From: Hyphomonas jannaschiana VP2
Lineage (GTDB): Bacteria > Pseudomonadota > Alphaproteobacteria > Caulobacterales > Hyphomonadaceae
DNA length: 64,000 bases
Assembly (NCBI RefSeq): GCF_000685215.1
Contig: NZ_ARYJ01000009.1
Location: 1 to 64,000 of the forward strand
Direction: 5' to 3'
In this document: positions 1 to 64,000 of the stretch, one piece after another
Numbering within the stretch: position 1 is the stretch's first letter
Layout: each line of letters starts with the position of its first letter
Program-made: the position numbers and the translations under genes
Notes under the pieces: generated by a model
What the model was told of the DNA's origin: nothing
Seen by the model: only the letters and a program-made list of their open reading frames with translations
Database searches by the model: none

Positions 1-428
1 CCCGCCGCATGGAAATGGCGGCCTGGTGCATCGGCGCAGCCCAGCGAGCGCTCGACATGATGCGCGAATACGCGCCCCAACGGAAAACGTTCGGCCACAA
101 GCTCTCGGAACGCCAGTCGATCCAGTGGTGGGTGGCCGATGGCGCGGCAAAGATTCACGCTGCCCGGCTGATGGCCTATGACTGCGCCTGGAAGATCGAC
201 CAGGGGCGCGACGTGCGGACGGAAATCTCCATGATCAAATTCTATGCGACGGAAATGGCGCAGGAAATCATCGACAATGCCATGCAGTGCTTCGGCGCCA
301 TGGGCATGACAAAGGAAATGCCCCTGCATCTGTTCGCCGGCCGTATCCGCAATATGCGCATCTATGACGGACCATCGGAAGTGCATCGGATGGTTGTCGC
401 CCGGAACCTGATGGATACCCGCCCATGA
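1..428 (+). CDS. Acyl-CoA dehydrogenase, C-terminal part (5' end outside window)
   Basis: This is the C-terminal helical domain of an acyl-CoA dehydrogenase, the FAD enzyme that makes the trans-2 double bond of an acyl-CoA in beta-oxidation-type pathways. The frame is open to the left edge, so the gene starts outside the window. Visible family signatures are YAPQRKTFG followed by a helix that packs on FAD, then QCFGAMGMTKE and a final IYDGPSEVHR segment, which is the usual end of the family. The stop codon overlaps the ATG of the next gene (ATGA), so it is translationally coupled to an enoyl-CoA hydratase, the next step of the same pathway. The substrate cannot be told from this fragment. Confidence 0.9.
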   Translation, partial: RRMEMAAWCIGAAQRALDMMREYAPQRKTFGHKLSERQSIQWWVADGAAKIHAARLMAYDCAWKIDQGRDVRTEISMIKFYATEMAQEIIDNAMQCFGAMGMTKEMPLHLFAGRIRNMRIYDGPSEVHRMVVARNLMDTRP

Positions 429-1204
429 CACACACGATCACCGTGCGCGATCTCGGCCATGTGACCGAGGTCGTGTTTTCCAATCCGCCGAACAACCACG
501 CCAATGTGGCCCTGCTGCGGGAAATCGGGGAAACGCTTCTGGCACTGGACGCCAAACCCGAATGCCGGGCCATCGTGCTCGCTTCCGAAGGCAAGGCCTT
601 TTGCGCTGGCGCAGACCTCGCAAATGATGAAAGCGGCGGCGGCGTTGGCGGATCGGGAGATGATCCAGTCCGCGAATTCTACGATCAGGCCCTTCGTATA
701 TACGAAGCGAAAAAGCCGGTTGTCGCGGCAATTCAAGGCGCAGCTGTTGGTGCTGGTCTCGGCCTGGCAGTGTCCGCGGATTTCCGTGTCGCAGCACCTG
801 AGGCACGTTTCGTTGCAAACTTCACACGACTGGCTTTCCATCCGGGTTTTGCGCTCAGTGCGACCCTGCCCCGGCTACTTGGCCAGCAAAATGCGGCGCT
901 CATGCTGCTGACCTCCCGGCGCATCAAAGGCGAGGAGGCGCTTGCCATGGGTCTTGCGGACGAACTGGTCCCGCTGACGGAAGTCAGGAATGCGGCGCAC
1001 AAGCTCGCAGCGGAAATCGCCGAAGGTGGCCCGCTCGGCGTGATGGCGACCAGAAGGACCCTGCGCACCGGCCTTTATGAAACCGTCCGCGATACGCTAG
1101 CGCACGAGCATGAAGAACAATGGAAGCTGCGCGAAACGGAAGACCATCAGGAAGGCATCCGGTCTGTCGCCGAACGCAGGCCAGGAAACTTCAAGGGCCG
1201 CTGA
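425..1204 (+). CDS. Enoyl-CoA hydratase/isomerase family protein
   Basis: A 259-residue crotonase-fold protein, normal length for the family. It shows the CoA-binding oxyanion segments KAFCAGADL (near residue 55) and GAAVGAGLGLAVSADFRVA (near 105), then a family-typical LPRLLG stretch. The usual PE-x-x-LG motif that supplies a catalytic Glu reads TRLAFHPGF here, so hydratase chemistry is not certain and an isomerase or other crotonase activity is possible. It starts inside the stop of the acyl-CoA dehydrogenase (ATGA), suggesting one beta-oxidation-like operon. Cytoplasmic. Confidence 0.88.
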   Translation: MTHTITVRDLGHVTEVVFSNPPNNHANVALLREIGETLLALDAKPECRAIVLASEGKAFCAGADLANDESGGGVGGSGDDPVREFYDQALRIYEAKKPVVAAIQGAAVGAGLGLAVSADFRVAAPEARFVANFTRLAFHPGFALSATLPRLLGQQNAALMLLTSRRIKGEEALAMGLADELVPLTEVRNAAHKLAAEIAEGGPLGVMATRRTLRTGLYETVRDTLAHEHEEQWKLRETEDHQEGIRSVAERRPGNFKGR

Positions 1205-1321
1205 CTTGGCGCGTTCCATTCAACAAGCGCAGGATCAAAGCCGGTATTTCCGGGCCAAACGGAAGTCATTGATGCCGGTGAAATGTGTCGCTAGTCTTTT
1301 CTCCGGAGGAAGCGGGCAAAT

Positions 1322-3115
1322 ATGAAACCAACAGACACCAGCAATCCCGACTACTTTCATAAAGTCGTCGATTGCCAATGGGCCTGCCCGGCACACACAC
1401 CGGTCCCGGCATATATCCGTCTCATCGCGCAAGGGCGTTACAGTGACGCCTACCTGCTGAACCGGGATTCAAACGTCTTCCCGGGCATTCTCGGCCGCGT
1501 CTGCGACCGGCCTTGCGAACCAGCCTGCCGACGGACGCGCGTGGATGGAGAGCCCGTTGCCATCTGCCGTCTGAAGCGTGTGGCAGCAGACCATCGCGAC
1601 GATGTAACGAGCCGCCTGCCGCAGAAGCCTGACCAGACCAATGGCAAAAGGATCGCGCTGATCGGAGCCGGACCGGCAAGCTTTACCGTAGCGAACGATC
1701 TCGCCCCGCTTGGCTATGAGTGCACCATCTTCGAGAAGCTGCCTGAAGCCGGTGGCCTGATGCGCGCGAACATCCCAGCGTTCCGCCTGCCCGAAAAAGT
1801 GCTCAATGAAGAGCTTCAGTACATTCTTGATATGGGTGTGGAGCTGAAGCTGAACTCGCCTGTTTCCAGCATGAAAGCCTTGCTGGATGAAGGCTGGGAC
1901 GCCGTTTTTGTCGGCACCGGAGCCCCGAAAGGCAAGGACCTTCACCTGCCCGGCCGCGAAGAAGCTGATGCGAATATCCATATCGGCATCGACTGGCTGG
2001 AGTCCGTCGCCTTCGAGCACATCGATTCGATTGGCAAGAACGTACTGATCATCGGCGTCGGCAACACGGCAATGGATTGCTGCCGCACATCGCTTCGTCT
2101 TGGGGCGGAGAATGTGAAGGTCATGGCGCGCAAGCCGCGCAACTTCTTCAAGGCCTCGGAATGGGAACTGGAAGATGCCGAGGAAGAAAACATCCAGATC
2201 GTCGTGAACCATTCGCCGAAGGCTTTTGTCACCGAGCATGGCAAACTGGTCGGCATGACATTTGAGCTGATGGAATACGATGTCGACGACAAGGGCGAGA
2301 TCACCGGTCAGCGCATCATCGGTGAAGAAACTCTCCCTTGCGACGACGTCATTCTCGCCATCGGACAGGAAAACGCCTTCCCTTGGATCGAGAAGGATGC
2401 CGGTATTGAGTTCGGCAAATGGGATGTCCCGGTGGTCGATGAAGAAACTTTCGAGTCGACGCACGAAGGCGTCTTCTTCGGAGGCGATTCTGCTTTCGGT
2501 CCGAAGAACATTATCTGGGCTGTTGAGCACGGACACCAGGCTGCGATTTCGATCCACCGTCATTGTCAGGGGCTTGGCCTGCGGGACCGGGCACCGCGCG
2601 AAGTCGAACTGCAATCGGCCAAGATGGGCATGTTTGAGTGGCGCTATTCGAATGCCTACACGGCCGCGGAGCGCCGCGAGATGGAGCATGTCGCGCTGGT
2701 TGACCGGTTCCAGCGCCTGAACATCGAAGTCGAACTTGGCTTTAATGCTGAACAGATCGCCGTCGAAGTGCAGCGGTGCCTGAACTGTGATGTGCAGACA
2801 GTGTTCGAAGCTCCGCTCTGTGAAGAGTGCGACGCCTGTATCGATGTCTGCCCGGTCGAGTGCCTCAGCATTACGCCTGTGGCAGACAGTGAAGCGGAAT
2901 TGCGTGCCTCGCTATCTCAGCCGGAAGCACCGGAGGACCAGTCACTTTATGTGTCCAATCCCCTGCCGCTGACAGGGCGTGTAATGATCAAGGACGAGAA
3001 TGTCTGCCTGCATTGCGGCCTTTGTGCCGAGCGCTGCCCGACGTCGGCCTGGGACATGAAGGAAGGCGTAATCAAAATTCCCCATGCGGATGACCAAGTG
3101 GAGACCGTGGCATGA
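1322..3115 (+). CDS. NfnB/GltD-like FAD oxidoreductase with C-terminal 4Fe-4S ferredoxin domains
   Basis: A 597-residue flavoprotein related to the small subunit of glutamate synthase and to NfnB. The N-terminal Fe-S region has Cys18, Cys22, Cys61, Cys65 and Cys69 (CQWAC ... CDRPCEPAC). A FAD-binding Rossmann motif (LIGAGPAS, about 116-123) and an NAD(P)-binding motif (IIGVGNTAMD, about 243-252) follow. Near the C terminus are two 4Fe-4S motifs, CEECDACIDVCP and CLHCGLCAERCP. The stop overlaps the ATG of the oxidoreductase alpha gene. Inference: it passes electrons between ferredoxin centres and NAD(P)H for the 2-oxoacid oxidoreductase encoded next. GGAGGA lies 11 bases before the start. Confidence 0.85.
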   Translation: MKPTDTSNPDYFHKVVDCQWACPAHTPVPAYIRLIAQGRYSDAYLLNRDSNVFPGILGRVCDRPCEPACRRTRVDGEPVAICRLKRVAADHRDDVTSRLPQKPDQTNGKRIALIGAGPASFTVANDLAPLGYECTIFEKLPEAGGLMRANIPAFRLPEKVLNEELQYILDMGVELKLNSPVSSMKALLDEGWDAVFVGTGAPKGKDLHLPGREEADANIHIGIDWLESVAFEHIDSIGKNVLIIGVGNTAMDCCRTSLRLGAENVKVMARKPRNFFKASEWELEDAEEENIQIVVNHSPKAFVTEHGKLVGMTFELMEYDVDDKGEITGQRIIGEETLPCDDVILAIGQENAFPWIEKDAGIEFGKWDVPVVDEETFESTHEGVFFGGDSAFGPKNIIWAVEHGHQAAISIHRHCQGLGLRDRAPREVELQSAKMGMFEWRYSNAYTAAERREMEHVALVDRFQRLNIEVELGFNAEQIAVEVQRCLNCDVQTVFEAPLCEECDACIDVCPVECLSITPVADSEAELRASLSQPEAPEDQSLYVSNPLPLTGRVMIKDENVCLHCGLCAERCPTSAWDMKEGVIKIPHADDQVETVA

Positions 3116-4923
3116 ACGGACCCGGCATCAATGATTTCACCCTGCGTATCGCAACGGTGAACGGAACAGGCTCGGCCAGTGCAAACGGCCTTCTGATGAA
3201 AGCCATCTTCCGGATGGGCGTGCCCGTCGTCGGCAAGAATATCTTCCCCTCCAACATTCAGGGCCTGCCGACCTGGTATGAAATCCGCGTGACGGGCGAC
3301 GGCTATGCCGGCCGCGACGGCGAGACGCATTTCGTCATCGCCATGAATCCGGAGACATATGCCGACGATCTGGCTGAGCTCGCTCCCGGCGGAGTCCTGC
3401 TCTACGACTCCACCTGGCCGCGGCCACAGCTCTTGTCCCGGCCGGATGTGACGGTTCTGGGCGCCCCGCTATCTGCCATGTGTAATGAGGCCTTCAAGGC
3501 CGCACGGTCGCGCATCCTGATGAAAAACATGGCCTATGTCGGCGCCGCTGCGGCCCTCCTGAACCTGGATCTCGGAGTGATCGAACAACTGGTCACCGAA
3601 ATGTTTGCGGGTAAGGAAAAGCTCATCCCGCTGAACATGCAGGCCGTTGCACTTGGCCACGACTATGCAAAGCAGAACTTCAAATGCCCGCTGGATTTCC
3701 GCGTCACCCCGCTGGACAAGACCAAGGGCAAGGTGATGATCGACGGCAATACGGCCGCTGGCATCGGCGCGGTCTTCGGTGGTGCAACCTTCGGCGCCTG
3801 GTACCCGATCACGCCCTCTACATCGCTCATGGACGCCTTCCAGAAATATTGTGAAGAACTCCGCGTGGATCCGGAAACCGGACAGAACAATTTCTGCATC
3901 CTGCAAGCGGAAGACGAACTGGCCGCCGCGGGTCTCACGATCGGTGCGGCCTGGGCGGGTGCACGCGGATTTACGCCGACATCCGGTCCTGGCGTCTCAC
4001 TCATGAGCGAGTTCATCGGCTTTGCGTATTATACCGAAGTACCGCTGGTGATCTGCGATATTCAGAGAGTTGGCCCGTCGACCGGTATGCCGACCCGGAC
4101 GCAGCAATGTGACATCCAGCTTTGCGCTTATGCCTCACACGGCGACACGCGCCACCTTGTTCTGTTCCCGGCCCATCCCGGTGAATGTTTCGAGTTCTCT
4201 GCCAAGGCACTGGACCTCGCCGAACGGTTCCAGACTCCCGTCTTCTTCCTGTCCGACATCGATATCGGCATGAATGACTGGATGGTCGATGAGCTGACCT
4301 GGCCGGAGGATTACGTGCCCGACCGTGGCAAGGTTCTCAACGCCGAGCAGCTTGAAGAGGTTGATGCCTTCTATCGCTATCTGGATGTAGATGGCGACAC
4401 GATCCCTTACCGGACCTTGCCCGGCACACATCCCAAAGGCGCCTACTTCCTGCGCGGATCCGGCCATACCAAGCTCGGCAGGTACACGGAGAAAGGCCCG
4501 GAATACAAGGAAGTCGTAGACCGCCTTTACGAAAAATGGAAACGCGCCGCCGCCTTCATGCCCGAACCTGTCGTGAAGAAATCCGACCGCCCGGCACGCT
4601 ACGGTATGATTGCTATCGGCAGCTCCGACGCCGCCGTCACCGAAGCCCGTGACCGTCTTGAAGCCGCAGGCGTCCCGGTCGATTACATGCGCGTCCGCGG
4701 CTTCCCTTTCAGTGACGATGTCACCGCTTTCATCGACGCGCATGAGGAAGTCTTTGTCGTTGAGCAAAACCGGGACGCGCAGCTGATGAACCTGCTGATT
4801 ACGGAAACCAGCGCGCCCAAGGAGAAGCTGGTGCCTGTGCTGCATTATTCCGGTGAACCGCTGAATTTCCGCTTCGTCTATGAGGCGGTGGAAACCGCCC
4901 TGAAAGTGAGGAAAATCGCATGA
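3112..4923 (+). CDS. 2-oxoacid:acceptor oxidoreductase, fused gamma-alpha subunit (KorA type)
   Basis: A 603-residue protein with the gamma domain first (about 1-190, typical GTGSASANGLLMKAIF start) and the pyrimidine-binding alpha domain after it (GNTAAGIGAVFGGATF then YPITPSTSLMD near 240). This gamma-alpha fusion is the standard form of the two-subunit, thiamine-diphosphate-dependent 2-oxoacid ferredoxin oxidoreductases (KorAB and relatives). These oxidatively decarboxylate a 2-oxoacid to an acyl-CoA, or run in reverse. The gene overlaps both neighbours by 4 bases (ATGA at 3112 and 4920). The substrate (2-oxoglutarate, pyruvate or a branched oxoacid) cannot be decided from sequence alone. 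Cytoplasmic. Confidence 0.88.
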   Translation: MNGPGINDFTLRIATVNGTGSASANGLLMKAIFRMGVPVVGKNIFPSNIQGLPTWYEIRVTGDGYAGRDGETHFVIAMNPETYADDLAELAPGGVLLYDSTWPRPQLLSRPDVTVLGAPLSAMCNEAFKAARSRILMKNMAYVGAAAALLNLDLGVIEQLVTEMFAGKEKLIPLNMQAVALGHDYAKQNFKCPLDFRVTPLDKTKGKVMIDGNTAAGIGAVFGGATFGAWYPITPSTSLMDAFQKYCEELRVDPETGQNNFCILQAEDELAAAGLTIGAAWAGARGFTPTSGPGVSLMSEFIGFAYYTEVPLVICDIQRVGPSTGMPTRTQQCDIQLCAYASHGDTRHLVLFPAHPGECFEFSAKALDLAERFQTPVFFLSDIDIGMNDWMVDELTWPEDYVPDRGKVLNAEQLEEVDAFYRYLDVDGDTIPYRTLPGTHPKGAYFLRGSGHTKLGRYTEKGPEYKEVVDRLYEKWKRAAAFMPEPVVKKSDRPARYGMIAIGSSDAAVTEARDRLEAAGVPVDYMRVRGFPFSDDVTAFIDAHEEVFVVEQNRDAQLMNLLITETSAPKEKLVPVLHYSGEPLNFRFVYEAVETALKVRKIA

Positions 4924-5975
4924 CCTCCTTTGTCAAACCCAAGATCCGCAGACTGAACGAGCCGACCAATGGGCTTGGCAAGACACGTGCGGACTATGAC
5001 GGCGCCATGTCCACGCTTTGCGCAGGTTGTGGCCATGATAGCGTAACTGCCGCCCTGGCTCGCGCCTTCTACGAGCTTTCGACAGATCCGAAAGATGTCG
5101 TCAAAGTCTCCGGGATCGGTTGCTCCTCCAAGACGACGACTTACTTCCTGAAGGACGCCCACGGCGCCAACACGGTGCATGGCAGAATGCCATCCTTCGC
5201 GACTGGCGCGGCCGCCGTGAACAAGAACCTCACTTATGTGGGCGTTTCGGGCGATGGCGACAGCCTTTCCATCGGTCTCGGTCAGATGGCTCATGCCATC
5301 CGGCGCAATGTCGATATGATCTACATGTTGGAAAATAACGGTGTGTACGGTCTGACGAAGGGGCAATTTTCGGCGTCCAGCGACATCGGCTCCAAAGCGA
5401 AAAAGGGTGCTACAAATATGCTGCCGCCAATCGATCCAGCGATCATGGCGCTCTCAATAGGTGCAACCTTCGTGGCACGCAGTTTTTCGGGTGACAAGCA
5501 ACAGCTCGTCTCACTCATCAAGGCCGGAATCGCACACCGGGGTTTCGCCCTGATCGACGTGATCTCCCCATGTGTCAGCTTCAATGACCACAAAGGGTCC
5601 ACCAAGTCCTACGCTCACACTTATCAATACTACCACAAGGCCGTGCATGCCGATTATGTGCCGCCGAGCGAAGAGATCACAGCGTCATATGACGAAGGCG
5701 AAGCCATGCCTGTGGAACTGCATGACGGCGGGTCTATTCTGTTGCGTAAGCTGGACAAGGATTACGACCCGACCAACCGGGCGTCCGCCATGGAGAAGCT
5801 GATGCAGAGCCAGCAGACACAGGAAATCCTGACGGGTCTTCTCTATATAGACGAATCCCGCCCGGCGATGGCTGAACACAAAAAGCTTCCGGAGACGCCA
5901 CTGCACTCTATCCCCTATTCCAAACTCAATCCGGGGGCTGATGCCCTTCGCAAGCTTCAGGACGAATTCCGCTAA
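4920..5975 (+). CDS. 2-oxoacid:acceptor oxidoreductase, beta subunit (KorB type)
   Basis: A 351-residue thiamine diphosphate-binding subunit. CAGCGHDSVTAALARAF near residue 31 is the family entry motif. GVSGDGDSLSIGLGQ with MLENNGVYGLTKGQFS about 30 residues later is the GDG...NN cofactor-binding signature. The gene overlaps the alpha subunit by 4 bases, so the two should be made in equal amounts. Together with the upstream flavoprotein this gives a three-gene unit for oxidative decarboxylation of a 2-oxoacid with electrons going to ferredoxin-type centres and perhaps NAD(P). No clear terminator follows before the protease gene at 6053. Confidence 0.88.
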   Translation: MTSFVKPKIRRLNEPTNGLGKTRADYDGAMSTLCAGCGHDSVTAALARAFYELSTDPKDVVKVSGIGCSSKTTTYFLKDAHGANTVHGRMPSFATGAAAVNKNLTYVGVSGDGDSLSIGLGQMAHAIRRNVDMIYMLENNGVYGLTKGQFSASSDIGSKAKKGATNMLPPIDPAIMALSIGATFVARSFSGDKQQLVSLIKAGIAHRGFALIDVISPCVSFNDHKGSTKSYAHTYQYYHKAVHADYVPPSEEITASYDEGEAMPVELHDGGSILLRKLDKDYDPTNRASAMEKLMQSQQTQEILTGLLYIDESRPAMAEHKKLPETPLHSIPYSKLNPGADALRKLQDEFR

Positions 5976-6052
5976 ACGCGCTCTCAGGCTGGCATGCGGC
6001 AAAAGGCCTGTTACACTGACCCAATCAGAGACGATCCGGGTGGGAGTGTGAC

Positions 6053-7567
6053 GTGCAAGTATTTCAGATCCTGCGGCGGCTGACCGGGCTCTCCTTGCTG
6101 ATGATTGCCGCTTGCGCCTCGTCTGCTACGGCGCAACCTGCTGAGTTTCCGGATGAGGATCCTGCCTGGCCGCGTACAGAATTCACGATTCCCGACAGCA
6201 CGACCGGGACAAAAGGCTTCAATACCCAACCTGCCCGCAAGGAAGACTGGCCGTTCTTTGCCGCCCTGCGCGGCACGCGTGAAGGTATTGTCACCTATGA
6301 CTGCGGTGGCACGGCCATCTCGTCCGAGTGGATCCTGACCGCTGCACACTGCGTGGAAGGTGCCTCGGCAAATGCGTCAGGGCGGTGGGAGCGGCCAGGC
6401 TCAGGTGAGCTGCAAATCGTGCTCGGCGCAAAAGACCTGACGACCGTCACCAGCGCCAATGTCTACAACGCCGTAGACGTACGGATCGCCCCCAGCTTTA
6501 CGCGTGGCGGCGAGAACAAGGTGCCTGTGAATGACGTCGCCCTGGTTCGGCTGGACAGACCGTGGAACGGCCCAATCGTACGCCTGTCTGCCAGCAGCGC
6601 GTCGGATGTCGACCGCTTTTTCGGCCCCGCCTATTTCGCCGGCTTCGGCAAGACCGATATGCGGCAGCAAAAACCGGAAGCCTACGCATCGGCTGAAGGC
6701 CCCTTCGCCGCCTACACCAGCATTCTTGGCAATGCGATGATCCCGACACGCAGCCCGGATGCGTGCAGCAATGATTACGAAGTTGAGGCCTACAACAGCG
6801 CCAGCATGATCTGCGCCGGGTATGACACCGGAATTATCGACTCCTGCCAGGGCGATAGCGGCGGTCCGCTCATCGCCAGGGATTTTGCCGGCCGGGTCTA
6901 CCAGATCGGCATTGTCAGTTTTGGGGAGAGCTGCGGCGTCCGGGGCAAACCGGCCGTCTATACACGCGTCTCCGGTTTCAAGGATTTCGTGATGTCCGTC
7001 GTGCCCGACGCCGCCTTCGTAGACGCCAAGCCGGAAAAGACCGTTTATATGACCAAAGCCGGGCTCGAAAATTTGATCCGGACGCTCAAACCCGCCGACG
7101 GCAAAATTGGCATCCGCATCAATGACGGCGCTTCGACGTTCCGGTCCGGAGAGCGGGTCCGCATTTTTGTTGATCCCTCCATAAAGGGCCGCCTCTGGGT
7201 CTTCGATCTCGACCCCGCCGGCACTGTCAGCTGCCTGTTTCCCTGTAATGCCGGTGAGGTCGAGACTGCACTTGTGGAGCCTGGGCAGTCTGTGGTTCTG
7301 CCACCCGGAGGCGTCTCGATCAGCGTCTCCCCGCCGACCGTCCCTGGCAAAAGCACGCTGGCCGCATTCGTCCTGCCGGAACGCATGGCCCTGATCGGCG
7401 ACACGCTGCCGGATCTCAGCCGGACCAAGGGGCCGATCAGAACGGTGTGGCAGTCCTATTCCGACATTCTCGTGTTCGAAGTCCGGGATGCCATGTCAGA
7501 TGCGGCGCCTTCCGACCCCTATGCCAATACCGGCATGGGGCTGGTCACGTATAGCGTCAGCGAGTGA
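6053..7567 (+). CDS. Exported trypsin-like serine protease with C-terminal DUF4384-like domain (copy 1)
   Basis: A 504-residue S1-family protease. The catalytic triad is His99 (LTAAHC), Asp161 (NDVALV) and Ser269 (GDSGGP). Asp263, six residues before Ser269, is the position that gives trypsin-type preference for Arg/Lys. A signal peptide at residues 1-27 contains IAAC, which fits a lipobox with Cys21, so it may be a lipoprotein. The usual IVGG activation site is not obvious. From about residue 340 a beta-rich domain (FRSGERVRIFV, GRLWVFDLDPAG, a Phe-Pro segment, an AxVxPP-type end) resembles DUF4384. GTG start with GGGAG seven bases upstream. The stop overlaps the start of a paralogous gene. 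Confidence 0.87.
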   Translation: MQVFQILRRLTGLSLLMIAACASSATAQPAEFPDEDPAWPRTEFTIPDSTTGTKGFNTQPARKEDWPFFAALRGTREGIVTYDCGGTAISSEWILTAAHCVEGASANASGRWERPGSGELQIVLGAKDLTTVTSANVYNAVDVRIAPSFTRGGENKVPVNDVALVRLDRPWNGPIVRLSASSASDVDRFFGPAYFAGFGKTDMRQQKPEAYASAEGPFAAYTSILGNAMIPTRSPDACSNDYEVEAYNSASMICAGYDTGIIDSCQGDSGGPLIARDFAGRVYQIGIVSFGESCGVRGKPAVYTRVSGFKDFVMSVVPDAAFVDAKPEKTVYMTKAGLENLIRTLKPADGKIGIRINDGASTFRSGERVRIFVDPSIKGRLWVFDLDPAGTVSCLFPCNAGEVETALVEPGQSVVLPPGGVSISVSPPTVPGKSTLAAFVLPERMALIGDTLPDLSRTKGPIRTVWQSYSDILVFEVRDAMSDAAPSDPYANTGMGLVTYSVSE

Positions 7568-9078
7568 GTTGCATGATGAAGAGCCTCCTGCGCCTGCCTG
7601 TTGTCGTTGCTGCGATTCTGGGCCTCTCCACGGCTTGCCAGACGGCGCCTGACGAAGCCGCGAGCGAGGCACAACTCGCATGGACCAGTACGCTCGACGC
7701 AAACGCCCGCGCCTCTGACCGCATCGTCAATGGAGACCGCTCCACGCTGGCGCAGTGGCCGTATATCGCGGTTTTGCGGCATGAGACGCGGAGTGGCCGG
7801 CTGCAGTATTTCTGTGGCGGCACTTTTGTCGCCCGCCGCTGGGTGTTGACCGCAGCGCATTGTTTTGAAGGAGAATCCCGCAGATTGGAGGGCCGCTGGG
7901 AGTGGAGCCCCCGCGCAAAACTCGAAGTCGTAGGCGGCACAGACGACCTCGGCGCCGGTGACGGAGCCGTGTTTGAAGTGGATTCCGTCATGATCCATCC
8001 GGACTATAAGCCGACTATGGAGGTCTCACCCGGTGTCTGGGAAGGCTCCGAGAATGACGTCGCCCTCGTCCGGATCGGACGCACATGGACCGGCCAGCTG
8101 GCCCGACTCTCATCCGGCGGCCCATCCGACAGCGACGCGAATGGCGCCCGCGCCTTCGTGGCCGGTTTCGGGAAGCAGGCAGATTCCGGCGCGCAGGCGA
8201 GGCTGGAGACATTCCGCATCGGCGCCACTGACCGCACGGGTCAGGCCGGTTCGCGCTACCTCTACCACGCCATGCTGCCTATGAAGCCGCCGGAGGTCTG
8301 CGGCGCGCAATATGCGGATCTGGCCTATGACGGCAGCACGCAGATCTGCGCCGGCCGCAAGTTCGGCGGCACCGACAGCTGCCAGGGCGACAGCGGCGGC
8401 CCGCTGGTCGCACTGGATGCGAGTGAGCGCACCTATCAGGTCGGCATTGTGAGCTACGGTTTCGAATGCGCTGCAGCGAAATCAGAAGGCGTCTACACCC
8501 GTGTCTCCCCCTATCGCGACTGGATCGAGACGACCGCGCGCGGTGCGATGTTCGTGGATGCCGATCCCGAGCAGGTGTTCGTGGCAACAGCCGAAACCAT
8601 GGAAGCCATGGCGCGCGTTCTGGGCCCGACCCGCGACCGGATAGACCTGACCGTGACGCAGGAAGGCGAAGGTGCAAATGCGGCGCTGAACATCGCTGTG
8701 ACGCCGAAGATCGACGGACGCCTCATCGTCTTCGAATTGGAAAATTCAGGCCGTATCAACACCTATTTCCCGAATGACCGGACACCCGAAGACAGCGCGA
8801 TTGTCAAAGCCGGGCAAACTATCCGTTTGCCGGAAGTTCCCTGGATGGTGATTCCGCCGGCTGAGGGTGGCGCCACCGTCTATGCGTTCGTCATTCCGGA
8901 AAGTGTGTCTTTCGCAGGCGATCTGCTGCCAACGCCAGCACGTATGCGGACCGTGGCTGAAGAAGCCCAGCCGGAGCGGGAACCTGTCGACTTCGCAACC
9001 CGGATGCTGACGGAAGTCGCCAACCGGTCCAGTGAAGGCGGTCTGTCAGATTGGGCCGCGGCGACCTCGACTTACTGA
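7564..9078 (+). CDS. Exported trypsin-like serine protease with C-terminal DUF4384-like domain (copy 2)
   Basis: A second 504-residue protease of the same layout, clearly a tandem duplicate. The triad is His99, Asp165 and Ser277, with Asp271 at the specificity position. Unlike copy 1 it has a classical zymogen-style RIVNG segment (Arg53). The C-terminal domain contains GRLIVFELENSG, TYFPND and IRLPEVPWMVIPP, as expected for a DUF4384-like fold. The N terminus is a signal peptide with Cys25; the lipobox is weak (LSTAC). The GTG at 7564 overlaps the stop of copy 1; ATGs at 7573 and 7576 are alternative starts. Its 3' end overlaps the convergent lipoprotein gene by 7 bases. Confidence 0.87.
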   Translation: MSCMMKSLLRLPVVVAAILGLSTACQTAPDEAASEAQLAWTSTLDANARASDRIVNGDRSTLAQWPYIAVLRHETRSGRLQYFCGGTFVARRWVLTAAHCFEGESRRLEGRWEWSPRAKLEVVGGTDDLGAGDGAVFEVDSVMIHPDYKPTMEVSPGVWEGSENDVALVRIGRTWTGQLARLSSGGPSDSDANGARAFVAGFGKQADSGAQARLETFRIGATDRTGQAGSRYLYHAMLPMKPPEVCGAQYADLAYDGSTQICAGRKFGGTDSCQGDSGGPLVALDASERTYQVGIVSYGFECAAAKSEGVYTRVSPYRDWIETTARGAMFVDADPEQVFVATAETMEAMARVLGPTRDRIDLTVTQEGEGANAALNIAVTPKIDGRLIVFELENSGRINTYFPNDRTPEDSAIVKAGQTIRLPEVPWMVIPPAEGGATVYAFVIPESVSFAGDLLPTPARMRTVAEEAQPEREPVDFATRMLTEVANRSSEGGLSDWAAATSTY

Positions 9079-10313
9079 TCGTCGCCGAGCTCGGCGGCCA
9101 GCAATTCCTCAAGCCTCAAATCAGCCTCTGCGAGCAAGTCGTTCGCCGCATCGATTTCGTCCATCGGCTTCGGCCCGCGCCAGTTGAGATGCCGTTCAAT
9201 ATCGAACAATGCATCCTCGACATCGTCCTGTGCCGGGATCAGGTAATCCGATGTGAGGCCTTCCTGAGCGAGTGTCCGGCGGAGATCCAGAACGGCGCGC
9301 CGCAGGGAACGTTCCAGTGTACGCTGTGTGAGCAGCGCATCGGTGCGCTCTTCCTCTTCGGCCTCCCGGGTACCATCCTTGTCGATCTGTTTGCGGAGCT
9401 CTTCCTCGGCGGCCGACTGAACCGCGTTGGAACGCAACAAAGACCCGACATCGGACAGCAGCGGATCGCCCCGCTTCAGCTCCAGAACATCGACGAACAG
9501 GTTGAAAATACCGGAATCGCGATCGACCCCTGAATAGTCGAGCGGCATCCATCCCGTTTCGAGCCCAGCCGCCGCCGCGCCCGAAATATATTGTCCACGC
9601 TTCAGCTCGGGAAACTTGAAGACACCCCGGGCAAAGCCGGAAGCATCATGAAACTCCACCGCCCCCTCCGGTGTGAACTGAACGTAAGTGCGCGGTTCGG
9701 GCCGTTCGAAATCCAGAACCAGGAGATAATCGCGGGAATCGTAGCGCGCTTGCCGCTCGAACTCGTTTGATACAACCTTGAGAAGCTCTCCGGAAAAATA
9801 ACCTGATAGTTCATCATCCGGGACGAGACGGATTTCGGCATAGAACGATGGCCGGGAGACAAGCCCCAGCCGATTCCACTCCGCCAGGAATTCCGGAGGG
9901 GCATTGCCGAAGGCAGGCCCGGACGGGTCGAACCCTTCGCGGATCACATGAACGCACGCCACCTCACGATTGAATTCCATCATGTCCGGGCTGGTGAAGA
10001 GTTTACCACTTACAACGCCGGTGCTCCGGTCGATCTTCGGGGCACCCATCTGCTGCAGCCAGGCCCCGACAGAATCAAACGCCAGCATGCCGGCCTGAAG
10101 GGCCAGTTCCTGCCCGAACCCCAGCGTACGGTCGCCCGGCCCGCGGGTATCTTCCGGCAAACATGTATCATCCAGCATGACCCGGAGGTCGGAGCCCATG
10201 CCGTCTGACACGACCGGTGGCCGCGTATTGATGCTTCTTGTCAGACACCCGGTCAGCGCGGTGCATGCACCGATCATCGCCGTGAACGCCAGCAGGCTGC
10301 GCCTATTTCCCAC
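9072..10313 (-). CDS. Lipoprotein of unknown function
   Basis: About 413 residues. I do not recognise the family. A hydrophobic leader ends in LTGC, a good lipobox, so it should be a membrane-anchored periplasmic protein. The body is mixed alpha/beta to about residue 290. The last 110 residues are charged and helical, rich in Glu and Arg (an EEEERTDAL-type stretch), and likely coiled. I chose the GTG at 10313 because GAGGAG sits seven bases before it and the signal peptide then has normal length; the frame stays open to an ATG at 10382. It converges on the protease pair, overlapping by 7 bases, and could belong functionally with them, but nothing proves this. Confidence 0.7.
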   Translation of the reverse strand: MGNRRSLLAFTAMIGACTALTGCLTRSINTRPPVVSDGMGSDLRVMLDDTCLPEDTRGPGDRTLGFGQELALQAGMLAFDSVGAWLQQMGAPKIDRSTGVVSGKLFTSPDMMEFNREVACVHVIREGFDPSGPAFGNAPPEFLAEWNRLGLVSRPSFYAEIRLVPDDELSGYFSGELLKVVSNEFERQARYDSRDYLLVLDFERPEPRTYVQFTPEGAVEFHDASGFARGVFKFPELKRGQYISGAAAAGLETGWMPLDYSGVDRDSGIFNLFVDVLELKRGDPLLSDVGSLLRSNAVQSAAEEELRKQIDKDGTREAEEEERTDALLTQRTLERSLRRAVLDLRRTLAQEGLTSDYLIPAQDDVEDALFDIERHLNWRGPKPMDEIDAANDLLAEADLRLEELLAAELGDDQ

Positions 10314-10629
10314 GACCCGACTCCTCACTCTAAACCGGTCTGCCCAATACCGGACACGCCCCGCTTTCCCCTGAGAAATCAATTCACAACAGATTTAAGG
10401 CCGCCGCAACCATAACCGTGCCGGCACATGGCATTCACAATGCCATCACCGCGTCGCCGGACAAATTTCCCTTCGGACCGGTTTCACCCCTAAAGCGACG
10501 AATACCGGTCAGGCATTCCCCGTTAGAGGGCTGATGCGTGAAAGTCACACCCGGCATCGATCGTTCAAAATAATCAATTGGTCTAATCGCCACAGAATTG
10601 ACTCCCGGCGAACAACGTGTTCATTCAAT

Positions 10630-10645
10630 TTCAACAAGCGTTGAA
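10630..10645. promoter_or_regulatory. TTCAAC-N4-GTTGAA palindrome, operator 1 of receptor promoter
   Basis: A perfect 6+6 inverted repeat, TTCAAC AAGC GTTGAA, 50 bases before the receptor ATG. The same arms recur upstream of the hydrolase gene at 13873. It is the probable binding site of the TetR protein encoded at 13063-13764. Confidence 0.7.
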
Positions 10646-10649
10646 TTTA

Positions 10650-10665
10650 CTCAACAGTCGTTGAA
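10650..10665. promoter_or_regulatory. Second TCAAC-N4-GTTGA palindrome, operator 2 of receptor promoter
   Basis: CTCAAC AGTC GTTGAA, with one mismatch in the outermost pair. Its centre lies 20 bases, about two helical turns, from the centre of operator 1. That places two dimers on the same face of the DNA and suggests cooperative repression. Confidence 0.6.
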
Positions 10666-10694
10666 GTAACGCGATCCATCAGGGAGGAATTAGG

Positions 10695-12980
10695 ATGCAC
10701 CCGAAAACCAGACTCGCATTGTATGCGCTCGCCGCGACGGCCTTGACCCCCGTTATGCCCGCCTGGGCACAGGACACCGGCGATCAGGAAGACACGACTC
10801 GCAAACTGGGCCCCGTCACGGTGACCGCGCAACGGCGCGAAGAAGACCTTCTGGACGTGCCCCTGTCCGTCACAGCCATCGGCTCCGAACGGCTGGAACT
10901 CACCGGCGCAGTCGACATCACATCGATCCAGCGCTCCACCCCGAACGCCACGATTGAAGTCGCTCGCGGATCGAACTCGACGCTGATCGCCTTTATCCGC
11001 GGTGTCGGCCAGCAAGACCCGCTCTGGGGCTTCGAGCCCGGCGTCGGTCTCTATGTCGATGACGTCTACATCGCCCGCCCGCAGGGTGCGATCCTCGACA
11101 TCTTCGATGTCGACCGCGTGGAAGTTCTGCGTGGCCCGCAAGGCACGCTGTACGGCCGCAACACAATTGGTGGCGCGATCAAATATGTGACGAAACCGCT
11201 GGGCAATGAACCGGATCTCAAGGTCAAGGCCAATCTGGGCAGCTACAGCCAGGCCGACGTGATCGTTTCCGGCTCCACACCGCTGAGTGACACATTCGCT
11301 GTGGGCGGCGCCATCGCGAAATATACGCGCGACGGTTACGGCAAGAACCTCAACACAGGTGCCGAACACTACAACAAGGACCTGCTGGCTTATCGTCTCA
11401 GCGCCGAATGGACCCCGACGGACGATTTCTCCGTCCGGTTCGCTTATGACAAGTCTGAAGACGACTCCAACGCAAAGCACGGCCACCGCCTCCTTCCGAG
11501 TGCAGACGGCACGATCCCGGTCACCGGCGATGTTTATGACACGCGTGCCGGCATCGGCGACGACAACTCGGTTGAGACGGAAGGCTACTCGCTGACGGCT
11601 CAGTGGGACGTCAACGACATCGTCACACTGAAATCGATCACGGCCTATCGTGAAGGCTCCACCATTACGCCGATCGACTTCGACGCCCTGCCCCAGCCGG
11701 ACTTCGATGTCCCCGCTTATTACAATGACGACCAGTTCTCGCAGGAGTTCCAGCTTCTCTACAATAACGGGCCGCTGAGCGGTGTCGCCGGGATCTACTA
11801 CCTCGACGGCAACGCAGACGGCGCGTTCGACGTCATTCTCAGCGCGCTCGGCCTCTCGATCTACCAGGCAGGTGCGCAAGAGAAAGAGAACTTCTCAGTA
11901 TATGGTGACTTCACCTATGAACTGAACGACAAGTGGAGTGTGTCGCTTGGCGGTCGCTACACCGAGGACAAGACGACGGCTGACGTTCTGCGCGAAGCCT
12001 GGCTTGGTCTTGGAACCGGTTCGTTCGATCCGTCGAACACGACGTCCATTTTCCTCGTCACCCAGACTGACTATCAGGGCGTGGAGCGGAAGGATGACCA
12101 GTTCACGCCGCGCGTATCCGTGTCGTACAAGCCGACTGACGACCTGAACCTCTACGCGACCTACGCACAGGGCTTCAAGGCAGGCGGTTTCGACCCGCGG
12201 GCCCGTGAAGACCTCGACCCGACAGGCCTGTCCCGTCAGGGCTTCGGCCCGGAACAGGTCGACTCCTACGAATTGGGGATGAAAGGCTCGTTCTTCAATG
12301 ACAGCCTCCTGCTCAATACGGCCGTGTTCTTTGCGGACTACACGGATCAGCAGATCACTGTGCAGAGCGGTGCCGACAGCGACAATGACGGGGTCAACGA
12401 TACATTCGTATCGTCCGTGTTCAACGCTGGCGCGTCCGAATACAAAGGCCTGGAAATCGAAGGCACATGGTTTGCCACCGACAACCTGACCTTGTTCGCA
12501 ACGCTCGGCTATATCGACGCCCAGATCAATGAGATCCTGTCCGGCGGTGTAAACGTCGCCGATGCGTTCGTGACGCAGAACACGCCGGAACTACAGGGCC
12601 AGATCTCTGCGAACTATAACTTTGACCTGGGCGCAAACCGCGGTGACCTCTCCCTGACCGGTACGGTCTCCGGCAGAGACGACTACTATCTGTTCAATAT
12701 TCCGAACGAAGGCTTCCCGGCCGGGCAAAGCGCCATCTTCCCGGGCGGTGGTCCGAAACTGGATCCGTCAGGCTACTACCTGTTCGATCTCAGCGCTGTC
12801 TGGACGTCGCCTACTGGGAAGTACCGCGTCGGCCTGCATGGCCGGAACCTGACGGACGAGGAATACCGTGTGGCGGCCTACAACTTCGTCACGCCGAGCC
12901 AGCTCGGCCTCGACTCTGCCTATTCGGCCTTCTACGGCCCGCCGCGGACCTTCACTGTTTCGCTGTCAGCCGACTTCTAA
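10695..12980 (+). CDS. TonB-dependent receptor (substrate unknown)
   Basis: A 761-residue outer-membrane active transporter. It has a signal peptide ending at AWAQ (residue 26) and a TonB-box-like VTVTAQRREEDLLDVP segment. The plug domain contains GVGLYVDDVYIARPQG and VEVLRGPQGTLYGRNTIGGA. A 22-strand-type barrel ends in the expected aromatic residue (SADF). GGAGGA precedes the ATG. Two TTCAAC palindromes sit in its promoter and a TetR gene follows convergently, so uptake is probably induced by the substrate or a breakdown product. The hydrolase and MFS genes across the TetR gene carry the same operator and probably process and move the same compound. Confidence 0.92.
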   Translation: MHPKTRLALYALAATALTPVMPAWAQDTGDQEDTTRKLGPVTVTAQRREEDLLDVPLSVTAIGSERLELTGAVDITSIQRSTPNATIEVARGSNSTLIAFIRGVGQQDPLWGFEPGVGLYVDDVYIARPQGAILDIFDVDRVEVLRGPQGTLYGRNTIGGAIKYVTKPLGNEPDLKVKANLGSYSQADVIVSGSTPLSDTFAVGGAIAKYTRDGYGKNLNTGAEHYNKDLLAYRLSAEWTPTDDFSVRFAYDKSEDDSNAKHGHRLLPSADGTIPVTGDVYDTRAGIGDDNSVETEGYSLTAQWDVNDIVTLKSITAYREGSTITPIDFDALPQPDFDVPAYYNDDQFSQEFQLLYNNGPLSGVAGIYYLDGNADGAFDVILSALGLSIYQAGAQEKENFSVYGDFTYELNDKWSVSLGGRYTEDKTTADVLREAWLGLGTGSFDPSNTTSIFLVTQTDYQGVERKDDQFTPRVSVSYKPTDDLNLYATYAQGFKAGGFDPRAREDLDPTGLSRQGFGPEQVDSYELGMKGSFFNDSLLLNTAVFFADYTDQQITVQSGADSDNDGVNDTFVSSVFNAGASEYKGLEIEGTWFATDNLTLFATLGYIDAQINEILSGGVNVADAFVTQNTPELQGQISANYNFDLGANRGDLSLTGTVSGRDDYYLFNIPNEGFPAGQSAIFPGGGPKLDPSGYYLFDLSAVWTSPTGKYRVGLHGRNLTDEEYRVAAYNFVTPSQLGLDSAYSAFYGPPRTFTVSLSADF

Positions 12981-12986
12981 GCGGAT

Positions 12987-13012
12987 GGCGGGGGCAGCTT
13001 GCTGTCTCCGCC
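12987..13012. terminator. GC-rich hairpin after the receptor gene
   Basis: GGCGGGGGCAGC TT GCTGTCTCCGCC can form a nearly complete 12-pair stem (two G-T pairs; the innermost pair must open). No T-run follows on either strand, so it may be an RNA-stabilising hairpin rather than a full terminator. Confidence 0.4.
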
Positions 13013-13062
13013 ACCGATCATGACTTCCGTTATCGTTCAGATACGGACGCGTCATTCCTCCT

Positions 13063-13764
13063 TCAACGGCGCGCGGACGGCCCTTTGCGGGGCCGTCCTT
13101 TTTTGTCCGCCGTCATCTGCTTACGGAATGCCTCAAACCCTGCCGTGGTGAACTGCACCATGTGCTCGCAGGCATCCATCAGATCGCTGGACCGGCATGA
13201 GCCGCCGGACAGGTGATCGATCCGCCCGGTCTGGGCGAAGGTCAGCGTCAGGGCGCCTGACAGACAATGATAGCCCCAGTACAGATCCCGGTCCTCGATC
13301 CCCGGCAAGGCGAGGCGAAGCGCATCCATGAAGCGGTAGACCAGCGGATCAAAGAACTGTGTCATCAGCTGCCCGCCCCATTCGGGCGAGTTGTTCACAT
13401 AGGCGATCAGGGCGTAATAATTCTTCCAGCCCTCTTCCTCGACCTGCTCCCCCGTCAGCATCGGCTCGAGATAGGCGCGGATAATCGCTTCGACACTCGG
13501 CGCCTGATCGCTTTCCTCAAGGCACTGGTCCAACTGGTCCAGACGGGCCTTGTTGAGGATTTCTGCGCGCCGGAACAGAACCGCATCGAACAGGTCTCGT
13601 TTCGGCCCGAAATAGTAATTCGGCAAAGCGAGGTCGACACCTGCACGCCTGGCGATTGCCCGCAAGGTCACGCCATCATAGCCATGCTTCGCGAACTGTT
13701 CCTCGGCAGCGTCGAGAATAGCGGTCCGCCGGTCCAGTCGGGGTTCTGTTTTGTTCACACTCAT
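13063..13764 (-). CDS. TetR-family transcriptional regulator
   Basis: A 233-residue regulator. The N-terminal helix-turn-helix is typical (EQFAKHGYDGVTLRAIARR, then YYFGPKRDLFDAVL) at about residues 20-65. The remaining helices form the ligand-binding and dimerisation domain, which resembles the CerR/YbiH-type C-terminal domain. It lies between the receptor gene and the hydrolase-MFS operon. Matching palindromes in both promoters make it the likely repressor of both, and one site lies within its own upstream region, so it may also regulate itself. The C-terminal codons (GRPRKGPSARR) overlap the receptor's terminator on the other strand. Confidence 0.88.
   Translation of the reverse strand: MSVNKTEPRLDRRTAILDAAEEQFAKHGYDGVTLRAIARRAGVDLALPNYYFGPKRDLFDAVLFRRAEILNKARLDQLDQCLEESDQAPSVEAIIRAYLEPMLTGEQVEEEGWKNYYALIAYVNNSPEWGGQLMTQFFDPLVYRFMDALRLALPGIEDRDLYWGYHCLSGALTLTFAQTGRIDHLSGGSCRSSDLMDACEHMVQFTTAGFEAFRKQMTADKKGRPRKGPSARR
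13075..13104 (+). terminator. Intrinsic terminator of the receptor gene, inside the convergent tetR coding end
   Basis: GGACGGCCC TTTGCG GGGCCGTCC followed by six T residues: a perfect 9-pair stem with a U-tract, oriented for the plus strand. It ends the receptor transcript but lies within the last codons of the convergent TetR gene, whose stop is at 13063-13065. Confidence 0.85.
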
Positions 13765-13872
13765 ACAACGCTAGTAGACTGCACACTCAGGGAGATCAAC
13801 GATCCCCCTAGGTGAGATGCCCGGGGTTTGGGCCAAGCTTATGCTTGCCATCTCTTCAGGAATAGTCCAAAA

Positions 13873-13888
13873 TTCAACACTTGTTGAA
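13873..13888. promoter_or_regulatory. TTCAAC-N4-GTTGAA palindrome between tetR and hydrolase operon
   Basis: TTCAAC ACTT GTTGAA, perfect arms, extended by one further A-T pair. It lies in the 268-base divergent gap, 109 bases before the TetR start and 145 before the hydrolase start, so one site could control both directions. The arms are identical to those of operator 1 at 10630 while the central four bases differ, as expected for a protein-binding site rather than a duplicated segment. Confidence 0.7.
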
Positions 13889-14032
13889 TAAATAGAAATA
13901 CCCATCAGGTATCGACAATCCAGGGGAAGAGCGTGAGCGACGCGGTTTGGCCACTTTCGAAGCATCCGGCTGAACTGCCAACGCGCACCAATCGGAGCGC
14001 CGTAGGCAAATCAGCTACGCCGGGAAACACCT

Positions 14033-14899
14033 ATGACGGATGATATTTACTACCGTTCGCCAGACGGCTTAAACCTCTATGCGAAGCGCTACGGCCCGGC
14101 AGACGCGCCGCTCAGCATACTGTGCATGCATGGCCTGACGCGGAACCATAAGGATTTTGAACCAATGATCGCGGCCCTGCCGGACCGCTATCAGTTCATT
14201 GCCGTTGACGTGCGTGGCCGCGGCCTCTCAGACCGGGACCCGAAGGCCGAAAACTACTCCCCGGCCATCTATGCCGGCGATATGGCAACCCTGCTGGACC
14301 ATCTGAACCTGAAACGCGTCGCTCTCATCGGAACCTCGATGGGCGGGCTGATGTCCATGATCATGATGAAGACCATGCCGGACCGTATCTGCGGCGTTGT
14401 CCTGAACGATGTTGGACCTGTCTTCGAGAAATCCGGGCTGGACCGGATCGCCGCCTATACCAGCAATACAGAGCCAAAGGCCGGGTGGGATGACGCGGCC
14501 AGATCAGTCGGGGAAGTTCAGGCAGAGATCTTCCCCGACTATGGCCCGCAGCAGTGGTTGGCCTTTGCCCGCCGCACCTACCGGGAACTGGACGATGGGC
14601 GTGTGGCGCTGGACTACGATCCGGCCATCACGCGCACGGTCGCACAGGTCCGCCCCGGCCTCCTGACACGGATTGCCATGTGGAAGCTCTACAAGGACAT
14701 GACGAAAGTCCCTCTTCTTCTGATCCGTGGAGAAACATCTGACATCCTGTCAGCAAAAACTGCCGCCAAGATGATCCGCAAACACCCCGATGCATCCCTT
14801 ATTACCGTTCCCCGCATCGGACACGCCCCCATCCTTGACGAACCGGAAGCCGTAGAAGGCATCCGGGACTTCCTGACAAAAGTAGAAGCTCGCACATGA
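14033..14899 (+). CDS. Alpha/beta hydrolase
   Basis: A 288-residue alpha/beta-hydrolase-fold enzyme, probably an esterase or lactonase. The oxyanion segment is CMHGLTRNHKDF (near residue 31), the nucleophile Ser102 sits in GTSMGG, an acid Asp lies in GETSDILS, and the catalytic His is in RIGHAPILDEP. No signal peptide is seen, so it acts in the cytoplasm. Its stop overlaps the ATG of an MFS transporter. Its promoter carries the palindrome shared with the TonB receptor, so the probable pathway is import through the receptor and MFS followed by hydrolysis. Substrate unknown. Confidence 0.88.
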   Translation: MTDDIYYRSPDGLNLYAKRYGPADAPLSILCMHGLTRNHKDFEPMIAALPDRYQFIAVDVRGRGLSDRDPKAENYSPAIYAGDMATLLDHLNLKRVALIGTSMGGLMSMIMMKTMPDRICGVVLNDVGPVFEKSGLDRIAAYTSNTEPKAGWDDAARSVGEVQAEIFPDYGPQQWLAFARRTYRELDDGRVALDYDPAITRTVAQVRPGLLTRIAMWKLYKDMTKVPLLLIRGETSDILSAKTAAKMIRKHPDASLITVPRIGHAPILDEPEAVEGIRDFLTKVEART

Positions 14900-16185
14900 C
14901 CTCTGTAACGCCTGCCGCTCCCGCCACGGCCATTCCAGGCCGCGCCTGGGTCCTCGCTGTCCTGACGCTGACCTACACGTTCAACCATATTGATCGTCAG
15001 GTTCTCGTGATCCTGCTGGAACCGATCAAGGCAGAGCTGAACCTGCGCGACGGGGACCTCGGCATGCTGACCGGCATTGTTTTCGCTGGCTTTTACGCCA
15101 CGCTCGGCATTCCGGTTGCTATGTGGGCCGACCGGGGAAATCGCCGGAACATCATCGCGCTCGCTCTGACAATCTGGTCGGCGATGACCGCCTTGTCCGG
15201 ACTGGCTCAGACCTATTGGCAATTGCTGCTCGCCCGTATGGGGGTTGGCGTTGGTGAAGCTGGCGGCACACCGCCCGCGACGTCCATGATTGCAGACCTC
15301 TACCCGCCAAAGGAACGCGCCACAGCTATGGGTATCTACACGACGGGCATTGGTCTTGGCGTCATGGGAGGCTTCGCTCTTGGCGGAATCATCTATGAAC
15401 ATTTCGGCTGGCGCGCAGCTTTCTTCGTGGCCGGTATTCCGGGCCTGTTGTTGGCATTACTTGTCCGCTTTACGGTGAAAGAGCCTGCACGCGGCCTGGC
15501 CGATCAGCAGAAAATTGAAGGCGATGCGCCTTCTTTCACGGAAACGATCAGCTTCATTCTTCGTCAGTCTTCCTATCTGTGGCTCCTGGCCGGATGTCTC
15601 CTGATCTGCATTTCATCCAATGCATTTCTCGTGTTCACCTCTGGTCATCTGCAGCGCACTTATGGCCTTTCACCCAGCGAAGTGTCTCTGCCACTCGGCG
15701 TGCTGATTGGCGGTGTCGGCAGCGTGGGCGCAGTGGTGCTGGGCGCGGTTTGCGATCGCCTCTCTGCGAAGGACATGCGCTGGCGGCCGCTAATGATTGC
15801 GATCTGCGCTGGTCTCGCCCTGCCTTTCGCCTGGATGTTCCTGCATGCCCCGAACGTTTGGGCAGCATATGCCTGGAACCTGGTTCCCGCTTTCATCGGC
15901 CTGATTTATGCGAGCATCGCCTACACCGCGTCACAGGAGCTGGTTCAGGTCCGCATGCGGTCTTTCGCCTCGGCCTTCATGCTGTTCTGCCTGACGCTCA
16001 TAGGTATCGGTTGCGGCCCCTGGATCGCTGGAGAACTCAGCGATTATTTCGCGGCGCAGGGCGCTCAGAACTCCCTCGCGAGATCACTTGAGATGATGCT
16101 GTTGTTCAATCTGGCCTCCATCGCCTGCCTGCTTATGGCGACCCGGAATTACCGCCGTGACGCCGCACGCGCGGCCGCCGCCTGA
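14896..16185 (+). CDS. MFS transporter, spinster-like
   Basis: A 429-residue inner-membrane transporter with about 12 hydrophobic segments. The N-terminal FNHIDRQVL segment, the motif-A-like ADRGNRRN loop after helix 2 and RMGVGVGEAGGTPPA are characteristic of the spinster-like group often found with TonB receptors in sphingomonads and Hyphomonadaceae. It starts within the hydrolase stop codon (ATGA), so it shares that operon and the TetR-type operator. It probably moves the receptor's substrate, or its hydrolysis product, across the inner membrane. Direction of transport is not shown by sequence. Confidence 0.88.
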   Translation: MTSVTPAAPATAIPGRAWVLAVLTLTYTFNHIDRQVLVILLEPIKAELNLRDGDLGMLTGIVFAGFYATLGIPVAMWADRGNRRNIIALALTIWSAMTALSGLAQTYWQLLLARMGVGVGEAGGTPPATSMIADLYPPKERATAMGIYTTGIGLGVMGGFALGGIIYEHFGWRAAFFVAGIPGLLLALLVRFTVKEPARGLADQQKIEGDAPSFTETISFILRQSSYLWLLAGCLLICISSNAFLVFTSGHLQRTYGLSPSEVSLPLGVLIGGVGSVGAVVLGAVCDRLSAKDMRWRPLMIAICAGLALPFAWMFLHAPNVWAAYAWNLVPAFIGLIYASIAYTASQELVQVRMRSFASAFMLFCLTLIGIGCGPWIAGELSDYFAAQGAQNSLARSLEMMLLFNLASIACLLMATRNYRRDAARAAAA

Positions 16186-16209
16186 CACGCTGGAGGCTCG
16201 CGCCCCTCG

Positions 16210-16674
16210 CTAGATCAGCAAAGCCCGCAATTGCGCCGCCCAGACCAGTGCGATGCCAACCGCCAGGAAAGGACCAAACGGCATCAGTCCGGAGGGTTTG
16301 CGGCTGGTCAGCATGAGGGCGCCGGCAATCAACAGGCCAGAACTGCTGGCGATCAGCACAATCCAGGGGAGACCGATCCAGCCACACCATGCGCCACCGG
16401 CGGCGAGCAATTTTGCATCTCCCCGGCCCAGCCCGTCACTTCCGCGTAAAGCACGGTAGCTCTTTTCTACGACGACGAAAAAGAGATAACCCGCGAGGGC
16501 GCCCACAATGGCTGCCCATACACTACCGGTAAAATACCAGTATTGAACCATGCCCGCACCAATCAAAGGAAGAGTCAGGACGTCCGGCAATCGCATGGTT
16601 CGCAAATCGATCCATGATAGCGCGGCCAATGCGGGCAGAAGAACAATAGCCCAGAGCAGCACGTCGGTGTTCAT
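16210..16674 (-). CDS. gspO: Prepilin peptidase, short form (GspO-like, A24 domain only)
   Basis: An aspartic protease of the inner membrane that removes the leader of type IV pilin-like proteins. Both catalytic Asp motifs are present: SWIDLRTMRLPD near the N terminus and GRGDAKLLAAGG (the GxGD motif) in the middle. Several membrane helices surround them. At about 154 residues it lacks the N-terminal methylase domain with CxxC pairs found in full-length GspO/PilD, as in CpaA-type enzymes. I start at the ATG at 16674, with GGGAGG about 12 bases upstream; the frame is open further up. It lies just beyond the type II secretion operon and probably processes GspG-K. Confidence 0.83.
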   Translation of the reverse strand: MNTDVLLWAIVLLPALAALSWIDLRTMRLPDVLTLPLIGAGMVQYWYFTGSVWAAIVGALAGYLFFVVVEKSYRALRGSDGLGRGDAKLLAAGGAWCGWIGLPWIVLIASSSGLLIAGALMLTSRKPSGLMPFGPFLAVGIALVWAAQLRALLI

Positions 16675-16730
16675 GATGGTGCGTTCCCTCCCGGCCCCGC
16701 CGACACGGCCCCAGCATAGATGGAACATAC

Positions 16731-16764
16731 CAAAACGAAAACGCCCGGGCACATGGCCCGGGCG
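16731..16764 (-). terminator. Intrinsic terminator after the CAP-domain gene
   Basis: On the minus strand CGCCCGGGC CATGT GCCCGGGCG forms a 9-pair stem followed by TTTTCGTTTT. It lies directly downstream of the CAP-domain gene and before gspO, so gspO probably has its own promoter. Confidence 0.8.
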
Positions 16765-16788
16765 AATTGGAATGTCCTTCAGTCAGCC

Positions 16789-17616
16789 TCAGAGAGACGA
16801 CGAAATCGCCGGACCTTTCAGAGTATAAACGTCTTTTCCAAGCGCTACATCCATTTGAAGGAAACCCTCTTCCATTGAGGGAATGGATGCGGGAAGCTTG
16901 TCCCCGACACCGCGCATCAGAGTTGTGCCATTTGCCGATACGACCGACCAGCCAAGGGGTTCGAGCTTGTCATTGTAATTGGCCGCCAGATTCGTACGCG
17001 GGGCAGCAACCATTGGCATTGGCGCATCCAGTCGCCCGTCGATCCGCGCAAACAATTCCACGACATACATCATGCCATCCGCCTCAATGGCTGCGACGCC
17101 CATATGGTCGAATTCGCTGCGCTTGAAGTTTTCGGCATTCGCCTTGTCAGCCATCATGGCCTTCTGGATGTCCTCAGCGGACGTGCCGGCTTTCACCACG
17201 ACCACATTCGCACCAAAGGCCCCGATCAGACGGCTTCGCTCCATCATCCGTACACGGTCCAGGTGCGTACGGCCTTCGAGGTCCTCATGCGCTGCGTAGC
17301 CACGCACCGCCATGTCATATGCATGAAGACGGGCGGCATCGATCAGGGAGCTGAGCGACTGCAGCTCGGACACCCCCTGGTCAGCACGCTGCTCGCCCGC
17401 AAGCTGCAACAGCTGGTTCGCCATGTAGGTGTCCGTCTTGATGCCGTTGATGCCTTCAAGACAGGCATTGGCTTCTTTCTGGAACGCCGTCGGCGTCATC
17501 CCATAACCGTCAGTCAGGTCACAGGCAGGGTCTGCAAAGGAGGGGCCGCTCAGAGCCGCAAGGGCCAGCGCCGAAACGGACAGAAATTTGTATACGTTGT
17601 GTAACATAACTGTCAC
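16789..17616 (-). CDS. Secreted CAP-domain (SCP/PR1-like) protein
   Basis: A 275-residue exported protein with a signal peptide (cleavage near SFA-DP, about residue 29). The CAP fold is recognisable from ARLHAYDMAVRGYAAHEDL (first His helix), the dipeptide-rich GANVVVVKAGTSAEDI, and FDHMGVAAIEADGMMYVVELFA in the core strands. CAP proteins are usually extracellular; their bacterial roles are mostly unknown. It sits between gspO and the type II secretion operon and is terminated separately, so it could be a substrate of that system, which is only inference. The 17616 start is GTG; the ATG at 17607 is an alternative, and neither has a strong ribosome-binding site. Confidence 0.75.
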   Translation of the reverse strand: MTVMLHNVYKFLSVSALALAALSGPSFADPACDLTDGYGMTPTAFQKEANACLEGINGIKTDTYMANQLLQLAGEQRADQGVSELQSLSSLIDAARLHAYDMAVRGYAAHEDLEGRTHLDRVRMMERSRLIGAFGANVVVVKAGTSAEDIQKAMMADKANAENFKRSEFDHMGVAAIEADGMMYVVELFARIDGRLDAPMPMVAAPRTNLAANYNDKLEPLGWSVVSANGTTLMRGVGDKLPASIPSMEEGFLQMDVALGKDVYTLKGPAISSSL

Positions 17617-17703
17617 AATACGCTGTATGACGATTATGTGTCAATTACGTACAGTATTGAGTACTTTTTATGTATCGCAGCAGTTACTACAGAATGCGGT
17701 ACG

Positions 17704-18180
17704 TCATTCTGGCTGGCAAGCGGTCAGTCCTGTAAGCGGCGTTATGATTTCCCACCCCTGATCATCCTGTGAAATCATGCGGGCGAGTGGCACTCTGCGC
17801 CCTCCATCGATCTCCTCACCCGGCGAAAGGGTCAAAGAGACAGGTCGCGAATCTGCGCTGCGAAGAGTCATTCGCGTGAGGAACTGCCCGAAAATGTCGC
17901 CGCTCTGCGACTCAACCCCCATCGTCTGTTCCAGCCCCTCAAACACCACTTCCGCGGTATCGGTACCGGCGACATGGAAGAAGACAAAGTGACGAGGTTC
18001 ATCGCGCGACCAGAGGAACAGGCCGCAGGTTCCCGGTTCAAGTGTCTGGGCCGGCAGCGAATTCGTTGCCACGACATCGGCCGCCGGGCCTGCGCCATTC
18101 CTGTTCGCCGGCACTGCAGTGTCTGACGACGCACAGGCAGATACAAACACCAGACTACAAAGCAAAGCTCGAAACATCAT
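17704..18180 (-). CDS. Small lipoprotein at the end of the type II secretion operon
   Basis: A 158-residue protein that I do not recognise. A short leader ends in VSAC (a good lipobox; Cys16), then a Ser/Thr/Ala-rich linker, then a beta-rich domain (GTCGLFLWSRDEPRHFVFFH, TLSPGEEIDGGRRVP) with two Cys residues that could pair. The ATG overlaps the gspN stop (ATGA), so it is translationally coupled to the secretion operon. It may be an assembly or pilotin-like factor, but it shows no pilotin family signature that I can identify. Confidence 0.72.
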   Translation of the reverse strand: MMFRALLCSLVFVSACASSDTAVPANRNGAGPAADVVATNSLPAQTLEPGTCGLFLWSRDEPRHFVFFHVAGTDTAEVVFEGLEQTMGVESQSGDIFGQFLTRMTLRSADSRPVSLTLSPGEEIDGGRRVPLARMISQDDQGWEIITPLTGLTACQPE

Positions 18181-18917
18181 TGGCTTCTCTCCCCTTCCCC
18201 ACTTTCTTGCGAATAAACAAACCGTCCCGCCTCGTTTGTGAAGCCAGCCAACAGCAGAGCACTTGCCTGGTCCTCAGGCACATCCCACAGCTCCAGCCTG
18301 CCGCCACCATCCAGATAGGCATTCGCCGAAATCTGCGTGCCATCGACGCCCCGCCCCTCCATGGAGAAAGCAAGCTGCCCCCGATCACAGGACAGCGTGC
18401 CGGTCAGTTCTGGCCAGGTCGCTCCGTAAACGGCTGATACGCGTGACAACACATCGGATGTGACACGTCCACTTGCCTCCCGGCACCCTGTACGCCCGGC
18501 ATCGATCGAGACATTTGTCAGGCGTAATGAAACATCCTGCGCAGGAAAAGAGGCTGAAATGCGTGCCGCATCGAAAGTGAGAGCAGCCTGCCCTTTGCGA
18601 ATCCGGATGCCGTCGGATGCGAGACTGGCCAGTGCGCTCCCACGTCCGTAGGGGCCACTCCAGCGCACCATATGGCCAGGCTGCCCCTTCAGGACACGCA
18701 TCAGACTGAAGTCACCCTCAACCGCCCCCGCGACATCTCCACGAACAACGAGCCCCGTAACCTGGCCATGCCAGACCGTTCCGCGAGCTTGCTGCCAGGA
18801 TACACCCTGCTGAACAAGGCCCGACTGTCTCAAAGCGAACAAGAGCGGAATATTGGCGACAACCGCGCAAGCGAACACACCGACGAACACCGCAGAAAGC
18901 AGCAGTTTCTTTCCCAT
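18177..18917 (-). CDS. gspN: Type II secretion system protein N
   Basis: A 246-residue inner-membrane-anchored periplasmic protein. One N-terminal membrane helix (residues 5-27) is followed by a beta-rich domain with VSWQQARGTVWHGQVTGL, the characteristic GspN opening (the Gxx-A-x-GT-WxG pattern), and repeated LRLTNVSIDAG- and LSCDRGQLAF-type strands. Length and position after gspM are normal for the family. The start overlaps the gspM stop (TGATG). Its role in the complex is accessory: many systems lack it. Confidence 0.85.
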   Translation of the reverse strand: MGKKLLLSAVFVGVFACAVVANIPLLFALRQSGLVQQGVSWQQARGTVWHGQVTGLVVRGDVAGAVEGDFSLMRVLKGQPGHMVRWSGPYGRGSALASLASDGIRIRKGQAALTFDAARISASFPAQDVSLRLTNVSIDAGRTGCREASGRVTSDVLSRVSAVYGATWPELTGTLSCDRGQLAFSMEGRGVDGTQISANAYLDGGGRLELWDVPEDQASALLLAGFTNEAGRFVYSQESGEGERSQ

Positions 18918-19393
18918 CAGGAACCGCCTCCACGAAATTCGAAGCTTGCCCGGACCGTACCCGACGCATCGGCAAAAACCGATGCCTGTGTCGGCTGCGC
19001 GCCCAATTGCCGCTCTGCCATTTCCAACCAGGAAAACAGGGACTGTACAGACGCCTGATCAAATTGAATGATAATCGCGCCGCGCTCATTTGACTGAAGG
19101 CGCGAAACAGCAAGGCCGCGCTGGCTGGCAAGATCAACCAGACGCGCCCTGAGGTCTTCACCCGAAACGGATGCAACAGGTAAATCAGTGCCACGGCCAC
19201 TACCGGCAGGACGCGCCGCCACGACTGCATCCAGCGTCCGGGATGCAACGGCAAGGGACGCTTCTGCACTCTCCCTTGCGGCCAGCAGCGGACGCACAAT
19301 AAGTACATTCGCCAGCAGAGCGGTTGCCAGAAGGCCTGCACACAGAATTAGGAGACGTTCCCGTACCGACCGGGTGGACCAGTATTCCATCAT
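18917..19393 (-). CDS. gspM: Type II secretion system protein M
   Basis: A 158-residue bitopic inner-membrane protein of the assembly platform. It begins MEYW-x-x-RSVRERLLILCAG, the usual short cytoplasmic tail, followed by one membrane helix (about 15-32) and a periplasmic ferredoxin-like domain in which LVDLASQRGLAVSRLQ and FSWLEMAERQLG are recognisable. It partners GspL. The 5' end overlaps the gspL stop by 4 bases and the 3' end overlaps gspN. Confidence 0.87.
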   Translation of the reverse strand: MMEYWSTRSVRERLLILCAGLLATALLANVLIVRPLLAARESAEASLAVASRTLDAVVAARPAGSGRGTDLPVASVSGEDLRARLVDLASQRGLAVSRLQSNERGAIIIQFDQASVQSLFSWLEMAERQLGAQPTQASVFADASGTVRASFEFRGGGS

Positions 19394-20493
19394 GACGGTA
19401 GCTCCAGGATCAGATCGCCCACGACACGGCCGTCCTCGACCCGAGCATCCCCGAGACGAACGGACAGCCCTCCTGTCTCAATGGATGCCTTCAGCGCCTC
19501 ATCATCACCAAAAGCGCCATAGACCAACTTGGCCTGCAGTTGGCCGGTTTCAGCATCGTAGCGAAGGCTTGAAAGCCGAGTCCCCTCGGCCTGACCCAGC
19601 GCCGCGTACAGGACGCCTGTCATCTGCCTGAAACTGGCTGTCCGCCCTTGTGGTCCTCCAGACCGCTGCCGGACAGCTGTCAGAATGTTTGAAGGAACAG
19701 GTTCACCGGGGAAAAGGGCCGTAAAATTGTCGCGTGTCTGCTGAGTCAGCTCTGCCTCCAGACGTTTCATCGTCTGAATACTGGCAAATGTGTAGAGGCC
19801 CCAAACGACCGCCAGCGCAGCCGCAAGCCCTGCCAGCAGACGGAAGCGTTTGAAATCCACCGGCAGCTCGGCCTTTCGCGCGAATTCCGCTTGCCGCAAA
19901 TCTATTCCGGTTTCACCGGACGCTATATATCCGGCCATCAACAGCAGAACATCATCCGGGGTTTCGGTCCTGTGGCCAGCCTTGTCCAGAAGGACCGACA
20001 CAAGCTCCTCAGGGAGCGACTTGTCGATGGCGAGCCTTACACCTTCCCCGGCAAAGATGATATGGCGGCCAACATCCTGCGGAGGCGCTCCCGCTGGCAG
20101 CAACGTCACATCCGGAACGAGATGGGCATCCTCCAGTCCCGCCTCGGCAAGACGCGCCATCCACTGATCCATGAGGGCTTTGGACACAAGACAGGCACCT
20201 GCCTGCTCACCACTTTTCCTGCGCGGGTCGATGGCGACATGCAAGGTTTCAACGGGAACGGAGACATCATCCTCAACCGCGAAGCGCGCCGCACGTAACC
20301 AGTCCGCACGCCGGTTCCCCACCAACCTCACCTGCGCAAGCGCCACCTCGGTCGCCGGGACAATGATTGTGACCTCATCGGAGCCGGACGGCATGACGTC
20401 TGTCCGCTCTACGCTAACGCCTCCCTGGTCAACCGTCGCAAATCGCCAGCCCTCTCCTGGCGCTGGAAGCAAGCCTACAAAATGGCGGGCCAT
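19390..20493 (-). CDS. gspL: Type II secretion system protein L
   Basis: A 367-residue platform protein that links the cytoplasmic ATPase GspE to the periplasmic part of the machine. The N-terminal 200 residues are the actin-like cytoplasmic domain (PATEVALAQVRLVG, RADWLRAARFAVEDD). A single membrane helix lies near 218-240 (FRLLAGLAAALAVVWGLYT). The C-terminal periplasmic ferredoxin-like domain includes LSSLRYDAETGQLQAKLVYG. The start codon shares bases with the gspK stop. The order K-L-M-N is canonical. Confidence 0.88.
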   Translation of the reverse strand: MARHFVGLLPAPGEGWRFATVDQGGVSVERTDVMPSGSDEVTIIVPATEVALAQVRLVGNRRADWLRAARFAVEDDVSVPVETLHVAIDPRRKSGEQAGACLVSKALMDQWMARLAEAGLEDAHLVPDVTLLPAGAPPQDVGRHIIFAGEGVRLAIDKSLPEELVSVLLDKAGHRTETPDDVLLLMAGYIASGETGIDLRQAEFARKAELPVDFKRFRLLAGLAAALAVVWGLYTFASIQTMKRLEAELTQQTRDNFTALFPGEPVPSNILTAVRQRSGGPQGRTASFRQMTGVLYAALGQAEGTRLSSLRYDAETGQLQAKLVYGAFGDDEALKASIETGGLSVRLGDARVEDGRVVGDLILELPS

Positions 20494-21473
20494 CAGAATT
20501 CCCTCCGCACCAGAGATATGAGCGCGACATCGCCGCTTTCGGCGCGCTGGTAAAGTGCCTGATACCCGGTAAGCAGATCTCCGGTTCCAATATCCATATC
20601 CGCCGTCAGGAAGCTGGACTTCACTGATAGGGCCGCTTCATTGCGTGCATCCGGCGCAATCCTGTTCACAACATCTTCCACTAAAAAGTCATCCACTTTC
20701 AGCCACCCCCCAGTCGGACGGGATTCAATCAGTGAACGGGCATCATCCGCACTCAACTCCGCGGAAAACAGGGAAACCAGAAGCGGCGCCTGCGCAGGCG
20801 TCAGCGTATTGATGTTGAGCACTGATTGTTCCCGGCCGGGACGAAGACACACAAGTCCTTCCACCCGCGACCTGACATCCGCATTGAAGCCCGCAACCGA
20901 TTTCAATTCACTGATGCTGCGCAACTGTGTGTTCGCAGCCCGATACGGCTCCGCCTGAGACGCATAATACCCATCTTCGGCTCCGTAGGTACGCGTGGAG
21001 AAATCCGCGTCCACCCAATCCGCCAACTTCTGGCCAAGAGACTGAGCTTCCGCGTTGTTCAGCCCTGCCGCCACCAGCAATGCTTCAAACGGCGCCAGCG
21101 CGTTTTCACTCACACCGCCATCCCCGGCCTCATCAATCAGGGCATTCAGATTAAAGCAGTTGGACGCTTCCTGCGCTTGTAACACAACCACACCCCGGCC
21201 GGCGGGCAAGGTCACCGGAGTGGCAAGAAGGTCTGACTCCAGGTTCAGAACGCCTTCGGTCACTTTCATCAGGTCCGTCAGGCGCGACGCCGCCGCATTC
21301 GCCGCACCACGCGCCACCCAGAAAGTTTCAGCCCGCGAACTGGAAGACTTCGCGATGAGAACGGCACGGGCCAGCGCGTCAGTCGCGGCAATGGCCGCGG
21401 CGGACATCAGCATGACGATAACCAGCACTGAAAGCAGGCTCGCGCCCTGTTGCTTGTCAGGTCGCTTGCTCAC
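20493..21473 (-). CDS. gspK: Type II secretion minor pseudopilin K
   Basis: A 326-residue minor pseudopilin, the tip of the pseudopilus. The prepilin leader ends in QQG before ASLLSVLVIVMLMSAAA, and there is no Glu at mature position 5, which is the known peculiarity of GspK. The large alpha-helical insertion typical of GspK is present (AGLNNAEAQSLGQKLADWVD, GFNADVRSRVEGLVCLRP). Processing requires prepilin peptidase, probably the gspO product at 16210. The gene overlaps gspJ by 4 bases. Confidence 0.88.
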   Translation of the reverse strand: MSKRPDKQQGASLLSVLVIVMLMSAAAIAATDALARAVLIAKSSSSRAETFWVARGAANAAASRLTDLMKVTEGVLNLESDLLATPVTLPAGRGVVVLQAQEASNCFNLNALIDEAGDGGVSENALAPFEALLVAAGLNNAEAQSLGQKLADWVDADFSTRTYGAEDGYYASQAEPYRAANTQLRSISELKSVAGFNADVRSRVEGLVCLRPGREQSVLNINTLTPAQAPLLVSLFSAELSADDARSLIESRPTGGWLKVDDFLVEDVVNRIAPDARNEAALSVKSSFLTADMDIGTGDLLTGYQALYQRAESGDVALISLVRREF

Positions 21474-22036
21474 CCGCCTCCTCCCATGATGAAGAGTTGG
21501 GTCAGCACGTCCTTGTCTGAATATTCCAGCTGTAGCTCGATCGCCTTGGGCATGTCTTCAGACCGGCCATCCCATTCAGGCAGCCAATCCCGCCCATTGA
21601 AGTAACGCGTTGTCATACGGTCCACACCTGCGGCCAGGACACGTTCCACGTAAGGCGTCTCCGAGGAAGGGTCTGGCCGCAACCAAGCCCGGCGGACCAG
21701 AGCCCCATCCTTAAATGAGTATTCGATCGCCAGAAGACTGGAATGGGTATCGTCCGGTACCGGATGGCTCCATCCATCCCGGACCAGAGCGAGAAATGAA
21801 CCGGATGTGTAACCCGGGCGCTCCGTCTGCCCAGCCAGTGAAATGGCATTGGCAAAATCGTCCCGCATCAGCGTGTGCGCGAGATCCGCGCTACTGACGG
21901 CCTCCGTGGTCCGCCCCAGCCGGTCCGACGCCCTGACCGTTCCGATCAGGAGCGTTGAGCCTGCAACAGCAATCATCGAAGTCAGCGCAAGCGCGACAAG
22001 CATTTCGATCAGGGTGAAACCGGCATCACGGGTCAT
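21470..22036 (-). CDS. gspJ: Type II secretion minor pseudopilin J
   Basis: A 188-residue minor pseudopilin. The prepilin cleavage motif is DAG before FTLIEMLVALALTSM, with Glu5 present. The rest follows the GspJ pattern: VRASDRLGRTTEAVSSADLA, then LMRDDFANAI in the first helical region and a final beta domain with EWDGRSEDMPKAIELQLEY. It overlaps gspI and gspK by 4 bases each (ATGA pairs). Confidence 0.88.
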   Translation of the reverse strand: MTRDAGFTLIEMLVALALTSMIAVAGSTLLIGTVRASDRLGRTTEAVSSADLAHTLMRDDFANAISLAGQTERPGYTSGSFLALVRDGWSHPVPDDTHSSLLAIEYSFKDGALVRRAWLRPDPSSETPYVERVLAAGVDRMTTRYFNGRDWLPEWDGRSEDMPKAIELQLEYSDKDVLTQLFIMGGGG

Positions 22037-22395
22037 GGCGCCACCTTTACCAGCGTATCGCGCATGGCCAGTTGCTGTCCCGTCGTCGCATCGCTCACGA
22101 TAACCCGGATACCTGCCAGGCCTTCAGGCTCGCGGACTTCTATCTGGCGAACCCATTCAAAACTCTGTCCCCGCTGTTCACTCTGACCAGACATGGACCC
22201 CGCGCGCAAAACCTCCGGACTGGTCACCGCCTCGACCAGGCGATTGTCCGCTTCAATACCAGCCAGTGCGAGACTACGTGTGTGCCGCGCATTTGCGGTT
22301 GTTTCATTCACCAGATGGGCAAGGCCAATGGCCGCTGTGGAAAACACCATCAGCGCCACCAGCACCTCTGCAAGGGTGAAACCGCGGTCTCTCAT
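22033..22395 (-). CDS. gspI: Type II secretion minor pseudopilin I
   Basis: A 120-residue minor pseudopilin, normal length. The leader MRDRG is followed by FTLAEVLVALMVFSTAAIG with Glu5 present, then the helix LAHLVNETTANARHTRSLALAGIEADNRL, of which the ALAGIEADNRL part is a GspI hallmark. The short beta domain ends the protein. It starts the pseudopilus tip complex with GspJ and GspK. The 4-base overlaps on both sides show tight translational coupling. Confidence 0.87.
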   Translation of the reverse strand: MRDRGFTLAEVLVALMVFSTAAIGLAHLVNETTANARHTRSLALAGIEADNRLVEAVTSPEVLRAGSMSGQSEQRGQSFEWVRQIEVREPEGLAGIRVIVSDATTGQQLAMRDTLVKVAP

Positions 22396-22844
22396 CGGAC
22401 CGGCCGCCCGGTAAGCTCAACATCCCGGGTTTTTGCACCCTTTGCAAACCTCACATCGGGCCCTGACACAATTCCGGAAGCGTCTGCAATAATCTGTGGA
22501 CGGACTTCATCCGTCTCGCCCTGTTTTTCGGTGACGAGACTTGCGGTCACCCCCCCTGTCAGCCGCCTGACCGTTCCCTGAACTGGCAGCCAGCGTCCAT
22601 TGATGCGCGTGTAAACCAGGTATGTGTTCTCTTCGAAACGGATGCCTTGTGACTGGCCCCGGGTGATTGCCTGATCCATCGTACGGGCCAGCACCTTTTC
22701 GAACTGAGCGGTCTCCGTCTGCAAGGCATCGGGCCGCGATGGCATAACCATCACAACCATGGCGCTTGCCAGCGCCATGATGAACAAGGCGACCATGATC
22801 TCCACCAGGGAGAAGCCGCCATCCCGATATAGGCCTCTACGCAC
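22392..22844 (-). CDS. gspH: Type II secretion minor pseudopilin H
   Basis: A 150-residue pseudopilin. The leader ends in DGG before FSLVEIMVALFIMALAS (Glu5 present). The following region, FEKVLARTMDQAITRGQSQG and a RFEENTYLVYTRINGRW beta segment, is typical of GspH/FimT. It connects the tip complex to the GspG filament. It begins 8 bases after the gspG stop and overlaps gspI by 4 bases. Confidence 0.86.
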   Translation of the reverse strand: MRRGLYRDGGFSLVEIMVALFIMALASAMVVMVMPSRPDALQTETAQFEKVLARTMDQAITRGQSQGIRFEENTYLVYTRINGRWLPVQGTVRRLTGGVTASLVTEKQGETDEVRPQIIADASGIVSGPDVRFAKGAKTRDVELTGRPVR

Positions 22845-22852
22845 GAAACAGC

Positions 22853-23299
22853 CTATTCCCAGTTACCGATGTCGTCCGCCGTCCCAGGCTTGCCGTCAGG
22901 GCCCGAGGAATAGACGTCATAACCGCCGCCAGACCTCTGCCCGGGTACATCATAGTGATAGGGATTGCCCCATGGGTCATCCCGAAGCCGCTTGATATAG
23001 CCGCCTGGCCGGTATGTCGCGACATCCGCGCCCGCCGGAGGCGTTTTCAGCGCGGCCAGGCCGGCATCTGCGCTCGGATAAGCGTACATATCGAGGCTGT
23101 ACATTTCGAGCGCGCTTTCAAAAGCCGCGATGTCCGCACGGACTTTGCCAACACGGGACTGCTCCCCCACGGGGGCCACATTGATGATGACCAGAGTGGC
23201 CAGAAGTCCCATGATAAAAATCACGACCATCAGCTCCACAAGGGAAAACCCGCTGTCTTTGCGCGGTTGGGCGTCTTTGTTCGTTTCATCTGACACCAT
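22853..23299 (-). CDS. gspG: Type II secretion major pseudopilin G
   Basis: The 148-residue main subunit of the pseudopilus. Cleavage follows DSG, giving a mature FSLVELMVVIFIMGLLATLV helix with Glu5. LDMYAYPSADAGLAALKTPP, RDDPWGNPYHYDVPG and the calcium-binding C-terminal loop YSSGPDGKPGTADDIGNW are diagnostic of GspG. The leader is longer than usual (about 17 residues, starting MVSDETNK). It lies between gspF and gspH, with a 12-base gap after gspF. Confidence 0.93.
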   Translation of the reverse strand: MVSDETNKDAQPRKDSGFSLVELMVVIFIMGLLATLVIINVAPVGEQSRVGKVRADIAAFESALEMYSLDMYAYPSADAGLAALKTPPAGADVATYRPGGYIKRLRDDPWGNPYHYDVPGQRSGGGYDVYSSGPDGKPGTADDIGNWE

Positions 23300-23311
23300 G
23301 GCAGTGCCCTC

Positions 23312-24520
23312 CTATGACATAGCGAGTGTATTGAGTTGCAGAATGGGCAACATGATCGACAGGACAATCAGTCCGACGATACCTCCCATCAGCACAATGA
23401 TGAGCGGTTCAGCGACTGCCAACAGTGCTGCGGATCCGGTTTCGAACTCTGTGTCGAGAAAGTCGGCTGCCCGGTTCATCATACCCGGAACATCACGCCC
23501 GGCTTCTCCGCTGGTGACCATATGTACCATCATCGGCGGAAATGCGCCCGTTGCGGAGAGCGCTGCCGAAAAAGACCCGCCTTCCCGCACACGTTCAGCA
23601 ATGAAGTCCGCAGCATCCGCAAAGACAGTATTGTTGGCTGCGCCTTTTGCGCCTTCAAGAGATTCCAGCGCTGTAGCGCCTGATGCGGAAAGTGTCGCGA
23701 AGACCCGCGCAAAGCGTGCCGCGGCCACAGTGCGCGTCTGCTGCCCTATCAAAGGCAGTTTCAACACGGCGCGGTCAAGGCTGCGCCGCATCGCTGGCTG
23801 ACGCAGCAAGCGGGCTCCAAGGAAGGAGAGCGCGGCCAGAAGAAGAAGAATAAACAGGCCATATTCCCTGACGCCATTGGAGAGGCCTATGACGATCCGT
23901 GTGAGAAGGGGCAACTTTGCGTCAAAAAGGTCGAACTGCTCGACAAGGCGGGGAACGACGACGACCATCAGCGCAACGACCATACCCAAAGCCATGACGG
24001 ACAACAGCGCTGGATAGATCAATGCCGCACGCACTTTCTGGCGCAGCTGATAGGTACGCTCCAGATACGTAGCGAGACTCTCCATGATGTCGCCGAGCTT
24101 GCCGGACATTTCTCCCGCAGACGTGACCGCGCGAACAAGCGGCGGGAAGGCATCGGGCGCGAGCGCCATCGCGTCAGACAGGCGCGCGCCTTCGACGACA
24201 TCAGCCCGAACGGTATGCACGGCTTTCTGGACGGCAACCGGATTTTCATTCCCGGCACAGGCGCCGAGCGCCTGCTCCACCGCAAGGCCGGATTTCAACA
24301 ACACCGACATTTGACGAACCAGCAGCACGCGCTGTTTTTCGCTGATGCGGCCGCGGAGAATAACCGACTTCGCCTGTTTCTCCGCTACAGGATTGACATT
24401 GAGGACCATCAGCTCCCGAAGCCGCAGCTCTTTACGGGCCGAACGGGCGCTATCGGCGGAGATCACGCCGGAGCGGCGTTTTCCGTCGTTATCAAGGGCA
24501 ACATACTCAAAGGCGGCCAT
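23312..24520 (-). CDS. gspF: Type II secretion inner-membrane protein F
   Basis: A 402-residue polytopic platform protein, exact family length. The two repeated cytoplasmic domains are visible, each with the pattern VxxGxxLSxAL...FPP-(L/M)VxxVxSAGExxG: LSDAMALAPDAFPPLVRAV and, in the second half, FSAALSATGAFPPMMVHM. Membrane helices lie near 170-190, 220-240 and 370-395. It works with GspE to extend the pseudopilus. The ATG overlaps the gspE stop (TAATG). Confidence 0.93.
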   Translation of the reverse strand: MAAFEYVALDNDGKRRSGVISADSARSARKELRLRELMVLNVNPVAEKQAKSVILRGRISEKQRVLLVRQMSVLLKSGLAVEQALGACAGNENPVAVQKAVHTVRADVVEGARLSDAMALAPDAFPPLVRAVTSAGEMSGKLGDIMESLATYLERTYQLRQKVRAALIYPALLSVMALGMVVALMVVVVPRLVEQFDLFDAKLPLLTRIVIGLSNGVREYGLFILLLLAALSFLGARLLRQPAMRRSLDRAVLKLPLIGQQTRTVAAARFARVFATLSASGATALESLEGAKGAANNTVFADAADFIAERVREGGSFSAALSATGAFPPMMVHMVTSGEAGRDVPGMMNRAADFLDTEFETGSAALLAVAEPLIIVLMGGIVGLIVLSIMLPILQLNTLAMS

Positions 24521-26007
24521 TACTGACCTCCTTTCCTGCAGGCCCGCAACACCTCCGCAACGCTTGTGTCACCGGAGACGACATAGCGGCGTGCATTGTC
24601 CAGCAGACGATCATGATTGGCAAACGCCATCTGATCGATCGCGTCCTCCGACGCGCCATCTCCCAGCAGATTTCGAATGTCCCGGTCTGCAATCAGCAAT
24701 TCATACACACCTAGGCGGCCGGTAAAGCCGGTCTGACCGCATGCCAGACATCCCTGAGGATCATAGACGGTCAGCTCCGTTTCGCCGCCCAATCCGAGCG
24801 CCTCACACTCTGCATGCGTCGCGCTCCGGGACGTCTTGCAGGAAGGGCAGAGCTTTCTCACGAGGCGTTGCGCCATGATCGCACGAAGCGTCGAGGAAAG
24901 CAGATAGTCCTCAACGCCCATGTCCCGCAAACGCGTGATCGCACCAGATGCGGAATTGGTATGCAGGGTTGAGAGCGCCAGACGGCCCGTTGACGCAAAT
25001 TCGAACGTCACTTCCGCGGTTTCAGAGTCCCGGATCTCGCCAACCATAACCACATTCGGATCCTGCCGCAGAATGGATCGCAGCGTGGCGGCAAATGTCA
25101 GGCCGACCTTGTGGTCCATCTGGGTCTGACTGATCCCGGGCAATCCATATTCGACCGGGTCTTCCAGAGTCATGATATTGTCACGCCCTGTATTCAGGCG
25201 CGAAAGGGCTGAATACAAAGTGGTCGTCTTGCCGGAGCCGACTGGCCCGGTGACCAGAATAACGCCATTGGGCTGACTCAGCGCATCCGTGAACCGCTGA
25301 TATGTCTCTTCATCCATGCCGAGATCGGTCAGGTCCAGCAGTGCGTTCTTGGTGTCCAGAAGACGCAGGACCACCCGCTCACCATAGCGGGTTGGCAGGG
25401 TCGCCACACGTACGTCAATAGATTTTCCGCCTGCGGACAATGAAATCCGCCCATCCTGAGGGAGGCGCTTTTCTGCAATATCCAGTCGCGACATGACCTT
25501 GATACGGGAAACAATTGGCGCTGCCAGTTTTCTGGGCGGCGTCAGGACTTCCACAAGGTCTCCATCAATCCGGTAGCGGATCGAGAGCGTGTCCTCAAAA
25601 GGATCGATGTGAATATCGGATGCCCTGCGCTTCATCGCCTCATGGATGAGCCCGTTGATCAGCCGGATCACCGGCGCATCGTCCTGCCCATCCAGCAAGT
25701 CTGCTGCCTTCGGCAGGTCATCGATCAGGCTTTCCAGTCCGTCGCGTGAATCGGCCGCCGCGTTGACGCTGTCCCCGGCAAGTGCGCCTGAGGCGAAGAC
25801 GTCAGCCAGTGTCCGTTCGTAGGCGTCACGATCCAGCGCCTCAAGCTGAAACGCCGTGCCGAGCGACCGGCGTGCTTCAACCAGAACCAACGGGTCCGCC
25901 CCTGCCCGCACGCCGACAGTCAGCACATCACGCCCAGGCAAGACGACAACGCCCTTGTCCTTGGCAAAGGCATAAGTGAACTGTTCAATGGCGGGGCCGG
26001 AAATCAT
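24520..26007 (-). CDS. gspE: Type II secretion ATPase E
   Basis: The 495-residue cytoplasmic ATPase that powers secretion. The Walker A motif is GPVGSGKT (254-261), the Walker B region VVMVGEIRDSETAE, and Asp-box residues lie in IMTLEDPVEY. The zinc-binding tetra-Cys module is intact: CPSC, then CLAC about 30 residues later, near residue 405-440. The N-terminal segment that contacts GspL is present (ASDIHIDPFEDTLSIRYRID near 130). It overlaps gspD (ATGA) and gspF. Confidence 0.94.
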   Translation of the reverse strand: MISGPAIEQFTYAFAKDKGVVVLPGRDVLTVGVRAGADPLVLVEARRSLGTAFQLEALDRDAYERTLADVFASGALAGDSVNAAADSRDGLESLIDDLPKAADLLDGQDDAPVIRLINGLIHEAMKRRASDIHIDPFEDTLSIRYRIDGDLVEVLTPPRKLAAPIVSRIKVMSRLDIAEKRLPQDGRISLSAGGKSIDVRVATLPTRYGERVVLRLLDTKNALLDLTDLGMDEETYQRFTDALSQPNGVILVTGPVGSGKTTTLYSALSRLNTGRDNIMTLEDPVEYGLPGISQTQMDHKVGLTFAATLRSILRQDPNVVMVGEIRDSETAEVTFEFASTGRLALSTLHTNSASGAITRLRDMGVEDYLLSSTLRAIMAQRLVRKLCPSCKTSRSATHAECEALGLGGETELTVYDPQGCLACGQTGFTGRLGVYELLIADRDIRNLLGDGASEDAIDQMAFANHDRLLDNARRYVVSGDTSVAEVLRACRKGGQ

Positions 26008-27956
26008 TGGGGCGGCGGACTCCCCAGAACCTGATTGATAAAGCGGTCCAGGGATTCCCCGCTGCTACCCTGACCTTCCCAAAGCTCCTGAGCCCGCAAA
26101 TAGCGATAGGACCGCGTCGTGGCATCCCGGGCATCGGACCGGCTACGCACGATGGTCGGCCGGATGAAAACCATCAGATTGGTACGTGCAAGCCCTTTAC
26201 CCTCGGAGCGGAAAAGACGGCCCGCCACAGGAATGTCCCCGAGTACCGGCACCTTTTCGTTCGACATGCTTTCAGTCTGTTCGACCAGACCACCCAGCAC
26301 AATGATCTCTCCGTCATCGGCGATGACACTGGTCTCAATCTTGCGGGTGTTGAAAATAAGATCCGTAGACGACCCGGTCGTAATCGCCTGGGCGATGTTG
26401 GAAACTTCCTGGATGATGTCGAGGCGGATCGTGTCATCATTCGAAATACGGGGCGTGACATTCAGGCCAACACCAACATCCCGGCGTTCAACGGTGCGGA
26501 ACGGGTTCGAGTTGGAATCTCCCAGCACTTCGCCTGTTGCGACGGGAACTTCCTGCCCCACCAGGAGCGAGGAGGTGCCGTTGTCGAGTGTCATGTTGAA
26601 TGGTTTGGACAGAATACGCGACTGGGTATCGTTCTCTACGGCTGTCAGGATCGCACCGAACAAAGTGTCGCCGTCCTGCCCACCAACGCCGACACTCAGA
26701 CCGGACAGCCCAAGCAGGGAGTTGACCGCCGCCTCGGCGAACGGGTTCGTGTCGGTGTCGCCGGTGTTGAAAGGCGTATTGGAACTGAGCGCACCGGCAA
26801 GCGCCAGCATGCTGGGCGCAGACCGCGAATAGTTTGTCGACACGAACGGCACTGTGGAATCATTACTGCCAGACACAAGGAACTGGAGGCCAAGCTCCCG
26901 CGCCGTATCATCCGACATCTCCACAATGATCGCCTCAACCAACACCTGCGCACGGCGCCGATCCAGATCGGTGATGATGCGCTCCAGCGCGCCGAGCGTT
27001 TCCGGAGGGGCGCTGATGACCAGAGAGTTCGTCGGCTCGTGCTGAGCGATGGTCGTAGTCGCATCCACCTCACCGCCTGCCGCTCGCCGCGCGTCCATCG
27101 CGACAGCCATTTGCTGCAAAACAGGAACGAGATCGACAGCGTTGGCATTGTTCAGGGGAATAACTCTCAACGAGTCTTCAGTCCGGTCATGGGAGTCGAG
27201 CTCACGGCTGACTTCGACGGCACGCCGGACCAGCGCTTCATCGCCCTGCAGAACCACAGCGTTGCCGGACTCCGACGACACCGCCTGGAAGTTGATCGCC
27301 GCACCATTCTCTCCGGGCTGAACGGAAAGCGCATTGAGAATACTGGCCATTTCACGTGCCGGCACATTCTTCAGGCTGATGGTTTGCGTAACTGACGGGT
27401 CGGCATCGATCTGTTTCAGCATCGCGCGAAGCCGCGGAAGGTTCGAGGCATAGTCCACAACAACAAGCGTGTTGGACGCATTATTCGCGACAACCTGCCC
27501 CTGCTCAGCAATCAGCGGCTTGATCACGGCCGCAACATCACGCGCGGACGAGTGCTTCAATGCGAAGATTTCCGTTGTAAACGTGTTGGAGTCCGAAGCG
27601 GACACGCTTGCATCCGAGACGGCCTGGCGCTCCGGCACGATCCGATAGGTCGACCGGCCGGCAGGCACCGCCGTGAATCCGTGAACGCGTAGCGCCGACA
27701 GGAAGACGTCGAACACCTGGTCCCGCGTCAACGGCGTTGACGACGAAACGGTCACCCGCTTGGTGCGGGCATCAGGATGCACGATAAACGTGTAACCGGT
27801 CACGGTCGAAACGTCCGCAATCAGAGCGGAAAGTTCGACATCATCGAAATTCATCACATGACGCGTTGGTTCCGCATTGCTTTCCCCGGCAAGCGCAAAT
27901 GCACTTGGCGCGGAGGCAGCAAACAGAATTGCGGAGAGGGCGGATTTCAACTTCAT
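26004..27956 (-). CDS. gspD: Type II secretion secretin D
   Basis: The 650-residue outer-membrane channel. After a signal peptide (cleavage near AFALAG) come the N0 domain (VELSALIADVSTVTGYTFIV) and three N1-N3 repeats (SARDVAAVIKPLIAEQGQVV; VPAREMASILNAL; ANAVDLVPVLQQMA). The secretin core runs from about 330, with VPVLGDIPVAGRLFRS and the final strand NLMVFIRPTIVR. The C-terminal tail after the core is short (about 45 residues) and ends in SPPPQ, so the pilotin-binding S-domain, if any, is minimal. It overlaps gspE by 4 bases; gspC ends 3 bases upstream. Confidence 0.94.
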   Translation of the reverse strand: MKLKSALSAILFAASAPSAFALAGESNAEPTRHVMNFDDVELSALIADVSTVTGYTFIVHPDARTKRVTVSSSTPLTRDQVFDVFLSALRVHGFTAVPAGRSTYRIVPERQAVSDASVSASDSNTFTTEIFALKHSSARDVAAVIKPLIAEQGQVVANNASNTLVVVDYASNLPRLRAMLKQIDADPSVTQTISLKNVPAREMASILNALSVQPGENGAAINFQAVSSESGNAVVLQGDEALVRRAVEVSRELDSHDRTEDSLRVIPLNNANAVDLVPVLQQMAVAMDARRAAGGEVDATTTIAQHEPTNSLVISAPPETLGALERIITDLDRRRAQVLVEAIIVEMSDDTARELGLQFLVSGSNDSTVPFVSTNYSRSAPSMLALAGALSSNTPFNTGDTDTNPFAEAAVNSLLGLSGLSVGVGGQDGDTLFGAILTAVENDTQSRILSKPFNMTLDNGTSSLLVGQEVPVATGEVLGDSNSNPFRTVERRDVGVGLNVTPRISNDDTIRLDIIQEVSNIAQAITTGSSTDLIFNTRKIETSVIADDGEIIVLGGLVEQTESMSNEKVPVLGDIPVAGRLFRSEGKGLARTNLMVFIRPTIVRSRSDARDATTRSYRYLRAQELWEGQGSSGESLDRFINQVLGSPPPQ

Positions 27957-27959
27957 AAG

Positions 27960-28817
27960 CTACGGCTTCTCCGTCAGCGTAAATACCTGATCAATCTGTC
28001 GGCCGTCGCGATCGATCCTCAAACGAACTTTCTTTAATGAAGAAAGTTTCATGGCGAGGTCTCCCGGCCCTGTTGAGCCAACAGGAATACCATCCACTGA
28101 CAGGATGATGTCTCCTGACCGCAGCCCCGACTGTTCCAGAAGCTGCTCATCCCCCCGGCTTCCGACCTCATACCCGACAAAGTCCTGCCCCCGGTGAACC
28201 GGGTTGATCGTGAGATTGGCGAGAAAATCGCTGGCTGTCGTGCTGATGATCCGGCCTTCGTCCTCAGGCTGGCTACCCGTCTTCCGAGGCGACGGATCAC
28301 CAGGTTCAGAAAGAACTGCCAGCCTGTCTGCGCCGCTCCCCATCAACAGAGCTTCGATCTGCCCATTCTTTCGCAAGGTCACGCGATCCCCATACACACG
28401 GTCGAGCACCACCCCTTCCAGGATGGTCTCGCCCGGCGCAAAAATGCTCAACCGGTTATTCGGCATCACAATCATCGCAACACCCGTGCCATCTGCCGAT
28501 GCCCGGACGCCTTTCAGGACAAGATTTAGCTTGGTTTCCGGTGCTTCCTGAACATCTTCAACGGGTTCAGCCACACGGGAGAAAGGGTTCGTCGTGACCA
28601 GAAGCGACATGTCTCCGACAAGTTCACGTGCGGTACTGCCCGAAACGGCACTTTGACTCTGAACCATCGGCAACGTGCCAGAAACTGCGCCGCCGGGAAC
28701 AATCACCAGCCACACGGTCTTGGCCGCAAGAATGGCCAGTCCGGCCACGATGAGCAGCTCGGTAACCATAATTGCAGGCCCGGCAAAACGGACGAGCCCG
28801 CGACGGATATTCTCCAT
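27960..28817 (-). CDS. gspC: Type II secretion protein C with PDZ domain
   Basis: About 285 residues. A short cytoplasmic tail and one membrane helix (about 15-40) precede the homology-region domain that contacts the secretin (TTNPFSR, LNLVLKGVRASADG, FAPGETILEGVVLDRVYGDRV). At the C terminus a PDZ domain is clear (GLRSGDIILSVDGIPVGS). I start at the ATG at 28817, which has GGGGGG six bases upstream; the frame is open to 28859 but only a TTG starts there and an ATG at 28838 has no ribosome-binding site. It follows the TonB receptor gene by 46 bases on the same strand. Confidence 0.9.
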   Translation of the reverse strand: MENIRRGLVRFAGPAIMVTELLIVAGLAILAAKTVWLVIVPGGAVSGTLPMVQSQSAVSGSTARELVGDMSLLVTTNPFSRVAEPVEDVQEAPETKLNLVLKGVRASADGTGVAMIVMPNNRLSIFAPGETILEGVVLDRVYGDRVTLRKNGQIEALLMGSGADRLAVLSEPGDPSPRKTGSQPEDEGRIISTTASDFLANLTINPVHRGQDFVGYEVGSRGDEQLLEQSGLRSGDIILSVDGIPVGSTGPGDLAMKLSSLKKVRLRIDRDGRQIDQVFTLTEKP

Positions 28818-28863
28818 CGCGGACCCCCCATTGAACATTCTGGATTCAGATCCAGTCAAATGA

Positions 28864-31536
28864 TCAGAACCTCCGTTTCAGACCAATGCTGAACACAGTG
28901 TCCTGCTTGTAAGTGTCCACAAAAACCTTGTCAGGACCGCTTTCCTGATAGGCTTCATAGCTTTCACCGAACAGGTTCTGGACGTTCAGCGAGAATTCGT
29001 AGTCTCCGCCGCCCATATTGAAGCCCTTGTTCCACACAAAGTCTACGGTCATTGGCGGTTGTTCGAGGAATGCAGGGATCCCACGAGCGAGGATTTCGCC
29101 TGAGCGGATCCTTTCCGAAACGTAATTCACGAGCAGGTTGTATTCTGAACGTGCGCTCTCGTTCAGTAGGCCGACCTGAAGGTTGAACAGGTGTTCTGAC
29201 TGGCCCTGCAGCTGGCGTCCGTCCAGGATCAGGCCGGAGGCATCTTCAAACCCGCGAACCGGATTGAGATTGGTCCCGACGTTCACAGCAACCTCGCCCA
29301 CGGCATCAACCGAGGAATCCGACCAGGTGTAGTTGGCCTTCAGTTGCAGTTCGCGATCATCAAAGAATGACCAGCCGGTCCATTGCTGCATGGGCAGCAC
29401 CTGCTCATATTCGACCTCAAAGCCATAGAGCTCAGCAGCCGGCGCATTGATGAAGCTCGTCTGAACGGTTTCCGCCGGCACGAGGACTTCCTCGATCGGG
29501 TTCGTGATGTCCTTGTAGAACAGACCGATCGTCGCGAACTGATCACGTGCGAAATAGTATTCGGCACGCAGGTCGTAGTTCTTGATCGAAGCATTCACCA
29601 GGTACGGGTTACCGAAGAAGGTCACATCGGTTTCGGAATTGTTGAACACGGCCGGGGCCAGTTCGCGGAACTGCGGGCGGGTAATCGTTTCCGAATATCC
29701 ACCCCGGACCTGAACTGCGTCGATCGGGTTCCATGTCAGCGTGACTGCGGGGAACCAGTCCTGCTCATCGATGACGCCTTCCACAAAGTTCGTCGACAGG
29801 TCCATACCAATTGATTGCGTATCGACCGCCTGAATCGCATCCTCGAAACGAACGCCGACAGCTGCGCGGATATAAGGCGTGACCTGAGTATCCAGGCCGA
29901 CATATCCGGCATCAATCTCAAGCGTTGCCAGATAAAGCTGCGGGAAACCGTCGTTCTTGATTTCGGTGATGAAGCCGGGCCCATCCGGTTGGAACAAATA
30001 GGCATAGATATAGTCGAGACGGTTTGTCCCAAAGCGGCCATCCGGCCCGGGCGCACCCGCGACACCATTGATGTCATAGATGAAGCTCGTCGCCTTACGG
30101 TCATTTTCGACATAAGCGTAACCGGCTTTGAGTTCCGTTTCGCAGAAGAAGAAACAGTCCCCTGCCCGGTCAAGCGGCAGGGTCAGGTCGATGCCGAAGT
30201 CCGTGGTGTCATCGTCAATCCGGCTGAACTGCATACGGTTCGCGCTCGGGCTGTTGGACAGCGAGAGGCTACCATCGTCCGCAATACGATAGATGTTCGA
30301 CAGCTGATACGGGGCATCACGGAGGGCTTCGGAATAGGATCCGCGCCATTCGACTTTCAGGTCATGAAGGCCCGGGAAGAAGTGCTCACCCTGAACCTGG
30401 GTCGACCAGAGCTGTTGCTCGATCCACTCAAGATAGTCGTTACGAAGACGCGTATCTTCCTGAGTAAACCCGTCCAGCCCAGTGCTGACAATGCGCGCCT
30501 CTTTTTCAGAGGAACGGGTCACCAGCCCTGTGAACTTGATTTCGTGGTTGTCGAACAGATCCACCCCGATCGTGGCCAGTGCGTTCAGGCCGATCGTGTT
30601 CTGCGTGGAGTCGCGAGTGAATTTCTGGTTCGGCTCAAGACGGCCGGTGCCGGAGTTGATCGCACCAAAGCTACGCTCACCGCGTTTGGTTTCCCATTCG
30701 TTGGAATAGCCACCCGATGCGGTAAAGCCGATGGAAACATCATTGTTCAGATCGACACGCGTGCCGCCTGAGATGTCAAATCCACCGTTCGGGTTTACTT
30801 CCCCTTGCTGCATGACCAGCAGAGAGGAATTATCCGTCAGTTGCCGGCCAAATTCGCGGGTCAGTCCATCGGCGACAGACGGACGGTCACGGGAGCCGTC
30901 GTCAATGCCCAACCAGTCAGTCTCACCACCATCGTACATCAGGCCATCGCGCAGCGACGTCTGGACGTCGATGCCAGCGCTGACACCAACGGTCAGGAAC
31001 GGCTCATCGGGAACAGCTTTTGTCCGCAGGTCGACCGTACCGCCGCCGAACTCACCCGGCAGGTTTGGCGAATAGGTCTTCTGCACGAGAACGCTTTTCA
31101 GCGTCGAGGTCGGGAACAGGTTCAGCGGCACAACGCGGCGCAGCGGTGCCGGGCTTGGCAGCGGCGATCCGTTCAGCAAAGCTGTCGAATAGCGCTCGTT
31201 CAGACCACGAACATAAATGAATTCGTCTTCCGCTGCGGCGATACCCGCCACGCGGGCAAGTGCAGCCGCCGCATCTCCGTCGCCCTGAAGGCTGAAATCG
31301 CCCTCGTCAATGAGCGCCGAAACTTCGGACGTGTTGCGCTTTTCGTCCGGAATAAACTGGCCGCGGACAACAACCGTCTGTTGGCGTGCCTCAGTTTCGA
31401 CTTCGACCGGAGCAGGTTGTTCTTCTACAGCAGCCGCGGGATCGGCGACCGTGGCGTCCTGGGCCAGCGCGGGCGAAATCCACGCCAGACAGGCGCTCGT
31501 CAGCAGGACGGAGCGGGCGGACATGAAACGTTTCAT
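28864..31536 (-). CDS. TonB-dependent receptor co-encoded with the type II secretion operon
   Basis: An 890-residue outer-membrane receptor. The signal peptide ends near SPALAQ. The plug domain has the form seen in large receptors: FIYVRGLNERYSTALLNG, then VPLNLFPTSTLKSVLVQKTY and GEFGGGTVDLRT. The barrel ends in SIGLKRRF. AGGA is eight bases before the ATG. It lies in the same direction as and only 46 bases before gspC, so it is probably transcribed with the secretion genes. A terminator-like hairpin separates it from the lipoprotein gene upstream. Substrate unknown; the location suggests a link with secretion or with a secreted protein. Confidence 0.9.
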   Translation of the reverse strand: MKRFMSARSVLLTSACLAWISPALAQDATVADPAAAVEEQPAPVEVETEARQQTVVVRGQFIPDEKRNTSEVSALIDEGDFSLQGDGDAAAALARVAGIAAAEDEFIYVRGLNERYSTALLNGSPLPSPAPLRRVVPLNLFPTSTLKSVLVQKTYSPNLPGEFGGGTVDLRTKAVPDEPFLTVGVSAGIDVQTSLRDGLMYDGGETDWLGIDDGSRDRPSVADGLTREFGRQLTDNSSLLVMQQGEVNPNGGFDISGGTRVDLNNDVSIGFTASGGYSNEWETKRGERSFGAINSGTGRLEPNQKFTRDSTQNTIGLNALATIGVDLFDNHEIKFTGLVTRSSEKEARIVSTGLDGFTQEDTRLRNDYLEWIEQQLWSTQVQGEHFFPGLHDLKVEWRGSYSEALRDAPYQLSNIYRIADDGSLSLSNSPSANRMQFSRIDDDTTDFGIDLTLPLDRAGDCFFFCETELKAGYAYVENDRKATSFIYDINGVAGAPGPDGRFGTNRLDYIYAYLFQPDGPGFITEIKNDGFPQLYLATLEIDAGYVGLDTQVTPYIRAAVGVRFEDAIQAVDTQSIGMDLSTNFVEGVIDEQDWFPAVTLTWNPIDAVQVRGGYSETITRPQFRELAPAVFNNSETDVTFFGNPYLVNASIKNYDLRAEYYFARDQFATIGLFYKDITNPIEEVLVPAETVQTSFINAPAAELYGFEVEYEQVLPMQQWTGWSFFDDRELQLKANYTWSDSSVDAVGEVAVNVGTNLNPVRGFEDASGLILDGRQLQGQSEHLFNLQVGLLNESARSEYNLLVNYVSERIRSGEILARGIPAFLEQPPMTVDFVWNKGFNMGGGDYEFSLNVQNLFGESYEAYQESGPDKVFVDTYKQDTVFSIGLKRRF

Positions 31537-31585
31537 CTTGTTTTTCCTGAATGCGAAACTGAACCAGTCGCAAGAAAGAGTGGCT

Positions 31586-31629
31586 AAGAAAGCAAAAGAG
31601 GTGGAGCAGCCGGTACGCGCTGCTCCACC
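31586..31629 (-). terminator. Intrinsic terminator between the duplicated lipoprotein and the receptor gene
   Basis: On the minus strand GGTGGAGCAGC, an 8-base loop, then GCTGCTCCACC gives a perfect 11-pair stem followed by the T-rich run TCTTTTGCTTTCTT. It lies 18 bases after the lipoprotein stop. It would separate lipoprotein expression from the receptor-gsp operon, or let only part of transcription read through. Confidence 0.8.
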
Positions 31630-31647
31630 CGATTGCCGGCGCGATAA

Positions 31648-34524
31648 CTAGTTCGCGCTGGTGAGGTTACCTTCCTGATCGATGGACCAGCCAAGGAACC
31701 AGGTGTCGTTGGCATCTTCGACAGCACCGATATAGGTCGTCGGCTCCAATTCACCGATGCCGGTCACATCGAACACCGGAACGGCGTTCTCATTGGCACC
31801 CGGAACCACACCCGGACGGCCCGAGCGGAAGGTGAAGCCGCTGGTCGTGATCGGGTTACCGGTGACCAGGTTGTTCGCAGCCGTGAAGGTCGGGTCTTCC
31901 CCGTCATTCTCCAGGTCGTCGCCGTTTCCGGAGAGGAACCAGGACTGGATCTGAAGATCGCCATTGTCGAAATTCGTGATGGTCTGAGTGTCATCAACAT
32001 CGATGCCAGCATCCGGCCAGCCGAGAACGATGGCATTGGCAACCGTCCCCATCATGCCGCGGCGGAGCACAGCGCCCGTATCGGCATTCACATCACCACC
32101 TGCAATGATCGTGATGTTCGAGATACGCGGTGTGGAAACCGGCGTGGCTGCATTGTCATTGTTCAGGTTGTCACCCTCAAGACCGCGCGGGTCTTCAGAG
32201 ATGCCGCCCGTTGCAGACGATACACCACCGTAAGCAATGCCGTACTGCAGAGAGCCCTGCCAGCCATCGGTCCAGTCGAACTGGTCGTCGCCGCAACCGG
32301 TTGCCAGCATGTGCTTGGCGCTGACGGTGCCGCCGAACCATTCGAAGCAGTCATCCAGGTTGTTGTAGACCTGCACATACTCAACTTCGGTGTTCGAACC
32401 GACGCCCTGGAAGGCAATGCCGTTCAGTTCGTCATCATTGGTCAGGCGGACACCGGCATACTCTACGCGGGTGTAGAAGATCTGGCCGGAGTCATCGTCG
32501 GAGCTTGCACCGCCGAAGAAGCCCGAAGAGCCTTCGCCAGACTTCTCACAGTCAACCGAGCCGCCGGTTGCACCGGCGTCAGCACAGGCGTTGATCGGTG
32601 CACGGCCGTTCAGGATCACACCACCCCAGAGGCCTTTGGTGTCCTGGTCAAACGTACCGGTGCCGGCAATCTTGTCCTTGGAGGTGAAGACAACCGGGCG
32701 GGAAGCCGTACCATTCGAGAGGATTTTGGAACCGCGGGTGATGACGAGGTAGTCATCATTGCCCTCAGCGACGACTGTCACACCGGCATCGATGGTCAGG
32801 TCGGTCGCAGCAGAACCGGCCACCGGGTTTGCCGGATCGGCACCCTGGTCCACACCGATGAAGACGGCGCCAGACAGTTCGTAGATCAGCTGATCGCCAT
32901 TCGTCAGGTGCAGGTCGCTCGTGATGGCGTTCGCGCCGCTGATCACACAGAGCTTCTTGCTATCCAGCGTGCCGTTCTGGGTCGTGCCGGACGGGCAGTT
33001 TGCCTCGGTTTCCGGGAAAAGCGTGCCCGGCTGAGCGAAGGAGGCCCAGTTGCTGGTCACGGTTTCCGTAGGTGCGAATGCACCGATATAGTCGGTCGTG
33101 TCGAAGAAGCTGTCGCCTGAAAGCACGGTCGAAACCGGAACGTTAAGCTCCTGCTGACCCGGGAAGAACTCATCCGTCAGCGTGTTGTTGCCGGTACGAA
33201 TATTAGCGCTTGCCGGGAATGTCGGGACACCATCTGTGTCGTTGGTGAAGTTCGTCGGGTTGTCGAGGAACAGGCTCTCGATCACCAGGTCACCATCATT
33301 ATAGTTGGTGAAGGTCTGGGTATCGTCGACGTCCAGGCCGCTTTCGAAGCCGGTCACAATCGTGTTGACCAGACGGCCTTTGGTGCCACGGCGGAGCAGA
33401 ACGCCCTGCTGGTTACCCGTGGTGCCGACAAGCGTCACGTTGGAGATGCTCGGGTTCGAGAACGGCTCAGCGGCATTTGCATTGTTCAGGTTGTCTGCTT
33501 CGATGCCGCGCGGATCTTCCGAAGACGGATTGGTGGAGCGAACAACCGCGAATTGGAGCTTGCCGGACCAGCCGTCCGTCCAGTCGATCGAGTCATCGCC
33601 GGTGCCCGTGGCCACGAAGTATTTCACACCGACGGTCCCGCCGAACCACTCTACAGCGTCGTCAAGATTGTTGTGGACCTGAATGTGATCAACCGTCGTG
33701 CCTGCGCCAACGCCCTGGAACGCGATGCCATTCAGTTCGTCTTCCGTGGTGAGACGCGAGCCTGCATATTCCACAGACACATACTGAAGCGTGCCGGAAT
33801 TGTCGTTGGCCTGGTCACCGCCGAAGAGACCGGACGACCCCTCGCCGGACTTTTCACATTCGGCCGTGCCGCCCGTTGCCGTAGCGCTGGAGCAGGCGTT
33901 GATCGGCGCAAAACCGTTCAGCACCAGACCGCCCCACTGCGCGGTCGTGCTGGCTTCAGTGATGCTGGAACCGGTTTCTTCGTCATTCAGCTTGGCGCGG
34001 GACGTAAAGCGGATCGGGTTGGAAGCCGTACCAACAGCTTCAATGCGGGAACCGCGGGAAACGACCATATAGTCGTCGGTGGCCGTTGCCGTACCGGATG
34101 CGGAAGCCCCGAAGAAGCGCACGCCTTCACCAACGGTGAGGATGGCAGCCGTTCCGCCGTTCGCCGTATCAGACCCGATGAAGACCGGGCCACGGATCGC
34201 AATCGTCGTGTTCGCAGGAATGTTGATGTCGGTCGTCACGATGGTCGAACCGGAACCGCTGCCGAGCGCACAGACGAGCACGTCGGAAAAGCCATCAGCC
34301 GCAATCGCATCGAGGGTCGTCTCGCTGGTGCCAGTCGGACAACCAGCCGTCGGAACCAGATCGATCGTCGCAGATGCCGGCGGTGGCGGAGGCGGAGGCG
34401 GCGGAGGGCTAACCGGCGTGGTCGGCTGGCCGGGCGACGAGATGGTCGTGTCCGAGCATGCGGCCAGCGTCAGAATGGCGAGGCTCGCCATCGTTGCCAG
34501 CTTCAGTGATTTGCGGATTTTCAT
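31648..34524 (-). CDS. Large lipoprotein with two repeated halves, probable type II secretion-linked surface protein
   Basis: A 958-residue protein. The leader ends in LAAC (Cys23, lipobox), then a linker with ten consecutive Pro (40-49). Two homologous halves follow (about 61-505 and 508-950). Each contains, in the same order, KSGEGSSG-x-FGG, DDELNGIAFQGVG, NLDD-x2-EWFGGTV, DWTDGW, EDPRG-x-E-x-DNLNN and DVDDTQT-x-TN, and ends in a TT-x-YIGA segment. Short strand-turn repeats suggest a right-handed beta-helix, and the Asp-rich loops could bind calcium. GAGGG precedes the ATG. I do not know the family name. A lipoprotein such as ElpS of Caulobacter, exported by type II secretion, is a possible comparison. 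Confidence 0.82.
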   Translation of the reverse strand: MKIRKSLKLATMASLAILTLAACSDTTISSPGQPTTPVSPPPPPPPPPPASATIDLVPTAGCPTGTSETTLDAIAADGFSDVLVCALGSGSGSTIVTTDINIPANTTIAIRGPVFIGSDTANGGTAAILTVGEGVRFFGASASGTATATDDYMVVSRGSRIEAVGTASNPIRFTSRAKLNDEETGSSITEASTTAQWGGLVLNGFAPINACSSATATGGTAECEKSGEGSSGLFGGDQANDNSGTLQYVSVEYAGSRLTTEDELNGIAFQGVGAGTTVDHIQVHNNLDDAVEWFGGTVGVKYFVATGTGDDSIDWTDGWSGKLQFAVVRSTNPSSEDPRGIEADNLNNANAAEPFSNPSISNVTLVGTTGNQQGVLLRRGTKGRLVNTIVTGFESGLDVDDTQTFTNYNDGDLVIESLFLDNPTNFTNDTDGVPTFPASANIRTGNNTLTDEFFPGQQELNVPVSTVLSGDSFFDTTDYIGAFAPTETVTSNWASFAQPGTLFPETEANCPSGTTQNGTLDSKKLCVISGANAITSDLHLTNGDQLIYELSGAVFIGVDQGADPANPVAGSAATDLTIDAGVTVVAEGNDDYLVITRGSKILSNGTASRPVVFTSKDKIAGTGTFDQDTKGLWGGVILNGRAPINACADAGATGGSVDCEKSGEGSSGFFGGASSDDDSGQIFYTRVEYAGVRLTNDDELNGIAFQGVGSNTEVEYVQVYNNLDDCFEWFGGTVSAKHMLATGCGDDQFDWTDGWQGSLQYGIAYGGVSSATGGISEDPRGLEGDNLNNDNAATPVSTPRISNITIIAGGDVNADTGAVLRRGMMGTVANAIVLGWPDAGIDVDDTQTITNFDNGDLQIQSWFLSGNGDDLENDGEDPTFTAANNLVTGNPITTSGFTFRSGRPGVVPGANENAVPVFDVTGIGELEPTTYIGAVEDANDTWFLGWSIDQEGNLTSAN

Positions 34525-34811
34525 GAAACTTCCCTCTAAGACCCCTGCACCGGAGCCGCTATGTATCCCTTGTCCGGCATGCGCGAGCCCCCGAATCCCC
34601 GTGGAAAACTCCCGACGCCGTCGCGGCTTATGGCAGCGCAGGTTTACGGTTGCGAAACGGTTTGATTAAGTTTTTGTGACGGACACAGATGGGGACAGAA
34701 ACGCCCCGGAGGCCCGGAATATCTTGAGGTCCGCAAGCTGCGGAAGGCATGCGAAAGCCTCTGGCTACCTGCCAGGCAACGCCAGGTTTCAGGTTTTCTG
34801 TCTTACGGAAT
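34525..34811. other. Intergenic region upstream of the duplicated lipoprotein gene
   Basis: About 290 bases with no credible gene. It should hold the lipoprotein promoter (minus strand). Around 34665-34700 the minus strand carries CTGTC and TGTCC repeats that recall a Pho box, but their spacing does not fit. I see no convincing terminator for the beta-propeller gene that ends at 34812. Confidence 0.4.
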
Positions 34812-35684
34812 TTACCTTACCGGCTCGCCCTCAAGGACCTGATCCAGCGGGATCTGCATCAACAGGCCGTCACGCGCAAAGAACAGGGTCTTGCCATCAC
34901 CCGACAGGCCGGGGCCGAACTCATTGGCTTCGGAATTCAGGGGCGCTCCCGGGTTTTCAGGCGGGCTCCATGTTCCATCCGCAAGCCGTGTACTGGTCCA
35001 GATGTCAGCCCCGCCCGCCTTTGGTGATCTGTGGGAGTAAAAGAAAAGCCGGTTACCGTCCGCTGTAATCACAGCATGGTCATCGGTCCGAATGTCATTG
35101 AGGTCCGTCAGGAAGCGCGTGATCTTCCATTCGCCGGATCCGTCCTGATGGGCCTCCCCGAGGCCATAGCCAAATCCATCCATTTCCGGGCGATTGGACA
35201 CATAGATCATTGTGCCGTCCTCAGCGACCGACGCGATGGTCTCATTCGCGCCGGTATTGATCTCGCCCTCAAGCGGTTCTGCCTCTCCCCACGACTCACC
35301 ATCCCAGGTAACCCGCCAGATGTTGAGGTCTTTTCCCTTGAAAGGCGGTGGCATTTCAGCATCTGTCGCGAACAGGAGAGATCCGTCCTGACGGTTGAAA
35401 CTGGCTCCCTTCAGGCGGCGGCGGGCCGGAAGGTCCATGCGCTTCGGCTCCGACCACTCACCTTTCGTGCGGTGCATTTCATAGAGCCAGGCCTCGTCAC
35501 CATTCTCCTTGGTGAAGATCCGGATCATCCCGTCCGGACTCTCTGTCAGGGAATAGGAAGGCTGGCGGATGTCCGGCGTCTCTGCGTCCGGGAAAACTTT
35601 CACGGGGCCTTGCGGCGGGGCCTCGGAACAGGCTCCGAAGAAGCAAAGAGACGCGACACCAGCCGCCAGGATCTTGATCTTCAT
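34812..35684 (-). CDS. Lipoprotein with PD40/WD40-like beta-propeller repeats
   Basis: About 290 residues. The signal peptide ends in FGAC (lipobox), so it is a membrane-anchored periplasmic or surface protein. The body has repeated blades of the TolB/PD40 type: PSYSLTESPDGMIRIFT, LKGASFNRQDGSLLFATD, ETIASVAEDGTMIYVSNRP, DDHAVITADGNRLFFYSH and FGPGLSGDGKTLFFARDG, each with a D-G turn and an aromatic strand. I start at 35684 because GAGGA is ten bases before that ATG, whereas it is too close to the ATG at 35693. It follows an XRE-type regulator on the same strand. Function unknown. Confidence 0.8.
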   Translation of the reverse strand: MKIKILAAGVASLCFFGACSEAPPQGPVKVFPDAETPDIRQPSYSLTESPDGMIRIFTKENGDEAWLYEMHRTKGEWSEPKRMDLPARRRLKGASFNRQDGSLLFATDAEMPPPFKGKDLNIWRVTWDGESWGEAEPLEGEINTGANETIASVAEDGTMIYVSNRPEMDGFGYGLGEAHQDGSGEWKITRFLTDLNDIRTDDHAVITADGNRLFFYSHRSPKAGGADIWTSTRLADGTWSPPENPGAPLNSEANEFGPGLSGDGKTLFFARDGLLMQIPLDQVLEGEPVR

Positions 35685-35697
35685 GGACTTCATTTCC

Positions 35698-36048
35698 TCA
35701 GGTGAGAAGGCCTACCGGCACGTCCAGCGCCTCAGCGAGTCGCTTGGCGGTCTTCAGCCCGAAAGGCATGCCACGTTCCATGGCGGAGATATGGTTTGCG
35801 CGGATACCACAAAGCGAACTCAGTTCCTTCTGTGTCATCAGCCGGTACTGGCGAAGCGCCCGGACAGGGTTTTCGCCCTGCTCGATCTGTTTGAGCACAT
35901 CTTCCGGAATGTCAGGCTGTGTACTCTGAACAGCCGCTGCCTGCCTGGCTTCGACCTCGCTTAGCCGGCGCTCAAGCTCCTGTACCGTTTTCTCAAGATC
36001 CAGAATTTTGAGTTCCAGGGAGTAAACAAAGTGATCGTCGCTCGGCAT
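35698..36048 (-). CDS. XRE-type helix-turn-helix protein with N-terminal coiled coil
   Basis: A 116-residue protein. The first 35 residues form a heptad-patterned coiled coil (LELKILDLEKTVQELERRL). The C-terminal 65 residues are a lambda-repressor-like HTH: RQYRLMTQKELSSLCGIRAN, HISAMERG, then KTAKRLAEALDVPVGLL. It probably forms dimers or tetramers and binds DNA. The ATG at 36048 (GGAA upstream) is preferred to a TTG at 36060. Its stop is 13 bases before the lipoprotein gene, so the two form an operon and it may regulate that operon. Confidence 0.8.
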   Translation of the reverse strand: MPSDDHFVYSLELKILDLEKTVQELERRLSEVEARQAAAVQSTQPDIPEDVLKQIEQGENPVRALRQYRLMTQKELSSLCGIRANHISAMERGMPFGLKTAKRLAEALDVPVGLLT

Positions 36049-36256
36049 GGGTCTTTCCAACTTCAGGCAGGCACCCTTAGAAGCCCATGCCGAAAGTTTG
36101 ATGTCAGAAATATAAAGCTTCTTTGACGGTCTCCCCGCCCCGGAAATCTGCCTGTCCGGAGAGCATGCAACAGCCCGCCGGGGCCGTCATGCCGACTGAA
36201 AATCCGGCAATTACAAATGTGTAAGCCCATTGACCGGCGCCATGCCACACATTAAA

Positions 36257-36270
36257 TGACCGACCAGTCA
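36257..36270. promoter_or_regulatory. TGAC-N6-GTCA palindrome before tetR of the exporter operon
   Basis: TGACCGACCAGTCA, ending 19 bases before the TetR start codon, in the AT-rich end of the gap between the divergent XRE and TetR genes. Position and shape fit an autoregulatory TetR-family operator. The arms are short, so the exact boundaries are uncertain. Confidence 0.5.
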
Positions 36271-36289
36271 GTTATTATCCAGGTGAGCC

Positions 36290-36916
36290 ATGCTCCGGGC
36301 CAGAAGTGACGCAGCGAAGGACAAACGCCGGCAGGCGCTCCTCACGGCTGCGCTTGACGAAGTTTTCGAGAAGGGCTTCGCAGCGACGCGCATGGACGAT
36401 GTCGCCAGGCGCGCCGGCCTGTCCAAGGGCACACTCTACCTCTATTTCGACTCGAAAGAGGCCCTGTTTCAGGGGCTGATCGAATCCCTCGCTTACCCGA
36501 ATCTGGAAATCGTCGAACAGATCACCGAACAGGCAGAGACGCTGCAGGAAGCTCTGCAGGGCATCCGGCAGTTCGCTCCCACGCTGATCCGGCAGACGGA
36601 CCTGCCCCGGCTGATGAAGGTCCTGATCGGCGACAGCCAGCTCTTTCCAGATCTGGTCCGCGCCTACCGGGAAGACCTGATCGAGCGGGTGCTGGCGATG
36701 ATTGCCGCCCTGCTCAGCCGCGCAGACGCGCGCGGTGAAGCCAACATTGCAGATCCTGAGCTGACGGCCCGCCTGATCATGGCGCCGATCATCTTCTCCG
36801 CACTCTGGCAGGGGGTCTTCAACCAGAACTCCGAAGCGGATGTCGATCTCGACAAGCTTTTCGAAATTCACGAGCAGATGATGCTCAAAGCCCTGGAAAT
36901 CCGATGCGTATCATGA
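36290..36916 (+). CDS. TetR-family regulator of the adjacent ABC exporter
   Basis: A 208-residue regulator. The HTH is at about residues 12-55: LTAALDEVFEKGFAATRMDD, VARRAGLSKGTLYLYFDSKE. The C-terminal domain (FPDLVRAYREDLIERVLAMI, IFSALWQGVF) is of the AcrR/CecR-like type. AGGTGAG precedes the ATG. Its 3' end overlaps the HlyD-type gene by 13 bases, so it is the first gene of the exporter operon and probably represses it, like CecR (YbiH) in front of ybhGFSR in enterobacteria. Confidence 0.87.
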   Translation: MLRARSDAAKDKRRQALLTAALDEVFEKGFAATRMDDVARRAGLSKGTLYLYFDSKEALFQGLIESLAYPNLEIVEQITEQAETLQEALQGIRQFAPTLIRQTDLPRLMKVLIGDSQLFPDLVRAYREDLIERVLAMIAALLSRADARGEANIADPELTARLIMAPIIFSALWQGVFNQNSEADVDLDKLFEIHEQMMLKALEIRCVS

Positions 36917-37866
36917 CCCCGTTTCTGAAGCCTGCCACACTGGCGGCCGGCTTTCTTCTGCTGAGCGTCACCGGCTGCAGCCAGCAGGACGAGCCGGTCC
37001 ATCTCGGCTATGTCGAAGCGGACTGGACCTATGTCGCCGCGCCTGCCGCCGGACGGATCATCGACCAGACGGTCAGCGAAGGCAGCCGCGTCGCACAAGG
37101 CGACTTTCTGTTTCAGCTCGACAGCACAGCCGAAGAAGCCGCTGTGTCCGAAGCAGGCGCCAGGCTGAACCAGGCCGAAGCGCAAGCCGAAGACCTCAGC
37201 ACCGGCGCCCGCCCGCCCGAGATCAAACGGCTTGAGGCCCAGCTGTCAGCGGCCCGGGCCCGGCTGGAGAAAGCAACCAGCGAACGCGACCGGATTCTCC
37301 CATTGGTCGATCAGGGCTTTGCCCCGAAATCCCAGCGCGACACGGTCGAAGCGGAATACGACGCGGCCACGGCCGCCGTTCATGCGGCCGAACAGGACCT
37401 GAAAGTCGCCGCCCTTCCGGGCCGCGACGCCTCCCGCGAGGCCGCAAACGCCGCCACAAGATCGGCCGAAGCCGCAAAGGCCGCCGCCGAATACCGGCTC
37501 AATGAAAGACGCACGATGGCCCCGGTCGGCGGCCGGGTGGAGGAAGTCTTTTTCCGCAAAGGCGAGTTTGTGACACCCGGCGCGCCGGTTCTGGCGATCC
37601 TGCCCGACGATGCCCTCAAAGTCCGTTTCTATGTTCCGGAGACGGACCTTTCTGCATTGAACGTCGGCGACTCCGTCTCCGTGACCGCCGACGGGCTCGC
37701 CAGTCCGGTCAGCGCGAACATCTCCTTCATCGCTCATGAGGCGGAATTCGCCCCGCCGGTCATCTATGCGCGCCATTCCCGGGAGAAGCTTGTCTTCATG
37801 GTCGAGGCGAAAGTCCCGGTTGGCGCCGGCCTTCACCCGGGACTGCCGGTCGAGGTCAATTGGTGA
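36904..37866 (+). CDS. HlyD-family periplasmic adaptor of an ABC exporter
   Basis: A 320-residue membrane-fusion protein. The signal peptide ends in VTGC, so it may be a lipoprotein. Biotinyl/lipoyl-like halves are visible (VAAPAAGRIIDQTVSEGSRVAQGD and the later RTMAPVGGRVEEVFFRKGE, each read in part). A long helical hairpin lies between them (about 75-190, Ala/Glu-rich). A beta-barrel domain ends the protein (LKVRFYVPETDLSALNVGD). It resembles YbhG. The stop overlaps the ATPase start (TGATG). Confidence 0.87.
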   Translation: MRIMTPFLKPATLAAGFLLLSVTGCSQQDEPVHLGYVEADWTYVAAPAAGRIIDQTVSEGSRVAQGDFLFQLDSTAEEAAVSEAGARLNQAEAQAEDLSTGARPPEIKRLEAQLSAARARLEKATSERDRILPLVDQGFAPKSQRDTVEAEYDAATAAVHAAEQDLKVAALPGRDASREAANAATRSAEAAKAAAEYRLNERRTMAPVGGRVEEVFFRKGEFVTPGAPVLAILPDDALKVRFYVPETDLSALNVGDSVSVTADGLASPVSANISFIAHEAEFAPPVIYARHSREKLVFMVEAKVPVGAGLHPGLPVEVNW

Positions 37867-38798
37867 TGGCCACAGATTACGCCATTGACGTCCACGGGCT
37901 GGTCAAGCGGTTTGGCAACAAAACGGCTGTCGCGGGGGTCGACATCCAGATGCCACGCGGCGAGGTCTGGGGCTTCCTCGGCCCGAACGGGTCCGGCAAG
38001 ACGACGACGATCCGGATGATCTGTGGCCTCCTGCGGGTCACCGAGGGGACGGGCCAATGCCTCGGCTATGACATCCGGAAGGACGCCGCCCAGATCCGTG
38101 AACTGACCGGCTATATGACCCAGAAATTCTCCTTCTGGACGGATATGACGATCCGGGAAAACCTTGAATTCGTGGCCCGGCTCTACCGCCTGCCCCATAC
38201 AAGACAAACGGTGGACGAGACCCTTGAAACCCTCGGTCTGACACACCGCCAGCATCAGCTGTCCGGCGCCCTCTCTGGCGGATGGAAGCAGCGTCTCGCC
38301 CTTGCGGCCGTGACCATGCATGACCCGAAACTCCTCCTGCTGGACGAGCCGACCGCCGGCGTCGACCCACAGGCGCGGCGCGACTTCTGGGACGAGATTC
38401 ATCACCTCTCCCTGAAGGGCATGACCGTGCTGGTATCGACCCATTACATGGACGAAGCCGAACGCTGCGACCGCATCGTCTATCTCGCCCATGGCGAAAA
38501 GATCATCGAAGGCCGGGTGCCTGACGTGATCGACCGGTCCGGCCTGCTGACCTTCCGGGGCGAAGGCGCCGGCGTCCGCCGCCTGGCCGATGACATCAAG
38601 CACGAACCGGGTGTCGAACATGTCGCCTATTTCGGGTCCGCCCTCCATGTCAGCGGCCGGAACCGCGCCGCCATTCAGGCTGCCATCGACAAGCATCCGA
38701 CAGATGACGTCAGCTGGAACGAGGTGCGCACGAGCCTCGAAGACGCCTTCATCGCCCTCAGCGCGGAAGCCGGTGAAGACAAACGGGTGCACGCATGA
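37866..38798 (+). CDS. ABC exporter ATPase
   Basis: A 310-residue nucleotide-binding subunit. Walker A is GPNGSGKTTT (about 41-50), the signature is SGGWKQRLAL, Walker B is LLLLDEPTAGVD, and the H-loop is VSTHYMDEAERCD. Its C-terminal extension of about 80 residues is common in ABC-2 drug and lipid exporter ATPases such as YbhF. The ATG at 37866 shares a base with the HlyD stop; a GTG at 37863 is also possible. It overlaps the permease gene by 4 bases. Confidence 0.9.
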   Translation: MATDYAIDVHGLVKRFGNKTAVAGVDIQMPRGEVWGFLGPNGSGKTTTIRMICGLLRVTEGTGQCLGYDIRKDAAQIRELTGYMTQKFSFWTDMTIRENLEFVARLYRLPHTRQTVDETLETLGLTHRQHQLSGALSGGWKQRLALAAVTMHDPKLLLLDEPTAGVDPQARRDFWDEIHHLSLKGMTVLVSTHYMDEAERCDRIVYLAHGEKIIEGRVPDVIDRSGLLTFRGEGAGVRRLADDIKHEPGVEHVAYFGSALHVSGRNRAAIQAAIDKHPTDDVSWNEVRTSLEDAFIALSAEAGEDKRVHA

Positions 38799-39934
38799 CC
38801 GGCCTCTTCCGATCATTCGGCCGCATCTGGGCGGTGTTCATGAAGGAAACGGTGCAGATCCGGCGCGACCGCCTGACCTTTGCCGTCATGTTCGGCATAC
38901 CGATCATGCAGCTGATCCTGTTCGGCTATGCCATCAACATGAATCCCAAACACCTGCCCGCGGCGCTGCTGGTGGAAGAGCAGACCCCCATTGTCCGCAC
39001 CATGGTCCAATCTTTGAGGACGTCCGACTATTATGACTTCGTCATGCAGACGGACGATCCGCGCGAAACGGGCGACCTGCTGGCCCGCGGCGAGGTCGCC
39101 TTTGTTGTCTCCATTCCGTCAGGCTTCACGCGCAAGCTGGTTCGGGGCGAACGTCCGCAGCTGCTGATCGAAGCCGATGCCACCGATCCCGCCGCCGCAT
39201 CGGGTGCCGTCGCTTTCGCGCAGACGATCCTGACGGATGCCCTGCGCCACGACCTGAAAGGGCCGCTGGCCAGTCTTGCCGCCGGGCCGCCGCCTTTCGA
39301 CCTTGTGGTTCACCAGAAATACAATCCTGAAGCCAAGACCAGCTACAATATCGTGCCCGGCCTGCTGGGTGTGATCCTCACCATGACGCTGGTGATGATC
39401 ACCGCCATCGCGATGACGCGGGAGTCCGAACAGGGCACAATCGAGAATCTCCTCGCCATGCCCGTGAAGCCGATCGAGGTCATGCTGGGCAAGATCCTGC
39501 CCTATGTCGTGGTCGGGGCCGGGCAGACCCTTTTGATCCTGCTCGCGGCACGGATCCTGTTCAACGTGCCCTTTATCGGAAATCCGTGGATCCTGTTCCT
39601 CGGCGTCTCCGTCTTCGTGCTGGCAAACCTTGCGCTTGGCTTCACCTTCTCGACCATCGCCCGCACGCAGATGCAGGCCATGCAGCTGACCTTCTTCTTC
39701 TTCCTGCCCTCGATCCTGCTGTCCGGCTTCATGTTCCCGTTCCGCGGCATGCCGGAATGGGCGCAGACCATCGGGGAAGTCCTGCCGCTGACACACTTCC
39801 TGCGTATCGTGCGTGGGGTCATGCTGAAGGATACCAGCCTCGCCCAATTGCAGGCGCCGATCCTCGCCCTGTGCCTCTTCACGGCCGTTGCTGTCAGCAT
39901 TGCCATGCTCCGCTACCGGCGGACACTCGACTAG
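38795..39934 (+). CDS. ABC-2 type exporter permease
   Basis: A 379-residue inner-membrane permease of the YbhS/YbhR type. One N-terminal helix (about 25-45) is followed by a large periplasmic domain (to about 175) and then five helices near the C terminus. The ABC-2 signature MPVKPIEVMLGKILPYVVVG and FLPSILLSGFMFPFRGMP are both seen. Enterobacterial ybh operons have two permeases; here there is one, so it presumably works as a homodimer. The stop lies 6 bases from the convergent epmB gene. Confidence 0.9.
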   Translation: MTGLFRSFGRIWAVFMKETVQIRRDRLTFAVMFGIPIMQLILFGYAINMNPKHLPAALLVEEQTPIVRTMVQSLRTSDYYDFVMQTDDPRETGDLLARGEVAFVVSIPSGFTRKLVRGERPQLLIEADATDPAAASGAVAFAQTILTDALRHDLKGPLASLAAGPPPFDLVVHQKYNPEAKTSYNIVPGLLGVILTMTLVMITAIAMTRESEQGTIENLLAMPVKPIEVMLGKILPYVVVGAGQTLLILLAARILFNVPFIGNPWILFLGVSVFVLANLALGFTFSTIARTQMQAMQLTFFFFLPSILLSGFMFPFRGMPEWAQTIGEVLPLTHFLRIVRGVMLKDTSLAQLQAPILALCLFTAVAVSIAMLRYRRTLD

Positions 39935-39940
39935 GAACAC

Positions 39941-40978
39941 TTATCCCTTGTACGGATGGAGATTACCGTCCCGGCCGCGCAATGCCCGGCCGTCCGGCCC
40001 GTCCACAACATCGGATAGCGCGGCATTCGCCTTGGACACGCCACCTGGAATGTCGATCACATAATGCGGCAGGGCGAGACCGGAGACACTGTCTCTCAAA
40101 GCAGAGTAAAGCGCCTGCCCCTCCTCCACGCTGACGCGGAAATGCCCGGTGCCGGGCGCCATGTCCGGATGGTGGAGGTAATACGGACGGATCCGCGCCG
40201 CCACGAGCGCCTGCATCAGCTCTGCCAGCGTTTCCACATCGTCATTCACCCCGCAAAGCAACACGGACTGGGAGACAAGCGGGAAACCTGCATCGGCAAG
40301 TCGCGCAGCAGCGGCCTTCGTCTCCGGCGCCAGTTCCTTCACATGATTGATGTGGATCGAAATATAGACCGCCTTGCCGTCCGCCTTCAGCGCTTCGGCA
40401 AATTCCGGCGTGATCCGGTCCGGATCGGCGACCGGCATCCGTGTGTGCCAGCGGATGACCTCAACATGAGGAATGGCAGCAATCGCCTGTGTCAAAGCGT
40501 GCGCCCGCGCCGGGGACAGCATGAACGGGTCGCCGCCCGTCAGGATCACTTCCCGCACGCCAGGCTGCGCGCGGACATAATCCAGCGCGGCCTCAAGGTC
40601 TGCCGGAGAGAGGGTCTCACCGATCCCGGGGCCCACCATTTCCCGCCGGAAACAGAACCGGCAATAGACGGGGCATACGGCAACCGGCTTCAGCAACACC
40701 CGGTCCGGATAGCGGTGCACAATGCCGGGCACGGGCGTGTGGGCCGCATCCCCGATGGGATCGCTCAGTTCCTCTGCCGTCCGAACCATCTCTGCAGACT
40801 GCGGCACGAACATACGGGCAATCGGGTCGTCGGGGTCCGTCTGGTCGATCCGGCCGGTGAGAAAGGGTGTGATCGCGATGGCGTAATGGTCTGCGACCGG
40901 CGCCAGCGCCACCGCTTCGTCTGCCGTGACGAGTCCGGCAGCCTGAAGCGCCTGAGGTGTGGTGAGCGGCCGGCTCAT
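39941..40978 (-). CDS. epmB: EF-P (R)-beta-lysine-forming 2,3-aminomutase EpmB
   Basis: A 345-residue radical-SAM, PLP-dependent enzyme that turns lysine into beta-lysine for modifying elongation factor P. The cluster-binding motif is CPVYCRFC (Cys102, Cys106, Cys109). GGDPFMLS follows in the SAM fold, and PGGVSKANA near the C terminus holds the PLP-binding Lys. I start at the ATG at 40978, which overlaps the epmA stop (ATGA); the frame is open six codons further. The length matches EpmB rather than the longer catabolic KamA, and the neighbours epmA and efp support this. Confidence 0.92.
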   Translation of the reverse strand: MSRPLTTPQALQAAGLVTADEAVALAPVADHYAIAITPFLTGRIDQTDPDDPIARMFVPQSAEMVRTAEELSDPIGDAAHTPVPGIVHRYPDRVLLKPVAVCPVYCRFCFRREMVGPGIGETLSPADLEAALDYVRAQPGVREVILTGGDPFMLSPARAHALTQAIAAIPHVEVIRWHTRMPVADPDRITPEFAEALKADGKAVYISIHINHVKELAPETKAAAARLADAGFPLVSQSVLLCGVNDDVETLAELMQALVAARIRPYYLHHPDMAPGTGHFRVSVEEGQALYSALRDSVSGLALPHYVIDIPGGVSKANAALSDVVDGPDGRALRGRDGNLHPYKG

Positions 40979-42000
40979 GTTTCCACCGGCGTCCACTGGA
41001 CATCGTGGATCGAGCGCGCTCCGGCGGCGAGCATGACAAGCCGGTCAAAGCCAAGCGCGACACCGCTCGCATCCGGCATGTGGCCAAGCGCTTCGAGGAA
41101 ATCCTCGTCGATCGGGTAGCGCTCGCCATAGATCTCCTGCTTGAGGTCCATATCGGCCTCAAACCGGGCCCGCTGTTCCGTTGCGTCCGTTAGTTCATGG
41201 AACCCGTTCGCCAGTTCCACGCCGCAGGCATAGAGCTCGAACCGTTCGGCGAAACGCAGATCGTCTGGACAGGCGCGGGCGAGCGCCGCTTCGCAAACGG
41301 GATAGCGGTGGAGCACGGTCAGGCGTTCATCTCCGAGGGCTGGCTCGATCAGGGTGACGAGCACGGCGGAGAATATATCGGACCAGGAAGCATCGTCCGG
41401 CACGCCGACGCCAGCGTCCCGGGCGGCACGCATAAATCCGTCCCGGTCATCCAGTAGTCCATTTAAGTCCGTTTTAGCATGGCGTTGGAACGCTTCGGTC
41501 AGCGTCAAGTACTCCGGAGTCATGCCCGGATCGCAGGTCCGCCCCTTCCAGTGGAGCGCCGTTTCGCCCGTGGCCTTCAGAGCTTCGCGGCAAAGGTCCA
41601 CCGCATCCTGCATCACCATGGCGAGGTCCGCGCCGGTGCGGTACCATTCCACCATGGTGAACTCGGGCGAATGCAGCGGGCCGCTCTCCCGGTTCCGGAA
41701 AACTCTTGAAAAGTCGACGATTTTCTCTTCTCCGGCCGCCAACAGCTTCTTGCAGGAAAACTCCGGCGAAGTGTGCAGGTAAAGCGGGCTGACCTGGCCG
41801 TCATCCGTCCTGAATTCCGTCTCAAAAGCATGGAGATGGGTCTCATTGCCCGGCGAGACCTGAAGGGCCGCACATTCGACCTCCAGAAACCCCTCCCGGG
41901 CGAACCAGTCCGACAGCGCCCGGCGAACCTGCCCCCGCTGCAACAGGAACGGACGACGGTCCCTGTGCCGTGCCGGATGCCACCATTTCCTGTCAGTCAT
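40975..42000 (-). CDS. epmA: EF-P beta-lysyltransferase EpmA (PoxA/GenX)
   Basis: A 341-residue class II lysyl-tRNA synthetase paralogue without the anticodon-binding domain. Class II motifs are present: YLHTSPEFSCKKLLAAG, then FRNRESGPLHSPEFTMVEWY (motif 2 region) and GVALGFDRLVMLAAG (motif 3). It activates beta-lysine and attaches it to elongation factor P. The efp gene starts 149 bases away in the opposite direction, and epmB is coupled downstream. No EpmC is seen nearby. Confidence 0.93.
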   Translation of the reverse strand: MTDRKWWHPARHRDRRPFLLQRGQVRRALSDWFAREGFLEVECAALQVSPGNETHLHAFETEFRTDDGQVSPLYLHTSPEFSCKKLLAAGEEKIVDFSRVFRNRESGPLHSPEFTMVEWYRTGADLAMVMQDAVDLCREALKATGETALHWKGRTCDPGMTPEYLTLTEAFQRHAKTDLNGLLDDRDGFMRAARDAGVGVPDDASWSDIFSAVLVTLIEPALGDERLTVLHRYPVCEAALARACPDDLRFAERFELYACGVELANGFHELTDATEQRARFEADMDLKQEIYGERYPIDEDFLEALGHMPDASGVALGFDRLVMLAAGARSIHDVQWTPVET

Positions 42001-42149
42001 GTGTCCTGCCCAATGTCCGGAAACGTGGAAATATGTGAACCGGCGCTTGGCGAAACACGCAAGTGCCGGTATTGCGAACCCCGATCAGGCGCTCCGGAGC
42101 GGAGCGCTCTATAGCACCGGAGCCAGTCCGGGCAATTCGGGAACACATC

Positions 42150-42722
42150 ATGGCCGTCGAAATCGCAGCGAACATCCGCCGGGGCAATATCATCGAGTAC
42201 ACCGACGGTCAGCTCTATTCCGTCCTCAAGGCGGAATCCTTCCGTCCCGGCAAGGGAACACCGACCACCACGATTGAGATGCGCCGGATCTCGGATGGCA
42301 TCAAGATCGTCAACACCTACAAGACGACCGACAAGCTGGAGAAAGCCTTCGTCGAAGACATCGGCTATACCTACCTTTACCAGGACGGCGACAACTACGT
42401 CTTCATGCACCCGGAAACGTTTGAACAGGTCTATGTGGCCGGCACGATGCTGGGTGACAATGCAGCGTTCCTGCAGGAAAACATGGAAGTTACACTGCAG
42501 ATCTTCAATGGCGACCCGGTCTCGGCCACCCTGCCGGCCCGCATCACCGCGACGATCGCCGAGACAGAACCGGTCGTGAAAGGCCAGACGGCTTCCAGTA
42601 GCTACAAGCCGGCCATTCTGGACAATGGCGTCCGCGTGATGGTCCCGCCGCACATCGACGTCGGCACCCGGATTGTCGTGAACACCGAAGACAACACCTA
42701 TCTGGAACGCGCCAAAGACTGA
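42150..42722 (+). CDS. efp: Elongation factor P
   Basis: A 190-residue translation factor that relieves ribosome stalling at polyproline. The ATG at 42150 gives the usual N terminus [15 protein letters not shown]; the frame is open for 29 codons further up, which do not look like EF-P. The modification loop is FRPGKGTP with Lys35 (Lys34 in the usual numbering), the beta-lysylation site. All three domains are present and it ends YLERAKD. A strong terminator follows. Its partners epmA and epmB are divergent. The window's own ten-proline lipoprotein is a natural client. Confidence 0.95.
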
Positions 42723-43120
42723 GGCGCATCAGAGCGGAAACAGTGAAATGCCGGCCCTAGGCCGGCATTTTTCTTTTGTGGCTTATCGTCTGGTTTCTCA
42801 ATGTTTGACCAGCCTATGACGGTCTGGATCACCGAATAAATTCCCGTCGAAGACATGCCGGAATTTCTCGCTCTGGCTGTAGCTGCCACCACAGTGCAGC
42901 GCAGGAATTGCCCTAAAAAACACCGCAACCGGCTACCTCGGCGTCCGAGAGCAGCAGCCATCAATCCACGTGGATTCGACGTCACCGAGAAAATTGGTTC
43001 GACTGTTGGGTACAGTATTTCAATCTTGGGAAATGCAGAGCGGAGAGTGGCCGGCTGATAACAATTGACGCACCTAGTGCCAATTTATTAAGCTTCCCGG
43101 ACATAACAGGAGACACGTCC
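42723..43120. other. Intergenic region between efp and the DUF1330 gene
   Basis: About 400 bases. The left end holds the efp terminator. The rest is AT-richer than the surrounding genes and contains no frame with convincing coding features. An interrupted inverted repeat with AATTG/CAATT arms lies at about 43063-43085, 36 bases before the DUF1330 start; it could be part of a promoter, but the evidence is weak. Confidence 0.45.
42746..42776 (+). terminator. Intrinsic terminator of efp
   Basis: AAATGCCGGCC CTA GGCCGGCATTT is a perfect 11-pair stem with a 3-base loop, followed by TTCTTTT. It begins 23 bases after the efp stop. Confidence 0.9.
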
Positions 43121-43576
43121 ATGGAAGTCCGGAATGAAGTATTCCCATCTGACCCGGCACGCATGCAACAGATGCTGGAGAAAGGCCCTGGCGGCCCGAT
43201 CTTTATGGTCAACCTTCTGAAATTCAAGGATAAAGCGGAATATGACGATAGCCGTGAGACGGATCTCTCTGGACGTGATGCATACATGATCTACGGCCGA
43301 GCGGTCGCTGATATTCTTCCAAAATTCGGCGGCCGGGCAGTGTTTGCCGCTGACGTGACCTTCCTGGCGCTCGGGGACGTCGAAGAGCTGTGGGACGAGG
43401 TCGCCATCGCGATGTATCCGAGCCGGGCCGACATGGTGCGCATGTCCCTGTCCGAGGAATGGCGCGAAGCGGCTGTCCACCGCTCTGCCGGCCTCAAGGG
43501 ACAGCTCAACATCGAGACCGTCCTGCCCGCCGCACAAAAGGACTCTCCATGGGTGAAAAACCTGCTGAGAGATTAG
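43121..43576 (+). CDS. DUF1330 family protein (dimeric alpha/beta barrel)
   Basis: A 151-residue cytoplasmic protein of the ferredoxin-like dimeric barrel class. FMVNLLKFKDKAEY, SGRDAYMIYG, GGRAVFAAD and AMYPSRADMVRMSLSEEWRE are the standard DUF1330 markers. Function of the family is not established. AGGAGA is eight bases before the ATG. It stands alone, with its own promoter region, before a TetR gene on the same strand. Confidence 0.8.
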   Translation: MEVRNEVFPSDPARMQQMLEKGPGGPIFMVNLLKFKDKAEYDDSRETDLSGRDAYMIYGRAVADILPKFGGRAVFAADVTFLALGDVEELWDEVAIAMYPSRADMVRMSLSEEWREAAVHRSAGLKGQLNIETVLPAAQKDSPWVKNLLRD

Positions 43577-43715
43577 AAAAATTCACTCACGCAGTGACCG
43601 CAGCAGCAGGAACCTTTCCTCAAGGCCGATCCTGTTTATTCTGAGAGTATATGTGGTGATGTTGGACAGAACTCGGTTTGCCTGAAGGGCCCGATAGACT
43701 TTGCAAGGATTAGAC

Positions 43716-44321
43716 ATGGCGACGGATCAGGCCACACAGGACCAGACACACGTTTCAGATGGCCGCCGGCTGAGGTCAGAGCGCAACAAACAGAAGATCG
43801 TTAGTGCGATGATGGAGCTTGTGCGCGAGGGCGACTACGACCCGAGCGTCGCCAGCATTGCCGAACGCGCCGGCGTGGGGCTGCGGACAGTCTTCCGCCA
43901 TTTCGACGATGTCGATACGCTGTACCGGGAAATGTCCGGCCAGATCGAAGCACGCATTCTTCCGGAAATCGCCAAGCCGCTGACAGCCATAGATTGGCAG
44001 GGCCGCGTGAAAGAGATGATGGAGCGCCGAATCCGCGTCTTCGAGGACGTCATGCCTGTTCGTATTTGTGCGCTTGCCAGGCGGTACCGCTCGGAACTCC
44101 TGATGGCGAATCACAAACGGTTCGTCGCGCATGAAACGGCGGCGCTTGCCCTCGCACTGCCGCCTGAAGTGCTGGAAAACGAGCCTCTGAAACTGGCGTT
44201 TGACGTCGCGTTGAGTTTCGACACCTGGCGGCGCATGCGGCAGGATCAGGGTTTCTCCAGAGCCAAAGCCACCTCCGTGCTGGACACCATGCTGGACGCG
44301 CTGATCGCTGCTGCTGAATGA
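43716..44321 (+). CDS. TetR-family regulator, first gene of the sulfatase-activation operon
   Basis: A 201-residue regulator. HTH residues are seen at about 18-62: IVSAMMELVREGDYDPSVAS, IAERAGVGLRTVFRHFDDVD. The rest is helical. AAGGA lies seven bases before the ATG at 43716; a TTG at 43701 in the same frame is unlikely. It overlaps the formylglycine-generating enzyme gene by 4 bases (ATGA), so regulator and sulfatase activator are made together. It may control the convergent sulfatase operon, whose promoter carries a palindrome at 49855. Confidence 0.85.
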   Translation: MATDQATQDQTHVSDGRRLRSERNKQKIVSAMMELVREGDYDPSVASIAERAGVGLRTVFRHFDDVDTLYREMSGQIEARILPEIAKPLTAIDWQGRVKEMMERRIRVFEDVMPVRICALARRYRSELLMANHKRFVAHETAALALALPPEVLENEPLKLAFDVALSFDTWRRMRQDQGFSRAKATSVLDTMLDALIAAAE

Positions 44322-45220
44322 ATGGGCGCTACGCCCCTGCCCTGGTCATGCTGCTCCTGGCGGCTTGTGGTGCCCCGTCATCACCCGGTGCCGCATCAGC
44401 CTCCTGTGGGCTTCCGGCTGACGAACTGGATGAGTTCCTAACAATTCCATCCGGGTCTTTTCTGAAAGGCCGGGACGCAATTTATCAGGAAGAGGCCCCG
44501 GCAGAGACACTACACGTCGAGGGCTTCGCGATCCTGTCCCATGAGGTGACAAATACCGAGTTTGCGCGTTTTGTTGAAGAAACGGGTTATGTCACCGATG
44601 CCGAACGCAGCGCGGCAGCAGGCGGCGAAGCGGCTGGCTCCGCCGTCTTCCTGAGTGCTGAGGGCTCGATCTCTCAGGCTCCCTGGAAACTTGTTCCAGG
44701 CGCCACCTGGAAGTCTCCCGAAGGTCCGGGTAGCAACATTGACGGACGGGCGCTGCATCCGGTCGTGCACATTTCCCTTGCCGATGCCCGCGCCTATGCC
44801 GACTGGGCAGACGGACGGCTGCCGACGGAGGTCGAATGGGAATATGCCGCCTCCCTCGGACTGCCCGAGATCAACCGGTCCAATTCCGGCGCCTACGATA
44901 GCGATGGCAACCCCGTCGCGAACACCTGGCAAGGCATCTTCCCGTTTTCCAATACCGCAGCTGATGGCTTTACCGGCACATCGCCGGTTGGCTGCTTCGG
45001 CAAGGACGGGATCGGCGCCTATGACATGATCGGGAATGTCTGGGAATGGACGGACACCCCCTATGGCCCGGGTACGCACACGATTAAAGGCGGATCTTAT
45101 CTTTGTGCTGATAATTTCTGCCGGCGTTACCGCCCCGCTGCGCGGCAACCCGAAGAAACAGACTTCTCATCGAACCATATCGGGTTCCGGATCGTGCGTG
45201 ATACCGCCACCACTGAATAA
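44318..45220 (+). CDS. Formylglycine-generating enzyme, lipoprotein form (sulfatase activator)
   Basis: A 300-residue SUMF1/FGE-fold protein. LLAAC (Cys17) is a clear lipobox, with Gly at +2, predicting transport to the outer membrane. FGE markers are IPSGSFLKG, VTNTEFARFVEETGYVTDAE, RLPTEVEWEYAAS and IGNVWEWT. The catalytic pair is conserved: GGSYLC (Cys263) and NFC (Cys268) in LCADNFCRRYR. This makes it a probable true FGE, which converts the sulfatase active-site Cys to formylglycine with oxygen and copper, rather than one of the many inactive SUMF1 relatives. Two Cys-type sulfatases lie beside it. It ends one base from the convergent sulfatase. Confidence 0.88.
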   Translation: MNGRYAPALVMLLLAACGAPSSPGAASASCGLPADELDEFLTIPSGSFLKGRDAIYQEEAPAETLHVEGFAILSHEVTNTEFARFVEETGYVTDAERSAAAGGEAAGSAVFLSAEGSISQAPWKLVPGATWKSPEGPGSNIDGRALHPVVHISLADARAYADWADGRLPTEVEWEYAASLGLPEINRSNSGAYDSDGNPVANTWQGIFPFSNTAADGFTGTSPVGCFGKDGIGAYDMIGNVWEWTDTPYGPGTHTIKGGSYLCADNFCRRYRPAARQPEETDFSSNHIGFRIVRDTATTE

Positions 45221-45221
45221 T

Positions 45222-46883
45222 TCAGTTCGGCCAGTAGACATACTCATCGCCGGCTTCAAACGTCTCCGCAGCCGTTTTGTCGATCATGATCGGGCTCTCA
45301 ACCGTATAGGGGTATAGCGGTGGTCTGGCGTTCGCCCAGTGCGCATCAATCAACGCCTGAAGCTCTGCGACCTTCCCGGGCTCTGTTTCGGCAAGATTGG
45401 TTTGTTCCGTCGGATCTTCCGCCAGATTGAAGAGCCAGGCCTTTTGTTGACGTCCATTCACCTGCAGTTTCCAATCGCCCGCCCTCACGACGCGGTAGTA
45501 TCCGCTGGACCAGAAGATCGCATTGTCCAGGCGGGAAACCCCTCCCTGCCCCATGGACACAGGCAACAAGTCTTCACCATCCACCACCAGCCCTTCAGGT
45601 AAAGCCTCGCCCGCAATCGATGCAAGCGTCGGCATCAGGTCCACATGAGCAACCGGCGTGTCGATCTGCGTGCCGGCAGGAATTTTACCTGGCCACGAGA
45701 CAAACATCGGCACACGGATACCGCCTTCGAACAGGGTAATCTTCCAGCCCCGATATGGTGCATTGACTTCCGGTAGACCGATATAGCCGGCGCCCCCATT
45801 GTCTGAGGTGAAGACAATGACCGTGTTGTCGGAAAGCCCCTCCTCTTCCAGCTTGTCCATGATCCGCCCCACGCTGCGGTCGAGCGCACGTATCATTGCC
45901 GCGTAGACCCGCAGGCGCTCGGGCTGAATATCGCCGACGGCTTCATAGTCTTCCCGCGTCGCTTGCAGCGGGGTGTGCACGCCCCAATGCGCCAGATAGA
46001 GAAAGAACGGCCGGTCCCGGTTTGCTTCGATCACCTTGCTCGCCTCATCGGTCCAATAATCCGTGAGGTATCCGCCCGGCTCGAACCAGTCTCCATTATT
46101 GTACGACGCGGCATACTGCATCCGAGCCCAGAGAAATTTGTCTATCGGGTCAAAATCCAGCTTCGCATTGACGACATCCGGGTCGTCTTCCGGCAAATAA
46201 AGTCCGCTGGCCATGAGCAGGCTTTCATCAAAGCCTTGCGCCGTTGGCCTGGATTCTTCACTGCGCCCCAGATGCCATTTGCCGATATGTATCGTGTGGT
46301 AGCCCGCATCTTTCAGGAGTTCCGCAACCGTGACTTCCTCGCCCGGTAGCCCCTGCGCTTCGAAGGGCACGCCCCCTTCGTCCGCCTGCTGGTTCCATTC
46401 GATGGGTGGCAGGCCGGTATCCATGTCATTCCCGACCATTGATATAACACGGCCCATGCCGTCTGGGGTTGGCGTGAATTCAAACCCAGTCCGGGTCGGA
46501 TAGCGACCGGTCATCAGCATAGCGCGAGATGGTGCGCATGTGCCTGTTCCGGAATATGCCTGCTGGAAGATGGCGCCTCTTGCTGCCAGCCTGTCTATGT
46601 TCGGCGTTGGCAAGCGTCCACCCGCTACACCGCCGCCGAAAGTCGAAATGTCATTGATGCCAAGATCATCCGCGACAATGAAGATGATATTGGGCGGCCT
46701 GTCGGCATTCGCCGGTTGCGACGTTGCAGGTCCGTGGTCCCAGACCACTGACTGATACGGTGCAACATCCCTCTGGCCGGAATTCGACGCGATGAACAGA
46801 ATGATCGCTGTCTTGTTGAACCATGCCAGCGCACCGAAGACTATCAGCAAGCTAGCGCCGCCGATCAGAATTCTTTTCAACAT
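45222..46883 (-). CDS. Exported Cys-type (formylglycine) sulfatase 1
   Basis: A 553-residue arylsulfatase-type enzyme. The active-site motif CAPSRAMLMTGRYPTRTG (Cys116) is of the C-x-P-S-R kind that FGE modifies. Metal ligands are seen in FIVADDLG and FTSDNGG. The N terminus has two hydrophobic segments (4-20 and 26-33), which act as signal or anchor, so the enzyme acts in the periplasm or is membrane-tethered. The ATG at 46883 has GGGA seven bases upstream and lies 18 bases after the GST-like gene. Substrate not predictable (sulfated polysaccharide, steroid or aryl sulfate). Confidence 0.92.
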   Translation of the reverse strand: MLKRILIGGASLLIVFGALAWFNKTAIILFIASNSGQRDVAPYQSVVWDHGPATSQPANADRPPNIIFIVADDLGINDISTFGGGVAGGRLPTPNIDRLAARGAIFQQAYSGTGTCAPSRAMLMTGRYPTRTGFEFTPTPDGMGRVISMVGNDMDTGLPPIEWNQQADEGGVPFEAQGLPGEEVTVAELLKDAGYHTIHIGKWHLGRSEESRPTAQGFDESLLMASGLYLPEDDPDVVNAKLDFDPIDKFLWARMQYAASYNNGDWFEPGGYLTDYWTDEASKVIEANRDRPFFLYLAHWGVHTPLQATREDYEAVGDIQPERLRVYAAMIRALDRSVGRIMDKLEEEGLSDNTVIVFTSDNGGAGYIGLPEVNAPYRGWKITLFEGGIRVPMFVSWPGKIPAGTQIDTPVAHVDLMPTLASIAGEALPEGLVVDGEDLLPVSMGQGGVSRLDNAIFWSSGYYRVVRAGDWKLQVNGRQQKAWLFNLAEDPTEQTNLAETEPGKVAELQALIDAHWANARPPLYPYTVESPIMIDKTAAETFEAGDEYVYWPN

Positions 46884-46901
46884 ATCCGTTCCCACCCTGA
46901 T

Positions 46902-47939
46902 CTACGTAACAAGCTCTTCACAGCCCGTGCCGGAGAAGATTTCCTTGAGATCATTTTTCGCGCTGTCCGGGACAGCCTCGGCCGTTTGCAACAAATGCTG
47001 CAGGCATTTAGCCTGGTAGGGAAATGTTGGCTGCTGCCAGACCTGGCCATCTATATTTGTGCGGAAATCCGGCTCACCTGCAGCGACCGCTGCAGCATTC
47101 GCCTTGAGGAACGGCAGGTACACCCGCCCGATTTCCGACAGGAGGGGCTTCAGGCGCACCGCGGCTTGTTCCGGAGTGAACCAGTCACTCTCAACCGGCT
47201 CAACACCTGACAGGTCTTCCATACGGTCCAGCCAGGCGCGCACCCTGGCAGACCGGGCACGGGTCAGCGTCGCCGATGTCGGCTCAATGATCGCCAGCTG
47301 TGTCAGCTGGCCGTAAATCGCGAAATCAGCGGACGATGGACGCGCCCCAAGCACATAACCGGCATGCTGGATCAATGCGTCCAGAAGATCGATGAAGCGG
47401 AGATAACTCGCCTCAATCGTGGAGGCTGTGACATCGTTCGACCCCACAACATACAGCCGTTCGGTTTGCCGTTTACTGAACATGTCCGCCATCTTCTGGG
47501 CATCCGCTGCTTCAAGCGTTGGCACAGACCAGTAAACAAGCAGCGGCCCGGCATTGTCGCGATCGGCTTCAAAATACCAGCGATAATGGAACATCGCTTT
47601 AGTCAGCCACTCATCGGCATAATCTTCGATCAGCTCATTCAGAAACGCTATGACCGGATCTTCCGGAATGACACGGCGCCCTGAATAGTCCTGCTCCAGC
47701 CTGCGGGTAATCGGTGTGGAGTCGACAACCGCCTCTATCCCGCCATCAGAATTGGGAAAGTAAAATGTTGGAAGAAGTTTTACTTTCGGCTGCGGCAAAC
47801 CTGGCGGCGGGTTCTGATGCCCCCCCCAAAGCACAGCATAGGGAATATGCCGGTAACGCAGCAGCGCCACCATCTTGCGCGTGTAGGGTGAGCCAGGCGC
47901 CCCCATAAGCACCAAACGATCATCACCTGCGGTTACCAT
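46902..47939 (-). CDS. Glutathione S-transferase-like protein
   Basis: About 345 residues, longer than a usual GST (200-230). The N-terminal thioredoxin-like domain is visible (LVLMGAPGSPYTRKMVALLR, a Pro-Tyr-Thr motif at the active-site helix) and a helical C-terminal domain follows (SSADFAIYGQLTQL). An extra domain of about 100 residues closes the protein. The ATG at 47939 has a strong GGAGG four bases upstream; another ATG at 48032 overlaps the sulfatase stop, but the extra residues do not look like GST. It sits between two sulfatase genes in one operon, so it may handle a product of desulfation. Confidence 0.75.
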   Translation of the reverse strand: MVTAGDDRLVLMGAPGSPYTRKMVALLRYRHIPYAVLWGGHQNPPPGLPQPKVKLLPTFYFPNSDGGIEAVVDSTPITRRLEQDYSGRRVIPEDPVIAFLNELIEDYADEWLTKAMFHYRWYFEADRDNAGPLLVYWSVPTLEAADAQKMADMFSKRQTERLYVVGSNDVTASTIEASYLRFIDLLDALIQHAGYVLGARPSSADFAIYGQLTQLAIIEPTSATLTRARSARVRAWLDRMEDLSGVEPVESDWFTPEQAAVRLKPLLSEIGRVYLPFLKANAAAVAAGEPDFRTNIDGQVWQQPTFPYQAKCLQHLLQTAEAVPDSAKNDLKEIFSGTGCEELVT

Positions 47940-48028
47940 TTTTCCTCCCCGCCTGTTTTCCAGGCTTTTTGTCCTGATTATTGGCACCTTCTTGCCAATT
48001 CTGTTCCGGTCAAGAGCCCGGCTTGCGC

Positions 48029-49831
48029 TCATCTCCGGATTAGCCGCACCACCAAGCCTACAAGCAACCAGACAATGGCCACGATGCCGACGAGCAAAAC
48101 GACGAGCTGCATCCAGTAGGCCCTGAACTGGCGGGCCATCGTGTTGCGGGTGATTTCTTTCAGCGAGTTGTAACCTTCAGGCACCTCCAGCACCCCAACG
48201 CGCTCGCTGTAAGCCTGATATTCGTTCAGCATTTCCGCAAACACATCCGGCTGGTACAGACGTAGGTCCTTCGTCTCTCCTGGGTCCGCTTCAATGTCGT
48301 AAAGGCGCCACTGACCGTCTCCATGCGGTTTCTGGTTACGGGTGATCTTCCAGCGGCCCTTCAGCACAGCCGAATTACCGGAGACTTCCATGCCTATAAC
48401 ATCGCCGGGCCGATAAACCGCCGCCTCGGTTCCTGCGAGCAACGGCTCAAGGCTGCGGCCGGTCATGACCGCGTCTGTGTCTTCCACACCTGCGTATTTC
48501 AGAAGCGTCGGCGCAATGTCGGTGACCACTGTGCGCGCATCAAATGTCTCACCCTGAGGCAGGCCGGGACCAGCCATGATCAGGGGAACGCGCAAGCCTC
48601 CTTCGGATCCTAAGAACTTGAACATGTTGTTCGGTGATGCCGCTGCGATGGCCCATTCCGGGCCGATAAAGCCCCAGCTACCCGGCTCACCGATCCCCTC
48701 CCTGCCGATATGGTAGCCATGCAGCTTCATCCAGATCGACAGGCGAATATCGGTATCACCGCGCGACGGCTCCGGCCCATTGTCCGAGGTAACGACGAAG
48801 ATCGTGTTGTCGTACTTGCCCGTTTCCTTGAGGTGGTCCACGAACCGGCCGATCTCTATGTCCATGGCCTCCATCATCGCTGCGTTCACCTGCATGCGTG
48901 CAGAATAAAGCGCCTGATCTTCAGGAGAGAGATCATCCCATGCTCGCATCTCTTCCGGCATAGGCGCCAGTGGGGCGCTTTCCGGAATCAATCCGTTTTC
49001 CTTTGCCTTCCGCCACCGCGCTTCTCTCAGAGCATGCCAGCCCTCATCATAGACACCATCATACCCGGCCGTCAGCTCCGGCGGCGCCTGCACGGGAATG
49101 TGAATCGCCTGGAATGGCAGATACGCAAAGAAAGGCGCGTTCTGATCGCTGTCGTCCAGATACTCGATCATGTGATCGACGATCATCGCGGAAGAGTAGA
49201 AGGACTCCGGCAGATCGGCAGGCTGTCCGTCTTCGTACCAGGGTGCCTTTTGATAGTATGGCATGTAGGGCTTGTCAGACCAGTTGTCGGCGCCCGAGGC
49301 GTCCAATGCCAGAGACCGGTCAAAGCCGTGGGCATTGGGCAGGTCACCCGCGCCGCTACCGAGGTGCCACTTGCCTGACATCAGGGTACGATAACCGGCA
49401 GCCTTCAAGCGATCTGCCAGTGTCAGAATGCCCGGCTCCAGATGCATCGTGTAGCCCGGCTGCCCAACATGCTCCTTCGGCAGGACTTCGGGAATGGTGG
49501 CGATGCCCGTCATATGATTGTCCATACCGGTCAGGAGCATGGCCCGCGATGGAGAACAGAGTGGAGACGAGTAATGCCGGCGGAACATTGCGCCGCGCGC
49601 GGCGAGGGCATCGATGTTAGGGGTCCGCGCCTCCCCGCCATATACCCCGAAATCCATCAATGCCGCGTCATCGACAAGGATCAGGACGAAATTTGGTCGC
49701 GTGTCGTCCGTTTCCGGGGCTTCAGCCGCAGCAGCGACCGCGAAGCTGATACTTGCTACCAGCAAGGCCGCCCCCCCACCCAGCCGCGTTAGCATTTTGC
49801 GGAAACCACCGCTTCTGACCCATTTCGACAT
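48029..49831 (-). CDS. Exported Cys-type sulfatase 2 with C-terminal membrane anchor
   Basis: A 600-residue sulfatase. The signal peptide ends near AAAAEAPE. The active site is LCSPSRAMLLTGMDNHMTG (Cys92). Metal-binding residues lie in LILVDDAALMD and VTSDNGPEPS. At the C terminus a hydrophobic helix of about 22 residues followed by RLIRR (about 573-600) should anchor it in the inner membrane facing the periplasm. I start at the ATG at 49831 because GAGGT is nearby and the signal peptide then has normal size. It is the first gene of the sulfatase-GST-sulfatase operon. Confidence 0.92.
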   Translation of the reverse strand: MSKWVRSGGFRKMLTRLGGGAALLVASISFAVAAAAEAPETDDTRPNFVLILVDDAALMDFGVYGGEARTPNIDALAARGAMFRRHYSSPLCSPSRAMLLTGMDNHMTGIATIPEVLPKEHVGQPGYTMHLEPGILTLADRLKAAGYRTLMSGKWHLGSGAGDLPNAHGFDRSLALDASGADNWSDKPYMPYYQKAPWYEDGQPADLPESFYSSAMIVDHMIEYLDDSDQNAPFFAYLPFQAIHIPVQAPPELTAGYDGVYDEGWHALREARWRKAKENGLIPESAPLAPMPEEMRAWDDLSPEDQALYSARMQVNAAMMEAMDIEIGRFVDHLKETGKYDNTIFVVTSDNGPEPSRGDTDIRLSIWMKLHGYHIGREGIGEPGSWGFIGPEWAIAAASPNNMFKFLGSEGGLRVPLIMAGPGLPQGETFDARTVVTDIAPTLLKYAGVEDTDAVMTGRSLEPLLAGTEAAVYRPGDVIGMEVSGNSAVLKGRWKITRNQKPHGDGQWRLYDIEADPGETKDLRLYQPDVFAEMLNEYQAYSERVGVLEVPEGYNSLKEITRNTMARQFRAYWMQLVVLLVGIVAIVWLLVGLVVRLIRR

Positions 49832-49854
49832 GACTACCTCAGCCCCGAATATAT

Positions 49855-49871
49855 TGACACTCGAAATGTCA
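49855..49871. promoter_or_regulatory. TGACA-N7-TGTCA palindrome upstream of the sulfatase operon
   Basis: TGACA CTCGAAA TGTCA lies 24-40 bases before the sulfatase 2 start. Perfect 5-base arms in the promoter position suggest an operator, possibly for the TetR protein encoded at 43716, but no second copy was found to support this. Confidence 0.4.
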
Positions 49872-49907
49872 TCATATTCGGGATTTGTCAAAGAGGCATG
49901 TGTAAGC

Positions 49908-49936
49908 GCGCCCTCGCATCGGGTGCGCGAGGGCGC
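49908..49936 (-). terminator. GC-rich hairpin after the DUF1365 gene
   Basis: GCGCCCTCGC with GCGAGGGCGC gives a perfect 10-pair stem and a 9-base loop, 34 bases after the DUF1365 stop. No T-run follows on the minus strand, so termination may be weak. Confidence 0.5.
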
Positions 49937-49969
49937 CTCAGCGCGAAAGCAAGATTGTGAAAGTTGAAC

Positions 49970-50761
49970 CTAAACCCGGACGCCAGACTGGCGGCGGTCG
50001 AAGCTCACTCCTGGTTCTGGCTGCTTTGGGCCATGGCTGTGATACCGGGCGCCTTTGATAAATAATTTGAGCGCTTCCCAATGAATCCCTGCAATCACAC
50101 CTATCGTCATCAAGGGAAAGCGTACCAACAAGCCCAGCGTGCTCCCGGTACTAATCGGACGCGCCGCTCCCACCAGGGAAGCACGCATGCGTTCCACGCC
50201 GTCCGCACGATAGGAGATAGCCAGCTTCATTGTCTCCGCCGGGGGTTGGAGGATAAATTTGTAGTGGCCACGTTTGTCAAAGAACGGGGAGACATAGAAC
50301 GCCTTGTCGCAATCATGCCGGCAAACGCCCTCACCCTCGTCAGCCGCACACAGATAAAAGTGTCGCTCTCCAAACGTGTTCCCAACCTCGTAGAGCACGT
50401 GATGCAGCTCGCCCGCGCCGTTGCGGATGAAGTAGATGGAAATGGGATTGAACACATAGCCGAACATGCGTGGCAGCGTCAGCAGCTCAACCCTGTCTGT
50501 GGATTCCCGGACACCCTGCCCGGCAACAAACTCTCGTACCCATCCCGCCAGATCACGCGACTGGCCGTCGCCATGGTCGAGCGGGTTGAAACTCATCAAC
50601 CCGCCCTTGCCAATCGCCAGAAAACGGGTCAGGCCGCGCGCCTCGTCCAAGCGGTCAAGGTCCAGCAGCAAATAAGCAATCCGGTAGCATAAAAAGTGAG
50701 ATACATCACCAAACCGCCGATGGCTTACCTTTCCGACGTAGTATTGCGCCGGTGCATTCAT
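49970..50761 (-). CDS. DUF1365 family protein
   Basis: A 263-residue protein of the COG3496/DUF1365 type. Recognisable segments are YVGKVSHRRFGDVSHFLCYR, LLTLPRMFGYVFNPISIYF, LYEVGNTFGERHFY and KAFYVSPFFDKRGHYKF. Biochemical function is not known to me. The family is commonly paired with the flavoprotein upstream, here overlapping it by 4 bases (ATGA). In Rhodobacter a DUF1365 gene belongs to the sigma-E/ChrR photo-oxidative stress regulon, and such a pair is divergent from it here. Confidence 0.88.
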   Translation of the reverse strand: MNAPAQYYVGKVSHRRFGDVSHFLCYRIAYLLLDLDRLDEARGLTRFLAIGKGGLMSFNPLDHGDGQSRDLAGWVREFVAGQGVRESTDRVELLTLPRMFGYVFNPISIYFIRNGAGELHHVLYEVGNTFGERHFYLCAADEGEGVCRHDCDKAFYVSPFFDKRGHYKFILQPPAETMKLAISYRADGVERMRASLVGAARPISTGSTLGLLVRFPLMTIGVIAGIHWEALKLFIKGARYHSHGPKQPEPGVSFDRRQSGVRV

Positions 50762-52128
50762 ACGGTCACCTTTCCGGCCTCCGGCCGGGCCAGACGCTCC
50801 TGCGAATAGTCAAACGCCCACGGACGTTTCCAGTCACTCATCAACTCAGCAACGGCCAGTCCGGACTGGATGCCATCCTCGTGGAACCCATAGCCTTGCC
50901 ATGCTCCGCAGAACCAGGTGTTCCTATGCCCCTGAATCGACCAAATTTCACGTTGGGCTTTCATGGCCTGACCATCAAATACCGGGTGATTATAGACGAA
51001 CTCCTGTTCCACTTTGTCCGTCGCAGGCTCCTGTTCGGGATTGAGGGTCACAAAGTAATTTGTCTTGGTTGCAAGCTTCTGCAGCGTGTTCATCCAGTAT
51101 GTGACCGACAGTTGCAGGGAGTCAGTCTGCCTTGCCCGGTAATTCCAGGCTGCCCATGCGGCCTTGCGGATTGGCATCAGGCTTTCATCACGATGCAGGA
51201 TAACACGGTTCGGCTGAGTTCGGAAATCCGAGAGGATTTGTGTTTCCGGCTCGTCTGCATCGGCAAGCAGCGCGAGGGCTTCTGGCGCATGGCAGGCAAA
51301 GACCACTTCATCAAAGTCTTCGAATGTTCCGGTTGAGAACCGGAGGCGAACGCCCTGCGCCGTCCGGATTACGGAATCGATTCCGGCATTACAGCGGATT
51401 TTGTCAGCAAACCCCTGTGTCAGGGGCGCAAGATATGACGCGCTTCCACCGTCAACCGACTGCCACGGGAATTGAGGGCGGACGCTGACCAGCCCATGGT
51501 TCACAAAGAACCGGGCAAGACTTGCAGCGGGGAAATCCATGATCATCGAGACCGGACACGACCAGATCGCAGCCGCCATCGGCAAAAGGTGGTAGTCGAC
51601 AAATGCCTGACCGTAGCGCTCTTCAGCGACATAATCACCGATCGACCGGCCACGCTGGCACTGCGCCAGATCATGCGAGGCGGCATGGAAACGCAAAATG
51701 TCCTTCAGCATCAGAAAGAAACGCGGGCTCGCCATATTCCGCCGCCATGCGAACAGCCCTTCCATACCGTGGCTGGCATACTCCATACGCTGGTCAGGCA
51801 TCGACACGGAAAAATTCATACGCGTCGGGTTGGATGCCACGTCAAGCCGGTCAAATAATGCTGTCAGATTTGGATAGTTCGGCTCGTTGAAGACGATGAA
51901 GCCGGTATCAACCGGCACAGGTCCTTCGGGCGCATCGACCGTCACCGTGGCCGTGTGCCCGCCAATCCGCCCGGCTTTCTCGAAAACGGTAATGTCACAG
52001 GTATTCTGCAGAGCCCAGGCAGCTGATAGGCCGGAAATCCCGGTTCCAATGACAGCAACACGTGGGCGGCGCCCCTCCGACGCGGATCCTGAACGGCGGC
52101 GGATCGGGGCGGCGACATCAAATGGCAT
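50758..52128 (-). CDS. FAD-dependent amine oxidase-like flavoprotein (COG2907)
   Basis: A 456-residue flavoprotein. The FAD-binding Rossmann motif is VIGTGISGLSAAWAL, then an Arg-Gly-Gly-His-type segment (GRIGGHTATVTV), and VVFACHAPEALALL in the core. Close relatives are desaturase or oxidase-like proteins acting on fatty acids or isoprenoids; from memory, one in Rhodobacter (UfaD) is involved in furan fatty acid formation, but identity here is not shown. The ATG at 52128 has GGAG seven bases upstream and is preferred over 52134. It is divergent from the sigma factor gene. Confidence 0.85.
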   Translation of the reverse strand: MPFDVAAPIRRRSGSASEGRRPRVAVIGTGISGLSAAWALQNTCDITVFEKAGRIGGHTATVTVDAPEGPVPVDTGFIVFNEPNYPNLTALFDRLDVASNPTRMNFSVSMPDQRMEYASHGMEGLFAWRRNMASPRFFLMLKDILRFHAASHDLAQCQRGRSIGDYVAEERYGQAFVDYHLLPMAAAIWSCPVSMIMDFPAASLARFFVNHGLVSVRPQFPWQSVDGGSASYLAPLTQGFADKIRCNAGIDSVIRTAQGVRLRFSTGTFEDFDEVVFACHAPEALALLADADEPETQILSDFRTQPNRVILHRDESLMPIRKAAWAAWNYRARQTDSLQLSVTYWMNTLQKLATKTNYFVTLNPEQEPATDKVEQEFVYNHPVFDGQAMKAQREIWSIQGHRNTWFCGAWQGYGFHEDGIQSGLAVAELMSDWKRPWAFDYSQERLARPEAGKVTV

Positions 52129-52158
52129 GGGCATTCTCCGGCTAGTTCAATGAGATAC

Positions 52159-52164
52159 GGATCA
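52159..52164 (-). promoter_or_regulatory. TGATCC, -35-like element in the divergent direction
   Basis: The same TGATCC hexamer that heads the sigma factor promoter occurs here facing the flavoprotein gene, 31 bases from its start. No good -10 partner is visible at the expected distance, so this site is tentative. Confidence 0.35.
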
Positions 52165-52183
52165 GCCTGCCTGCCGGATTGAA

Positions 52184-52213
52184 TGATCCAGTCTGGCAGT
52201 ATTTGCGTAGAAG
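52184..52213 (+). promoter_or_regulatory. ECF (RpoE/ChrR-type) promoter of the sigma factor gene
   Basis: TGATCC (52184-52189), an 18-base spacer and TAGAAG fit the -35/-10 pattern of Rhodobacter sigma-E (ECF11) promoters, which begin TGATCC. It lies 18-47 bases before the ATG at 52231, so the gene probably activates itself. The in-frame ATG at 52183 lies in this promoter and is not the start. Confidence 0.55.
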
Positions 52214-52230
52214 GACCAAAGGAGGCGATA

Positions 52231-52878
52231 ATGCAGTCCGTGACGTCCGTTCAGTCAGGAGCCATTTGTGGCAGTAAATCGAAAACCCCGGCTAAAGTGA
52301 GCGCCCTGCCTGGCCGCTCTGCGCTGGATGGTGAGCTGATGTCGCGGGTCGTGACATCGGCTGACCGCGACGCATTCAATGCACTTGCGATGCATTACGC
52401 GCCCCGGCTGAAGGCCTGGCTGATGCATCGCGGCGAAGGCGACTCGACGAGCGAAGATATTGTCCAGGACGTGCTCGCGGCGGTCTGGCAGAAAGCAGCG
52501 AGTTTCGACGGAGCCAAGGCGAGTTTCTCAACCTGGGTCTATCGCATGACCCGCAACCGCTGGATCGATCACAAGCGTAAACATGACCGGCTGCAGCCAA
52601 CAGCGCCCAGCGACATGATCCACCTTGTCGATGAGCCGGACGACTCCCTTCATGCTGGTCTGGAAGAGGCCGAAGCCGCGCAGGCCGTCAGAGACGCGCT
52701 CGCAACGCTGCCGCCCGAACAGAAACAAATGCTCTACCTTGCCTTCTTCGAAGGCCTGTCTCACAGCGCGATCGCCGAACGCACCGGAATCGCAATCGGC
52801 ACGGTAAAAAGCCGGATTCGCGCTCCCTTGAAGAAACTCAGAACCACACTCGAAGCCTATCGAAAGGATGTACCATGA
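52231..52878 (+). CDS. ECF sigma factor, RpoE/ECF11-like (photo-oxidative stress)
   Basis: A 215-residue sigma-70 factor with only regions 2 and 4. Region 2 has DAFNALAMHYAPRLKAWLMH, EDIVQDVLAAVWQKA, FSTWVYRMTRNRWID and HKRK. Region 4 is LPPEQKQMLYLAFFEGLSHS followed by AIAERTGIAIGTVKSRIRA. AAGGAGG is six bases before the ATG. The next gene, overlapping by 4 bases, codes for a ChrR-like anti-sigma factor. In Rhodobacter such a pair responds to singlet oxygen; the divergent flavoprotein and DUF1365 genes are members of that regulon, supporting the same role here. Confidence 0.9.
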   Translation: MQSVTSVQSGAICGSKSKTPAKVSALPGRSALDGELMSRVVTSADRDAFNALAMHYAPRLKAWLMHRGEGDSTSEDIVQDVLAAVWQKAASFDGAKASFSTWVYRMTRNRWIDHKRKHDRLQPTAPSDMIHLVDEPDDSLHAGLEEAEAAQAVRDALATLPPEQKQMLYLAFFEGLSHSAIAERTGIAIGTVKSRIRAPLKKLRTTLEAYRKDVP

Positions 52879-53549
52879 GTACGGCACATTCCCTGCCGAT
52901 CACGGTCGGTGACGACTGGTTGGCCATGCAATCAGCTGGCACCCTCTCACCTTTCAAGCAATTGCTGCTGACGTGCCAGGCGGATATGGCGCCACACCTG
53001 CGCCCGCTCTTCGCTTCAGACGATCACGTTGCCGGCGCGCTGCTTGAAAGCGCAAAACCTGCGGCGCTCTCAGATGACTTCATGTCTCGCCTCGACGCCC
53101 GCCTGATTGCAGACGAGCAGGCGAAGGCGCCGACGTCCGAGGCTGCGCACGCCGCTTCGATACCTGACTGGATGCCCGCCCCATTGGCCGACTATATGCG
53201 CCGCAATGGCCGCCGGCTCAGATGGCGCAACGCCGGTGTCGGCGTGCAGCAGGCGCGCCTTGGCCGCAACCGGCACGGCGAACGGCTTTACCTGCTCCGC
53301 GCAAAACCCGGACTTCCAGTTCCCCGGCACTCCCATAGCGGGCAGGAGTGGACGTTGGTTCTGTCCGGTGGCTACAAATCCGGCGCGCAGCAATATGTTG
53401 CGGGAGACCTGCACCAGGAAGACGAGTCCTGCACGCATGACCTGCGGATTGACGATGACGGTCCCTGCATCTCGCTGATCGTGGATGAAGGCAAGCTCAG
53501 GTTCGCCAACCCACTGCTCCGCCTGTTCCAGCCTGTTGTCGGGATATAA
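52875..53549 (+). CDS. ChrR-like anti-sigma factor with cupin domain, altered zinc motif
   Basis: A 224-residue protein. The C-terminal cupin is normal (PRHSHSGQEWTLVLSGGYKS, GDLHQEDESCTHDL, CISLIV) and keeps the His-x-His-x4-Glu metal site. The N-terminal sigma-binding domain should carry His-x3-Cys-x2-Cys, as in Rhodobacter ChrR. Here the corresponding stretch reads LLLTCQADMAPHLRPL, so those three ligands are missing and only Cys34 and His41 lie nearby. Its gene overlaps the sigma gene (ATGA), so coupling is retained. It may bind the sigma factor without zinc, or with a different ligand set. Confidence 0.87.
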   Translation: MSTAHSLPITVGDDWLAMQSAGTLSPFKQLLLTCQADMAPHLRPLFASDDHVAGALLESAKPAALSDDFMSRLDARLIADEQAKAPTSEAAHAASIPDWMPAPLADYMRRNGRRLRWRNAGVGVQQARLGRNRHGERLYLLRAKPGLPVPRHSHSGQEWTLVLSGGYKSGAQQYVAGDLHQEDESCTHDLRIDDDGPCISLIVDEGKLRFANPLLRLFQPVVGI

Positions 53550-53566
53550 CCGGACAGCGAGAGCCG

Positions 53567-54721
53567 TCAGGAATGGTTCTGATTAGCTGACCAGACGCGC
53601 ATGAAGTTGCCCCCCAGGAAAGCGGCCAGTTCCTGCTCGCTCATGCCTTTCCGGCGCAACAGGGCGACAAGGTCTGGCAGCCGGCGGTAATCGTCGAACA
53701 CCGGCTTGTAGTTCCCATCCATATCTGTACCGAGGCAGACATGGTCTATACCGACCATATCTATCAACTGAAGGATCCTGTCCGCGAAACCGGCCAGATC
53801 GCTCACCTCAATTCCCGCTGGCCAGGCCCCGATGATACCGCCAGCTTCCGCTGCCGCCCTGGCAAGTTCCAGCGAAATGAAACGCGGATGATAGGAGTGG
53901 GCCGAACTGATGTGTGTATGCGTGAACATGACCGGGCGGGTACTGAGCTCAAGAGCCCGAAACGCACCGGCTTCCGCCATATGGGACAGATCGATGACCA
54001 TGCCCAGGCGGTTCATTTCCTGCACAATGGCGTCGCCTTCCGATGTCAGGCCGCCATGCACCGGCGCATTGGTCATGGCATCAGCCAGATCATTTGTCCG
54101 GTAGTGAACGAGGGTCACAGACCGCACACCATCCTCATAGGCCTCACGAACCCGTTCCACGGATCCTTCGAGAAAGTCGCCCCCCTCCACCGTCCAGATG
54201 GCACCCGGGCTCTTTGACGGGCGCAAGTCTGCCAGCTGGTCCGGGGCGAGCATCTCAGTCACCAAGCCGTTCTTCGCAAGGCGCTTCAGATTGCCGATCT
54301 GCACCTTATAGCTTTCCCAGGCTTCGCCCTCATTGAAAGCGCGTTGCGCTTCGAGGCCTTTGCCTTTCGCAAGATTAAGCACATTGAAATCAGAGACGGC
54401 GGCAAAGCAGGCGGCGGTGAGATGCCCGCCCCGCATGTCGCTGACAGTGCGCTGTTCAAAGCCGGACTGCGCCTTGTAGACCTTCAGGAGCGGCGCAAGC
54501 CCTGAAGCGTCGCGGGCAAAGGTGCGGCCGGGATGCGCGTGACTGTCGATGGCCGGATATTTGTCCAGCAAGGCAATCGCCGCTGCGCGCTCCTCGTCCG
54601 AGACTTCGAAGCCCAACGGCGCCGCTGCCGGCCGTTTGCGCAGCCAGTACGCGCCATATGCCACCCCCGCTCCGGCGACGAGACCGCCCCCGATCAGGGC
54701 GCGACGTGTCAGCTTTCCCAT
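53567..54721 (-). CDS. Tat-exported M19 membrane dipeptidase-like protein
   Basis: A 384-residue amidohydrolase-fold dipeptidase. It starts with a twin-arginine leader (LTRRALIGGGL) and a membrane helix (8-26), so it is exported folded and may stay anchored. M19 features are TLVHYRTNDLADA, GLTSEGDAIVQEMNRLGMVI, DLSHMAEAG, FTHTHISSAHSY and VCLGTDMDGNYK. The first metal motif reads DSHAHPG, where renal dipeptidase has DGHNDL, so the second Asp is His. Substrates may be D-amino acid or other dipeptides. GGAGGAG is about eight bases before the ATG. It is the last gene of the TetR operon that starts at 56239. Confidence 0.86.
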   Translation of the reverse strand: MGKLTRRALIGGGLVAGAGVAYGAYWLRKRPAAAPLGFEVSDEERAAAIALLDKYPAIDSHAHPGRTFARDASGLAPLLKVYKAQSGFEQRTVSDMRGGHLTAACFAAVSDFNVLNLAKGKGLEAQRAFNEGEAWESYKVQIGNLKRLAKNGLVTEMLAPDQLADLRPSKSPGAIWTVEGGDFLEGSVERVREAYEDGVRSVTLVHYRTNDLADAMTNAPVHGGLTSEGDAIVQEMNRLGMVIDLSHMAEAGAFRALELSTRPVMFTHTHISSAHSYHPRFISLELARAAAEAGGIIGAWPAGIEVSDLAGFADRILQLIDMVGIDHVCLGTDMDGNYKPVFDDYRRLPDLVALLRRKGMSEQELAAFLGGNFMRVWSANQNHS

Positions 54722-54748
54722 ATTACCGCTCCTCCCCGGAACTACGCT

Positions 54749-55483
54749 TCAGGCCTGTGCGCCAAGCGATGTAAATTCTGCAATTGCCTCATCTGCCGTG
54801 AGGGTAAAGCCATAAGCCCCAAGCTTTCCGATTGTCGCCTGATAGGAGTCCATCAGGTAGGTTGTGGTCGCGTCACTCACCACGCGCGTGACATACCCAT
54901 AGTCGAGGGCGACGCGGGTCGTGGTTTCCACGCATTCGTCTGTCAGGAAGCCAACGACAAGCAGGTGTTCGATCCCCATGTTCCGCAGTGTCGCATCCAG
55001 ACCAGTACCGGTGAAAGCGCCGCTGGCTGTTTTAGTAATGACGATTTCATCAGCAGTCGGCTTTGTCGGTTCGAGGAATTGTGCCCCTGCGCTTCCCGGC
55101 GGAAAGTTCCAGCCGAGGCGGCTGTGCAGCAGGCCTGTGTCACGGCCACTGTCTGACAAACACTGTATTTTGACATGGATCGGCGGGATCCCCACAGCCC
55201 TCGCTGCGTCCAGCACACGTGCAGCCTGGACTACTGCGGCATTAAACCGGACTTCGTAGTCACTGAGCACTTCCCGGACAGCATCTTCCGGCAACCCTGC
55301 CTCAACGGCATTTTTCAGATGATAGGATGGCTCGGCCAGATGCTGGATGTCGATCAGCAGAAGCGCCGTATTTTCTAACGTCGCCGCCGGCGGCGGCTTG
55401 GGCGCCTTGGAGGATGCACTCAGGACATCGTTCAGACCGATCTGGTGGCTGGCTGCTTCCACAGGCTTACTGGCTGGCATCAT
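54749..55483 (-). CDS. Isochorismatase-family hydrolase
   Basis: A 244-residue cysteine hydrolase. The triad is Asp in LLLIDIQ (near residue 44), Lys in ITKTASGAF and Cys in GFLTDECVETT. GYVTRVVSDATTTY is also typical. Enzymes of this family cleave amides, N-carbamoyl compounds or vinyl ethers. AGGA is five bases before the ATG. It lies between the TetR gene (21 bases upstream) and the dipeptidase gene (27 bases downstream) on the same strand, so these three form an operon that is divergent from the receptor gene. Confidence 0.88.
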   Translation of the reverse strand: MMPASKPVEAASHQIGLNDVLSASSKAPKPPPAATLENTALLLIDIQHLAEPSYHLKNAVEAGLPEDAVREVLSDYEVRFNAAVVQAARVLDAARAVGIPPIHVKIQCLSDSGRDTGLLHSRLGWNFPPGSAGAQFLEPTKPTADEIVITKTASGAFTGTGLDATLRNMGIEHLLVVGFLTDECVETTTRVALDYGYVTRVVSDATTTYLMDSYQATIGKLGAYGFTLTADEAIAEFTSLGAQA

Positions 55484-55504
55484 AATATCCTATTCAATGG
55501 GGTT

Positions 55505-56239
55505 TCAGCGCTGGGCCTTGAATGGATCCTGGCTGGCTTCACGAACATGGCGTTTGCCCTTCGCGCTCAGCAAGCCGCCCAGATTCACCTCGAATACCCG
55601 CGCGACGAGGCTCTCGTCATCGAGTGCCTCCGGGGCGATATATTGCAGCTGATCGGTCGAGTAGATGTGTCCAAGCCCCAGAGCCGTGGTCTGCAGCGAG
55701 GTCTTCACCACCGCCATGTCAATTTCTAGGAACAGCCCTGCTTCCATACACTCGATCGTCAACGCGTTTGTCAGATCCAGCGCCTTCGTGCGCAGCGACT
55801 GATACTCCGGAGAAGCAAGCATTTCCTCCGTCTCCAGACTCTTCATGAGACGAAAATATCCGGGATGCGTCCGGCCGAAGAGGACATACGCGTGCCCGAT
55901 CGCGATCAGACGGGCGAGTGGCGACGGCTTCGACAAGCTGATCGCCCTGTTACGATAGTCTTCCTGAATGGCGTAACCGGCGATAGCTGTCTCAACCAGC
56001 AGGCTCTGCTTGCTCTCGAAGTGCCGATAAATCGCAGGGGTCGTGGTGCCGACCAGTTTCGCCACATCTTTCAACTGGAAATCAAGCGAGGCATTCTGAG
56101 CAATCAGCCGGACGACGGATTCGATGATCGCGTTGCGAAGATCGCCGTGATGATAACCGGCTTTCTTTACAATACCACGCTTCGAGTCGGCCTCGGCATT
56201 TGCCATGTCTTTTATGTCACTCGGTGCTTCAAAAGCCAT
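55505..56239 (-). CDS. TetR-family regulator of the second receptor module
   Basis: A 244-residue regulator. After about 25 residues of tail comes the HTH: YHHGDLRNAIIESVVRLIAQ, LKDVAKLVGTTTPAIYRHFE, SKQSLLVETAI. The C-terminal part resembles the TetR_C_33 type seen in WHG-domain regulators (HAYVLFGRTHPGYFRLM). It is the first gene of an operon with isochorismatase and dipeptidase genes and is divergent from a TonB receptor. A symmetric 15-base site lies in the shared promoter region, so it probably regulates both operons. Confidence 0.87.
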   Translation of the reverse strand: MAFEAPSDIKDMANAEADSKRGIVKKAGYHHGDLRNAIIESVVRLIAQNASLDFQLKDVAKLVGTTTPAIYRHFESKQSLLVETAIAGYAIQEDYRNRAISLSKPSPLARLIAIGHAYVLFGRTHPGYFRLMKSLETEEMLASPEYQSLRTKALDLTNALTIECMEAGLFLEIDMAVVKTSLQTTALGLGHIYSTDQLQYIAPEALDDESLVARVFEVNLGGLLSAKGKRHVREASQDPFKAQR

Positions 56240-56271
56240 TCTGCACCAGAACGGCGCGTTGACACAACAAT

Positions 56272-56286
56272 GTTAACTTAATTAAC
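56272..56286. promoter_or_regulatory. GTTAA-N5-TTAAC palindrome between tetR and receptor genes
   Basis: GTTAA CTTAA TTAAC lies 33 bases before the TetR start and 98 before the receptor start, in the only short AT-rich patch of the gap. It is a good candidate for the binding site of the adjacent TetR protein. The core also contains the self-complementary TTAATTAA-like run, so the exact operator limits are uncertain. Confidence 0.5.
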
Positions 56287-56383
56287 TTGGTGGTCAAGAT
56301 CCGGGTAACGTTCACCTTTCGAGGAACGCCACCGCCCGCTTGGGTGCGTCCGGATTCAGACAGTCATTAAGGGAAGAAATCGA

Positions 56384-58783
56384 ATGACCTCCAAATTGCT
56401 GATGGGCGCAAGCTGCCTCATCCTGTCCACCGCAGCCCCATGGGCGACCGCCATTGCCCAGACCGAGTCGACTGACAACTCCGTCGCGGTCCAGGACACC
56501 GCCCCTCAGGACGAAGATGATGTGAAGGTCTATGAAGGCATTGTCGTCACAGCCACGCGCCGGGCCGAAAAACTCTCCGAAGTGCCAATCGCCATGTCCG
56601 TCTTCGGTGACGACAGCATCGACCAGACCAGTGTGCGGGAACTTTCCGAAATTTCGGAATATATCCCCAACGTATCGATCTCCGGCCACAATGATTTCCG
56701 CTCCGTCATCACCATTCGCGGCGTCGGCTCGGCTTCGCGCAATATCGGCTTCGACAGCCGCGTGGGCGTCTATGTCGACGGCGTCTATATGGGTCAGTCG
56801 CCGGCTGTGAACCAGGAACTTCTGGATCTTGAGCGCGTCGAGGTTCTGCGTGGACCGCAAGGCATGCTGTTCGGCAAGAACACCGTCGCCGGCGCCATTA
56901 GCCTTGTCACAAAGAAGCCGACCGACGAATTCTATGGCAAGGCCAGCGTCAATGTCGGCAACTACAATCTGCGCGAGCTGCAGGGCATGGTGAACGTGCC
57001 ACTGGCAAAGAATGTCGCTGCCAAGCTCTCTATCTCCAAGACAGACCGCGATGGCTATATCGACAACATCACCACCGGCAACGACCTCGACACCAAAGAT
57101 GTGCTGGCCTATCGCGGCCAGCTGCGCATCACGCCGACGGACAAGCTTGAGATCAACCTCGCCTATGATGGCCTGAAGACCGACAATAAAATTCTCGTTG
57201 GCGAGCCCCTTACTGACACGCTCGGCATTCAGAAGGTCACGATCGCTCCGGAAACGCGCAAGGTTGCGTTCGACTTCGATCCCACCGAAGATCGCGACGT
57301 CTCCGGCGCCATGATGGATCTGACCTACAAGTTCGACAATGGCTTCACCGCCAAGTCGATCACCGGCTATCGCGACACAGAAGCGAACTACAAGAACGCC
57401 ACCGACTATGCGCCGGTTTCGATGCTCTATGTTGAGTATGGCGACAAGTTTGAACAGCTGAGCCAGGAGTTCCAGCTTATCTCGCCGGACGACAGCACGT
57501 TCACCTACATGGCCGGCCTTTACTACTACAATCAGAGCGCCGACACGAACCGGGACGTGTTCCTGGGGGACGACTTCCTCACCGCCTTTATCGAGCCGGT
57601 CGTGGCGCCGAGCGTCGCGCCTCTGCTCGGCCTTGACCCGAGCAACCTGACAGAAGCCCAACTGGCCTTCATCTCGTCGCTCGCGGGTTTTGGCCCGGTC
57701 GGATCGAAGGTGATCAACGCCGGCACGGTCGATACGGAAAGCTTCGCAGCCTATTTCAACGGCAGTTATGACTTTGCCGACCGCTGGACCCTCGGTTTCG
57801 GCCTGCGTTACAGCGTTGAGGACAAGGATGTGAACTGGCTGCTCGACGGCCGCAACTCCGGCGTCTTCAGAATTGGCTCGACCAATGTCGCACCGGGCGA
57901 TACGACCACGGCCCCCACGCCGCTGATCAATGACCGGCGCGACAGCTTCCTCTCGCCGGCCGTCAGCCTCAGCTATGCCGTGACAGACCAGAGCAACCTG
58001 TATGTGAAGTACTCTTCCGGCTACAAGAGCGGCGGCTTTAACCTCGACTTCATCAATGAAGACGAGCTGGCGGCCAATTCCGGTCTGGAGTTCGGCAAGG
58101 AAACCGTCGATGCCTATGAAATCGGGCTGAAGAACGAGTTCATGAACGGCCGGTTTACGCTGAACCTTGCCGGTTTCTACTCGGGCTATGACGACTATCA
58201 GGTGAACCAGTTCGTTGATCTGGGCGGCGGACGCACGTCCATCCGCATTACGAATGCCGCGAAGGTCATAACGCAGGGGATCGAAGCGGAGTTCAACCTT
58301 CAGGCCACAGACAACTTCTCCCTTCAGGGGTCTGCTGGCTATCTCGACGCCACCTTCGACTCCTTCCCGGGTGGTGGCACAGCTGGCGGCGACGTGTCAG
58401 GCAATCAGCTGCCGGGCGCTTCAAAATGGTCGGCCTCCCTTGGCGGCCTCTATACCCGGAACCTGCCTTCGCTCGGCGCGACGCTGCTCACCCGTCTCGA
58501 CATGACCTACAAAGACGGGTTCTACACTACGGTGGATAACCAGAAGACCACAACGCTGCCCAGCACGCAGGTTGTGCCTTATGGCTATATCGACTCTGTG
58601 ACACTGCTGAACGGCCGTATCGGCCTGCAAAGTGATAATGGCCGGTATGAAGTTTATCTCTGGGGCCGTAACCTTACGGACGAAGATTATCTGATTGATG
58701 ATTTCCGAGACTTCCTGGGCACCATCGTCAACCACCCGAATATCGGGCGGACCTATGGTGCTGAGCTGGTCGTGAATTTCTGA
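56384..58783 (+). CDS. TonB-dependent receptor of the second uptake module
   Basis: A 799-residue outer-membrane receptor. The signal peptide ends near ATAIAQ. TonB-box-like segment: EGIVVTATRRAEKLSEVP. The plug has GVYVDGVYMGQSPAV and VEVLRGPQGMLFGKNTVAGA, and the barrel ends in ELVVNF. GGGAAG precedes the ATG. The DUF2817 gene starts 3 bases after the stop, so the two form an operon. A TetR gene is divergent. The presence of peptidase-like enzymes on both sides suggests a peptide- or amide-containing substrate; this is inference. Confidence 0.92.
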   Translation: MTSKLLMGASCLILSTAAPWATAIAQTESTDNSVAVQDTAPQDEDDVKVYEGIVVTATRRAEKLSEVPIAMSVFGDDSIDQTSVRELSEISEYIPNVSISGHNDFRSVITIRGVGSASRNIGFDSRVGVYVDGVYMGQSPAVNQELLDLERVEVLRGPQGMLFGKNTVAGAISLVTKKPTDEFYGKASVNVGNYNLRELQGMVNVPLAKNVAAKLSISKTDRDGYIDNITTGNDLDTKDVLAYRGQLRITPTDKLEINLAYDGLKTDNKILVGEPLTDTLGIQKVTIAPETRKVAFDFDPTEDRDVSGAMMDLTYKFDNGFTAKSITGYRDTEANYKNATDYAPVSMLYVEYGDKFEQLSQEFQLISPDDSTFTYMAGLYYYNQSADTNRDVFLGDDFLTAFIEPVVAPSVAPLLGLDPSNLTEAQLAFISSLAGFGPVGSKVINAGTVDTESFAAYFNGSYDFADRWTLGFGLRYSVEDKDVNWLLDGRNSGVFRIGSTNVAPGDTTTAPTPLINDRRDSFLSPAVSLSYAVTDQSNLYVKYSSGYKSGGFNLDFINEDELAANSGLEFGKETVDAYEIGLKNEFMNGRFTLNLAGFYSGYDDYQVNQFVDLGGGRTSIRITNAAKVITQGIEAEFNLQATDNFSLQGSAGYLDATFDSFPGGGTAGGDVSGNQLPGASKWSASLGGLYTRNLPSLGATLLTRLDMTYKDGFYTTVDNQKTTTLPSTQVVPYGYIDSVTLLNGRIGLQSDNGRYEVYLWGRNLTDEDYLIDDFRDFLGTIVNHPNIGRTYGAELVVNF

Positions 58784-58786
58784 TCA

Positions 58787-59944
58787 ATGCCTGACACTTC
58801 TCTGCCGGGAAATGCATCGTATCCTCCGATCGGGGATGCGGCGCTTTCCCGGCTGTTTTCTGCAACCTATTCAGAAGGCCGGCAGAAGTTTCTGAAGGCA
58901 TGCCGGAACAACGACTTTGCAGTTAGCAGCCACCATCATCCTTCCCTGAAAGGGCCCGCCGGGGAAGACCTGGCGATGGATGCAGCCTGGTTCGGACCGG
59001 ACACCGCTTCACGGGTCATTGTCTTTAGCTGCGGCACGCACGGACTGGAAGCGGCACCGGGCGCAGCCACGATCCTGCAGTGGCTGGAGACAGGCGGTCC
59101 CAACCATCTGCCCGATGACATGGCCGTGCTTCTGATCCATGCGATCAATCCTTATGGATGGGCCTGGGCGCATCGGATAAACGAGGATGGGATAGACCTG
59201 AACCGGAACTTCGCCGACTGGAACAAGGCGCTTCCGGAAAACACAGCGTACAAGGATATTCACCGTCTCCTTATGGACGCCTCAATGGATGAGGCAGGCC
59301 TCAACCGTTTTGTTCAAGGGTTTCACGAACTCGCAGCGCAAAAAGGAATGAACACTGCCCTGACCAGTATAACCTCCGGCCAGTATGACTTTCCCGACGG
59401 GCTGAGTTTTGGCGGCGACGCGCTCAGCTGGTCCGGAGAGGTCCTCTTTCAGATCGCCCGCGATCACCTCAGCCAGGCCGAAAAGATCGCACATATCGAC
59501 TGGCACACCGGCATCGGCGACTATGGCCGGGCACATTTCATCCTCGATGAACCGAAGACCTCGGAAAGCTATGCAGTCCTGTCCGGCTGGTGGCCAGATC
59601 ACACAATCCACTGCGACGATGTCGTTGAGGGTGTGTCGATCTTTTACAACGGTATACTTCTGGAGGGTCTACGGAAGGAAATCCGTTCACTGAACTCGGC
59701 CCAGATTGTCAATGTGACAATCGAATGGGGCACGTATGCGGTTGAGCAGATGGTGCAGGCCCTCGTCATGGACAACTGGCTGATGCAGCGCGCCGGCAAC
59801 TCACCCTCCGCGCAAATCGACGCTGTCCGGTCGGAACTGATCGAACGCTTCTATCCGAAGTCTCCCGACTGGCGCCGAGCCATTCTACAAGCTTCCGGCC
59901 CGATCTATGATCAGGCAATCAAAGGCCTGAATAGCTGGAACTGA
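58787..59944 (+). CDS. DUF2817 family zinc carboxypeptidase-like protein (M14-related)
   Basis: A 385-residue enzyme. Zinc-binding His83 and Glu86 are in FSCGTHGLEAAPG (H-x2-E), the third ligand is in HIDWHTGIGDYG, and a catalytic Glu is in VTIEWGTYAVEQM. DLNRNFADW holds the Asn-Arg substrate-binding pair seen in M14 carboxypeptidases. No signal peptide is seen, so it probably acts in the cytoplasm on imported material. The gene is 3 bases after the TonB receptor and is followed by a strong terminator. Substrate unknown. Confidence 0.85.
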   Translation: MPDTSLPGNASYPPIGDAALSRLFSATYSEGRQKFLKACRNNDFAVSSHHHPSLKGPAGEDLAMDAAWFGPDTASRVIVFSCGTHGLEAAPGAATILQWLETGGPNHLPDDMAVLLIHAINPYGWAWAHRINEDGIDLNRNFADWNKALPENTAYKDIHRLLMDASMDEAGLNRFVQGFHELAAQKGMNTALTSITSGQYDFPDGLSFGGDALSWSGEVLFQIARDHLSQAEKIAHIDWHTGIGDYGRAHFILDEPKTSESYAVLSGWWPDHTIHCDDVVEGVSIFYNGILLEGLRKEIRSLNSAQIVNVTIEWGTYAVEQMVQALVMDNWLMQRAGNSPSAQIDAVRSELIERFYPKSPDWRRAILQASGPIYDQAIKGLNSWN

Positions 59945-59970
59945 GAGCAGACGAACCTATTCCCAACAAG

Positions 59971-60006
59971 AAAGGGCGAGGCGGCATGAACCACCTCGCC
60001 CTTTTT
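59971..60006 (+). terminator. Intrinsic terminator after the receptor-DUF2817 operon
   Basis: AAAGGGCGAGG with CCTCGCCCTTT gives a perfect 11-pair stem with a 12-base loop and ends in a T-run (CCCTTTTTG). On the minus strand the same hairpin is followed by TCTTGTTGGG, so it could also help to stop the convergent aminotransferase transcript. Confidence 0.85.
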
Positions 60007-60056
60007 GTTATCCAGGCATCAAAGACCGCCCCATACAGGGAGCGATTGTCCGGAGA

Positions 60057-61226
60057 TCAGGCGCCGACAACCGCTGGAAGCGCTTTACAGAAACGCTCAA
60101 CATCTTCGATCTTGCCGGTGGAAACACGCGACCAGTCAACATAATCCATGTATTGCCCGCGGATGGAGATTTTTTGCTCTGCCAGCGCCTTCTGGACGTC
60201 ATTGGCCGGCTTACCCGACTTGAAGTAAACGAAGTTCGTCTGCGACGGCAGGTATTCGAGGCCCAGCGTATCGAGCGTTGTCGTGATCATTTGGCGGGCT
60301 TCGACGACTTTACCTTTGGAGAAGCTCAGGAACGCCTCGTCATTGTAGCAACCGATAGCGGCCGCATAGGACGTGCACGGCGACCAGGACATTGCCGTCG
60401 CCTGGATCTTCTGGGCTGTCTCCGGGGAAGAGATCGTGTAGCCCATGCGGATACCCGCCATGCCATAGATCTTCGAGAAAGTACGGGAAACAATGACATT
60501 GTGACCTTCATTGATCAGCGGAATGCAAGTGTTCCCCGCCGGATCGTCAGCCAGTTCCATATAGGCTTCGTCAACGAGCACCGTGGTCTTCGCGGCCATG
60601 CGCTTCACGGCTGCCTTCAGGGTCGCGGCATCGGATACAAGACCGGTCGGATTGTTCGGGTTGCACAGCTGGACGAGTCCGGTGGTTTCAGTGACCCGCG
60701 CCTCGATCGCCGCGAGGTCGATTTCCATGCCGGGCGTCAACGGCACACGGTCGATGGTGGCCATGCCCAGACGGGCGGCATAAAGGGCCGTCGTATCCCA
60801 GAACAGGCGCGGCGCAACGATCGGGCCTTTCGGGCCATAGATCATGGCGATGGCGGACAGTGCCTCACCCGATCCGGTGGTGAGCGCCACTTGCTCCGGA
60901 GCAACCCCATTCTTTTCGGCGATCATTTCAAGCAGCTGTTTCACAGCATCCTGTGACGCATAGTAAGCACCTTTGGACCCTGCATACTCGATCATTTTGA
61001 GGGCGGACGGCGCCGGACCGTAGGGGTTTTCGTTACGAGACAGAAGCGCAACACCTTCCGGCGGTCCGAGCAGATAAGGATTCTCGACTGCAACTTTCTC
61101 AGGCGGGAAAGCTGCCTCAGTTGTTTCGGCGATCGCTGAAGCACCCGATGCGCAGGCGGTTGCACCTGCCACACCCATGCCGGTCGCGCCAGCCAGAAGA
61201 AAACGTCTGGAAATATCGTAAGCCAT
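60057..61226 (-). CDS. Tat-exported PLP-dependent aminotransferase (HisC-like)
   Basis: A 389-residue fold-type I aminotransferase of the histidinol-phosphate type. CNPNNPTGLVS, VLVDEAYMEL and the PLP-binding Lys in SRTFSKIYGMAGIRMGY are intact. The N terminus is a full twin-arginine leader (DISRRFLLAGATGMGVAG, residues 4-21) followed by an Ala-rich linker (to about 35), so the enzyme should be exported with its cofactor bound. Periplasmic aminotransferases are unusual. It lies between two receptor genes, convergent with DUF2817. Substrate unknown. Confidence 0.85.
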   Translation of the reverse strand: MAYDISRRFLLAGATGMGVAGATACASGASAIAETTEAAFPPEKVAVENPYLLGPPEGVALLSRNENPYGPAPSALKMIEYAGSKGAYYASQDAVKQLLEMIAEKNGVAPEQVALTTGSGEALSAIAMIYGPKGPIVAPRLFWDTTALYAARLGMATIDRVPLTPGMEIDLAAIEARVTETTGLVQLCNPNNPTGLVSDAATLKAAVKRMAAKTTVLVDEAYMELADDPAGNTCIPLINEGHNVIVSRTFSKIYGMAGIRMGYTISSPETAQKIQATAMSWSPCTSYAAAIGCYNDEAFLSFSKGKVVEARQMITTTLDTLGLEYLPSQTNFVYFKSGKPANDVQKALAEQKISIRGQYMDYVDWSRVSTGKIEDVERFCKALPAVVGA

Positions 61227-61767
61227 ATTCTGAATTACCTGTAGCCTTTGGGTTGAGAAGAAACTGAATCCTTGAGGTCCGCTTGAGTGCGAATGGCAGC
61301 ATCATCCTGTCCAGGCATTATACCGGACTATACCTGATGGCGCGACGCAAGCGGTAGCAATTGCCACTGTGGCGGTTGCAACGTTGAAATGGTGGGCAGG
61401 TTTGGCGCTCAAGAGGGCAGCCAGGAAAGAAAATATCACAATTGCCGCTGGGGCAACTGAATTAACGACGAGCCAAATCACGGAAAACGGATTCGCGCGT
61501 GCCGGACGAGAATTCATAAATTCCACGGCACAGCACAAAACTGCAGGGCCTAAAATACCCCATGAAGTTGCACGCCTGATACCGGGGCGAAGCTCCCGGG
61601 CAGCGGACACATACCACAATTTATTGCCGGACATGCTGATCTGCGTTTCCTGATTGAGGCTTGTTGAAGCGCCTCTTCCCCAAGATGCAAGGAGGGAGGA
61701 GTGATCCTCCCTTCCCCGCGAAAATACCGCCCGCCCCGGTTATGGGGCGGGCGGATTTCATGCCGAC
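61227..61767. other. Intergenic region between aminotransferase and receptor genes
   Basis: About 540 bases. The right end holds the receptor's terminator. In the middle (about 61300-61650) both strands are open for 95-110 codons. The minus-strand frame is hydrophobic, but neither frame has a good ribosome-binding site or recognisable domain, so I leave both out. GAGGC/GCCTC arms at about 61656-61675 could form a weak hairpin. The aminotransferase promoter should be near its left end. Confidence 0.45.
61721..61754 (-). terminator. Intrinsic terminator of the right-edge receptor gene
   Basis: On the minus strand CCGCCCGCCCC, a 6-base loop and GGGGCGGGCGG form a perfect 11-pair stem followed by TATTTT, 13 bases after the receptor stop. 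Confidence 0.85.
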
Positions 61768-64000
61768 TTAGAAGTTGGCGAGCAGTTTGACGTAGTAGTA
61801 GCCACCCTGCCAGTCGATGATGTCACCGGAACGATAGATCCGGCCACAGCAGCTGTCGCCGAGTTCTGCTTCATCCGGGTACTGGTCGAAGGCGTTACGC
61901 GCACCAATCGAGATCTTCACGGCTTCAGACGCCTGGAAAGATCCTTCGAGGTCCACCTGAACCTTCGCACCATAGTCCTGGTACACCAGCGGCGCATTCG
62001 AACCGTCAGAGTTTGTGGACTCACCGTAGTAGTTGGCGCGTGCCAGGAAGCTATACGGACCAACTTCGTGTGTCACAGAGAAGACGCCGCGCCACTTCGG
62101 ATCGTAGTTGACGAAGTCATACTGATCTTCATCGTTGAACAGAGCACCGACATCGCTGTCGAACTCAGTCTTGTTGTAATTCACAGATCCCGTGAACTTG
62201 GTCGAAGACCCGTTCGCCCAATCCTTGGAATAGGTGCCGACAATATCCACACCCTTGGTGCTCGTATCAAAAGCATTGGTGAAGTAGAATACGCCACCGA
62301 TCGATTCAGCACCGACAACCCCTGCACCAACGAGGGCGAGATAGTTGTCATATGCGGCACCTGCCGTCGGGTCCGTTGACACGTTCTGCGTGGAGATCGC
62401 GTTCACGCGGTCTTCCAGATCGATCTGGTAGAAGTCGACCGTGAGCGAGAAGGCGTCGTAGGACGAGGTGAAGCCAAGCGTGTAGTTCGTTGACTTCTCA
62501 GGCTTGAGCGGCTCTGCGCCCAGAGCACCAGCAATGGCGCCACCGGCCGGGAACAGACCGGTCGCCACCGGGAAACCGTTCGGGAGACGGGTCGAGACGT
62601 TGGTCGTACCCTGCTGCCCCGGCGTCGGCGCCCGGAAGCCCGTACCGACAGAACCGCGCATCGCAAAGTTCGGCGTGAACTCATACCGACCGGCCAGTTT
62701 CCAGACGAGTTCGGAGTCGAAGTCCGAATAGTCTTCAAAGCGCAGAGCGCCTTGCAGGAACAGGGAGTCGGTTACGTCAGCACTCAGATCACCGTAGAGC
62801 GCATAGGAGTCACGCGTGTATTCGCCGGAGAATTCCGGGGAATAGCCGGGAAAACCGTTCGAACCGACACCTAGGGCGGTGTAGACTGGATCATTGGTGT
62901 CAGCACAATTGAGAGTCGAACCGTTGGCAATGACAGCCGCACCAGCCGCCGTCGGAGCCCCGGCGTCACAGAAGCCCCAGGGGTCGGGAAGCGAGTACGG
63001 GCCATCCGCATAGGACGCCGCGTCGCCACCAACCAGTTCATAAGACTCGTCGAGATAGCTGGCACCGAAGGCGAAGAGCAGCGGGCTGGACAGACCAACT
63101 TCAAACTCCTTGGAGAAGTCTGCCTGAAGCTGCATTTCTTCGTTGATCAGGTCTCCCGGATGGAAGCTTGTCGGGGTCGCATCCCCCAAGGACGGGTTGA
63201 CCGTATTTTTCAGCGTATACTTGATCTCGTTGTGGCCTAGGCGGCCGCTGAAATCATAGGTAATGCCGTTATCCCATTCACCACGGGCACCGACAACACC
63301 GGAATAGTCGATCACATTACCGAAGAAACGCGGTGCAAAGCCGCCCGGGAACAGGAAGAGCGACGACCAGAGTGACCCATCCTCAAGACGGATGTTCTCA
63401 ATCGTGCCGTTACCCGGATAACGATAGAAGAAGCTGCCATCGGCTTCGGAGTTCGAGTAGTTGCCGAAGCCGTACAGCTCGACATCACCGACTGTGTAAC
63501 CCGCATTCACAAATGTCCGGAACGCCTTGGAGTTCGGCTGCCCCCACGGCTGAACCACACCAGAACCCGAGTAATCAGCATCAGGAAGGCCTGCGATAAA
63601 GCTGTCCAGGTCAAAGCCGGCGATCGACGTGTCGCCCGGGTTGAAGCGTGGATCATTGACGTCTACACAGGCCCAGCTTTCACAGTATTGCTCACCGCGA
63701 ACGGTCATGTCTGCTTTTGAGTACTCGGCGGATACATTGACGAAACCATTGTCGCCGAGACCAAGGCCAAAGTTGCCAGCAAGGGTCGTATTGAAACCGT
63801 CGCCTTCGTAGTATTGACCGAAGTCGGCGCTGATGGAACCACCTTCCGGCGAATCCTTAAGAATGAAGTTGATAACCCCGGCAATGGCGTCAGAACCATA
63901 CTGAGCCGCAGCGCCGTCGCGCAGGACTTCAACACTTTTCAGCGCGATTGCTGGGATCGTCGCAATATCGGGTCCCTGCGTACCGGAGCCACCGATCTGC
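61768..64000 (-). CDS. TonB-dependent receptor, 5' end outside window
   Basis: About 743 residues are visible; the frame stays open to the right edge, so the start lies beyond the window. The visible protein begins in the plug domain: SVEVLRDGAAAQYGSDAIAG, then VINFILKD, a form frequent in receptors of Caulobacterales and sphingomonads. The barrel is complete and ends in YYVKLLANF. Extracellular loops carry several Cys residues (for example CESWAC), which may form disulfides. The upstream neighbour is unknown. It shares its direction with the Tat aminotransferase, but a terminator separates them. Confidence 0.92.
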   Translation of the reverse strand, partial: QIGGSGTQGPDIATIPAIALKSVEVLRDGAAAQYGSDAIAGVINFILKDSPEGGSISADFGQYYEGDGFNTTLAGNFGLGLGDNGFVNVSAEYSKADMTVRGEQYCESWACVDVNDPRFNPGDTSIAGFDLDSFIAGLPDADYSGSGVVQPWGQPNSKAFRTFVNAGYTVGDVELYGFGNYSNSEADGSFFYRYPGNGTIENIRLEDGSLWSSLFLFPGGFAPRFFGNVIDYSGVVGARGEWDNGITYDFSGRLGHNEIKYTLKNTVNPSLGDATPTSFHPGDLINEEMQLQADFSKEFEVGLSSPLLFAFGASYLDESYELVGGDAASYADGPYSLPDPWGFCDAGAPTAAGAAVIANGSTLNCADTNDPVYTALGVGSNGFPGYSPEFSGEYTRDSYALYGDLSADVTDSLFLQGALRFEDYSDFDSELVWKLAGRYEFTPNFAMRGSVGTGFRAPTPGQQGTTNVSTRLPNGFPVATGLFPAGGAIAGALGAEPLKPEKSTNYTLGFTSSYDAFSLTVDFYQIDLEDRVNAISTQNVSTDPTAGAAYDNYLALVGAGVVGAESIGGVFYFTNAFDTSTKGVDIVGTYSKDWANGSSTKFTGSVNYNKTEFDSDVGALFNDEDQYDFVNYDPKWRGVFSVTHEVGPYSFLARANYYGESTNSDGSNAPLVYQDYGAKVQVDLEGSFQASEAVKISIGARNAFDQYPDEAELGDSCCGRIYRSGDIIDWQGGYYYVKLLANF

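Follow-up and report, generated by a model that had tools for sequence, protein, structure and literature searches.

A lipoprotein and TonB receptor pair, probably serving phosphorus uptake, beside type II secretion genes in Hyphomonas jannaschiana

Genes for a lipoprotein and a TonB-dependent receptor (TBDR) stand directly ahead of a type II secretion system (T2SS) operon in Hyphomonas jannaschiana VP2, which raises the question of whether the two proteins work with the secretion machinery or with each other. We analysed a window of 64,000 nucleotides (NCBI RefSeq assembly GCF_000685215.1, contig NZ_ARYJ01000009.1, positions 1 to 64,000). The original prediction treated a TonB receptor before a T2SS operon as unusual, but the gene arrangement itself is already published: Le Blastier et al. 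reported the order elpS-TBDR-gspC-N in 2010 for Caulobacter, Hyphomonas, Sphingomonas and Xanthomonas, and the species listed with it include Hyphomonas neptunium, Sphingomonas alaskensis and Xanthomonas campestris (PMC2996285). New here are a census of the pair, a survey of Pho-box-like sites, distant loci with phoBR or TonB-set genes, and an N-terminal peptide of the lipoprotein. The features of the locus are listed by position.

16210..16752, minus strand: prepilin peptidase (GspO; Pfam Peptidase_A24)
16789..17616, minus strand: CAP-domain protein, apparent signal peptide, may be a T2SS cargo under PhoB control (Pfam CAP; Pho-box matches at gene start)
17597..17620, plus strand: top-ranked Pho-box match of the window, at the CAP gene (matrix 25.5 bits; 1 mismatch in the own-genome consensus scan)
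17623..17646, minus strand: further Pho-box match, third in rank, upstream of the CAP gene (matrix 17.4 bits)
17704..18180, minus strand: small lipoprotein of an unnamed family, 158 aa, following gspN (homologue in 18/20 fetched stretches of relatives)
18177..18917, minus strand: gspN (Pfam T2SSN)
18917..19393, minus strand: gspM (Pfam T2SSM)
19390..20493, minus strand: gspL (NCBIfam profile)
20493..21473, minus strand: gspK (NCBIfam profile)
21470..22036, minus strand: gspJ (NCBIfam profile)
22033..22395, minus strand: gspI (NCBIfam profile)
22392..22844, minus strand: gspH (profile, below curated cut-off)
22853..23299, minus strand: gspG (NCBIfam profile)
23312..24520, minus strand: gspF (profile, just below curated cut-off)
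24520..26007, minus strand: gspE (profile, just below curated cut-off)
26004..27956, minus strand: gspD (NCBIfam profile)
27960..28817, minus strand: gspC from its ATG start (Pfam T2SSC; the longest ORF begins at 28859)
28864..31536, minus strand: TBDR, 890 aa, putative partner of ElpS (Pfam Plug and barrel)
31599..31630, minus strand: terminator-like hairpin separating elpS from the receptor gene (12 pairs, T-rich tail, z -3.40)
31648..34524, minus strand: ElpS-type lipoprotein, 958 aa, two predicted tandem beta-helix domains (ORF, lipobox, comparison of halves, model)
31651..33054, minus strand: C-terminal ElpS domain, residues 491-958 (profile match; model)
33055..34377, minus strand: N-terminal ElpS domain, residues 50-490 (profile match)
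34429..34458, minus strand: codons of the conserved N-terminal peptide, Cys23 to Gly32 (C-SDTTI-SSPG; motif count)
34661..34684, minus strand: Pho-box-like site upstream of elpS (matrix 17.9 bits)

Profile searches bore out the predicted complete gsp set from C to N and added the prepilin peptidase, placing a secretin, ATPase, platform protein, pseudopilins G-K, GspC, GspL and GspM with it in one cluster. Four proteins (E, F, H and, with its NCBIfam model, C) scored under the NCBI cut-offs, and the others passed in at least one library. GspD (516 bits, cut-off 351) and GspL (166 bits, cut-off 65) passed in NCBIfam, GspG, GspI, GspJ and GspK exceeded their curated cut-offs, and GspM and GspN exceeded those of Pfam, with no NCBIfam match for either. 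GspC scored 74.5 bits with Pfam T2SSC (cut-off 27) and 57 with the NCBIfam model (cut-off 102); GspE (616 against 630, NCBIfam) and GspF (410 against 424) were slightly under, and GspH reached 57 bits against 80. The elpS, receptor and gsp genes all lie on the minus strand at the positions first assigned to them. The last base of the receptor gene is 28864 and gspC probably starts with the ATG at 28817, which confirms the 46-base gap; the 958-residue lipoprotein gene was also found where predicted, upstream of the receptor gene. The gene order had thus been described correctly, but the 158-aa lipoprotein (without a Pfam or NCBIfam match), the CAP-domain protein and the hairpin had been omitted.

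The lipoprotein carries a lipobox (LAAC23) followed by a low-complexity poly-Pro linker, and its homologous domain is encoded directly before the TBDR. The comparison with Caulobacter ElpS made in the original prediction was right: Caulobacter elpS (cc0170)-cc0171-gspC-N has the same gene order, lipoprotein family and receptor position (PMC2996285), the link going through that paper's naming of Hyphomonas and through homologues in Caulobacterales rather than through cc0170 itself. Caulobacter ElpS is about 50 kDa and so presumably single-domain, unlike the doubled domain in H. jannaschiana; the accessible text describes no conserved Pho box, N-terminal peptide or CAP gene for the Caulobacter locus (PMC2996285). 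The two halves of the H. jannaschiana protein are 46% identical over 449 columns (E 1e-106), so the earlier description as duplicated is correct in the sense of an internal duplication. A single old duplication kept intact was rejected. In a quick tree of 64 rows, N and C halves of one protein are sisters in 12/23 two-domain proteins, and 16 changes of the N/C label are needed (shuffled mean 18.9), which means that the duplication recurred or that the halves evolved in concert.

In the receptor, Plug and barrel domains score above the Pfam cut-offs; the protein falls outside the TIGR01782 subfamily (174 bits, cut-off 310) and gave no sequence match among solved structures at 0.001. We surveyed 150 genomes of the order, finding the receptor in 113 and the lipoprotein in 115; genome counts here and below are raw, with no weighting for relatedness. 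Every receptor genome (113/113) also encodes the lipoprotein, and the two genes are adjacent on one strand in 111, the remaining two being at contig ends. The same adjacency holds in 79 of 80 named loci (the exception is a contig end) and in 19 of 20 more distant stretches, three of them in reversed order. As in SusCD-like systems, a TonB-dependent transporter (TBDT) gene thus lies beside a lipoprotein gene and the two always occur together. Because of this co-occurrence and adjacency, the lipoprotein and receptor look like functional partners.

Is the T2SS part of this unit? Receptor and gspC are both present in 102 genomes of the order, and in 78 of these gspC follows the receptor on one strand, so the adjacency is not chance. 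The pair also neighbours a T2SS in 31/80 named loci, and the arrangement recurs in Caulobacterales, Maricaulales, Kordiimonadales, some Sphingomonadales and Xanthomonadales/Lysobacterales. Pair and T2SS show an association within the order (102/11/8/29; Fisher 5e-15, uncorrected) and more loosely across the phylum (gspC in 22/30 ElpS genomes vs 125/269 others; p 0.0065, uncorrected). We rejected the receptor as a T2SS part. Eleven pair genomes, from two genera, have no gspC, gspL or gspN match, and eight genomes with gspC or gspL have no receptor. In some distant relatives the pair sits beside phoBR and/or an ExbB-ExbD-TonB set with no T2SS alongside; locus L193, parts of which occur in others, reads phoB-phoR-PBP-2OG oxygenase-ElpS-TBDR-DUF3450-ExbB-ExbB-ExbD-TonB-TPR. 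Of the claim that receptor and lipoprotein are partners of the secreton, the mutual partnership, the T2SS neighbourhood and, in Caulobacter, a release of ElpS that requires the T2SS (PMC2996285) find support; membership in the secreton does not. What looks conserved as a unit is the pair rather than the secretion system, and from gene content we infer that the T2SS is a recurrent but dispensable neighbour.

The neighbourhood might also be purely historical, the pair and the T2SS sharing no function and keeping their positions by descent. In keeping with this, the two stand apart or in a different order in 24 of the 102 genomes, and in the distant genomes that encode both, gspC and elpS lie on different contigs or more than 200 kb apart. 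However, the recurrence of the adjacency in several orders, the T2SS-dependent release of Caulobacter ElpS and the control of the Caulobacter T2SS by PhoB (PMC11208175) make this explanation improbable.

We then considered how the lipoprotein reaches the surface. It had been proposed to be exported there by the T2SS, a view contradicted in Caulobacter, the one organism tested, where ElpS stays accessible to proteinase K after gspC-N deletion and its surface location is T2SS-independent (PMC2996285). In 2025, GspN and a Gly/Ser- or Asn/Asp-rich peptide next to the cysteine were shown to carry other lipoproteins to the surface through the T2SS (PMC12802150); gspN sits in the operon here, and the export idea is therefore still alive for H. 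jannaschiana. GspN would recognise the peptide after the cysteine, the T2SS would carry the lipoprotein outwards, and the receptor would import captured material. ElpS N-termini are rich in Gly, Ala, Asp and Glu beside the cysteine, which speaks for this route, as does the association of T2SS and pair. In contrast, gspN is not significantly commoner with the pair (90/102 T2SS genomes with it vs 5/8 without; p 0.076), and the N-terminal motif is intact in all four of the N-termini read from the 11 T2SS-less pair genomes. We regard T2SS export as unlikely. InvL and PulA, which are GspN-dependent T2SS lipoproteins (PMC12802150), share with ElpS a lipobox, a sorting peptide (putative in ElpS) by the cysteine and a genomic gspN; the ElpS motif differs by its added [IV]-x-S-P-G and by persisting without a T2SS.

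This motif was counted in 142 ElpS ORFs, from which we dropped 7 duplicates and 13 in which no lipobox was recognised (fragments at contig ends, one latter part of a split gene, unusual starts and secreted forms). C-x(4,7)-[IV]-x-S-P-G follows the lipidated cysteine in 101 of 109 alphaproteobacterial or Xanthomonadales-type ElpS, with one sequence (L054) scored as a miss because the rule chose the wrong cysteine, and in 0 of 108 control lipobox ORFs. A looser rule, C-x(3,9)-[SP]PG, matches 105/109 vs 2/108 controls, and 105/122 across all ElpS. The decapeptide reads C-G-[AG]-[DT]-[DE]-[IV]-[AS]-S-P-G, and a distant Alteromonadales-type group has C-G-G-(G)-D-I. We found no published account of it in a literature judged by titles and abstract openings, with subscription papers outside. 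Tentatively, the decapeptide may be a proteobacterial surface-sorting or receptor-docking signal that places ElpS on its TonB receptor without a T2SS; ElpS-TBDR would then be a SusCD-like phosphorus importer outside Bacteroidota, to which some lineages added a T2SS that feeds and sheds the pair.

Docking of the peptide beside the lipid could also serve a receptor that releases or flips the lipoprotein across the outer membrane and imports no ligand. The pair is nearly inseparable, and the route of T2SS-independent ElpS export was left open in Caulobacter (PMC2996285). However, production of ElpS-3Flag, its surface location aside, is not suppressed by cc0171 deletion (PMC2996285), and ExbB-ExbD-TonB genes beside the pair in four distant loci fit import. 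We consider a role confined to release very improbable.

The control regions point to phosphate. TGTCA-N6-TGTCA with at most 2 mismatches occurs upstream of elpS in 101 of the 129 ORFs used (from 142), against 7/125 coding controls and 14/129 mononucleotide shuffles; by group it is found in 86/113 alpha-type, 3/3 Xanthomonadales and 12/13 distant cases. Upstream regions of elpS carry Pho-box-like sites in Alpha- and Gammaproteobacteria. The plain Pho consensus fails upstream of elpS in the window (best match, 5/12 mismatches) and in some near relatives. A matrix seeded with a Pho-type pattern, with the window and its 7 nearest relatives left out of training, ranked the site at 34661..34684 second of 127,954 positions, and 3 of those 7 relatives scored below 10 bits. 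The top-ranked site of the matrix is at the CAP-domain gene that ends the gsp cluster, and this protein may be a local candidate T2SS cargo; titles and abstract openings, from searches aimed elsewhere, gave no published account of a CAP gene with Pho boxes. In the same genome a similar consensus turns up 21 times, against once for the reversed control, and 10 hand-picked neighbouring proteins include an OprP/OprO-type porin, a PHO4 transporter, a PstC-like permease and four TonB receptors. In Caulobacter, low phosphate induces elpS. Three findings from that species speak against an uptake pair: cc0171 is constitutively expressed, unlike elpS, its deletion does not stop ElpS production, and no change in intracellular phosphate was detectable (PMC2996285).

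ElpS matched no family, SusD included, in Pfam or NCBIfam at E 0.001, and the 4 matches from a sequence search of solved structures were of no use (best E 0.079). Structural models (pLDDT 81.7 full-length, 88.5 for the C-terminal domain) were assigned by Foldseek to the right-handed parallel beta-helix class, with weak, low-TM matches (best E 4e-4 and 7e-4); these were to lyases of pectate and alginate, AlgE/AlgG epimerases and tailspikes. This likeness to polysaccharide-active enzymes and phage tailspikes means that ElpS could be an enzyme or glycan binder rather than a lid, freeing phosphorus-bearing polymers whose products the receptor imports with no physical complex. Invariant acidic residues and the phosphatase activity associated with Caulobacter ElpS (PMC2996285) are consistent with this reading. 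However, such weak matches are common to many non-enzymes of the fold, ElpS has no Pfam family, and the strictness with which it pairs with one receptor family favours contact. We think this reading rather doubtful.

We favour a phosphate-starvation uptake pair resembling SusCD or BtuBG, with the neighbouring T2SS providing secreted proteins and shedding the lipoprotein, and judge this probable. SusCD/PusCD of Bacteroidota likewise combine a TBDT with a surface lipoprotein encoded beside it, although ElpS, modelled as a beta-helix, is unlike SusD. BtuB-BtuG is a TBDT with a surface lipoprotein lid and a pedal-bin mechanism (PMC10404256); it handles vitamin B12 with a different lipoprotein, and a complex of ElpS with its receptor is putative by comparison. 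Flavobacterium PUSIII/PUSIV have lipoproteins that the paper describes as 31-36% identical to Caulobacter's, a TBDT alongside, phoBR in one cluster and strong low-phosphate induction (PMC8115612). These clusters are from Bacteroidota, and the accessible text mentions no T2SS.

In the favoured reading, PhoB would switch on elpS through the Pho-box-like site, as low-phosphate induction in Caulobacter suggests. A terminator-like hairpin would let elpS expression exceed that of the receptor and gsp genes; the region after elpS folds with z below -2 in 101 of 133 cases (mononucleotide shuffles). The doubled beta-helix lipoprotein would be lipidated, reach the cell surface and sit on or near its cognate receptor. 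There it would capture a phosphorus-containing ligand and pass it on for TonB-driven import, by analogy with SusD and BtuG. The T2SS behind the pair would secrete proteins for the same stress, perhaps the CAP protein among them, and a protease secreted this way would cut the lipoprotein in its linker and shed it, as the Caulobacter data suggest.

The route of surface lipoproteins across the outer membrane of Proteobacteria is largely open, and that of ElpS was left unexplained by the 2010 Caulobacter data (PMC2996285); a peptide kept across many genera, with or without a T2SS, is a concrete candidate sorting signal. The pairing suggests that lipoprotein-assisted TonB import, best known in Bacteroidota, serves phosphorus acquisition in Alpha- and Gammaproteobacteria.

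The gene layout of the original prediction was borne out: gspC to gspN occur in order, with a TonB-dependent receptor gene and the gene for a 958-residue lipoprotein upstream, and the claimed 46-base gap was confirmed between the end of the receptor gene and the likely start of gspC. The region also includes a prepilin peptidase gene, and two genes lie between it and gspN, one for a second, smaller lipoprotein and the other for a CAP-domain protein that appears to have a signal peptide.

31648..34524, minus strand: large lipoprotein, ElpS
28864..31536, minus strand: TonB-dependent receptor
17704-18180, minus strand: 158-residue lipoprotein of no named family, its start at the end of gspN
16789-17616, minus strand: CAP-domain protein; the window's strongest Pho-box (putative PhoB site) matches lie where its gene begins

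ElpS matched no Pfam or NCBIfam family at E 0.001. It had been described as duplicated, and it does consist of two homologous halves (46% identity across 449 aligned columns). The locus is real, belongs to a known type and carries the lipoprotein as a two-domain form. The arrangement itself is already published: Le Blastier et al. 2010 (PMC2996285) describe for Caulobacter a locus with elpS (cc0170), a TonB receptor gene (cc0171) and gspC-N in that order, and list Xanthomonas campestris, Sphingomonas alaskensis and Hyphomonas neptunium as having the same arrangement. Homologues of the 158-residue lipoprotein occupy the same place in 18/20 relatives' stretches fetched; their cysteines are conserved, in C-G-x-F-L-W and in a C-terminal A-C. 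It is a candidate pilotin-like or accessory lipoprotein of the type II secretion system (T2SS).

We surveyed genomes for the co-occurrence of these genes and found that the conserved unit is the lipoprotein-receptor pair, to which the T2SS is dispensable. Of 150 genomes surveyed in the order, 115 have the lipoprotein, 113 the receptor and 109 gspC, and the receptor is always accompanied by the lipoprotein. The pair was adjacent (matched parts within 1,500 bases on one strand) in 111 of the 113 genomes; in the remaining two (G001 and G142), a contig end falls between the genes. Receptor followed directly by gspC was seen in 78 of the 102 genomes having both; among the remaining 24 are genomes in which the two genes are divergent, in reversed order or far apart. 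Judged by gspC or gspL, 110 genomes carry a T2SS; 102 of these also have the pair and 8 lack the receptor. The pair is present with both gspC and gspL missing in 11 genomes, none of which has gspN; these counts ignore relatedness, and the 11 comprise seven members of one genus (g6) and four of another (g15). Among the best 80 named loci of one scan, 79 have the two genes adjacent; the flanks contain two or more gsp genes in 31 and one or none in 36, with 13 loci too short to judge. Across 299 genomes of the phylum, ElpS was found in 30, gspC in 147 and both in 22.

Beyond the Alphaproteobacteria, the pair accompanies phosphate control or TonB. We examined 13 stretches (L182-L194) from 12 genomes of more distant members of the phylum, the distant group of Alteromonadales-type loci. 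Close phoB and phoR homologues stand beside the pair in four (L183, L187, L192 and L193), and a DUF3450-ExbB-ExbB-ExbD-TonB set follows the receptor in four (L182, L191, L192 and L193); queries taken from L193 detected neither in the other seven. The order in L193 is phoB, phoR, phosphate-type binding protein, 2OG oxygenase, ElpS, receptor, DUF3450, two ExbB, ExbD, TonB and TPR. Together, phoBR and the pair at L193:1795-16684, L192, L183 and L187, joined by ExbB-ExbD-TonB in L192 and L193, may form a compact phosphate-regulated TonB module. Where these distant genomes have gspC, it lies over 200 kb from elpS or on a different contig. The pair is side by side in 19 of the 20 distant stretches fetched, with the receptor first in L184, L186 and L188; only L185 has no receptor beside ElpS. 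One genome, G249, encodes two ElpS-like proteins (in L184 and L185, one without an adjoining receptor); both have a Sec-type start, and no lipobox was recognised in either. Homologues of the L193 2OG-Fe(II) oxygenase (>130 bits) also occur near the pair in L076, L083, L089, L092, L093, L095, L109, L118, L146, L195 and L201.

Phosphate control has been reported for related systems. In Caulobacter, elpS is induced by low phosphate and cc0171 is constitutive, the latter as data not shown (PMC2996285), and the PhoB regulon includes the T2SS according to a 2024 paper (PMC11208175). In Flavobacterium, homologues of the Caulobacter lipoprotein are encoded alongside TonB transporters in clusters linked to low phosphate, and phoBR is part of one such cluster (PMC8115612). 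Upstream of elpS, TGTCA-N6-TGTCA with at most two mismatches occurred in 101/129 regions, versus 7/125 coding controls and 14/129 shuffled regions (alpha-type 86/113, Xanthomonadales 3/3, distant 12/13). Without a preset pattern, the top enriched 7-mers were CTGTCAC, TGTCACA and ACTGTCA. A matrix seeded with a Pho-type pattern and refined on 121 regions, leaving out the window and its seven nearest relatives, gave sites above 6 bits in 114 of the training regions. The elpS site of the window (34684, minus strand) ranked second of 127,954 positions. Counter to this, the best match to the plain consensus upstream of this elpS has 5/12 mismatches, and of the left-out relatives four scored above 16 bits and three below 10 bits. 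Between elpS and gspC there was no strong match, the best (10.1 bits) lying inside the receptor gene. Genome-wide, a similar consensus (at most two mismatches) occurred 21 times, versus once for its reversed form. Of ten proteins hand-picked from beside these candidate boxes, four are TonB receptors, and there is one OprP/OprO-type porin, one PHO4 transporter and one PstC-like permease; the remaining three proteins are unrelated or unknown.

Matrix ranks one and three in the window (17597, plus; 17646, minus) both lie where the CAP gene begins. This gene was found in 5/20 relatives' stretches, all from the same genus, which contributes 6/20, and all five have strong Pho matches at its start (L202, L203, L204, L212 and L220; not L213). 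The CAP protein is possibly a phosphate-starvation cargo of the T2SS.

Following its lipidated cysteine, ElpS carries the peptide C-x(4-7)-[IV]-x-S-P-G, and a variable linker rich in Pro, Gly or Thr comes next. This strict motif was present in 101/109 distinct N-termini outside the distant group, versus 0/108 other lipobox ORFs of the same loci; a looser rule, C-x(3,9)-[SP]PG, gave 105/109 versus 2/108. Distant-group ElpS has CGG or CGGG followed by D-I in 12/13. The SPG motif is kept in all four loci read from the 11 T2SS-less genomes. The acidic residues near the cysteine and the Gly/Asp-rich start resemble, respectively, the Bacteroidota export signal K-(D/E)2 described in PMC5080379 and a T2SS lipoprotein sorting motif described in PMC12802150, in both cases as a resemblance only. 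Its conservation suggests that the peptide is a candidate sorting or docking signal.

Structure prediction gave a pLDDT of 81.7 for the whole lipoprotein (17 sequences) and 88.5, with a pTM of 0.91, for the C-terminal domain alone (42 sequences). Foldseek matches were weak and mostly to right-handed beta-helix proteins: the whole lipoprotein matched a PL6 alginate lyase (4e-4), and the C-terminal domain matched a GH87 glucanase (7e-4) and the pectate lyase Pel9A (1e-3). This agrees with published models of the Flavobacterium homologues, which are polygalacturonase-like (PMC8115612). The predicted fold class would fit both an enzyme and a binder. In a domain tree of 31651-34377 and 22 other two-domain ElpS, the halves were sisters in 12/23, which points to repeated duplication or concerted evolution. 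In one draft Xanthomonas arboricola genome (L074:9734-11479), the coding sequence for ElpS is broken into two reading frames, and L147 has the gene in one piece.

The gap between elpS and the receptor gene contains a 12-pair hairpin with a T-rich tail. Across 133 loci, the 110 bases 3' of elpS fold more stably than their mononucleotide-shuffled versions (z below -2 in 101); a perfect stem of 8 or more pairs occurs in 54, 26 of them with a T-rich tail. We interpret this as potential attenuation: the hairpin would mostly stop elpS transcription, yielding much lipoprotein and less receptor and T2SS. In Caulobacter, ElpS surface exposure is reported as T2SS-independent and its release as T2SS-dependent and blocked by protease inhibitors (PMC2996285). 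ElpS may capture a phosphorus-bearing ligand and hand it over to the receptor. This analysis adds two things: it separates the pair from the T2SS, and it points to a candidate sorting or docking peptide.
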